Source: Litorilinea aerophila
GTDB lineage: Bacteria > Chloroflexota > Anaerolineae > Caldilineales > Caldilineaceae
Direction: 5' to 3'
Assembly: GCA_945905745.1 (NCBI GenBank)
Contig: CAMDQF010000018.1
Coordinates: forward strand, 1 to 38,984
Length of the DNA: 38,984 nt
Under the pieces are notes generated by a model. It was given only the letters and a program-made list of their open reading frames with translations, made no database searches and was not told the DNA's origin. Position 1 is the stretch's first letter. Every line of letters begins with the position of its first letter. Shown here piece after piece: positions 1 through 38,984 of this stretch. The position numbers were made by a program, and so were the translations under genes.

Positions 1-8
1 CCCATCAT
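1..8 (-). CDS. possible start of a downstream gene (trpG-like expected), cut by window edge
   Basis: Two tandem ATG codons occur on the minus strand at 8-6 and 5-3, directly after the trpE stop at 12-10. The last trpE codons contain a purine-rich AGAAGGGA that could serve as a ribosome binding site. trpE is often followed by trpG, so a coupled trpG start is plausible, but only the start codons are inside the window and no product can be read. Confidence 0.25.
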
Positions 9-9
9 C

Positions 10-1524
10 TCACAATCCCTTCTCGGCTTCATCGACCGCTACTGATAGTGCTCTCGCTTTGTTCCAACTTTCGTTGTATTCCGATGTGGGGTCGCTGTCG
101 GCGACGACGCCGCCGCCCGCCTGCAAATTGCACACCTTCCCCTGCATTACAATCGTGCGGATGGCGATGCAGGTGTCCATCGTGCCGTCGTAGTCAATGT
201 AGCCCACCGCGCCGGCGTAGAGACCGCGGCGTGTGCCCTCCAACTCTTCGATGATCTCCATCGCCCGCACTTTGGGCGCGCCGCTGACTGTGCCCGCGGG
301 GAAGGTGGCTTTGAGCAGGCTGATGGCGTCGTGTTGGGGCTGGATGCGCCCGCGCACATCGCTGACAATGTGCATGACGTGGCTGTAGCGCTCCACCTGC
401 ATCATCACCGGCACAGTCACCGAGCCGTATTCGCAGACCCGGCCCAGATCGTTGCGCCCCAAATCCACCAGCATTACATGCTCGGCCCGCTCTTTGGGAT
501 CGGCCAACAGCTCGGCAGCCAGCGCGTTGTCCTCGGCTTCGCTCTTGCCGCGCCAGCGTGTCCCCGCGATGGGGTGGAGATAGGCGGTGCCGTCCTCCAA
601 CATCACATGCATCTCCGGGCTGGAGCCGATGATGCGGATCGGTTCGTCTGTGCCCGACGCCTCGGCCACCCCGGCCACGCCGTTGAAGTCCAGGAAGAAG
701 AGATAGGGCGACGGGTTGAGCATGCGCAGCGCCCGGTAGATCGTAAAGGGGTCGGCTTCGGTGGGGCGGCTGAGCCGCTGGCTGGGCACCACCTGGAAGA
801 TGTCCCCCGCCGCGATATACTCTTTGGCCTTGCGCACATTGGCCTCGTACTCGGCTTGGCTAAAGTTGCTCGTCCAGTGCGCGCCGTTGGCGCACTCACG
901 GGGCAGGGGCGGCGTCAACGGCTGGCGCAGGCTGGCGATGATTTTGTCTATGCGCGCCACCGCGTCGGCGTAGGCGGCGCGCATATCGCCCTCCACACGC
1001 ATATTGGCGATGATGATCAGTTTGTGCTTGACGTGATCAAAGACGACCAGATTGTCGGCAAAGAGCAGGAGCAGATTGGGGATGCGCAGGGTCTGTTGGG
1101 CAGTTTCCGGCAGCCGTTCGATAAAACGCACCAGATCGTAGCCGAAGTAGCCCACCGCGCCGCCGGTAAAACGGGGCAGACCAGGAATCTGTACGGGCTT
1201 GCGTTCTGCCAGCAGCCCCCGGACAATCTCCAGAGGATCCCCCTGCTGGCGTTCCAGCTCCTGTCCGCCGGCAGCGCCGATAATCACCTGATCGCCCACG
1301 CCGCAGGCGCTCATGGGCGGGTGTACGCCGATGAAGCTGTAGCGCCCCACCTGCTCCCCCTTCTCCACCGACTCCAGCAGAAAGCTGGGGCCACCACTGC
1401 GCAGCTTCAAAAAGACCGACACCGGCGTCTCCAGATCGGCCGGCAGTTCCCGGTAGATGGGGATCAGATTGCCCTGCCCCGTCAAGCCCCGCACTGCTTC
1501 CAACGTTGGTTTGTAGGTTGCCAT
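10..1524 (-). CDS. trpE: anthranilate synthase component I
   Basis: This 504-residue protein is anthranilate synthase component I, which makes anthranilate from chorismate with ammonia supplied by TrpG, the first committed step of tryptophan synthesis. The N-terminal half holds the LLES motif (about residues 48-52) that in TrpE belongs to the tryptophan feedback site. The C-terminal chorismate-binding domain shows PIAGTRWRG, VDLGRNDLGR, GTVSGAPKVRA, YIDYDG and QAGGGVVADSDP. Length is normal for the family. The ATG at 1524 is preceded by GGAGG at 8 nt spacing. The gene lies about 500 nt downstream of its promoter, behind a T-box leader with a UGG specifier, so tryptophan supply probably controls it both by attenuation and by feedback. 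PabB is the main alternative, but the LLES motif and Trp T-box favour TrpE. Confidence 0.95.
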   Translation of the reverse strand: MATYKPTLEAVRGLTGQGNLIPIYRELPADLETPVSVFLKLRSGGPSFLLESVEKGEQVGRYSFIGVHPPMSACGVGDQVIIGAAGGQELERQQGDPLEIVRGLLAERKPVQIPGLPRFTGGAVGYFGYDLVRFIERLPETAQQTLRIPNLLLLFADNLVVFDHVKHKLIIIANMRVEGDMRAAYADAVARIDKIIASLRQPLTPPLPRECANGAHWTSNFSQAEYEANVRKAKEYIAAGDIFQVVPSQRLSRPTEADPFTIYRALRMLNPSPYLFFLDFNGVAGVAEASGTDEPIRIIGSSPEMHVMLEDGTAYLHPIAGTRWRGKSEAEDNALAAELLADPKERAEHVMLVDLGRNDLGRVCEYGSVTVPVMMQVERYSHVMHIVSDVRGRIQPQHDAISLLKATFPAGTVSGAPKVRAMEIIEELEGTRRGLYAGAVGYIDYDGTMDTCIAIRTIVMQGKVCNLQAGGGVVADSDPTSEYNESWNKARALSVAVDEAEKGL

Positions 1525-1540
1525 CTTCGTTCCTCCATTT

Positions 1541-1623
1541 GGAGGAGATTAGGAGATTGGGAGATTGGGAGATTGCGTCGGGCATGCCAACAATCACCTA
1601 ATCTCTTAATCTCTATAATCTCC
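1541..1623. repeat. fold-back element of GGAGATTG octamers (element 1)
   Basis: The left arm (1541-1575) contains repeated GGAGATT/GGAGATTG units and the right arm (1591-1623) contains the complementary AATCTC/AATCTCC units, separated by about 15 bp. It lies between the T-box terminator and the trpE start, so it would be in the trpE mRNA just upstream of the ribosome binding site. It shares architecture but not sequence with the elements near 6418, 14697, 15340, 25349, 32238 and 32656. Confidence 0.75.
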
Positions 1624-1630
1624 AAATAAC

Positions 1631-1686
1631 AAAAAACCCTCGTCCAGCCAAACACAAAGCATATGCCTTGCGTTTGGGGACGAGGG
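1631..1686 (-). terminator. T-box regulated intrinsic terminator
   Basis: On the minus strand CCCTCGTCC (1686-1678) pairs with GGACGAGGG (1645-1637), with a further long internal stem in between, followed by a run of six T. It overlaps the region just after the T-box sequence, as expected for the terminator that competes with the antiterminator. Confidence 0.9.
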
Positions 1687-1774
1687 CTGCTTTCACAACT
1701 CCCGTGGTGCCACCCCGCTTAGACTGGGCTGATTGTGCACAAGGCGAATTTCTCAGAGCAACTCGCTTTGTGGC

Positions 1775-1804
1775 AACAAAAAACCCTTGCGTGAAACACA
1801 AGGG
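1775..1804 (-). terminator. additional terminator-like hairpin inside the T-box leader
   Basis: Read on the minus strand, CCCTTGTG (1804-1797) pairs with CGCAAGGG (1791-1784) around a 5-nt loop, followed by TTTTTTGTT. It lies between Stem I and the T-box core. Its tail shares GGGTTTTTTGTT with the main terminator downstream, which suggests a duplicated attenuator. It could instead be a Stem II/III variant that happens to precede a T run. Confidence 0.55.
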
Positions 1805-2041
1805 CCGTCCGCGCCAGTCTCACTCTACGAAGACGGGGCTTGCGGCCCGATCCTCTGCGCCCTGATAACGGTGGCGTCTCCGAGAAAAGCTACTAAGATG
1901 AAACTTGCTGTTCGCTTTTCCGACTCCCCGGCCCATTCACCACCTGCGCTACCGTCCCATTTCCACCATGCAGGGACTCTCTGGGGTTCGCTTTGATGAC
2001 TACTCTTCCAGTTCACAGTCATTTGTTATCGATTGCTTCCC

Positions 2042-2071
2042 ACTATACGTCAATAGAGGTTGGTTTGTCAA
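2042..2071 (-). promoter_or_regulatory. promoter for the trpE T-box leader
   Basis: On the minus strand TTGACA (2071-2066) and TATAGT (2047-2042) are separated by 18 bp, close to the housekeeping sigma consensus. The predicted start near 2035 places the whole T-box in the transcript. Confidence 0.8.
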
Positions 2072-2107
2072 GTGCGAATATTCATGTAAAAGTGAACGTT
2101 TTGCGAT

Positions 2108-2136
2108 TTGACAAAATAGGGAAATGTGTTTATAGT
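2108..2136 (+). promoter_or_regulatory. strong divergent promoter upstream of rpoB
   Basis: TTGACA (2108-2113) and TATAGT (2131-2136) are separated by exactly 17 bp. It fires away from the trpE leader promoter; the two -35 boxes are 36 bp apart. Transcription would start near 2143. Confidence 0.8.
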
Positions 2137-2142
2137 TGATTG

Positions 2143-2252
2143 TTACGAAGCGGCAATCGATTTGTCCGCCGCAGTTTGACAGATTGAATGAAGTAAACCC
2201 TGGAGTGGACAGTATTACCCAACCCGAATGTATTGAGGTGTTGGGTTTTTTC
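2143..2252 (+). ncRNA. candidate small RNA or attenuated rpoB leader, about 110 nt
   Basis: This stretch is bounded by a near-consensus promoter (2108-2136) and an intrinsic terminator (2217-2254). No ORF with a ribosome binding site was seen inside it, and it was not recognised as 6S, tmRNA, SRP RNA or a tRNA. It may be a free-standing small RNA or a leader in which some transcripts stop before rpoB. Confidence 0.5.
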
Positions 2253-2254
2253 TT
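2217..2254 (+). terminator. intrinsic terminator upstream of rpoB
   Basis: ACCCAAC (2217-2223) pairs with GTTGGGT (2240-2246), extended by CC/GG in the loop, and is followed by a T-rich tract TTTTTTCTTG. The T run exists only for plus-strand transcription. Confidence 0.75.
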
Positions 2255-2374
2255 GTTCCAGACACGGCGGGCAGCTGGTAGGAAGCTTCCAGATTTCGGA
2301 CGACGTAGGGAATATACTTTCAAAATTGTGCGGGCGAGAGAGATAGGTTGCTACGTCGAAGTTGATAGACAAGT

Positions 2375-2383
2375 TGCTATAAG
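2375..2383 (+). promoter_or_regulatory. possible extended -10 promoter for rpoB
   Basis: TGCTATAAG fits an extended -10 element. The hexamer 17 bp upstream is a poor -35. It lies downstream of the terminator at 2217-2254, so rpoB could be transcribed independently of the upstream promoter. A small hairpin CACCCG/CGGGTG at about 2509-2524 precedes the rpoB ribosome binding site. Nothing else was recognised in 2255-2543. Confidence 0.35.
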
Positions 2384-2543
2384 GCACTTCATGCGAATTT
2401 TCCACAGCAACGCTGCTTTAGTGGGTGGAAAGTTTGCAGAGTGCCCTATTGTGTTTTGAGCCAGAATCGTGCGGACTGACAACGGTTTTGGTGGCCTTGG
2501 CCGGGTACACCCGCCTTTCGGGTGAAAATGTGAAGGAGTGACT

Positions 2544-6416
<3,873 letters not shown>

Positions 6417-6417
6417 G

Positions 6418-6511
6418 ACTTGACAAGATGACAGGGTGAAGGGGTGACAAGGTGAAATAGCGGCAACGCACTTCACTTTGTCACCTGGACACCTTGTCGC
6501 CCGGTCATCTG
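6418..6511. repeat. fold-back element of TGACAAGG octamers between rpoB and rpoC (element 2)
   Basis: The left arm (6418-6457) is a run of about 8-bp units such as TGACAAGA, TGACAGGG and TGACAAGG. The right arm (6472-6511) carries the complements CACTTTGTCACC and ACACCTTGTCG. It starts one base after the rpoB stop codon and would form a long imperfect hairpin in an rpoBC transcript. Confidence 0.75.
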
Positions 6512-6526
6512 ATAGGAGAACCACGA

Positions 6527-11155
<4,629 letters not shown>

Positions 11156-11202
11156 GTACGAAGCGAAGTTAGCTTTGTACCCAAATGGATTGTAGAGAGA
11201 AA

Positions 11203-11237
11203 GGGTGGCATCCTGCTGGGATGCCACCCTTTTCTTT
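11203..11237 (+). terminator. intrinsic terminator of the rpoBC unit
   Basis: GGGTGGCATCC (11203-11213) pairs perfectly with GGATGCCACCC (11219-11229) around a short loop, followed by TTTTCTTTT. It lies about 50 nt after the rpoC stop. Confidence 0.9.
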
Positions 11238-11365
11238 TGGGTGTGTTCAAAATGAATTGGAGGAGAAGGCACACTGGGAGCAGTGCGGCCCACTCCTCTG
11301 TGCAACTGAAAATGAACACACCCTTTTCTTTTTCGCGAAACTCTGCCGCCATCGGTGCGATCTGT

Positions 11366-11394
11366 TTGGGTGGAGTTGTCACAAATGGTATAAT
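11366..11394 (+). promoter_or_regulatory. promoter of the coiled-coil/selB unit
   Basis: TTGGGT (11366-11371), a 17-bp spacer and a perfect TATAAT (11389-11394) preceded by TG (extended -10). Transcription would start near 11400, about 50 nt before the coiled-coil gene. Confidence 0.7.
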
Positions 11395-11448
11395 TTCCGG
11401 TGTTTGATTGGCAAAACCCTCGCAACAATTGGCGGAACAGGACCCGGT

Positions 11449-12750
11449 ATGGATATTGCGCAACTGGCCCAAATGGTCAACTGGCTGGATGAGGAGCATC
11501 GGCGCGACCGGGCGGAGATTGCCCGTTTGCAGCAACAGGTGGAGGGCCAGACCGCCGACATTGTGGAGCAGGCCCGACGCATTCAGGACTTGGAAGGGCG
11601 ACTGGCCGGGACCCACGCCCAACTGGGCCGTTTTACCCAGTTGGAACAGCAGATTCAGAATGTCAAAACCGAATTTACCCTTCTCGTCAGCCGGGAGGAA
11701 GAGGTGCGCGCCCAGGCAGTGCGCGAGGTAGAGCGGACCAGACTGAGCGACCGGGAGGCGTTGACCCGCGAGATCGGCGAAGTGCGCCGGGAGTTGCCCC
11801 GGATTGGCCGGGTGGAGGAGACAGTCAAAGTACGCAAGGCCGAGGAAGAGCGGCTGATCGAAATGATTATGACCGGGCGCAATCAGGTCAATATCCTGGC
11901 CAAGGAAATCGAAGACCGCACCCGGCAGATCCCTTTTCTGGCCGAGCAGCGCTCCTCCGATTCCAAGCGGGTGGCTGCCCTGCAACAGGAGACAGTCGAA
12001 CTCTTCAAACGTACCGAAGCCCAGATCGGGCGTCTGGCAGTGGTGGAAGAGGCAACCCGCCGTCTGGCGACAGAGACAGAAAAGTGGCGGCCTGTCTTCA
12101 CCCAAATCCGGGAAGAGCAACAGGCCTTTATGGAGCGTATCCGCATTGAGACGGTCGAGCGGCTCTCGGTGCTCAACCGCTGGCAGGAGGTCATCGACGA
12201 TCAGCGCGCGCTGGTAGCCAAAAACCAGGAGCAGGTGCAGGGCTTTGGCCAGCAGGTCGAAGTGGCCCGCCGGGCTGTGCAGACAATCAACGATTTCCAG
12301 CAGGTCATACGCCGGGATCAGGCCCAGGTGCAGGAGTTGCAGCGGCTGGCCGAGGAGCGCATCCGCCGGGAGATGGACGAATTCCGGGAAGATTATGAAA
12401 AGCTGCGCCGCAAAGAAGATCTGCGCCAGGAACATCTGTGGCGGGAGCAGGAGAAAACCAATAAAGAGTTTCAGGAACCCTTCCCCCCGATTCTCCACGA
12501 TTTGAAAGTCCACGAGGAGCTGCTTCGACAGCTTTGGAAGTTGCAGGAAAGTTATGGTGCCCGGTCGCTCAGCGCCGCCCAGGACTGGCTGGAGGGCCTG
12601 CAAGAGGCTCTGCGCGAGCGGGACGAGCAGATGAAAACGATGGAAGACGAATGGCAGAAGCAACGCCGTAATGCGGAACTCTATGCCAGCCAGAACAACA
12701 CCCGGCGCACGGCTGGTATCGTCACCGGTGCGCCCCCCGCGGAGCGCTAA
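11449..12750 (+). CDS. long coiled-coil protein of unknown function
   Basis: The gene encodes 433 residues, starting MDIAQLAQMVNWLDEEHRRD. Nearly the whole protein is charged, heptad-rich alpha helix (for example AEIARLQQQVEGQTADIVEQ and repeated ERIR/EELR-type segments), with no signal peptide, membrane segment or catalytic motif. I do not recognise a family; similarity to SMC, myosin-type or phage tape-measure coiled coils would be compositional. The ATG at 11449 is chosen because it lies about 50 nt after a good extended -10 promoter; the frame stays open upstream to 11185, but that part overlaps the rpoC terminator. No strong ribosome binding site is seen. selB starts 9 nt after the stop, so the two are probably translated from one mRNA. 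Confidence 0.75.
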   Translation: MDIAQLAQMVNWLDEEHRRDRAEIARLQQQVEGQTADIVEQARRIQDLEGRLAGTHAQLGRFTQLEQQIQNVKTEFTLLVSREEEVRAQAVREVERTRLSDREALTREIGEVRRELPRIGRVEETVKVRKAEEERLIEMIMTGRNQVNILAKEIEDRTRQIPFLAEQRSSDSKRVAALQQETVELFKRTEAQIGRLAVVEEATRRLATETEKWRPVFTQIREEQQAFMERIRIETVERLSVLNRWQEVIDDQRALVAKNQEQVQGFGQQVEVARRAVQTINDFQQVIRRDQAQVQELQRLAEERIRREMDEFREDYEKLRRKEDLRQEHLWREQEKTNKEFQEPFPPILHDLKVHEELLRQLWKLQESYGARSLSAAQDWLEGLQEALRERDEQMKTMEDEWQKQRRNAELYASQNNTRRTAGIVTGAPPAER

Positions 12751-12759
12751 CCCCAGCCC

Positions 12760-14697
12760 ATGCGCGTCATCGCCACCGCCGGCCACGTGGATCACGGCAA
12801 GTCCTCCCTCGTCCAGGCTCTCAGCGGTATCAACCCGGACCGTCTGGCCGAAGAAAAAGCGCGGGGTATGACGATTGATCTGGGCTTTGCCTGGATCGAA
12901 CTTTCCCTGCCCGGCCAGGAAACCCCCGAAACCATCGGCATTGTGGATGTCCCCGGCCACATCGACTTCATCAAAAATATGCTGGCTGGTGTGGGCAGTG
13001 TGGACGCGGCTGTGCTGGTGATCGCCGCCGACGAAGGCGTAATGCCCCAGACTCGTGAGCATCTGGCGATCCTCGATCTGTTGGCTGTGCCAACCGGTCT
13101 GGTAGCCTTGACCAAAGCTGATCTGATCGACGACCCGGAATGGCTGGAATTGGTGGAATTAGAAGTCCACGAACTGCTCGAAAAGACCTGCTTAGCCAAT
13201 GCGCCGATTGTACCTGTCAGCGCCCACACGGGCAAAGGGCTGGACAATCTGCGTGCCGCTCTCTCCGGTCTGCTCGGCGAATTGCCCCCCCGCCGGGACC
13301 GGGCACGCCCCCGTGTGCCCATTGACCGCATTTTCAGCATCTCTGGTTTTGGCACAATCGTCACCGGCACCCTCAGCGACGGCCATTTTGCTGTGGGCGA
13401 TCCGGTGGAGATTCTGCCCGACGGCCCCAGTGGACGCATTCGGGGCATCCAGAGCCACAACACCGCCATCCAACGGGCCGCGCCGGGCAGCCGGGCCGCC
13501 ATTAATCTGAGTGGTGTGGCGGTGGATGAGATTCAGCGGGGGCAGGTGGTGGTGAAGCCGGGCACGCTGCTTGCCACCAAACTGCTGGATGTCTCCTTTC
13601 GCCTCTTGCCCGACGCTTCCAAACCCCTTACCCACAATTTGCAGGTGGATTTCTTCAGCGGCGCATCCGAGACACCCGCGCATGTGCGGCTGTTGGGGGT
13701 GGATGAATTGCTCCCCGGTAAGGCGGGTTGGCTACAACTGCGTTTGGATCGCCCTGTGTTGGTGGCTGCGGGGGATCGCTACATTTTGCGCCAGCCATCC
13801 CCCAGTGTTACCCTGGGCGGCGGTGAAGTGCTGGACCCGCATCCCCGTCGCCGCTACCGCCGTATGGACCCGGCAGCCCTCGACCGGCTGGCTACGTTAG
13901 CCGCGGGCGCGCCGGACGAAATTTTGCTGCAAACCCTGGAACGTGCCCCTCTGCTCACTCTGTCAGACCTCATCGGCCAGAGCGGGTTGGGTACAGAGCC
14001 GGGAAAAGAGGCATTGGCTGCCCTGGAAGCGGCTGGGCTGATCACCCGGGTGGACAACGGACGGCTGCTCCTGGCCCGCTCCACCCACGCCAGTTTGCTC
14101 GACAACCTTGCCGATCTGCTCGCCGCCTATCACGCCGGCCATCCGCTGCGCCAGGGCATGGCCCGAGGTGAAGCGCGCAGCCGTCTGCGGGTGAAAGGTG
14201 GGGGGCGCCCTCTGGGCGGCACAGGGGCTGGAGAACTGCCTCTGCGCGCTTTCAACGATTGGGTAGAGCAGGCGGTGGCTGCTGGGCTAATTCAGGCCAA
14301 CGACGCGGTTCTCTGGCTGGCTGATCATCAGATTCGCCACAGCCCCCAACAATCCCAGGCAATGCGGCGTACATTGGACGCCTATGTCGCCGCCCCCTTT
14401 TCCCCGCCCAACGCAGGCGATACACTGGCGCTGTTGGGCAACGACGAGGAGCTGCTTGAGTCGTTGGTTGAGCAGAATCTTCTCTTGCGCATCTCTGGCG
14501 GCGTCTTTTTCCGTCCGGGTGATTTCGATACAGCCATCGAGCGTATCGCTGCCTTTGCCCGCGAGAATGGCTCCGTCACCCTCGCCCAGACCCGTGACCT
14601 CTTTGACACCAGCCGCAAATACGCCCAGGCCCTGTTGGAAGAGATGGACGCTCGGCGTATGACCCGGCGGGTGGGGGATGAGCGGGTTTTGAGATAG
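12760..14697 (+). CDS. selB: selenocysteine-specific translation elongation factor
   Basis: This 645-residue GTPase delivers selenocysteinyl-tRNA to the ribosome at UGA codons followed by a SECIS element. The N-terminus is a translational G domain: G1 GHVDHGKS (residues 8-15), the SelB-typical PDRLAEEKARGMTIDLGFAW, G3 DVPGH, G4 TKAD and G5 SAHTGKG. EF-Tu-like beta barrels follow, and the C-terminal third (from about residue 370) matches the winged-helix repeats that bind the SECIS hairpin. EF-Tu is excluded by the length and the GMTIDLGF segment. The ATG lies 9 nt after the upstream stop with no obvious ribosome binding site, which suggests translational coupling. selA, selC, selD and any selenoprotein were not seen in this window. 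Confidence 0.95.
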   Translation: MRVIATAGHVDHGKSSLVQALSGINPDRLAEEKARGMTIDLGFAWIELSLPGQETPETIGIVDVPGHIDFIKNMLAGVGSVDAAVLVIAADEGVMPQTREHLAILDLLAVPTGLVALTKADLIDDPEWLELVELEVHELLEKTCLANAPIVPVSAHTGKGLDNLRAALSGLLGELPPRRDRARPRVPIDRIFSISGFGTIVTGTLSDGHFAVGDPVEILPDGPSGRIRGIQSHNTAIQRAAPGSRAAINLSGVAVDEIQRGQVVVKPGTLLATKLLDVSFRLLPDASKPLTHNLQVDFFSGASETPAHVRLLGVDELLPGKAGWLQLRLDRPVLVAAGDRYILRQPSPSVTLGGGEVLDPHPRRRYRRMDPAALDRLATLAAGAPDEILLQTLERAPLLTLSDLIGQSGLGTEPGKEALAALEAAGLITRVDNGRLLLARSTHASLLDNLADLLAAYHAGHPLRQGMARGEARSRLRVKGGGRPLGGTGAGELPLRAFNDWVEQAVAAGLIQANDAVLWLADHQIRHSPQQSQAMRRTLDAYVAAPFSPPNAGDTLALLGNDEELLESLVEQNLLLRISGGVFFRPGDFDTAIERIAAFARENGSVTLAQTRDLFDTSRKYAQALLEEMDARRMTRRVGDERVLR

Positions 14698-14795
14698 GGG
14701 AGTGGGGAGTGGGGACTGGGGAGTGGGGACTGGGGATCGCCAATCACCCGGTCTCCCAATCACCCAATCACCCAGTCTCCGATCCCCAATCATCA
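14697..14795. repeat. fold-back element of GGGGAGT heptamers (element 3)
   Basis: Six consecutive heptamers (GGGGAGT or GGGGACT, last GGGGATC) run from 14697 to 14738, the first overlapping the G of the selB stop codon. The right arm (14741-14795) is built of CCAATCAC, CCCAGTCTCC and GATCCCC, partly complementary to the left arm. Confidence 0.75.
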
Positions 14796-14824
14796 GTATT
14801 TTCACCAGAAAGGACACTCCCCCT

Positions 14825-15337
14825 ATGGCCCTCCTCGACAGTTACATCGAACGCAAGGCGAAAGTGCTGGCCCAGCGCCGAGACGCTTTTACTGCCAACC
14901 CGGAGGCGGCTTTTGTGCCGCTGAAAGCCACTTCCCACGCCGCCGGGATTACGGGCGTACGGCCTGTGCAAATGGGCCAGTACATCGTCATCAGCGACTC
15001 CGCGCCGGGGCTGGCGGGCCATTCCCTCGGACCCAGTTCGCCGGAGATGCTGCTGGGTGCGCTGGCAAGCTGTCTGGTGCATACGTATCTGTTGCAGGCC
15101 ACCCTCCTGGAGATTCCCCTGGATAGTGTGGAGGTGGAGATCACCGGCGGGCTGGATATGACCGGCGTAGTTGGCCTCCCCTACGAGGGGCCGATCCGGT
15201 TGGAACGGTTGGCCTACAAACCGACGGTCGGCTCTCCGGCGGACGCGGCCACGATTGATCGGCTGCATGCCATTGTCGAACAGACCTGCGCAGTGCTGAA
15301 TACTTTGCGCAGTCCGATGGAAGTGATACGGAAGTAA
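14825..15337 (+). CDS. OsmC/Ohr family protein
   Basis: The 170-residue product belongs to the OsmC family, whose members reduce organic or other hydroperoxides using a pair of reactive cysteines. Family features visible are SPEMLLGALASCLVHTYL, with the first cysteine, a conserved helix, and a second cysteine in VEQTCAVLNTLRSP near the C-terminus. The usual core strand segment SVEVEITGGLD is present. The ATG at 14825 follows AAAGGA. The leader just before the start resembles that of the enolase-like gene at 17052 (AAAGGA, then ACTCCCCCTATG). The gene is flanked by two fold-back elements (14697 and 15340). The oxidant it acts on cannot be inferred from sequence alone. Confidence 0.85.
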   Translation: MALLDSYIERKAKVLAQRRDAFTANPEAAFVPLKATSHAAGITGVRPVQMGQYIVISDSAPGLAGHSLGPSSPEMLLGALASCLVHTYLLQATLLEIPLDSVEVEITGGLDMTGVVGLPYEGPIRLERLAYKPTVGSPADAATIDRLHAIVEQTCAVLNTLRSPMEVIRK

Positions 15338-15339
15338 CC

Positions 15340-15415
15340 CAGTGAACAGTAAACAGTGAACAGTAATCAGTGGAGCGCGCCGACGTTCACTGATTACTGC
15401 TCACTGCTCACTTTT
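15340..15415. repeat. fold-back element of CAGTGAA heptamers (element 4)
   Basis: Five heptamers CAGTGAA, CAGTAAA, CAGTGAA, CAGTAAT, CAGTGGA run from 15340 to 15374. The right arm (15386-15415) contains TCACTGATTACTGCTCACTG, complementary to the left arm, and ends in TTTT. The element begins 3 nt after the osmC stop and may act as its terminator. Confidence 0.8.
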
Positions 15416-15428
15416 GGGAGAGCGAACA

Positions 15429-16907
15429 ATGGGACGAATTCAAAACAGCGATACCCTCACTTCTCACGGCCACATCGCTGGCCGCAAGGCACTGGTCGAG
15501 ATTCTGGGCGCGGGGATGGATGCCTGCGATCCGGGCAGCAATGTGCGGCGGCTGGTGCGGCGGGAGGGGGAGATTCTGACGATCGGCTCGCCGGACTTTG
15601 AGCCGACGGGGGATCCCCGCAGCGGAAACGAAGTCATCGATCTGCGCCAGGTAGGGCGGATATTTGTGGTGGGTGCGGGCAAAGGTGTCCAGTACACAGC
15701 CCTGGCCTTGGAAGAGATTCTGGGGGATCGGCTGACTGGCGGCCATCTCATCGAGAAGCACGGCAGCCCCAATATTCTCTCCCGTGTGGATATCACTTTC
15801 GGCGCCCATCCGGTCCCGGACGAGGGCTGTGTGGAGGGCTGTCGCCGCATTTTGGAGCTCTGCGCGGACCTGCGGGAGGACGATCTGGTCTTCACCGCTC
15901 TGGGAAACGGCGTCTCTGCCCTGCTCACTTTGCCAGTGGAGGGGGTCAGTCTGGCCGATGTCCAACGGTTGGTCTATCTCTTTCAGATCGAGAAAGGCGG
16001 GCCGACGATTGATCTGATCCCTATCCGCAATCACCTGGACCAGATGAAGGGGGGCAAAATCTCCCGCCATCTGCGCCCGGCCCGCTGCATCCACCTGCTG
16101 GGTCAGCTCAGCCGCACTTATCACGACCTGATGTATCACGACATCAACCGCTGGCTGCACGTCCTGCCTGACACCCAAACCTACGCCGACGCGGTGCGCA
16201 ATCTGAAAAAGTGGGATTCTTGGGGCGACGCGCCCCAATCGGTGAAGGATTTTCTGCTGGCCGCGGACCCGGCCCAGGAGCCCCTGCGCCACGCGGAGTA
16301 CGAAGCGATGAACGCCCGGGCCTTCTGCATTATGCCCGAACATTTGGGGATGTTGCCCGCGGCCCGGGCCAAAGCCGAGGAGTTGGGCTTCCGCACCCAT
16401 CTGCTCTACAACAACTACGATATGCTGGCCGAGGCCGCGCAGGTGGGCAAAGTTGTCTCCAATTTAGCCAAACATTCCGAGCTGGACGGCGAACCCTTCC
16501 AGCCCCCCTGCGCGCTCTTCGGCCGGAACGAACTGCTGGTGACAGTCGGCGATGCCAAAGGGATGGGGGGCCGCAACCAGGAATATGTGGTGGCTGCGGC
16601 CCTGCAACTGGGCGAGACCCGTCAGGTGGTGATGGGTTCTGTGGATTCGGACGGAACCGACGGGCCGGGCCACCAGTTCATCGACGGCTACGAAGACGTT
16701 CCCGTACTCACGGGGGGGATTGTGGACTACTCCACCAGCCAGCGGGCCGCAGAGTTGGGCGTCGATCTCTTTGATGATTTGAAGCGGCACAACATCTCCC
16801 CGGCTCTCCACGCACTGGGCGATGGGATCATCGCCACCCCCAATCTGAGTTTTGCTGACCTGAGTGTCACACTGATTTTGGATCGGGGATCGGGTGAGGC
16901 ACTCTAA
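15429..16907 (+). CDS. glycerate 2-kinase family protein (DUF4147/MOFRL), divergent
   Basis: This 492-residue protein resembles class II glycerate kinases (GckA/TtuD type), which phosphorylate D-glycerate to 2-phosphoglycerate. Visible family features are VVGAGKGVQYTALALEEIL, FGAHPVPDEGCVEGC, IRNHLDQMKGGK, and a MOFRL-like C-terminus with GDAKGMGGRNQEYVVAAAL and SVDSDGTDGPG. It is longer than usual, and the glycine-rich SGGGSAL-type motif expected in the N-terminal domain reads LGNGVSALL, so substrate or activity may differ. The ATG at 15429 has GGGAG 8 nt upstream. The next gene is an enolase homologue. Since 2-phosphoglycerate is the enolase substrate, the pairing suggests a shared pathway, although both proteins are atypical. 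Confidence 0.8.
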   Translation: MGRIQNSDTLTSHGHIAGRKALVEILGAGMDACDPGSNVRRLVRREGEILTIGSPDFEPTGDPRSGNEVIDLRQVGRIFVVGAGKGVQYTALALEEILGDRLTGGHLIEKHGSPNILSRVDITFGAHPVPDEGCVEGCRRILELCADLREDDLVFTALGNGVSALLTLPVEGVSLADVQRLVYLFQIEKGGPTIDLIPIRNHLDQMKGGKISRHLRPARCIHLLGQLSRTYHDLMYHDINRWLHVLPDTQTYADAVRNLKKWDSWGDAPQSVKDFLLAADPAQEPLRHAEYEAMNARAFCIMPEHLGMLPAARAKAEELGFRTHLLYNNYDMLAEAAQVGKVVSNLAKHSELDGEPFQPPCALFGRNELLVTVGDAKGMGGRNQEYVVAAALQLGETRQVVMGSVDSDGTDGPGHQFIDGYEDVPVLTGGIVDYSTSQRAAELGVDLFDDLKRHNISPALHALGDGIIATPNLSFADLSVTLILDRGSGEAL

Positions 16908-16946
16908 CTCAAGATTCACACACACGTTTCAATTGACCCCCAGAGT

Positions 16947-16963
16947 GCCCAAATCGGGCTTTT
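16947..16963 (+). terminator. weak hairpin, possible terminator after the glycerate kinase gene
   Basis: GCCC and GGGC flank a 5-nt loop and are followed by TTTT. The stem is only 4 bp, so the call is weak. The same GCCCAATCGGGC-like core recurs in the repeats at the right end of the window. Confidence 0.3.
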
Positions 16964-17051
16964 GTAGTAGACTCAAGGATGAGCTTTGTTGTGGCCGGGT
17001 TGCATCCATCCCCCGGTTTTCCCTTCCCCCAACACGAAAGGAACTCCCCCT

Positions 17052-18320
17052 ATGCCAGCCGAATCGATTATCACATCCGTTACCGCCCGGCAGATTTTTT
17101 CCGACCGGGGCCACCCCGGCGTTGAAGCTACCGTGACTACAGCCAACGGGGCCAAAGGCGTGGCAGTCGTCACCGCGGGCATCTCGGTGGGCGTCCACGA
17201 AGTCCAGTTCGCCTATGATAGTGGCAAAAAGTGGGGTGGCAGGGGTGTGCTGAAGGCCGTGCAGAACGTGACGGACGTCATCGCACCGGCAGTCATCGGC
17301 CTGGACGCCAGCCGCCAGCACGAAGTGGATCAGGTGATGATCGACCTGGACGGTACGCCCACCAAAGCCAAACTGGGCGGCAACGCCACAGGCAGCGTCT
17401 CGGCGGCCGCGTTGCAGGCCGGCGCGGCCAGCCTGGGCATTCCCCTCTACCAGCACATCGGAGGGGTCAACGCCGTCACTCTGCCTGTACCCGGTGTGTT
17501 GACGATTCTGGGCAGTTGGCGTTACGGCCACGGTACTGGCTCTGGCGGCAAACCCAGCTATGCGCTGATGTGCTACGGTTTTGACAACTTCAGCGACGCG
17601 GCCCACGCTGCCTGGGAGACCTCCAACGAGTACTTTCGTCTGCTGCGGCTGACATACAATGTGGACAATATCAAAGGTTGGGCGCTGCCCGCGCCGGGAC
17701 AGATTCAGCACGATCGCCAGTTGTGGGATCTGCAGGTGCAGGCGATTGCCAACTGCGGCTATGAGGGGCGCATCGGTTTTCAGGTGGATGTGGCCGCGGC
17801 GACCTATTACAACAAAGAGACAGATCGCTTTGAGGGACTCTTTTCGGCAGAACCGAAGAGCCGGGACGACCTGATGCGACTGTATGAAGAGATGGTTGCC
17901 AACTATCCCTTTGTGATTATCGAAGACCCACTGGACGAGATCGATTACGAAGGCCACGCTATTTTGACCAAGAAGTTGGGTGTGGCGATTGTGGGCGACG
18001 ATCTTTTTACCACTAATCCTGAACGATTGCAGGAGGGTATCGCCGTAGGCGCGGCCAATACGCTGCTCCTCAAAGTCAATCAGATTGGGACGATCACCGA
18101 AGCCTTCCAGGCTGTACAGATGGCCTATGACAACGGCTATGGGGTGATGCCCTGTGACAGCCGGGGCGAGGGCGAGCTGATCGCCGATTATTGTGTGGGG
18201 CTGGGCACGGGTCATCTGCGGGAAGGCGCGCTGGGGCCTCTGGGCAACCGTTTCCTGCAAATCGAGGCGGATTTGGGCAGTCGGGCGCGCTTCCTGGGGC
18301 GCAAGGGGTTCAAACCGTGA
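17052..18320 (+). CDS. enolase-superfamily protein lacking key enolase active-site motifs
   Basis: This 422-residue protein aligns with enolase along its length (TARQIFSDRGHPGVEATVTT, GGRGVLKAVQNV, DQVMIDLDGTPTKAKLGGNA, PLYQHIGGVNAV). The metal triad is kept (D246, E291 in IIEDPLDE, D316 in VGDDLF), as is a lysine in KVNQIGT (K341). However, the GDEGG loop with the catalytic glutamate is replaced by NIKGWALPAPG. The substrate-loop SGAST reads AGISV, the GGxHADN histidine loop reads GSWRYGHGTGSGG, and the HRSGETED segment reads CDSRGEGEL. It is therefore unlikely to be a standard phosphopyruvate hydratase; an altered enolase-type reaction or a non-catalytic role is possible. It follows a glycerate kinase and overlaps the next gene by 4 nt. 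Confidence 0.85.
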   Translation: MPAESIITSVTARQIFSDRGHPGVEATVTTANGAKGVAVVTAGISVGVHEVQFAYDSGKKWGGRGVLKAVQNVTDVIAPAVIGLDASRQHEVDQVMIDLDGTPTKAKLGGNATGSVSAAALQAGAASLGIPLYQHIGGVNAVTLPVPGVLTILGSWRYGHGTGSGGKPSYALMCYGFDNFSDAAHAAWETSNEYFRLLRLTYNVDNIKGWALPAPGQIQHDRQLWDLQVQAIANCGYEGRIGFQVDVAAATYYNKETDRFEGLFSAEPKSRDDLMRLYEEMVANYPFVIIEDPLDEIDYEGHAILTKKLGVAIVGDDLFTTNPERLQEGIAVGAANTLLLKVNQIGTITEAFQAVQMAYDNGYGVMPCDSRGEGELIADYCVGLGTGHLREGALGPLGNRFLQIEADLGSRARFLGRKGFKP

Positions 18321-18814
18321 CATCCATTGCCATTCTCTCCGACAGCCACGACAATATCTGGAATCTGGAGAAAGCCCTGGCCGCGGTCAACGCAGTCGGG
18401 GCTGATGTGCTGCTGCATCTGGGCGATCTGGTGGCACCCTTCATTGTGGCCCAGATTGCCGAAACCTTCGCTGGACCGATCCACATCATCGAGGGCAACA
18501 ACGATGGCGACGGTCGGCTGCAACAGGTGGTAGCGTCGAAGTTTCCCCATGTCACCCTGCACGGCCCCTACGCCGAGTTGGAGCTCGGCGGACGCAAGGT
18601 AGCGCTGATCCATTACCCGGAACCGGCCCGGCGCATTGCCCAGAGCGGACAGTTCGATCTGGTCTGTTACGGTCACAACCACCTACAAAACTGGGAGCGG
18701 ATCGGCGGCTGTCAACTCATCAACCCCGGCGAAGTGATGGGCCGTTACGGCGCACCCAGTTGGGGGTTGTATGACTGTGAATCGGGTATCTACAAATTGC
18801 AGTCGATTGGGTAG
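18317..18814 (+). CDS. YfcE/MJ0936-type metallophosphoesterase
   Basis: The 165-residue product is a calcineurin-like phosphoesterase of the compact YfcE/MJ0936 type, which hydrolyses phosphodiesters or phosphomonoesters using a two-metal centre. The motifs occur in order: ILSDSHDN, LLHLGDLV, EGNNDGD (GNCD in many relatives), LIHYPE and CYGHNHLQ, then NPGEVMGRYG. Length is typical. Translation starts at GTG 18317, overlapping the enolase-like stop (GTGA), so the two are translationally coupled. The natural substrate is unknown; the coupling suggests it acts on, or clears, a phosphorylated compound linked to the upstream gene. Confidence 0.85.
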   Translation: MTSIAILSDSHDNIWNLEKALAAVNAVGADVLLHLGDLVAPFIVAQIAETFAGPIHIIEGNNDGDGRLQQVVASKFPHVTLHGPYAELELGGRKVALIHYPEPARRIAQSGQFDLVCYGHNHLQNWERIGGCQLINPGEVMGRYGAPSWGLYDCESGIYKLQSIG

Positions 18815-18821
18815 AAATATG

Positions 18822-18842
18822 GCGTAGTGCGTATTGCGTAGG
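18822..18842. repeat. three GCGTANN heptamers (element 8, single arm)
   Basis: GCGTAGT, GCGTATT and GCGTAGG are consecutive, starting 8 nt after the phosphoesterase stop. No clear complementary arm was found. It resembles one arm of the other 7-8 bp satellite elements in the window. Confidence 0.5.
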
Positions 18843-19234
18843 CAGTGATACTGGCGGCTTTGATTGAAATAGCAGGGCACTGACAGAGGGCATACGGGTA
18901 TTTGCCACCGAATCTGGTGGAAGGGGATTGGCAAAACGGGTGAGCCGGGAATGGCAGGCAATATGGGGCTGACGTGGGGCTGACGATTGTGGCCTCGCTG
19001 GTACAGGCAATCTTTATGGCCCTGCTGGTCACTGCCCTGGGATATGTTCTGGGCGGGGTTGCGCTCGTTTCTGGCATTACGACAGGCTTCCTGCTCTGGT
19101 TGGGTTTTGTGGCCCCGACGTATCTGGTCAACAAACTTTTTGCCGGGCACGGGCTGAAAATTTGGGCGATTGAGGCGGGCAATCATCTGGTCAATTTCAG
19201 CCTTTTTGGCGCGATTCTCGGCGCGTGGCGCTAG
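18842..19234 (+). pseudogene. DUF1761 family membrane protein, disrupted
   Basis: The 3' part (18974-19234, 86 codons from a GTG) encodes the C-terminal region of a DUF1761 integral membrane protein, with three hydrophobic segments and the typical WLGFVAPTYLVNKLF and AIEAGNHLVNFSLFGAILGAW. DUF1761 proteins are usually about 130-140 residues. The missing N-terminal part is readable only in pieces: AVILAALIEIAGH in the same frame before a TGA at 18881-18883, and IGKTGEPGMAGNMGLT in another frame up to 18973. An exact 11-bp tandem duplication (18964-18985) separates the frames; removing one copy joins GNMGLT to IVASLVQ in one frame. At least one other lesion lies upstream. The family function is unknown. 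A still-expressed C-terminal fragment cannot be excluded. Confidence 0.6.
18964..18985. repeat. 11-bp exact tandem duplication causing a frameshift
   Basis: TGGGGCTGACG occurs twice in direct succession (18964-18974 and 18975-18985). Since 11 is not a multiple of three, the duplication shifts the DUF1761 reading frame. Confidence 0.9.
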
Positions 19235-19241
19235 GGGCGAG

Positions 19242-19634
19242 ATGAAACAAATCCTCCTCCACACCGCACTGATCGTGCGTGACTACGACGAAGCCATCGC
19301 TTTCTATTGCGGCAAACTCCACTTCCGGCTGGTGGATGACACCTATCAACCGGAGCAGGACAAGCGCTGGGTTGTTGTCGCGCCGCCGGGTTCTGAGGGC
19401 AGCAATCTGCTTCTGGCTCGAGCCTCCACGCCAGAGCAGGCCGCCTTCATCGGCAACCAGAGCGGCGGGCGGGTCTTTCTCTTCCTGGGCACGGATGACT
19501 TCTGGCGGGACTACAACGCAATGCTGGCGGCGGGTATCCACTTCGTGCGCCCACCCAAGACCGCCCCCTACGGAACGGTCGCAGTATTTGCCGATCTGTA
19601 TGGCAATCTGTGGGATTTGGTGGAGTTAGGATAA
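19242..19634 (+). CDS. VOC (glyoxalase/bleomycin-resistance fold) family protein
   Basis: This 130-residue protein has the vicinal oxygen chelate pattern: an N-terminal HTALIVRDYDEAIAFYCGKL with the first metal-type histidine, a central strand DKRWVVVAPPGSEGSNLLLA, then VFLFLGTDDFWRDYNAMLAAG and the closing YGTVAVFADLYGNLWDLVE with the family-typical terminal glutamate. Small VOC proteins of this kind include glyoxalase I-like, dioxygenase-like and antibiotic-binding proteins; the substrate cannot be read from sequence. The ATG at 19242 lies 7 nt after the DUF1761 fragment's stop, with GGGGCGAG just upstream. Confidence 0.85.
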   Translation: MKQILLHTALIVRDYDEAIAFYCGKLHFRLVDDTYQPEQDKRWVVVAPPGSEGSNLLLARASTPEQAAFIGNQSGGRVFLFLGTDDFWRDYNAMLAAGIHFVRPPKTAPYGTVAVFADLYGNLWDLVELG

Positions 19635-19679
19635 TAAAATCAACGATAGAAGATGACGATTCGGCGTCAATATTCCCTC

Positions 19680-19708
19680 TTGACATTTATTTGTGTTTGT
19701 TGTACACT
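19680..19708 (+). promoter_or_regulatory. promoter of the small membrane protein gene
   Basis: TTGACA (19680-19685), 17-bp spacer, TACACT (19703-19708). The -10 box lies inside the left inner arm of a 43-bp nested inverted repeat. Confidence 0.75.
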
Positions 19709-19733
19709 AACTATTAGTGTGAAATAAACACAA
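19691..19733. promoter_or_regulatory. 43-bp nested dyad, likely operator
   Basis: Two concentric perfect inverted repeats share one centre: TTGTGTTT (19691-19698) with AAACACAA (19726-19733), and ACACTAA (19704-19710) with TTAGTGT (19714-19720). The gaps between outer and inner arms are exactly 5 bp on both sides and the centre is CTA. It covers the spacer, the -10 box and the start site, as a repressor operator would. Confidence 0.65.
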
Positions 19734-19757
19734 ACATCTTGCCGGAGGGGATGTGAA

Positions 19758-20000
19758 ATGGATGCTCTACTGCTCGTCATTTTGGGTCTGGCTGGTTTGG
19801 TGGCCCTCTGCTATCTGTTCGTACAGATAATCCGCTTGCGCCTGGAGCTGTGGGCCAACCAGCGGGTGATCGCTGCTTTGGAACAGGCAGGCCACAAGCC
19901 ACCAGCCAAGAAGTCTCGTCTGCCCGAAATGCTGGTGGCGGCCCTGCTGCTCCTGCTGGTCTCCCAACTTCTCTTGCTCCTGCTCCAGCCATTCGTATAG
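19758..20000 (+). CDS. small membrane protein with two predicted membrane segments
   Basis: The 80-residue product has an N-terminal hydrophobic helix (about residues 3-25), a charged middle section RLRLELWANQRVIAALEQAG followed by a lysine-rich stretch (PPAKKSR), and a second leucine-rich helix (about 57-78). No family is recognised. The ATG at 19758 has GGAGGGG 7 nt upstream, and a good promoter overlapped by a nested dyad lies about 50 bp before it, so it is a real, regulated gene. The short charged connector suggests a hairpin in the membrane, perhaps as an accessory subunit. No toxin or transporter partner is adjacent; the next gene has its own promoter at 20110. Confidence 0.7.
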   Translation: MDALLLVILGLAGLVALCYLFVQIIRLRLELWANQRVIAALEQAGHKPPAKKSRLPEMLVAALLLLLVSQLLLLLLQPFV

Positions 20001-20109
20001 AGCAAGGAGAAAGGCTGGGGACTTGCGAAAGTGCCAGTGCGCTTCTGGACAAGTGCAACCTCTCGCCGGCAGCAGCTCCCCGCCACTTGCACCCTCTGTG
20101 GAGAGTAGA

Positions 20110-20138
20110 TTGACATCTCCCCCGGGCTATGCCACAAT
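20110..20138 (+). promoter_or_regulatory. promoter of the GH13 gene
   Basis: TTGACA (20110-20115), 17-bp spacer, CACAAT (20133-20138); the start would be near 20145, about 50 nt before the ATG. Confidence 0.6.
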
Positions 20139-20194
20139 CGAAGCGGACAGATTCCCCTCTTATCAACCCGTTTTTGCTGTGGAGCCTGATTTGT

Positions 20195-21661
20195 ATGTCA
20201 ATTTTTACACCCGAATGGGTGAAGCACGCGGTTTTTTATCAGATTTTCCCCGATCGTTTTGCGCGCAGCCCCCGCACCCGTCAGATTCCCGGAACCACTC
20301 TTAAGCCTTGGGGCACGCCACCCGCCGAGCAGGGCTTCCAGGGCGGCGATCTGCGGGGCATCGTTGACAAACTGGGCTATCTGCAAGAACTGGGCATCAA
20401 CGCCCTCTACCTCAACCCGATCTTCTCTTCGGCCTCCAACCACCGCTACCACACCTACGACTACCTCCAGATCGACCCCCTGTTGGGCGGCAACGATGCC
20501 TTTCGGGAACTGCTGGACGCGGCCCACGCCCGCCAGATGCATGTGGTGATCGACGGGGTCTTCAACCACGCCAGCCGGGGCTTCTGGGCCTTTCATCACA
20601 TCCTGGAAACCGGTGGCAACTCGCCCTATCTGGATTGGTTTCATGTGCAGGATTGGCCCCTGCGCCCCTATCAACACGACGCCGAACACCCCATCAACTA
20701 TGCAGCCTGGTGGGGTCTGGCCGCGCTGCCCAAATTTAATATCCACAATGCAGGGGTGCGCGAATATCTGCTGGGCGTTTCCCGTTATTGGATCGAATTT
20801 GGCGCGGATGGCTGGCGGCTGGATGTCCCGGAAGAAATATCCGATGCCACTTTCTGGCAGAGTTTCCGTCAGGCGACAAAGGCAGCCAACCCGGATGCCT
20901 ATCTGGTGGGTGAGATTTGGAACGACGCCAGCGCGTGGCTGCAAGGCGACCGCTTCGATGGGGTGATGAACTATGTCTTCAGCCGGGCGGCCCTGGGCTT
21001 TTTCGCCCAGAATACGCTGAAGACCGACTATCGCCCGGGCGGCTATGAACTGGCGTTGCTGGATGCGCCCGCCTTTGCTGCCCAGGTGGAGGCGATGCTG
21101 GCTGCCCATCCCTGGGGCATCACCCTGACCCAGCTCAATCTGTTGGACAGCCACGACACGGCCCGGGTGCTGTGGATGGTGGATGGCGACGAGGCCGCCT
21201 TGCGGCTGGCTGTGCTGCTGCAAATGACTCTGCCCGGTGCGCCCTGCGTCTATTACGGCAGCGAAATCGGCATGACTGGTGGCACGGATCCCGAATGCCG
21301 GGGCGCTCTCCCCTGGGATAAAGAGGCCGAATGGAACACCGCTCTACGGGATTTCTACCGTCGGGCCATTGCTCTGCGCCACCGCTTTCCGGCCCTGCGC
21401 ATTGGAGGATTCGAGACACTCTATGCGCAGGACGGTGTCTACGGCTTTGCCAGGGAGTTGGAAGGTGAAGCGATGATCGTCCTCTTCAACGGCAACACAA
21501 CCACGGCCCGTATCGATCTGCCCCTCGGCAAAAGCACCGGCCAGACGGGGACTTTCCAGGCGGTCTGGAACAGCGGAATCTACACGGCCCAGGCCGGACT
21601 GCTCCACGGCGTTACCATCCCGGCTCGAGATGGGCTGGTGCTGCGTCGGGCCACCGATTGA
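20195..21661 (+). CDS. GH13 alpha-amylase family glycosidase (neopullulanase/cyclomaltodextrinase-like)
   Basis: This 488-residue enzyme acts on alpha-glucans or malto-oligosaccharides. It begins directly with the catalytic barrel (HAVFYQIFPDRFA) and shows all GH13 regions: VVIDGVFNH, GWRLDVPEE with nucleophile D210, LVGEIWND with acid/base E240, and LLDSHDTAR with D321. YQIFPDRF at the start and the overall layout fit the neopullulanase/maltogenic amylase subgroup, but the N-terminal CBM34 domain of that subgroup is missing. No signal peptide is present, so it should be cytoplasmic. The ATG at 20195 has GGAG 10 nt upstream and follows a promoter at 20110; the frame stays open upstream to 20129, but that part overlaps the promoter. 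Confidence 0.92.
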   Translation: MSIFTPEWVKHAVFYQIFPDRFARSPRTRQIPGTTLKPWGTPPAEQGFQGGDLRGIVDKLGYLQELGINALYLNPIFSSASNHRYHTYDYLQIDPLLGGNDAFRELLDAAHARQMHVVIDGVFNHASRGFWAFHHILETGGNSPYLDWFHVQDWPLRPYQHDAEHPINYAAWWGLAALPKFNIHNAGVREYLLGVSRYWIEFGADGWRLDVPEEISDATFWQSFRQATKAANPDAYLVGEIWNDASAWLQGDRFDGVMNYVFSRAALGFFAQNTLKTDYRPGGYELALLDAPAFAAQVEAMLAAHPWGITLTQLNLLDSHDTARVLWMVDGDEAALRLAVLLQMTLPGAPCVYYGSEIGMTGGTDPECRGALPWDKEAEWNTALRDFYRRAIALRHRFPALRIGGFETLYAQDGVYGFARELEGEAMIVLFNGNTTTARIDLPLGKSTGQTGTFQAVWNSGIYTAQAGLLHGVTIPARDGLVLRRATD

Positions 21662-21698
21662 CAGGCGGTTGGAGAGGACCCAGAGGTCGCAAGCGGCG

Positions 21699-21751
21699 CA
21701 GAAACAATAGATTTACACAGATGTTGTCCGTGTTCATTCGTGGCTATTTTT
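21699..21751. repeat. dispersed intergenic repeat related to the right-end repeats
   Basis: Pieces such as CGCAGAAACAA, TCCGTGTTCATTCGTGGC and TATTTTTC recur, with small changes, in the spacers and repeats at 38729-38984. Here the copy lies just upstream of the lipid kinase start and would form its leader. Confidence 0.55.
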
Positions 21752-21772
21752 CGAGACAGGAAGGCACACCCT

Positions 21773-22708
21773 ATGGCACAGCGAGTCAAAGTAATTCTCA
21801 ATCCATATTCCAACCGGGGCGGTGCAGGGCTGGGAGCGGATGGATTGCGGGCGGCCATGAAAGCGGCCGGTCTGGCAGGCGAAGTGGTACTGACGACAAA
21901 GAGCGGGGATGCTATCGAACTGGCCCGCCAGGCCAGGCTGGATGGCTATGATGTGATTGCCGCCGCGGGCGGTGATGGCACAGTCAACGAAGTGGTGAAT
22001 GGAATCGCCCAGGCCACACCGGAGGGTCAAATCGTCGGCCCATTGGCTGTGCTGCCTATGGGCAGCGGCAACGACTTCTCCGATATGGTGGGACTGCCCA
22101 GGGACCTGGCCCAGTCTGTCCAGGCTATCCAGGCCGGGCGCACCCGGGACATCGACCTCTGTCGGGCGACGATCATCGCCGAAGGACGGGAGATTGTCCG
22201 CTATTTTGACAACAATATGGGCGCAGGTTTTGAGGCTCAGGTGACTGTGGAAAGCCGCAAAATTACCCGGCTGCGGGGCTTTGCCATCTATCTGTGGGCA
22301 GTGATTCGTGCCCTGCGCCAATACGACCAGCCCCACTTCCATGTAGCCTGGACGGATGAGACCGGCCAGGTGCACGAGGTGCAGCAGCGCTCCCTGCTGG
22401 TGACATTGGGCAACAGCAAGCGCACAGGTGGCGGCTTCTTTATGACGCCAGATGCCCTGATGGACGACGGCTTGCTGGATATGGGGATTGCCCGCTCGTT
22501 GACAACGCTGCGCATTCTGGCCCTGCTGCCCCAGGTGATGGCAGGCACCCACCGCAACCACCCGGCTATGCGCTTTGTGCGCTGCACGTCGGTCTGTGTC
22601 GCCACCAAGGCGCCTGTGCCCGTCCACACCGACGGCGAGATTCTGAGCGTGGCAGCCAGCGGGTTCTCTGCCGAAATGCAGGCAGGTCGTCTGCGGGTGA
22701 TTGTCTAA
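21773..22708 (+). CDS. diacylglycerol/lipid kinase family protein (YegS/DgkB-like)
   Basis: This 311-residue protein has the DAGK catalytic domain: ILNPYSNRGGAG at the N-terminus, the nucleotide-binding AAGGDGTVNEVVNGI, and VLPMGSGNDFSDMVGLP. These soluble kinases phosphorylate diacylglycerol or related lipids with ATP. Further typical features are NNMGAGFEAQVT and the C-terminal VHTDGE, which normally precedes the closing beta domain. Length fits. The ATG at 21773 has AGGAAGG about 9 nt upstream; an in-frame GTG at 21740 lies in the repeat. The lipid substrate (diacylglycerol, phosphatidylglycerol, undecaprenol or sphingoid base) cannot be decided from sequence. Nearby genes do not share an obvious pathway. 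Confidence 0.88.
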   Translation: MAQRVKVILNPYSNRGGAGLGADGLRAAMKAAGLAGEVVLTTKSGDAIELARQARLDGYDVIAAAGGDGTVNEVVNGIAQATPEGQIVGPLAVLPMGSGNDFSDMVGLPRDLAQSVQAIQAGRTRDIDLCRATIIAEGREIVRYFDNNMGAGFEAQVTVESRKITRLRGFAIYLWAVIRALRQYDQPHFHVAWTDETGQVHEVQQRSLLVTLGNSKRTGGGFFMTPDALMDDGLLDMGIARSLTTLRILALLPQVMAGTHRNHPAMRFVRCTSVCVATKAPVPVHTDGEILSVAASGFSAEMQAGRLRVIV

Positions 22709-22755
22709 GCAGTGGGACGCAGATGCTGAATTGTTTTCCGAATGATCTGAATCTT

Positions 22756-22764
22756 TGGTATACT
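22756..22764 (+). promoter_or_regulatory. extended -10 promoter upstream of the membrane protein gene
   Basis: TGG directly precedes TATACT (22759-22764), an extended -10 element; the -35 region is poor. The predicted transcript has a leader of about 170 nt before the ATG at 22941. Confidence 0.5.
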
Positions 22765-22842
22765 TTCTGCAACACCACTGGCACAGTGGACGTGTGGTTG
22801 CCAGGTGTGGGATAGATCCAGCGAAAACCGACTTCTTTACAC

Positions 22843-22900
22843 ATTCCGGGAAACGAACAGGCTGCTTTTGCCAAGCAAATTCCTGACCGCTTCCCGGAAT
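22843..22900 (+). promoter_or_regulatory. inverted repeat in the leader of the membrane protein gene
   Basis: ATTCCGGGAA (22843-22852) is perfectly complementary to TTCCCGGAAT (22891-22900), with 38 nt between. A second short hairpin CCACTG/CAGTGG lies upstream near 22775-22790. The structure is within the long leader and could affect translation or transcript stability. Confidence 0.45.
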
Positions 22901-22940
22901 TGTCTATTCCTTACGGTACACCAGGGAAATCACCGGGTTG

Positions 22941-23807
22941 ATGAGCGAAGCCGAAAGCCGAGAGATCAATCGCATAGCAGGCAGTTCGATCATTGATGTC
23001 CGTATGTGGTTCGATGAATCGCCCTGGCGGATTGCTGCCGGCTGGACTGTGCTGGCTGCGATGTTGGCGTCTGGCCTCTCTTTTGCCGATCTGCTGACCC
23101 AGGCATCTACGGTTGCCCTGCTCTTTGTATTGGCCGATCCGCTCTGGGGCAGCATCTGGGGGCTGATGTCCACACCGGAAAGCCTGCCTGCCATCCAGCG
23201 TTCCATGGCGCGTAGCCGGGTCTGGTTGCCCTATCTCCGCTCCGGATCGCCGGCGGCCCGCCTGTTTGGCATGGACGGGCCGAGCATTCTTGCGCTCATT
23301 TACAAAGTGGCTTTGCCCGCCATCTTTTTGGCGTTGGTCGTCTCATTCATTCTCGACCCCATAGCGTTTTGGCTGACCCTGTCGTTGATTGCCGTCAGCA
23401 CAGCGGGTTGGCTCCATCAGCAGATAGAATCGATTCCCGTCCGTCTCCTCTTTGTGTTGGCCGCAGTGGCCTTGCCCTGGCTGTTGGTGATCCTGGTTCT
23501 GGGCGTCGAAACCCAATGGACTGTTCAACTTCTGCTGGCGGGTCTGTGGGCTTTGCACGTATGGGGCAGCCAGAGCTACCAGAGCGACGATCCCAACGTG
23601 TGGGGGATCAGCGCTCTCGCCCTGGCCCAGGCCGGGATTGGGCTGCTGTTGATCCTTTTACAGCTACCTCTCTGGCTCGTCTTTTTGGCCCTCTTTTTTC
23701 TGCCCATCTGGCTGGCGATCTATCGGAGAGAATCTCTGGATCGGGTGCGCTTCTGGTGTGTCGCCGCGCTGCTCACCAGCGGTCTGGCAATTGGGCAGGT
23801 AGTTTAA
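22941..23807 (+). CDS. polytopic membrane protein of unknown function
   Basis: The 288-residue product starts with a soluble stretch of about 30 residues and then has roughly seven or eight hydrophobic segments, for example [59 protein letters not shown] and [20 protein letters not shown]. No transporter or enzyme motif is recognised. The ATG at 22941 was chosen over the adjacent TTG at 22938; the ribosome binding site is weak (CAGGGAAA). It is followed 7 nt after its stop by an HD-domain gene with a good ribosome binding site, so the two are likely co-expressed. The long structured leader is unusual for this window. Confidence 0.75.
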
Positions 23808-23814
23808 GGAGTCT

Positions 23815-24486
23815 ATGAACACAACAATTGTGGCTTTGGAACAGGTGCGCGCAGACCCGGAAGTGATCGCCTTTGTGCAGCAGGCTAACGAAGCTCTGCG
23901 CGGCCTGGGCTATACCGAACACGGCCAGCGCCATGCCGCGCTGGTGGCCCATGTGGCCGAAAACGTGCTGCTCCGGCTCGGCTATGAGGAACGCATGGGA
24001 CAATTGGCCCAGGTGGCTGGCTATCTCCACGACATCGGCAATTTGTTGCACCGGGAACACCACGCCCAGAGCAGCGCGCTGATGGCCTGGCCGATTCTGA
24101 AACGGCTGGGGATGCCTACGGAGGAGATCGCCCTGGTGATGAACGCCATCGGCAATCACGAGGAGGAACGGGGCACAGCGACCAACCCGGTCTCGGCAGC
24201 GGTGATCATCGCCGACAAAGCGGACGTGCATCGCAGCCGGGTGCAGAACCCAAACCCGGCCACCTTCGACATCCACGACCGGGTGAACTACGCGTCTACC
24301 CGCAGCTTTGTCCGGGTGGACCCGGCGGAACGGATCATTGCCCTGGAACTGGAGATCGACACCCAATTCGCCCAGGTCATCGAATACTTTGAAATTTTTC
24401 TGAGCCGGATGACAATGGTGCGCCAGGCGGCCAACTTTCTGGGCTGTGAATTCCGGCTGATGATCAACGAAGTCTATCTTTCCTGA
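23815..24486 (+). CDS. HD domain phosphohydrolase
   Basis: This 223-residue protein carries an HD metal-dependent phosphohydrolase domain: [15 protein letters not shown] with the first histidine, [12 protein letters not shown] with the HD pair (about residues 80-81), then a conserved HH and IGNHEEE. HD proteins hydrolyse nucleotides, cyclic nucleotides or other phosphates. The C-terminal region ([18 protein letters not shown] onward) is a short beta-rich extension without a recognised name. The ATG at 23815 has AAGGAG 5 nt upstream, 7 nt after the membrane protein stop. The substrate is unknown; a c-di-AMP phosphodiesterase would be of interest given cdaA downstream, but such enzymes of the PgpH type are membrane-bound and longer. 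Confidence 0.85.
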
Positions 24487-24545
24487 CCCGGCCAAGTCGG
24501 GATCAAATCTCTATCGAACCCAATAGCAAAGGAACGGAACGACCC

Positions 24546-25346
24546 ATGAAAATTGTGCGTTTCACAGCGGAAGGAAATGGCCGCAACGGCGACGCCACCT
24601 GGGGATTGCTTGTGGACCACTTCGTCTATCCCCTGCTTCGAGCGCCCTATGATAGCCCGCGGCTGGAAGGCGAATTCGCCCCAGAGGTTGCCGGATCGCC
24701 CATCCTGCTATCGGCGGTAAAGTTACTGGCTCCCTGCGAACCGCGCAAAATTATCTGCGTGGGACGCAACTACGCCGAACACGCGGCTGAATTCGGCAAC
24801 GAAGTGCCCGAAGAACCGGCCATCTTTCTGAAAGCGTCCACCAGCCTGATTGGCCCGGACGAACGGGTGATCCGTCCTTCGATCAGCGAGCGGGTGGATC
24901 ACGAAGGCGAGCTGGCCCTGGTGATCGGCAAGCGTTGCCGCTTCCTCAACGCCCAGGACGCCCACAATGTGATTGTGGGCTATACCCTTGCCAACGACGT
25001 GACGGCCAGGGATTTGCAGCGCAAGGATGTGCAGTGGACCCGTGGCAAAAATTTTGACACTTTTTGCCCGGTCGGTCCCTGGCTGGAGACAGATTTTGAC
25101 CCAGCCAACAAGGCAATTCGCTGCCTGGTCAACGGCGTAGTGAAGCAGCAGAGCAACACGGATCTGATGATCCATACGGTCGGCACGATCCTGGCCTATG
25201 TCTCCAACTTTATGACGCTGGAACCCGGCGATCTGGTCCTGACGGGCACACCCTCTGGTGTCAGCGCCGTGCAGCCGGGGGATGTGATGACTGTGGAGAT
25301 CGACGGGCTGGGGGTTTTGAACAATCCGGTAATCGCGGGTGTGTAA
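24546..25346 (+). CDS. fumarylacetoacetate hydrolase (FAA) family protein
   Basis: The 266-residue product is a FAA-family enzyme; relatives cleave or isomerise 2-oxo acids and enols (fumarylpyruvate hydrolase, acylpyruvase, oxaloacetate decarboxylase or tautomerase, 2-hydroxyhepta-2,4-dienedioate isomerase). The metal-binding acids are visible in [12 protein letters not shown] and the following [10 protein letters not shown]. The conserved [27 protein letters not shown] and [11 protein letters not shown] are present. An extra N-terminal segment of about 60 residues matches the short N-terminal domain of this subgroup. The ATG at 24546 follows AAAGGAACGGAACG. The true substrate cannot be assigned; no other aromatic-degradation genes are nearby. 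Confidence 0.88.
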
Positions 25347-25348
25347 CA

Positions 25349-25421
25349 CCAGTCAACGAATGAACCGATCAAACGGTCAACCAATTGATTGGTTCATTCG
25401 TTGACTGGTTCATTCGCCTTT
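25349..25421. repeat. fold-back element with an 18-bp perfect stem (element 5)
   Basis: CCAGTCAACGAATGAACC (25349-25366) is perfectly complementary to GGTTCATTCGTTGACTGG (25391-25408). The arms are made of roughly 8-bp related units (CAACGAAT, GAACCGAT, CAAACGGT, CAACCAAT). It begins 3 nt after the FAA-family stop. No long T run follows. Confidence 0.85.
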
Positions 25422-25446
25422 TTCGACAATTCGGGAGATATTTCCT

Positions 25447-26379
25447 GTGACAATACCAGCACTGAACCATTTTCTCGATCTGGCCGATCTCTCCAGCGAC
25501 CAATTTTGGGGATTGATGCGCCTGGCAAAACGGCTAAAGGACGAACGCGCCGAGAAAGGCGCAAACGCGCCGATCCTGGCCAACAAATCCCTGGCCCTGC
25601 TCTTTCAGAAGCCCTCCCTGCGCACCCGTGTCAGTTTTGAAATGGGGATGCAGCACTTGGGCGGCTACGCCTTCTATCTCAGTCCCGCCGAGGTGGGGCT
25701 GGGCACACGGGAGAGCGCGGCCGATGTGGCCCGGGTTCTCAGCGGCTATGTGGACGGTATTATGGCCCGGGTCTTCGGCCATCAGGATGTGGTAGACCTG
25801 GCGAACTGGGGCAGTGTGCCCGTCATCAACGGTCTGAGTGACTTCAGCCACCCCTGCCAGGCCCTCACTGATATCTTCACCGCCTGGGAAGTACTGGGTG
25901 ATCTGGAAGATCGCACGATTGCCTATGTGGGGGATGGTGCGAATAATGTGGCAACCAGCCTGATGATGGCCGCGGGCAAAGTGGGGATGAATGTGCGTAT
26001 TGTCTCTCCCGTTGGCTATATGCCCGACGCTGGGGTGGTGGCGCGCAGCGGGGCCGAAGTCAGCGTGACCAACGATTTGGACGGCGTGCAAGGCGCGGAT
26101 ATCCTCTATACCGATGTCTGGACCAGTATGGGCCAGGAGTCGGAACGGGAACAGCGGCTGGCCGTCTTCCCACCCTACCAGGTCAGCAGCGGGTTGCTGG
26201 CGCGCACAGGCAACCCCCAGGCGCTGGTAATGCACTGTCTGCCCGCCCACCGGGGCGAAGAGATTACCGACGAAGTGGCCGATGGCCCAGCCAGCATCCT
26301 CTTCCCCCAGGCCCACAACCGCCTGCACGCGCAAAAGGCGATCCTGGCACATCTGCTGGGTGGCGTTCCGCTGGAATAG
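25447..26379 (+). CDS. argF: ornithine carbamoyltransferase
   Basis: This 310-residue enzyme joins carbamoyl phosphate and ornithine to give citrulline in arginine synthesis. The carbamoyl-phosphate loop reads [11 protein letters not shown], a common variant of STRTR. Other motifs are [17 protein letters not shown], the ornithine-binding DVWTSMGQE (in place of DVWxSMG) and [17 protein letters not shown]. Length and motif order are standard; aspartate carbamoyltransferase is excluded by HCLPAHRG. It starts at GTG 25447 with GGGAG about 9 nt upstream. No other arginine gene is in the window; cdaA begins 19 nt after the stop and may be co-transcribed. Confidence 0.95.
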
Positions 26380-26398
26380 GCGGACCGCAAGCAAATGG

Positions 26399-27226
26399 AT
26401 GTCTATGTCAGATACTCTTTCGATCCTTAGCCGCTTGACCGACTGGCAAAATATGCTGGATGTCGGTCTGGTTACGCTCGTTTTCTTCTTCCTTCTGCGC
26501 CTCTTTCGGGGAACCCAGGCTGTGCAGTTGTTGCGCGGCCTGCTGGTGATCGGTCTGGTCATTCTTGTCATCACCCGGACGGTCGAGCTGACGGCCTTCA
26601 GTTGGCTGCTCAGCAGCAGTTCCATTGCCATTTTTGTGGCCATTCCCGTCATCTTTCAGCCAGAATTGCGTCGCGCCCTGGAACGGGTGGGACGGGGGCT
26701 GCCCTTTCTCACCCGGCGGGCGGACGGCGCCGCCACCCAGGAAGTGGTCAGTGTGATTGTGCGCACCTGCACCCAACTGGCCGACAACCGTCACGGCGCG
26801 CTGATTATTCTGGAAGGGGCCACCGGTCTGGGTGAGTATATTGACCGGGGTGTTCCTGTGGACGGCGAAGTGACAGCCGAGATGCTGTTGACGATATTTT
26901 TTCCCAACACAGCATTGCACGACGGCGCTGTGATCGTGCGCGGCAGCCGGATTGCAGCGGCCGGTTGTGTCTTGCCCCTCACCTCTCGCGACAGTCTCGA
27001 TTCACAGTTGGGTACGCGGCATCGGGCGGCGATTGGTGTTACAGAACAGTCCGACGCGCTGTCGATTGTGGTTTCGGAAGAGACGGGCGCTATATCCGTA
27101 GCCCGCAATGGCCGGATTGTGCGCCGCCTGGACGATAACCGTCTGCGGCGTATTCTGACCGACTTTTTCGATCCCCGCAGCCAACCGGATGTGGAAACTG
27201 TGGAGTCTCTCACCCATGCGGAATAG
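26399..27226 (+). CDS. cdaA: diadenylate cyclase
   Basis: This 275-residue membrane enzyme makes the second messenger c-di-AMP from two ATP. Three N-terminal hydrophobic helices (about residues 20-85) precede the DisA_N cyclase domain. The catalytic motifs are DGA (D175-G176-A177 in TALHDGAVIVRG) and the RHR motif (R207-H208-R209 in GTRHRAAIG). The start could be ATG 26399 or ATG 26405; neither has a strong ribosome binding site, and the 19-nt gap from argF suggests coupling. The gene overlaps cdaR by 11 nt. c-di-AMP usually controls potassium and osmolyte balance and cell-wall metabolism in Gram-positive-type bacteria. Confidence 0.93.
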   Translation: MSMSDTLSILSRLTDWQNMLDVGLVTLVFFFLLRLFRGTQAVQLLRGLLVIGLVILVITRTVELTAFSWLLSSSSIAIFVAIPVIFQPELRRALERVGRGLPFLTRRADGAATQEVVSVIVRTCTQLADNRHGALIILEGATGLGEYIDRGVPVDGEVTAEMLLTIFFPNTALHDGAVIVRGSRIAAAGCVLPLTSRDSLDSQLGTRHRAAIGVTEQSDALSIVVSEETGAISVARNGRIVRRLDDNRLRRILTDFFDPRSQPDVETVESLTHAE

Positions 27227-28526
27227 CCGCCCGACCAGTCGTGATCAGATCCGGGAGACCCTCGTCACTCTCTTGATGTCCGTAGCTCTGGCTCTGGTTG
27301 TCTGGGTCTTTGCCATAGACCAGGAGAATCCGCTGATTCGGGAAGATTTTCCTACCCCGATTCCGATCAGCGTGCGGGGGCTGGCCCCTAACCTGCAGAC
27401 TCTGCAGGACCTGACCCAGCGCTCAGTCTCCCTGGATGTGCGCACATCCAAACGTACCTGGGACAGTCTGACAGCCGACGATTTTAGCGCTGTGATCGAT
27501 CTGAGCGATCGGGGACCGGGCAGCCACGATCTGGATGTGATTGTCAGCGTGGTCAACCCGGACATCGAGATTATGGCCCAAGAGCCTCGCCAACTGCGGG
27601 TGCAGATCGAGAGTCTGATCACAAAGACTGTGCCGATTGTGGTGGAGATTATTGACTCGGCGGCCATTGGCTACGATTGGCAGACGGCGATTGTGGAGCC
27701 GGAGGTAGCCGAGATTTATGGGCCGGAAGTGCTGGTCAATCAGATCCAGGCTGTCTATGCCGATGTACTGCTGATGGGGACCAAAACCCAGGTCGAACGT
27801 ATCCCATCCCTGTTGCCCCGTAACGGTCAGGGTCAGACTGTGGAACGGGTGCAGGTGGAGCCGACGACGGCCAAGGTCGTTGTGCCTGTGGTCCAGCGGC
27901 CAGGCCGCAAGGAAGTCGCTGTCCTTGTCCAGGTCGAAGGTCAACCGGCGGCCAGCTACCGCATAACCAGTGTCAAGCCCGAACCCTCCACTGTTATCTT
28001 GTTGGGTAGCGCAGAGGCTCTGCGCAATGCGCCGGGTTTCGTCGAAACTGCGCCCCTCTCCATCGACGGAGCCACCAGCGATGTGCGGGAGCGGCTGCCC
28101 CTGAACCTGCCGGAGAATGTCTCTGTGCTGGAGGAGGCAGGCGTCTTTGTCACAGTGGGCATTTCGCCCATCGAAAGCAGCGCTACCGTCAGCCGCAGCC
28201 CGGTGGTCATCGGCCTGAGCGAAGTTCTGACGGCGACAGTCTCCCTTTCCCGTGTGGATATCCTTGTCAGCGGTCCCCTGCCCCGCTTGGACGCTCTGGG
28301 CGCGTCGGATGTGCGGGTGACGCTGGACCTGACCGGCCTTGCGCCAGGCAGCCATGTGGTTATGCCGGTTGTGGTTCCCCCGGAAGGCGTGCGGGTGGAA
28401 GGGGTGATCCCCCAAGCCATTGAGGTTGTGATCGAAGCGCTTTCTCCGCCCGCCGAGCCAACACCAGTGGCCCCGTCTGACAGTAGCGCTGGGGAAGCAC
28501 CGCCTGCCCCCACACCATCCAACTGA
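27216..28526 (+). CDS. cdaR: YbbR-domain protein, CdaA regulator
   Basis: The 436-residue product has one N-terminal membrane anchor (about residues 16-38, TLVTLLMSVALALVVWVFAI) and then a long extracytoplasmic part made of about four YbbR beta domains, ending in a proline-rich tail (PPAEPTPVAPSD). In other bacteria CdaR binds CdaA and adjusts c-di-AMP synthesis. The ATG at 27216 lies inside the end of cdaA in another frame (11-nt overlap). In many Firmicutes glmM follows; here der follows after 200 bp with its own possible promoter. Confidence 0.88.
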   Translation: MRNSRPTSRDQIRETLVTLLMSVALALVVWVFAIDQENPLIREDFPTPIPISVRGLAPNLQTLQDLTQRSVSLDVRTSKRTWDSLTADDFSAVIDLSDRGPGSHDLDVIVSVVNPDIEIMAQEPRQLRVQIESLITKTVPIVVEIIDSAAIGYDWQTAIVEPEVAEIYGPEVLVNQIQAVYADVLLMGTKTQVERIPSLLPRNGQGQTVERVQVEPTTAKVVVPVVQRPGRKEVAVLVQVEGQPAASYRITSVKPEPSTVILLGSAEALRNAPGFVETAPLSIDGATSDVRERLPLNLPENVSVLEEAGVFVTVGISPIESSATVSRSPVVIGLSEVLTATVSLSRVDILVSGPLPRLDALGASDVRVTLDLTGLAPGSHVVMPVVVPPEGVRVEGVIPQAIEVVIEALSPPAEPTPVAPSDSSAGEAPPAPTPSN

Positions 28527-28618
28527 CTTTCGCAGGGTTTGGGCAGGGAGGCGATGACATGCCGTCGCGCCAACCATCGCGTCCACCCGACTCCCTACTT
28601 CGTGCCTGTCGCGTGTTG

Positions 28619-28627
28619 TGGTATGAT
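28619..28627 (+). promoter_or_regulatory. possible extended -10 promoter of der
   Basis: TGG precedes TATGAT (28622-28627), an extended -10; the -35 is weak. It lies about 100 nt before the der start. No terminator for cdaR was seen in 28527-28618. Confidence 0.4.
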
Positions 28628-28726
28628 TCCTTTTTTGCGGACTGAGCCGCAGGCCGCTGGGCCGCCAAATGCAATGGACGAACTGACCCCCCGGTCCAGT
28701 TCTTGGGAATCAATGGACCGCTTCTG

Positions 28727-30103
28727 ATGAAAAAACGTAAACCTGTAATCGCTCTGGTTGGCCGCCCCAATGTGGGCAAATCTACTCTCTTCAATCGGCT
28801 GGTCGGCTCGCGTATGGCCATTGTCGAAGACCTGCCGGGGACCACCCGGGACCGGCTCTATGGTGAATCTGATTGGAATGGGCGAGATTTTGTGGTGATC
28901 GATACGGGCGGTTTGGAAGCCCAGTCCACCGCGGATGCCCGGGCTTTGCGACCTGGCGCAACCGCTTTGGCCGAGGATTCGGCCCATTTTGTGGTCGAAA
29001 TCAGAAATCAGGCCCAGCTCGCCATCGACGAAGCCGATGTAATCGTCTTTGTGGTGGATGGCCGCGACGGGTTGACAGCTGCTGACGAGGAATTGTCGAT
29101 CTTTTTGCGCCAGACCCCCAAACCCCTGGTGCTGACGGTGAATAAAGCCGAAAGCCCGGAACGTCAGCTAAACGCAGCGGAATTTTGGGCCTTGGGCATC
29201 GGCGAACCCATTCCCGTCAGTGCCTATCATGGCACGGGGGTGGGCGATCTTCTCGATATTCTGGTCGGTCTCTTCCCCGATGCTCCCCCCCAGGATGAGG
29301 AAGAAGTAGAGCCACTGGGTATCGCACTGATCGGGCGGCCCAATGTGGGCAAGAGCAGCCTGCTCAACGCACTGATCGGTTCCGAACGCTCGATTGTCAG
29401 TGAGATCGCAGGGACCACCCGTGACCCGATTGATACGGATATTGTCTACGAGGGGCGGGCTATCACACTGATCGACACCGCGGGCATTCGTCGCCGGGGC
29501 AAAGTGGAGCAGGGGATCGAGCAATACAGCGTACTGCGCAGCATGCGCAGTATCGACCGGGCCGATGTAGCCCTGCTGTTGGTGGACGCGGATGAGGGCG
29601 TCACTGCCCAGGACACCCATGTGGCAGGCCATATACTGGAGCGCAACAAAGGGATTGTGGTCATCGTCAACAAATGGGATACGGTTGACAAAGACACCAA
29701 TACGATGGTGGAGTATACCCGGAAGGTACGGGAAGAGTTGAAGTTTATGGACTACGTGCCTGTACTTTTTATCAGCGCGCTGACAAAGCAGCGGGTGAAT
29801 AAAGTGTTGCCCACCGCGCTGATCGTAGCTGACGAGCGGGAATATCGCTTCTCAACAGGTGAACTGAACCGGGTGGTGCAGGAAGCCTATGACAAGACGC
29901 CCCCGCCCAACCGCAATGGACGGCCGCTGCGTATCTACTACGCCATTCAGTCCAGCGTCAAACCGCCCACCTTCATCCTTTTTTGCAACGATCCAGAGTT
30001 GGCCCACTTCAGCTATATTCGCTATCTGGAAAACCAGTTCCGCGAACATCACCCCTTTGTGGGCACGCCCATCCGCATCTTTTTGCGCCCGCGCACCCAA
30101 TAA
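28727..30103 (+). CDS. der: ribosome-assembly GTPase Der (EngA)
   Basis: This 458-residue protein has two tandem GTPase domains and a C-terminal KH-like domain, the layout unique to Der, which is needed for 50S subunit maturation. Domain 1 shows GRPNVGKST, DLPGTTRD, DTGG and NKAE; domain 2 shows GRPNVGKSS, EIAGTTRDPIDTD, DTAGIRRRGKV and NKWD. The stretch between DTGG and IRNQAQ in domain 1 is about 18 residues longer than in B. subtilis Der and is alanine-rich. The start is ATG 28727; no strong ribosome binding site is seen immediately upstream. A 15-bp perfect terminator follows the stop. Confidence 0.96.
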   Translation: MKKRKPVIALVGRPNVGKSTLFNRLVGSRMAIVEDLPGTTRDRLYGESDWNGRDFVVIDTGGLEAQSTADARALRPGATALAEDSAHFVVEIRNQAQLAIDEADVIVFVVDGRDGLTAADEELSIFLRQTPKPLVLTVNKAESPERQLNAAEFWALGIGEPIPVSAYHGTGVGDLLDILVGLFPDAPPQDEEEVEPLGIALIGRPNVGKSSLLNALIGSERSIVSEIAGTTRDPIDTDIVYEGRAITLIDTAGIRRRGKVEQGIEQYSVLRSMRSIDRADVALLLVDADEGVTAQDTHVAGHILERNKGIVVIVNKWDTVDKDTNTMVEYTRKVREELKFMDYVPVLFISALTKQRVNKVLPTALIVADEREYRFSTGELNRVVQEAYDKTPPPNRNGRPLRIYYAIQSSVKPPTFILFCNDPELAHFSYIRYLENQFREHHPFVGTPIRIFLRPRTQ

Positions 30104-30110
30104 CCCGCAC

Positions 30111-30150
30111 AGGAGTTCGACTCTTCAGAAAGAGTCGAACTCCTTTATTT
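30111..30150 (+). terminator. intrinsic terminator after der
   Basis: AGGAGTTCGACTCTT (30111-30125) is perfectly complementary to 30130-30144, with a 4-nt loop, followed by TTATTT. The stem is 15 bp without mismatch. Confidence 0.9.
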
Positions 30151-30185
30151 CAAGAACTTCGTTTCCCGAGTGTTGAGGAGAGGCG

Positions 30186-31142
30186 ATGGAATCGATCTTC
30201 CGCTCCATACGTGCCTATACAATCGAAATCTCGCTGATGCTGGCCCTGCTGGCCTCTCTGGGCTTCTTTGGTTATCTGGGCTACGGCCTCGTCCAACCCG
30301 CGCCCGACACCGTAACTTTTTCCGGCGAAGAAGCCCTGGCCCACGTCCAGACCCAATTGGACTTTGGAACCCGCATCACCGGTTCGCCTGAACACAAGGC
30401 GATGGGCGATTGGGTGATTCGGACGTTGAGCGAGCAGGGCTGGGAGGTCTTTGTCCAACCCTTCGAGCCTGTACCCAATGTGGACGCCCGCAACATTCTG
30501 GCGGTCAGCGGCAGCGGACCGGCCATTATTATCGGCGCCCACTACGACAGCCGCATCTTTGCCGACGCGGACCCAGACCCTGCGAAGCGTTCACTGCCAG
30601 TGCCGGGGGCTAATGACGGCGCATCGGGTGTGGCTGTTCTGATGGAACTGGCCCGCAGTCTGAATATACCGGCGTCGGGCAAGACGGTCTGTCTGGTCTT
30701 CTTTGATGCAGAAGATAATGGCAGGATTCCAGGCTGGGACTGGATTCTGGGTAGCCGCTTCTTCGTCTCGCGCATCAGCGCCCTGCCCAAATGCAGCGAA
30801 CCAGAATTCACAGTGATTGTGGATATGATCGGCGATGCGGATCAGCAGGTCTACCGGGAGCGCAACAGCACCGGCTATCTGGTGGATGCTATCTGGGCCA
30901 CGGCTGCGGAGATTGGCTATGGCGAATGGATTGTCAACGAACCCCGCCACGCCATGATCGATGATCACACCCCATTTCTCGAGGCCGGGATTCCCGCACT
31001 GGATATGATCGATTTTGACTATCCCTACTGGCACACAGTGGACGATACTTTTGATAAAGTGAGCGCAGAAAGTCTGGCCCGGATTGGTCGTACACTGGAA
31101 GTCTGGATCGAGCGGGGCGCGCCCTATACCCAGGGCAATTGA
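30186..31142 (+). CDS. membrane-anchored M28 family protein, glutaminyl-cyclase-like
   Basis: The 318-residue protein has a single N-terminal membrane segment (about residues 15-38) and an extracytoplasmic zinc-hydrolase domain of the M28 family. Metal-site segments are GAHYDSR, PGANDGASGVAVLMEL, FFDAEDNG, VDMIGD and YPYWHTVDDTFD. The run DDHTPFLEAGIPALDMIDF before the last histidine resembles glutaminyl-peptide cyclotransferases more than classical aminopeptidases, so it may form N-terminal pyroglutamate on exported peptides; an aminopeptidase role is the alternative. The ATG at 30186 has GGAGAGG just upstream. The gene lies between the der terminator and lgt. Confidence 0.85.
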   Translation: MESIFRSIRAYTIEISLMLALLASLGFFGYLGYGLVQPAPDTVTFSGEEALAHVQTQLDFGTRITGSPEHKAMGDWVIRTLSEQGWEVFVQPFEPVPNVDARNILAVSGSGPAIIIGAHYDSRIFADADPDPAKRSLPVPGANDGASGVAVLMELARSLNIPASGKTVCLVFFDAEDNGRIPGWDWILGSRFFVSRISALPKCSEPEFTVIVDMIGDADQQVYRERNSTGYLVDAIWATAAEIGYGEWIVNEPRHAMIDDHTPFLEAGIPALDMIDFDYPYWHTVDDTFDKVSAESLARIGRTLEVWIERGAPYTQGN

Positions 31143-31155
31143 ATCGTCACTGGCT

Positions 31156-31184
31156 TTGTAATCTCTTCTCTTTCGTTCTATACT
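31156..31184 (+). promoter_or_regulatory. promoter of lgt
   Basis: TTGTAA (31156-31161), 17-bp spacer, TATACT (31179-31184). The leader to the ATG at 31297 is about 105 nt. Confidence 0.65.
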
Positions 31185-31296
31185 TCTTTGACCGTACCGT
31201 CGAAAACAACCGAATCACTTTCTCGGTTGCGTTCCACTGAATTTTCAATACATTGGCTTTTTTGCTCTCATTTTCACACCACAGGAGTACTTCCTA

Positions 31297-32214
31297 ATGG
31301 ATCCTGTCATCTTTCGCATTGGGCCGTTTGCCCTGCAATGGTATGGCCTCTTTATTGTGGGCGGATCGGTCGTTGCGGCCTGGCTGGCGTCCCGCTACGC
31401 CGAAAAGGACGGGGAAAATCCGGATCATGTCTGGAATCTCCTGGCTTGGACCCTGGTCATAGGTATTATCGGAGCGCGGCTCTACCACGTCTTCAGCTCC
31501 CCCGCCGATGCCCAGGGCTGGTCGTTCTACAAAGAAAACCCGATTGAGATTATCAATTTCTGGAACGGGGGCTTTCGGGGGCTGGGTATCTACGGCGGTC
31601 TGGTCGGCGGTGTGCTTGCCATCATCATCTACACATGGCGCAACAAACTGAAATTTCTGCACTATATGGACTACATCGGCCCCAATGTGCTGATTGCCCA
31701 GGCCATCGGGCGTATGGGCAACTTTGTCAACCAGGAACTCTATGGCCCGGCAACGGATGTGGCTTGGGCCTTTCATATCAACCCGACCCATCCCTGCCAA
31801 CGTCCACCCAATACACCCGTAGACATCGGCTATTGTGGCGCGGGTAATCTCTCCCAGGCCAGCGTGGACTGGTACGCCAACAACGGTTTCCACCCCACCT
31901 TCTTTTACGAGGCAAGCTGGAATATCCTGATGTTTGTGGTTCTCTACCTCGTCATCCGCCATTTCGGCCACAAGCTGCGCGAGGGCGACGGCGCTCTGCT
32001 CTACTTCATCGCCTATCCATTGGGTCGGTTGTGGGTAGAAGCCTTCCGTCCCGACGCCTGGGTGATGGGAACCCTGGCTACGGCCCAATGGATTGCAATT
32101 TTCAGTATTGTGGTGAGCGTTGCCCTGCTGATTATCCGCCATCGCAACTGGCCGGGCAAAAAAGCCCCGAACGATTCCCTGCGGAATTTGAGCAAATACG
32201 CAGCGAAGGCGTAG
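31297..32214 (+). CDS. lgt: prolipoprotein diacylglyceryl transferase
   Basis: This 305-residue integral membrane enzyme transfers diacylglycerol from phosphatidylglycerol to the lipobox cysteine of prolipoproteins. The protein begins MDPVIFRIGPFALQWYGLFI, typical of Lgt, and carries the family signature in AIGRMGNFVNQELYGPATD. About seven membrane segments are visible. An insertion rich in polar residues (about 165-195, PTHPCQRPPNTPVDIGYCGA) is longer than in E. coli Lgt but is seen in other Gram-positive-type forms. The ATG at 31297 has AGGAG 9 nt upstream. A predicted substrate, the lipoprotein at 37360-38649, lies in the same window. Confidence 0.95.
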   Translation: MDPVIFRIGPFALQWYGLFIVGGSVVAAWLASRYAEKDGENPDHVWNLLAWTLVIGIIGARLYHVFSSPADAQGWSFYKENPIEIINFWNGGFRGLGIYGGLVGGVLAIIIYTWRNKLKFLHYMDYIGPNVLIAQAIGRMGNFVNQELYGPATDVAWAFHINPTHPCQRPPNTPVDIGYCGAGNLSQASVDWYANNGFHPTFFYEASWNILMFVVLYLVIRHFGHKLREGDGALLYFIAYPLGRLWVEAFRPDAWVMGTLATAQWIAIFSIVVSVALLIIRHRNWPGKKAPNDSLRNLSKYAAKA

Positions 32215-32237
32215 GGAAAGAACTGAACAGGAAACGT

Positions 32238-32288
32238 GAAATGAGAAACGTGAGATCAGGTGACGATCTCACGTTTCTCATTTCTTTA
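32238..32288. terminator. 20-bp perfect hairpin after lgt, likely terminator (element 6)
   Basis: The 20 bases at 32238-32257 are perfectly complementary to 32265-32284, with a 7-nt loop, followed by TTTA. GAAACGTGA occurs twice in the left part (32231-32239 and 32245-32253), the same duplicated-unit pattern as the other fold-back elements. It lies between lgt and the opposing DUF503 gene and could stop transcription from both sides. Confidence 0.8.
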
Positions 32289-32334
32289 TACCTGGAGATG
32301 ACAAAGCAAATGCCGGCCAGACTCCCAGCCCGAC

Positions 32335-32622
32335 CTACTCGATCATTTCGATATTGTAGTCGATCATCTGGGCATCCATGCGCCAGCTTTCCACCCGGTT
32401 GGCCACGTTCTGCAGCAGCCGGTGGGCCAGCGCCCGGTTGCCGCTGACACAGACCACTTCCACCACAGCCCGGCTCAATTGGTCCTGGGCGTCGGCCTCG
32501 CAGATGGAGATGTTGTATTCCTTGCGCAGCCGGGCGATCAGCGGGCGGATCACACTGCGCTTCTCCTTCAGGCTGTTGGTGATGGGCAGATAAAGTTCGA
32601 TTGTGAGGAGTCCGATTGCCAT
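32335..32622 (-). CDS. DUF503 family protein (YlxP-like)
   Basis: The 95-residue product matches the DUF503 family, whose YlxP member is often encoded near translation and ribosome-maturation genes in Gram-positive bacteria. Visible features are the N-terminal strand [20 protein letters not shown], the conserved [19 protein letters not shown] and the closing [19 protein letters not shown]. The fold is a small alpha-beta sandwich with no catalytic motif. It starts at ATG 32622; no ribosome binding site is seen. The biochemical role is unknown. It lies downstream of the lipM-like gene on the same strand, separated by a large satellite element. Confidence 0.88.
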
Positions 32623-32624
32623 GG

Positions 32625-32824
32625 GGTTAGGTGATTGGGTGATTGGGTTTTGAAGGTGAACAGTGAACGGTGAACAGTGAACAGTGAACGGTGAACAGTG
32701 GAGCCTGTACCCGACGATCTGCGCTACAGAGCCAGAAATGGATGGGTCGAATTCCCACTGGTTACTGGTTACTGGTTACTGGTTACTGGTTACTGGTTAC
32801 TGGTCACTGCTTACTGTTCACTCG
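32625..32824. repeat. heptamer satellite fold-back, six plus six units (element 7)
   Basis: The left array (32656-32697) is six consecutive heptamers of the form GTGAACA or GTGAACG. The right array (32761-32802) is six exact copies of GTTACTG, followed by the variants GTCACTG and CTTACTG up to about 32816. The arms are partly complementary (TTACTGTTCACT in the right arm with AGTGAACAGT-type sequence in the left). A shorter array of GGTGATTG units lies at 32627-32647. The element ends 2 nt from the stop of the lipM-like gene on the minus strand. Confidence 0.85.
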
Positions 32825-32825
32825 A

Positions 32826-33668
32826 TTACCGGCTGTTTGTCCAGGCCGGGTCCGCATAACGCGTGCGCAGCAGTTCGGCGGCCCGCCGATTTTCGGTGGC
32901 GGTCAAGACACCCGCTTGCCAGCGCACATTTAAGGTTTGTGCCAGCCCTGCGGCCATACAGCCCGCCACCGTGCGAAAGTTGAGTTGGGGAGAGTCGTCT
33001 GGCACATCCAACGCCTGGGCCAATGTACAGGCCCGCTCCGTCAGGTGGGCGCGCAGTGCGTCGATCTCCTCCGGTGGCAGGGCGAGTACATCTACCAGCC
33101 GGGTGATGTCGCCGGTCAGGGGCAGGCTGCCGTGTTGCAGGACATAACCTTTGCGTCGGCTCTGCGCGCTGCCCATCAGCTTGCGCCCGCCCGCGGTGAT
33201 CTCATAGGCGCTGGGCACTTCAAAGCAGACCGCTGAAACATCCGGCCCAGCCCGCACATCCCCGGCGGCTTTTTGCGCGGTCAATCCCACCCCTTCCAAT
33301 CCAGCCAACAGCCCATTGCTCATCAGCAGATAGGCGTCCATCACCCCGCCCGCCATACGCGGATCGGCCAGCGGCGCAGTAACGGAATAGGTCAGCTCGT
33401 CCGTGTGCAAAATGGCCCGCCCGCCGGTGGTGCGCCGCACCAGATCGTAGCCCCGTTCGGCGATCTTTTCTGCGTCCACATCGGCCACAGACTGATGGCG
33501 GCCCAGACTCACCGTGGCTGGCTGCCAACGGTAGAAGCGCAGGGTGGGCAAGCTCTCCCCGGCGGCGACAGTTTCGGCCAGCGCTTCATCCACGGCCATA
33601 TTGGCCGGACCAGAGCGGGGTTCGTTTTCGAGAATCAGCCGCCAGACGGCGGAGGGGAAGTCGGTCAT
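32826..33668 (-). CDS. lipoate-protein ligase A/octanoyltransferase family, LipM-like
   Basis: This 280-residue protein belongs to the biotin/lipoate transferase fold. It shows [11 protein letters not shown] and [12 protein letters not shown] in the N-terminal half, a cysteine in [14 protein letters not shown] (C148), and the lysine-containing [13 protein letters not shown] (K163). A cysteine at this position is the acyl-enzyme residue of LipM-type octanoyltransferases, which move octanoate from acyl carrier protein to GcvH or E2 domains; LplA ligases lack it. I therefore favour LipM, with lipoate ligase as the alternative. The start is ATG 33668. A YgfZ gene, associated with iron-sulphur enzymes such as lipoate synthase, lies upstream on the same strand beyond a toxin-antitoxin pair. 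Confidence 0.88.
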
Positions 33669-33689
33669 TCGAATTCTGTATCGCCCTCT

Positions 33690-34061
33690 TTAGCGAAGAC
33701 CAAATGATAACAGCGAACGTTGACGCACTGTGTCACGCGTAGCGGTTGTGAATTTGCCAGCCAGTTGAATGTCAATTCTTTCCAGGAGCGCAAGAACGAA
33801 TTGGCCGGGTTCCTGAGGTGAGATTGGATCGAAACGCAGGTAGAGTACGCCCGCCGGTGGTGGCAGCCGTCGCCGAAAAATCAATTCGCCGTAATCTCGG
33901 TCAAATGTCAGCAATATACATTCCTCGACATGTGCCCGTGCAAGAACAACCGGGTCGGGAACTCCGGGGGATTCTTCGGCAATTGCAATGACCGAATGGC
34001 CCGCTGAACGTAACAACCCAACGCTCAGCAATGGGAAGTTCTCGTTCGCCAAGAATCGCAT
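33690..34061 (-). CDS. DUF5615 PIN-like toxin candidate
   Basis: The 123-residue product matches the DUF5615 PIN-like family: N-terminal MRFLANENFP with the first acidic residue, a central AHVEECILLTFDRDYGEL with a conserved aspartate pair, and a C-terminal helix. PIN-domain toxins are usually RNA-cleaving nucleases. Its ATG at 34061 directly abuts the stop of the DUF433 gene (no intervening base), the standard antitoxin-then-toxin order. Toxicity is not shown by the sequence. The gene ends just before the lipM-like start. Confidence 0.85.
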   Translation of the reverse strand: MRFLANENFPLLSVGLLRSAGHSVIAIAEESPGVPDPVVLARAHVEECILLTFDRDYGELIFRRRLPPPAGVLYLRFDPISPQEPGQFVLALLERIDIQLAGKFTTATRDTVRQRSLLSFGLR

Positions 34062-34301
34062 CTATGCAGCCCTCGACAATACGAAGAGTTCATCTTCGCG
34101 GGTCGTTTCTGCAGCAAAAGCGAAAATGGCACGCAACGACTGTTTGGAAAGGCTTGGGTAATTTTCCAGGATTTGGGCTTCCGTCCACCCGACAGCAAAG
34201 AGACGTAACAGAAATTCGACCGATAGTCGAGTACCCTTCACCACCGGTTTTCCCACAAGAATGTTCGGGTCTGAATGAATATACTCGGCCCAATCCAACA
34301 T
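34062..34301 (-). CDS. DUF433 family antitoxin
   Basis: This protein of about 79 residues has the DUF433 signature SDPNILVGKPVVKGTRLSVE followed by a short helix-turn-helix-like part (WTEAQILENYPSLSKQSLRA). DUF433 proteins pair with DUF5615 PIN-like partners. The ATG at 34301 (MLDWAEYIHSDP) is preferred because GGAG lies 7 nt upstream and it matches the usual family start; an in-frame ATG at 34313 has no binding site. It probably neutralises the downstream toxin and represses its own promoter. Confidence 0.85.
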   Translation of the reverse strand: MLDWAEYIHSDPNILVGKPVVKGTRLSVEFLLRLFAVGWTEAQILENYPSLSKQSLRAIFAFAAETTREDELFVLSRAA

Positions 34302-34322
34302 CTCAATCTCCATTCTCTCGAT

Positions 34323-35294
34323 TTACCTCTCTGCGGGAGAAAAGTGTACAACCTGTGCAGTATGGCCGCTGACAACCACAGCGGTTTCTGCGCTATTGAA
34401 AGGCCGCTTGACCACGGCCAGCGCCAACGGCCCGCCCAGCGTTGGACTATAGCCGCTGCTCGTCACCACCCCCACGGATCGCCCCTCCGCAGTCACCTCT
34501 GCGCCTACAGGCAGGGGCATATCACTGCGTAGACCCGCCAGCGTCTTTGTCACTTTGTCATAGGTGATCTGCCGGGCGATGATCTCCTGGCCGGTGTAGC
34601 AGCCTTTATTGTCAGCCACCGCCCAGGCCAGCCCGGCTTCCAGGGGTGTATACTCGCCGGTCAACTCCGTGCCCACTGCCGGACGGCCCAACTCGATGCG
34701 CCGGTTTTCGTAGGTCTCTCTATCGGTCAAGAGGAACGCCCCCGCAGTGATGAGCCGCGCTCGCAGGTCGTCTGTATCCTCAGCGGGTATGATCAACTCA
34801 TAGCCGGGTACTTCGTAGCGTGCCTGGTGCAAAACCGTCACGGCGTCAGCGCTCGCGAAGGTGTCATCCTGCGCGGGTGTTGGGATTCCCACCGCCTGCA
34901 AAAGCGCAGCCGCCTGCGCGCCCATCACCCGCCAGCGGCGGAACTGCTGGCCGCTGTTTGCCACCTTCACTTTGTCCATAAAGAAAATCTGGCTGCGCAG
35001 TTTTGAGGTCAAGACATCGGTCTGGCCCGGCGCGGGGAGCAGCCAAAGTTCCTCTTCCCGGCAGAGGACGGTAAAGACGAACTCGATGCGCGCCACCGGG
35101 CTGGTCAACACCGCCAGCGCCGCCTGTCCGGGGCGCAGTGCGGCCACATTGGCCGTCGTCATGCGCTGCAAAAAGTCCACGCGGTCGGCGTCGGTCAGGA
35201 TGAGGACGCCAGCGTCTGTTCTCTCCAGCAGCGCAGCGCCGGAAACCAGCGCAGCGTATTCCCGTTCGTTGATCGGAGATGTGATCGTTGTCAT
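34323..35294 (-). CDS. ygfZ: YgfZ/GcvT-like folate-binding protein
   Basis: The 323-residue product is a YgfZ-type protein, related to the aminomethyltransferase GcvT but acting in folate-dependent maintenance of iron-sulphur enzymes. The diagnostic YgfZ motif is complete, KGCYTGQEIIARQ with C232. Other features are DADRVDFLQRMTTANV near the N-terminus and ELGRPAVGTELTGEYTPLEA ahead of the motif. True GcvT lacks the KGCYxGQ cysteine motif. The start is ATG 35294, with GGAGG-like bases (TTGGAGGAAACG) upstream. Its position near the lipM-like gene is consistent with support for lipoate and radical-SAM chemistry, though toxin-antitoxin genes lie between them. Confidence 0.9.
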   Translation of the reverse strand: MTTITSPINEREYAALVSGAALLERTDAGVLILTDADRVDFLQRMTTANVAALRPGQAALAVLTSPVARIEFVFTVLCREEELWLLPAPGQTDVLTSKLRSQIFFMDKVKVANSGQQFRRWRVMGAQAAALLQAVGIPTPAQDDTFASADAVTVLHQARYEVPGYELIIPAEDTDDLRARLITAGAFLLTDRETYENRRIELGRPAVGTELTGEYTPLEAGLAWAVADNKGCYTGQEIIARQITYDKVTKTLAGLRSDMPLPVGAEVTAEGRSVGVVTSSGYSPTLGGPLALAVVKRPFNSAETAVVVSGHTAQVVHFSPAER

Positions 35295-35327
35295 TCGTTT
35301 CCTCCAACACAGGCTGATCTTGAAAGT

Positions 35328-35591
35328 CTATCGCAGGATACGGTCATATATTTCGTGTTTGCCAATCCAAAACCAAGTGATAGTATCGCCACGTAAGACC
35401 CCCAAAGCCCGATAGTGCCTACTGATTCGGGCTGAATAGAGGGATTCATCAGGATCAACCTGCTTGAATTGCAGACCGGGATGTCCGGGATTTTTCAACC
35501 ACTGTGCATAGGCTTTATCTGCCAGCTCCTGAACATCCCGTGGCAGTGCGTAGTAGAGTTTCCAAAAATGCGTTGTGGTGAGAGAATTCAT
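35328..35591 (-). CDS. RelE/ParE-superfamily toxin candidate
   Basis: This 87-residue protein has the compact RelE/ParE-like layout: an N-terminal helix pair (FWKLYYALPRDVQELADKAY), a middle strand region with GLQFKQVDPDESLYSARI, then SRHYRALGVLRGDTITWFWI and a C-terminal HEIYDRIL. Relatives cleave mRNA on the ribosome or inhibit gyrase. Its ATG overlaps the stop of the upstream antitoxin gene by 4 nt (ATGA). Activity cannot be judged from sequence alone. Confidence 0.8.
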   Translation of the reverse strand: MNSLTTTHFWKLYYALPRDVQELADKAYAQWLKNPGHPGLQFKQVDPDESLYSARISRHYRALGVLRGDTITWFWIGKHEIYDRILR

Positions 35592-35902
35592 CGAGGATGA
35601 ATCTTTCCGTCTACCAATACCATTTCCAGCGTTTTCCCAGCGTCCAATTCATTTAGTGCTTCACGCGCCATTGCTCGAAAGTTGTCTTTGTTTGCTTCAA
35701 ATGTCGCTTGCCAAGCAACTTCTTCTGCTGCTAATTCGGCTTCTGTGATTTCTTCTTCCCCAAAGTTATCCGAGGTGGATTGGGTATGAAGCCAGCGAGC
35801 AAAATCAAGCACTTGTACGACACGCTGCGACGGCAAACCCCTAACCGTTTCGAGCAACAGGCGTTCCGTTGTTGGCATATCCGCTGTCAGTTGTGATTTC
35901 AT
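35588..35902 (-). CDS. antitoxin partner of the RelE-like toxin
   Basis: The 104-residue, mainly helical acidic protein starts MKSQLTADMPTTERLLLETV and contains LPSQRVVQVLDFARWL, the helix typical of small antitoxins of the DUF2281-like type, then an acidic stretch GEEEITEAELAAEEVAW. It overlaps the toxin gene by 4 nt. The ATG at 35902 has AGGAG 8 nt upstream. The family assignment is less sure than the operon logic; the gene starts immediately downstream of the structured repeat at 35908-36037. Confidence 0.75.
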   Translation of the reverse strand: MKSQLTADMPTTERLLLETVRGLPSQRVVQVLDFARWLHTQSTSDNFGEEEITEAELAAEEVAWQATFEANKDNFRAMAREALNELDAGKTLEMVLVDGKIHPR

Positions 35903-35907
35903 CGAAT

Positions 35908-36037
35908 CAACTCCTATCGGTTCGCTTCACCCGCTCGGCGGTGAAGTAAAGATTCCTTCGCGGGGAGGACTCGCCGGAATTGCACGAAACCCCGCGAGGG
36001 CGAGGTGGTAGCCGAGTCGGGTGCAAGCGGTTGTTGG
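35908..36037. repeat. attC-like structured repeat with bulged-base stem
   Basis: CGCTTCACCCGCTCGGC (about 35923-35939) pairs with GCCGAGTCGGGTGCAAGCG (36011-36029) over 17 bp, leaving two single unpaired bases in one strand. Inside lies a second stem, CGCGGGG with CCCCGCG. GTTGGGT near 36032-36038 fits the R-prime core site consensus GTTRRRY, while CAAC lies on the other side at about 35908. Extrahelical bases and a GTTRRRY end are attC features, but the R-double-prime box is imperfect. A translated ORF across it (NNRLHPTR...) is almost certainly spurious. Confidence 0.45.
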
Positions 36038-36061
36038 GTACACTTATGCCTTTCAAAGCGT

Positions 36062-36784
36062 TCAGCGCATAAGCCATACGAGTAAAAACTCGACCAGATT
36101 TAATGCCAAATGCGCTGTATAGGCAACTACGATGTTGCGCCGCCACACAAAAAGACCTGCAAATGCGCCACCAGCTACAACCCCAGTCAGTATGATGTAC
36201 CAGAAGCCTCCTGCCCAGTGAAGCAGACCGAAGAATAGAGACGAAAGGAAGAAAGTCCCAGAAACACGGAAGCGTTGCCTTAGCCGTGTGATTGCATAAC
36301 CACGGTAGATGTTCTCTTCTACAAAGGGAGCCAGTACGACATTTGCGACAAAAAATGGAATTATCGCTGACCCCAGAGATGGGAGTAATTGTTCAGGAGG
36401 TACATAATCGCCAACGACGCGCTGAACCGTTGCTAAAAGTGGCGACAATACAAAAATGTACAGAAAACCCAAAGGCACACCTACAAGGACTCCAATTAAA
36501 ACTTCCTGCCATAGTTTCTGCCCTGCTGGAAGTTGCCAGCCTATGTTTCGAAAGGCTAATTTATCGGCCTGAATCGTTCTGAGGAAAGTTAGAAGTAGGA
36601 GGGTCTGGACGATGAGTAGGATGTAAGGTGTAGAGCGAGAAACATTCTCGGCTATGGCTTGAGCGTCTCCCTGTGTGATGATACCAAAGTAAAGAGATAC
36701 AGCGACAATAACGATGAGGAATAGGAAAGGTGGCATAGCAAGCATGAACCACACCCGACTCATTCCTTTAGGCTTTTCTTCCAT
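36062..36784 (-). CDS. CPBP family intramembrane metalloprotease
   Basis: The 240-residue product has about seven hydrophobic segments and the CPBP (Abi/CAAX-like) motifs: EENIYRG (EExxxR), FFGLLHW (FxxxH) and HLALNLVEF. Family members cleave peptides within the membrane and act in bacteriocin self-immunity or peptide maturation. The ATG at 36784 is preferred over 36793: an AGGGG sequence immediately precedes the first ATG, which gives correct spacing (about 9 nt) only for the second. No bacteriocin gene is adjacent; the gene is isolated between the structured repeat and a non-coding stretch. Confidence 0.88.
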   Translation of the reverse strand: MEEKPKGMSRVWFMLAMPPFLFLIVIVAVSLYFGIITQGDAQAIAENVSRSTPYILLIVQTLLLLTFLRTIQADKLAFRNIGWQLPAGQKLWQEVLIGVLVGVPLGFLYIFVLSPLLATVQRVVGDYVPPEQLLPSLGSAIIPFFVANVVLAPFVEENIYRGYAITRLRQRFRVSGTFFLSSLFFGLLHWAGGFWYIILTGVVAGGAFAGLFVWRRNIVVAYTAHLALNLVEFLLVWLMR

Positions 36785-37121
36785 GTCTGTCATCCCCTTT
36801 GAATCGTTTCAGTAAGTACCCCGCCATACGGGGAGTGCGCCCAACTCACCCATAGCCGGTTCGCGTTCCGCTGTTTCAGCGGCTGTTCGCAACACATCCG
36901 CACCGTAGGTGACCACTATTCCGAAAAGCGACTGGCACATATACGGATCATACCGTCCCTACTGTCTCCCGTCAAGCAGAGCAGTCTACAGTTCAGTTAA
37001 CCCATCGAAAAGGCTATCGAGGCTATCGAATTCCATTTGTACGCAGCACTGTGGAAGATGATACAATAAGCGTCCAAAAACAGCAGACAACGGTGATTCT
37101 CATCAAGTGAATGGATTCGTT
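36785..37121. other. intergenic stretch with small palindromes and no gene seen
   Basis: This 337-bp stretch holds CCCCGCCATACGGGG (a hairpin near 36819), GCCCAAC (about 36839-36845, GTTGGGC on the minus strand, matching GTTRRRY) and a hairpin CCGCTGTTTCAGCGG (36868-36882). On the minus strand it is the leader of the CPBP gene; its right end holds the promoter of the zinc-ribbon gene. No open frame with a ribosome binding site was recognised. Confidence 0.6.
37059..37067 (+). promoter_or_regulatory. extended -10 promoter of the zinc-ribbon gene
   Basis: TGA precedes TACAAT (37062-37067). A possible -35 TTGTAC lies 19 bp upstream. Transcription would start about 45 nt before the ATG. Confidence 0.5.
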
Positions 37122-37352
37122 ATGCAATGTCCCAACGGTTGCTCCAATCCTATGCAGAGCGTTCGTGTCGCGCGAATCTTCTATCGCTCTGGCAGCCCGG
37201 TTGTCATTCGCGATCTGGAAATGTACAGTTGCCCGGAATGCGGCGGTGAATCCATGCCGTTGAAGTCTGCGCGCATCGTTGAAAATGTACTCAACGGCCG
37301 GATGCAGTCGGTGGGCCAGTTTTCCGCACCGCTCTTTCTGCCCGCCACATAG
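37122..37352 (+). CDS. YgiT-type zinc-ribbon protein
   Basis: The 76-residue product carries two cysteine pairs, MQCPNGC at the N-terminus and YSCPECGGE near residue 40, the pattern of the YgiT/MqsA zinc-binding domain that is the N-terminal part of many antitoxins. The helix SARIVENVLNG after the second pair is also typical. The usual DNA-binding domain of MqsA is absent and no adjacent toxin (MqsR, DUF4258) is visible, so it may be an orphan. The ATG at 37122 is chosen over the GTG at 37107 because the cysteine motif starts there; the ribosome binding site is weak. It converges on the next gene with only 7 bp between stops. Confidence 0.78.
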   Translation: MQCPNGCSNPMQSVRVARIFYRSGSPVVIRDLEMYSCPECGGESMPLKSARIVENVLNGRMQSVGQFSAPLFLPAT

Positions 37353-37359
37353 CCTCCCC

Positions 37360-38649
37360 CTATCTGGACAGCCTCGTATACCGCCCCACAAAATCCATCA
37401 CCAGCCCGAACATCGCCTTCCCTGCCTCGGTGATGTCCTCCCCGATCTGCAAATAGTGGCTCACATCCCGATAGTAGAAGACCTCCACCGGCACATCCGC
37501 GCCGCGCAGGGCCGCCTCCAATTGATAGGCCTGGTTGATGGGAATGATCGCGTCAACGTCGGTATGGATGATGAGGGTGGGCGGCAGGTGGGCCGCGGTG
37601 TAGACTGGCGAGAAACGCAGGAAAGGCACGGGATAGATGTTGGCTGGGCCGAGGGCTGGGATCACCAGCCCGTAGGGATCGGGGATATCCAGCCTGCCTG
37701 CGTAGAAATCCGCGCTGCCCGTGAAGGCATTGCTGATCCCCCCTACCGTCACCCAGGCCGTGAACTGGGACCGCTCGTCCCGCAGCAGCCGGTGTAGGAT
37801 GGCGCTGCTAAAGCTGCCCCCCATCGCCACTGCCGGCGCGTCGTTCACAGCCACTCCCAGCCGACCCTGCCGGGCCAGATGCAGGGCCACTCTCGCATCC
37901 TCGGCGTGGGCGTAGACATCCAGCCCCCGGGCTCCGCTGGGCGAGATGGCAATGACTGTATAGCCCGCCGCGGCAAATGCCACGCTTACCGGCTCCCAGC
38001 CGTCGATGACGCCGGGAAAGACGCCGAAGATCAGCGGCAGTGGCGTGTCACTCTCCGTTAGCGGGTGGTAGACCCGCAAAGTGTCGATCACCACGCCGTC
38101 GCGCTCGAAGGTAAACGCCTGCCCCCAGGCCACAGAGCCGGCGGGAAAGGGGGCCGCCGCTGTGTAGGGCACACCCGCGGTCAGATGGACAGCCTCGGCC
38201 AGATTGTCCGGCAGGGGCGCGGCACTGTGGCGCTGGACGGTCAGCCGGGGCGCATCCGCCACACGTGCAGTATCCACTGTCACCAGCCAGGGCACGCCCC
38301 ACGCCCCGCTTAGGCTGGCCTCGTCGCTCTCTGGGCCGACTGCCGCCACCACATACTGGCCTGGCGGCACCCCGTCCATGCGATAGCGGCCTTCTGCGTC
38401 GGTCGTGGTAGCGTGGGGTTGTCCATTGCGCTCGGCCACCAGCACAGAGACGCCTGGGGCCGGGCGGCCTTCCATCCAGACCTCGCCCCGGATGGAACCC
38501 GTCCCCAATGCAGCGGGTGTACTCTGTCCCCCACCCAACTGCTTCTGCACCAAATAGCCCACCACATTTCCTTCTGGTGTGGGCGCACAGGCGGCCAACA
38601 ACAGACAGATCGGGAGGAGCCACAGAAATGCGAGAAATGAGCGTTTCAT
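37360..38649 (-). CDS. lipoprotein with a carboxypeptidase-regulatory-like domain and alpha/beta hydrolase domain
   Basis: The 429-residue product begins with a lipoprotein signal, MKRSFLAFLWLLPICLLLAA, with lipobox cysteine C21, so Lgt (also in this window) should lipidate it. Residues of about 50-125 form a carboxypeptidase-regulatory-like beta domain (IRGEVWMEGRPAPGVSVLVA, EGRYRMDGVPPGQYVVAAVG). The C-terminal part is an alpha/beta hydrolase: nucleophile serine in AVAMGGSFSS (S279), an acid in IIHTDVDAIIP (D364 or D366) and a histidine in RDVSHYLQ (H398), with a dienelactone-hydrolase-like layout. The ATG at 38649 is chosen because the signal peptide starts there. Its upstream region is a degenerate copy of a 77-bp repeat. 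The substrate is unknown; an extracytoplasmic esterase or peptidase is likely. Confidence 0.85.
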   Translation of the reverse strand: MKRSFLAFLWLLPICLLLAACAPTPEGNVVGYLVQKQLGGGQSTPAALGTGSIRGEVWMEGRPAPGVSVLVAERNGQPHATTTDAEGRYRMDGVPPGQYVVAAVGPESDEASLSGAWGVPWLVTVDTARVADAPRLTVQRHSAAPLPDNLAEAVHLTAGVPYTAAAPFPAGSVAWGQAFTFERDGVVIDTLRVYHPLTESDTPLPLIFGVFPGVIDGWEPVSVAFAAAGYTVIAISPSGARGLDVYAHAEDARVALHLARQGRLGVAVNDAPAVAMGGSFSSAILHRLLRDERSQFTAWVTVGGISNAFTGSADFYAGRLDIPDPYGLVIPALGPANIYPVPFLRFSPVYTAAHLPPTLIIHTDVDAIIPINQAYQLEAALRGADVPVEVFYYRDVSHYLQIGEDITEAGKAMFGLVMDFVGRYTRLSR

Positions 38650-38652
38650 CGA

Positions 38653-38727
38653 ATTCTTTCCAGTTAGTGTGCAAGCCCGAATCGGCACAATTAGGAATCA
38701 CAATAGGAGTGCCGATTTCACAGAGGA
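38653..38727. repeat. repeat copy 1 (diverged) of a roughly 77-bp unit
   Basis: This copy aligns with 38775-38851 through TTAGTGT, GCCCGAATCGGCAC (GCCCAATCGGGCAC in copy 2) and GCCGATTTCAC, with many substitutions. It covers the start region of the lipoprotein gene. Confidence 0.55.
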
Positions 38728-38774
38728 TGCAGGTTACGCAGAGTCAATCCGTGTCCATCCGCGTTCATCCGTGG

Positions 38775-38851
38775 CTATTTTCAGGATAGTGTTCATGCCC
38801 AATCGGGCACAATCAGCAATGAAAAGCGGGACGCGGATTCACGCAGAAACA
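38775..38851. repeat. repeat copy 2 of a 77-bp unit
   Basis: Nearly identical to 38908-38984, with a palindromic core GCCCAATCGGGC. It is preceded by ATCCGTGTCCATCCGCG-type sequence, also seen near 21730. Confidence 0.9.
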
Positions 38852-38907
38852 ACTGATCTGCGCAGATTTTATCAGCGTCAATCATCTTTTTCAGCGCCAT
38901 CAGCGTC

Positions 38908-38984
38908 CTATTTTCAGGTTAGTGTTCATGCCCTAGGGGGCACAATCAGCAATGAAAAGCGGGACGCAGATTCACGCAGAAACA
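38908..38984. repeat. repeat copy 3 of a 77-bp unit, at the window edge
   Basis: It has the same length and most of the same bases as copy 2; its core reads GCCCTAGGGGGC. The offset from copy 2 is 133 bp. The array probably continues beyond the window. No gene was seen in 38650-38984. Confidence 0.9.

What the first reader, a model, noticed from the sequence alone, without database searches (positions are those of the whole stretch)
1541..32824. Fold-back satellites of 7-8 bp units, each locus with its own unit, placed right after stop codons
At least seven intergenic sites share one architecture with no shared sequence: a left arm of tandem 7-8 bp units and a right arm of roughly complementary units. 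Positions and units: 1541 (GGAGATTG), 6418 (TGACAAGG), 14697 (GGGGAGT), 15340 (CAGTGAA), 25349 (CAACGAAT-like), 32238 (GAAACGTGA-containing) and 32656 (GTGAACA/GTTACTG), with a single-arm case at 18822. Except for 1541, each begins or ends within about 25 bp of a stop codon (1, 0, 3, 3, 24, 2 and 8 bp). Only 32238 and perhaps 15340 end in a usable T run. This is not a REP family, since the units differ. It suggests a mechanism (slippage plus quasi-palindrome template switching) that repeatedly builds hairpins at gene ends, perhaps as terminators or mRNA 3' stabilisers.
Basis: seen in the sequence. Interest (0 to 1): 0.78.

Follow-up and report, generated by a model that had tools for sequence, protein, structure and literature searches.

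The report
Repeat-stemmed hairpins behind stop codons
The short repeat hairpins sitting right behind stop codons look like gene-less copies of a widespread small genetic element whose longer form carries a gene for a four-helix-bundle protein, which offers a testable origin for puzzling seven-base repeats seen in many bacteria.

Summary
The fold-back 7-8-bp arrays are real and crowd stop codons, but "each locus has its own unit" is wrong: in 1.24 Mb of this genome, 169 period-7 intergenic arrays use 47 units (about 158 expected). In a congener, of 12 orthologous gaps with arrays in both species, 8 hold other units. Few look like terminators: 5 of 82 stems have a T run.

The key link: genes for TIGR02436/PF05635 four-helix-bundle proteins (the S23/IVP protein of 23S rRNA intervening sequences, related to Avd of diversity-generating retroelements) lie in the loop of the same kind of hairpin. 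Of 78 usable loci from many phyla, 54 have 6-9-mer arrays on both sides (distal control 1 of 65). Of 39 such elements facing a gene, 30 lie within 25 bp of its stop. Proteins at least 70% identical share the unit in 25 of 29 pairs. Rhizobiales carry long and short hairpins with one unit.

Best reading: the window's hairpins are short, non-autonomous members of an IVP-linked fold-back element class found at gene ends and repeatedly replaced. Mobility is inferred, not shown. I found no report of the link in the library searched.

The parts
1545..1622 (.). Fold-back octamer hairpin (GGAGATTG / CAATCTCC) between the trpE T-box leader and trpE start; a GGGTATT heptamer hairpin at the same place in congener G001
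6421..6512 (+). Octamer hairpin (TGACAAGG) between rpoB stop (6416) and rpoC start (6527); 9 of 29 relatives read have a period 7-8 array of other units plus a stem there, and G006 a diverged form of the G001 hairpin
14697..14792 (+). Heptamer hairpin (GGGGAGT / CCAATCAC) fused to the selB stop codon; GGATATT hairpin in G001
15340..15415 (+). Heptamer hairpin (CAGTGAA / TCACTGC) 2 bases after the OsmC-like gene; other unit in G001
18818..18840 (+). Single short array of the GCGTATT family after the metallophosphatase gene; GATTGGG-type hairpin in G001
25348..25409 (+). Octamer-type hairpin (AACCAATC family by eye) after the FAA-hydrolase-family gene; empty site in G001, related hairpins in G003 and G005
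32238..32284 (.). 20-bp perfect hairpin of the dispersed GAAACGTGAGATC family between convergent lgt and DUF503 genes; same family at this site in G001-G004; terminator-like hairpin in G005
32656..32821 (-). Heptamer arrays GTGAACA and ACTGGTT around a 56-bp loop, behind the lipoate-ligase-like gene; same family, different copy number in G001; empty in G002
32630..32648 (-). Short GGTGATTG array next to the previous element

Best explanation
The hairpins are short, protein-less members of a class of fold-back elements whose stems are 7-8-bp arrays and whose long members carry, in the loop, a gene for a four-helix-bundle protein (TIGR02436 / PF05635, IVP). Shown here: the architecture of long and short forms, their shared position at gene ends, coupling of unit and protein lineage, coexistence of both forms with one unit in Rhizobiales, and presence, absence or replacement of hairpins at orthologous sites.
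For: PF05635 loci have period 6-9 arrays on both sides in 20 of 32 class loci against 16 of 189 control genes of the array-rich own genome (33 of 38 fetched loci given, 32 usable) and in 54 of 78 usable cross-phylum loci against 1 of 65 distal window pairs. Arms complementary in 67 of 77 against 6 of 77 swapped. Of 52 long elements with arrays on both sides, 39 face a main reading frame and 30 of these lie within 25 bp of its stop, against 3.4% for shifted edges. Unit shared in 25 of 29 protein pairs at 70% identity or more, 45 of 311 at 55-70%, 100 of 2037 at 45-55%. In Rhizobiales one unit, TAGGCAR, forms short hairpins and IVP-carrying elements; 11 of 20 stretches read have an array edge within 25 bp of the facing main frame's stop. 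In the own genome, of 4907 ORFs the two best flanked by complementary arrays are an IVP (GGGGACT arms, as in solo arrays) and a GxxExxY ORF. The IVP locus of G014 (L206) has TGACAAGA/GGAGACAA arrays upstream (none found downstream), like the rpoB-rpoC hairpin. Present in G001, absent in G000: an IVP element (PF05635 at G001 C54 117505-117771) between genes that adjoin in G000. Solo hairpins in tandem gaps and IVP stems show the same A.C over G.U bias.
Against: The largest own-genome families (GCGTATT; also GAAACGT) were not seen with an IVP. Loops are nearly all unique in the own genome (2 sharing pairs among 37 loops; one more pair, L030 15231 and L050 16896, by eye), so whole-element copying is hardly visible there. 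Close protein pairs include orthologues and congeners (for example L171/L205, L180-L182), so plain descent explains part of the unit coupling. No target-site duplication or junction rule was established. GxxExxY genes also sit in arrays, 8 of 29, so IVP is not the only passenger. The A.C bias is absent or reversed in convergent gaps (8 elements G.U against 2 A.C, p 0.11). Nothing shows that IVP acts on DNA or RNA.
Confidence: 0.62

Rival explanations
1. The arrays arise by another route, such as slippage, and IVP genes are passengers that insert into loops of hairpins already there, as 23S rRNA intervening sequences replace tetraloops.
For: IVSs sit on helix tips in place of tetraloops (PMC4990558 passages); GxxExxY genes also sit in arrays; several own-genome families have no IVP seen.
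Against: Unit and IVP lineage are coupled (25 of 29 close pairs), and long elements lie at stop codons themselves.
Confidence: 0.22
2. Local slippage plus quasi-palindrome template switching builds each hairpin at gene ends without any protein-coding element.
For: Whole-heptamer length changes at 32656; the slippage argument of Mrazek et al. as cited in PMC4679880.
Against: 47 units among 169 arrays; no significant mirrored unit order; IVP association.
Confidence: 0.1
3. The hairpins are functional gene-end signals (terminators or mRNA 3' stabilisers) kept by selection while their sequence turns over.
For: Slots are conserved although units change, e.g. rpoB-rpoC; the GAAACGT hairpin at lgt is kept in G001-G004 and replaced by a terminator-like hairpin in G005.
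Against: T run after 5 of 82 tandem stems on the sense strand, 4 on the antisense; in tandem gaps A.C exceeds G.U on the sense strand (47 against 23 elements, p 0.0056; convergent gaps lean the other way, 2 against 8); one sits inside rpoBC; sites are empty in some relatives.
Confidence: 0.12

Closest known systems
Intervening sequences (IVS) of 23S rRNA with S23/IVP protein
   Same: Stem-loop bounded by complementary sequences with a PF05635-type ORF in the loop; mobility suspected, mechanism unknown (PMC4990558 passages). Closest solved structure 2gsc, XCC0516.
   Different: Here the stems are 7-8-bp arrays, the sites are gene ends, and most copies lack the ORF. IVSs in rRNA of these genomes were not sought.
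Cyanobacterial / Xanthomonas G-rich heptamers GGGGA(C/T)T and GGGNATC
   Same: Same unit as one family here; intergenic, within 50 bp of stops on the sense strand, scarce between divergent genes (PMC4692102 abstract and sections 11, 13, 16).
   Different: That work studies one unit type as a quadruplex former, finds few inverted pairs in Nostoc, and says repeats are generally not tied to mobile elements; no IVP link in the parts read.
P6b stem-loop of the Nostoc trnL intron
   Same: Stem of heptamer repeats replaced as a whole by another repeat class at one site (PMC4476775 passages).
   Different: One locus inside a group I intron; here many sites at gene ends.
TAACTGA repeats of Beggiatoaceae, Cyanobacteria and Bacteroidetes
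   Same: Heptamer arrays scattered over distant phyla; the unit is the same, read on the other strand and rotated, as CAGTTAT found here (2 arrays; PMC4679880 abstract, sections 3 and 10).
   Different: Mostly direct repeats ahead of start codons in the main genome studied, proposed as regulator sites.
REP palindromes with RAYT transposases (recalled; abstract start of PMC3733652 seen in the listing)
   Same: Many short palindromes and a matching protein gene.
   Different: REP sequence tags and RAYT genes were not searched for here; the partner protein here is a four-helix bundle.
Avd of diversity-generating retroelements
   Same: IVP is related (L178 scores 42.5 bits on the Avd model, under its cut-off of 80; PMC10053308 passages).
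   Different: No reverse transcriptase was noted within the IVP elements read; the own genome has two separate Avd+RT loci.

Membership tests
IVP-linked fold-back element (as defined here) | Fold-back stem of 7-8-bp arrays | tested here: met
   6 of the 8 listed sites carry TRF arrays of period 7 or 8; 25349 and 32238 fold back without one; 18822 has one arm
IVP-linked fold-back element (as defined here) | Edge close to a stop codon | tested here: met
   Enriched in the genome sample; site 1541 is an exception
IVP-linked fold-back element (as defined here) | Unit also found around an IVP gene | tested here: inconclusive
   Met for the GGGGACT and CAGT families and TGACAAGA upstream of the G014 IVP; not seen for GCGTATT and GAAACGT
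23S rRNA intervening sequence | Lies in 23S rRNA | tested here: not met
   Window sites lie between protein genes or in the trpE leader; at gathering threshold Rfam finds only a T-box in the window
23S rRNA intervening sequence | S23/IVP ORF in the loop | tested here: not met
   Window hairpins have loops of 56 bp or less; met only by the long forms elsewhere
23S rRNA intervening sequence | Excised by RNase III | not testable with these tools
   needs RNA
Intrinsic terminator | U run after the stem on the sense strand | tested here: not met
   5 of 82 tandem stems, no excess over antisense; 32238 may be an exception
G-rich heptamer repeats of Nostoc/Xanthomonas | Unit GGGGA(C/T)T in tandem near stop codons | tested here: met
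   For the family of site 14697 only
REP/RAYT | REP sequence tag and RAYT gene | not tested
   no search made
MITE of an insertion sequence | Target-site duplication and a parent transposase | not tested
   Empty sites read by eye gave no clear duplication; not analysed systematically; no transposase search made

The most novel reading that the evidence does not exclude
Four-helix-bundle IVP proteins define a large class, not linked before, of hairpin mobile elements in many phyla: each protein lineage reads its own 7-8-bp unit, copies hairpins made of that unit to the bases right behind stop codons (perhaps as RNA, borrowing a reverse transcriptase as its relative Avd does), and rival lineages overwrite each other's hairpins. 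This would explain bacterial heptamer repeats, 23S rRNA intervening sequences and the replacement of the Nostoc P6b stem by one mechanism.
Probability: 0.3. Interest if true: 0.93.

Novelty: new variant of a known kind. Interest (0 to 1): 0.78.

Why it matters
Heptamer repeats of cyanobacteria, Xanthomonas and Beggiatoaceae, the IVSs of 23S rRNA, and the abundant 'four helix bundle protein' are three separate loose ends. A statistical link between them across many phyla gives each a testable partner: a protein for the repeats, a substrate for the protein, and a wider element class for the IVSs. It also warns that gene-end hairpins next to stops should not be annotated as terminators without data.

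Tried and rejected
Sense-strand RNA hairpin selection: it predicts G.U over A.C; in tandem gaps the reverse was seen, so dropped as a general account (convergent gaps, n 12, lean the other way). Purine-first polarity (35 against 2 two-arm elements; 57 against 8 IVP stems) looked like orientation to transcription, but a two-arm hairpin keeps that polarity on both strands, so it says nothing about transcription. Mirrored unit order: not significant, although several relatives look mirrored by eye. Shared loops in the own genome: almost none. A first count of long elements at stop codons (40 of 52) took any open frame of 300 bases; units such as TAGGCAR hold stop codons and end any frame (the like count for 20 Rhizobiales stretches gave 19), so I replaced it by the stricter count (30 of 39 facing a main frame; 13 more face none; in 15 of the 30 the stop lies at or inside the array). 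A viral-contig scan with a GCGTATT pattern gave one locus, not followed. Literature searches (8 of 10) found no paper tying IVP genes to such arrays in the held open-access library; one search was swamped by an abbreviation. A survey of array density against IVP count over more relatives was not possible.

Rows dropped: three rows judged spurious (2, 9, 33) before the counts; 5 of 38 fetched PF05635 loci (L176, L177 under cut-off; L198, L200, L202 with stops inside) and L229 of 30 PF13366 loci, which itself dropped L185 as too short; one search dropped 2 of 80 loci as too short and had 65 with both distal windows; one search used 77 of 80, 27 of the 33 class loci were entered (L173-L175, L185, L194, L199 left out) with the 80 cross-phylum loci, 97 usable; searches left out 5 loci with short left flanks and those without arrays on both sides. 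One search keeps the best 80 of 568 confirmed loci, itself a capped list.
Full report
What is there. The window is contig 18 of a 6.43-Mb draft genome in 436 contigs; the sampled DNA is 59% GC. Genes named by Pfam here: selB, an OsmC-like gene, a glycerate-kinase-type (MOFRL) gene, enolase, a metallophosphatase, an FAA-hydrolase-family gene, lgt, DUF503 and a lipoate-ligase-like gene; trpE, rpoB and rpoC are named from their sequence (recalled; the T-box supports trpE). TRF and inverted-repeat searches confirm fold-back arrays at the listed sites, with the limits given in the observation check. I called genes with a simple Markov ORF caller (931 genes in 61 pieces; it misses some small genes) on the window plus 60 stretches of 20 kb, 19% of the genome. 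There are 625 merged arrays of all periods; period 7 is the commonest (233), and 231 arrays of period 6-9 lie between called genes.

Units are families. The 169 intergenic period-7 arrays use 47 canonical units; random units of the same composition give 158 on average and at least 148 in 200 trials. Families seen include GCGTATT, GGGGATT, GGGGACT, CAGTNNN variants, GGCAGGT, GAAACGT, GAATNNN variants, and octamers such as GATTGGTT and GAGATTGG. The private-unit picture came from looking at one contig.

Position and form. 175 elements were scored. Stop-facing distances of 10 bp or less (overlaps included) make up 43% of 171, against 20% for random placement; elements per kb are 1.08 in tandem, 0.81 in convergent and 0.57 in divergent gaps; in 113 tandem elements positions are skewed to the stop (KS p 1.4e-8). 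Beside G-rich arrays TAG is the stop in 22 of 26 cases, against 358 of 900 genes overall: array and stop codon are often fused. Arrays of the same families also occur inside long reading frames.

Turnover. In G001 (RpoB 97% identical) each of the five window sites compared first (trpE leader, rpoB-rpoC, selB, OsmC-like and metallophosphatase gene ends) holds a hairpin of another unit between conserved flanks, while a terminator-like hairpin behind rpoC is largely conserved in sequence. At the FAA-hydrolase-gene site G001 is empty; at lgt the family is conserved; behind the lipoate-ligase-like gene the unit family is conserved but copy number differs. Over 74 orthologous neighbour pairs in the overlap of my samples, 27 showed arrays in one or both; three rows were dropped as spurious. 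Of the rest, 12 have arrays in both species: 4 same unit, 8 different; 12 have a TRF array in one only. Not all of the one-only rows are true absence: L050 16914 and L062 3908 keep weaker relatives by eye. At rpoB-rpoC (30 loci read, own included), 9 of 29 relatives have a period 7-8 array together with a stem score of 32 or more (G001, G003, G005, G010, G016, G017, G018, G020, G025); G006 has a hairpin without a TRF array that resembles that of G001; five have spacers of 11-44 bp; the other 14 have spacers of 76-166 bp without such a hairpin, one with a stem but no array (G011).

Mostly not terminators. T runs (5 or more of 8) follow 5 of 82 tandem stems on the sense strand and 4 on the antisense. 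In 80 tandem elements imperfect stem pairs on the sense strand are A.C more than G.U (503 against 353; 47 against 23 elements, p 0.0056). In 12 convergent elements it is the reverse (38 against 58; 2 against 8, p 0.11), in 8 divergent ones there is no difference by element (4 against 3). The test treats elements as independent, which shared units weaken. The GAAACGT hairpin at lgt is a possible exception with a T-rich end.

The protein. Two insertions seen in the pair comparison carried ORFs between inverted arrays. Of 4907 ORFs of 180-900 bases in the sample, 9 are flanked by arrays with complementary flanks; the best two (tied) are a PF05635 protein and a PF13366 (GxxExxY type) protein; the first is TIGR02436. 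PF05635 matches: 9 in the own genome, 7 over the cut-off; 45 of 61 genomes of the class set (44 over the cut-off); 0 of 14 control genomes. Around PF05635 genes arrays occur on both sides in 20 of 32 loci and on at least one side in 29, against 16 and 74 of 189 control genes. Around GxxExxY genes: 8 and 21 of 29, with units of another kind (CGCAGAGA, CACGGAGG, TCTTTGCG), like the solo CGCAGAGG arrays.

Across phyla. The one genome-contig scan returned 80 loci, the best of 568 confirmed, itself a capped list. Record titles name, among others, Capnocytophaga, Chryseobacterium, Rhizobium, Bosea, Thiodictyon, Phycisphaerae, Acidobacteriales, Nostoc, Nodularia, Chloroflexus, Desulfobacteraceae, Treponema, a Parcubacteria and a Clostridia bacterium; their spread over phyla is partly recalled. 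54 of 78 usable loci have arrays on both sides, 74 on at least one; distal windows of the same loci 1 and 18 of 65. Complementary arms: 67 of 77 against 6 of 77 swapped. Of 52 elements with arrays on both sides, 39 face a main reading frame, and 30 of these have an edge within 25 bp of its stop, 15 with the stop ahead of the array and 15 with it at or inside the array edge; shifted edges 3.4% (which replaces the looser count). Unit identity follows protein identity: 25 of 29 pairs at 70% or more, 45 of 311 at 55-70%, 100 of 2037 at 45-55%, 58 of 1659 at 35-45%, 32 of 576 below; same-sense unit matches 262 of 4656 pairs against 83 for opposite sense. Close pairs include orthologues. The A.C over G.U bias appears again, now relative to the IVP gene (335 against 229; 34 against 17 elements, p 0.024).

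Long and short forms together. Of 20 stretches read, L335 (the locus also fetched as L306) and L349 are long forms, 430-450 bp between arrays; L335 shows the IVP ORF, L349 its beginning. The others are short hairpins or single arrays; L345 and L346 share one loop at two loci, 200 kb apart on one contig. By main frames, 11 of 20 have an edge within 25 bp of a facing stop.

Literature seen. PMC4679880: outline with abstract, sections 3 and 10. PMC4692102: outline with abstract, sections 11, 13, 16: the stop-codon preference on the sense strand is already published for GGGGA(C/T)T and GGGNATC repeats. PMC4476775: passages: heptamer stems replaced wholesale in the Nostoc trnL intron, origin unknown. 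PMC4990558, PMC10053308, PMC10910872, PMC5041132: passages. No paper found ties IVP genes to such arrays, judged from the listings and the parts read.

Verdict. What is best supported is an element class with IVP-coding and IVP-less hairpins at gene ends; how it moves is open.

Noticed in passing
window 1673-2025 (-): T-box leader ahead of trpE (Rfam 97.2 bits), with the 1541 hairpin between it and the trpE start.
   Followed up: yes
L176 444-1842 and L177 1453-2894 (own genome C216, C40): Two loci with a reverse transcriptase next to an Avd protein (97.8 and 104 bits, cut-off 80): likely diversity-generating retroelements in the same genome; template and variable repeats not sought.
   Followed up: partly
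L042 9408-9800; L207-L236: GxxExxY (PDDEXK_3) genes flanked by 8-9-mer arrays of a different unit class than IVP genes.
   Followed up: partly
L035 15033-17193, L036, L038, L024 and others: Arrays of the same families lie inside long called frames, sometimes several per gene, as if inserted without breaking the frame.
   Followed up: no
window 32238-32284; query 532-585: A roughly 54-bp GAAACGTGAGATC hairpin family has dozens of listed matches in congeners, most in G002 (capped list).
   Followed up: partly
own genome GCGTATT family (e.g. L014 8981-9131, L029 13341-13493): Arrays some 100-130 bp apart with an extra inner inverted repeat near GGTAGTGACGATTGAGGC and a mostly unique centre: MITE-like layout.
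   Followed up: partly
window 11200-11232 and 30111-30144: Perfect hairpins behind rpoC and the GTPase-like gene; the first is followed by a T run and largely conserved in G001: ordinary terminators by look.
   Followed up: partly
L345 and L346: Two hairpins of one Rhizobium genome carry nearly the same loop sequence at two distant loci, a sign of copying.
   Followed up: partly
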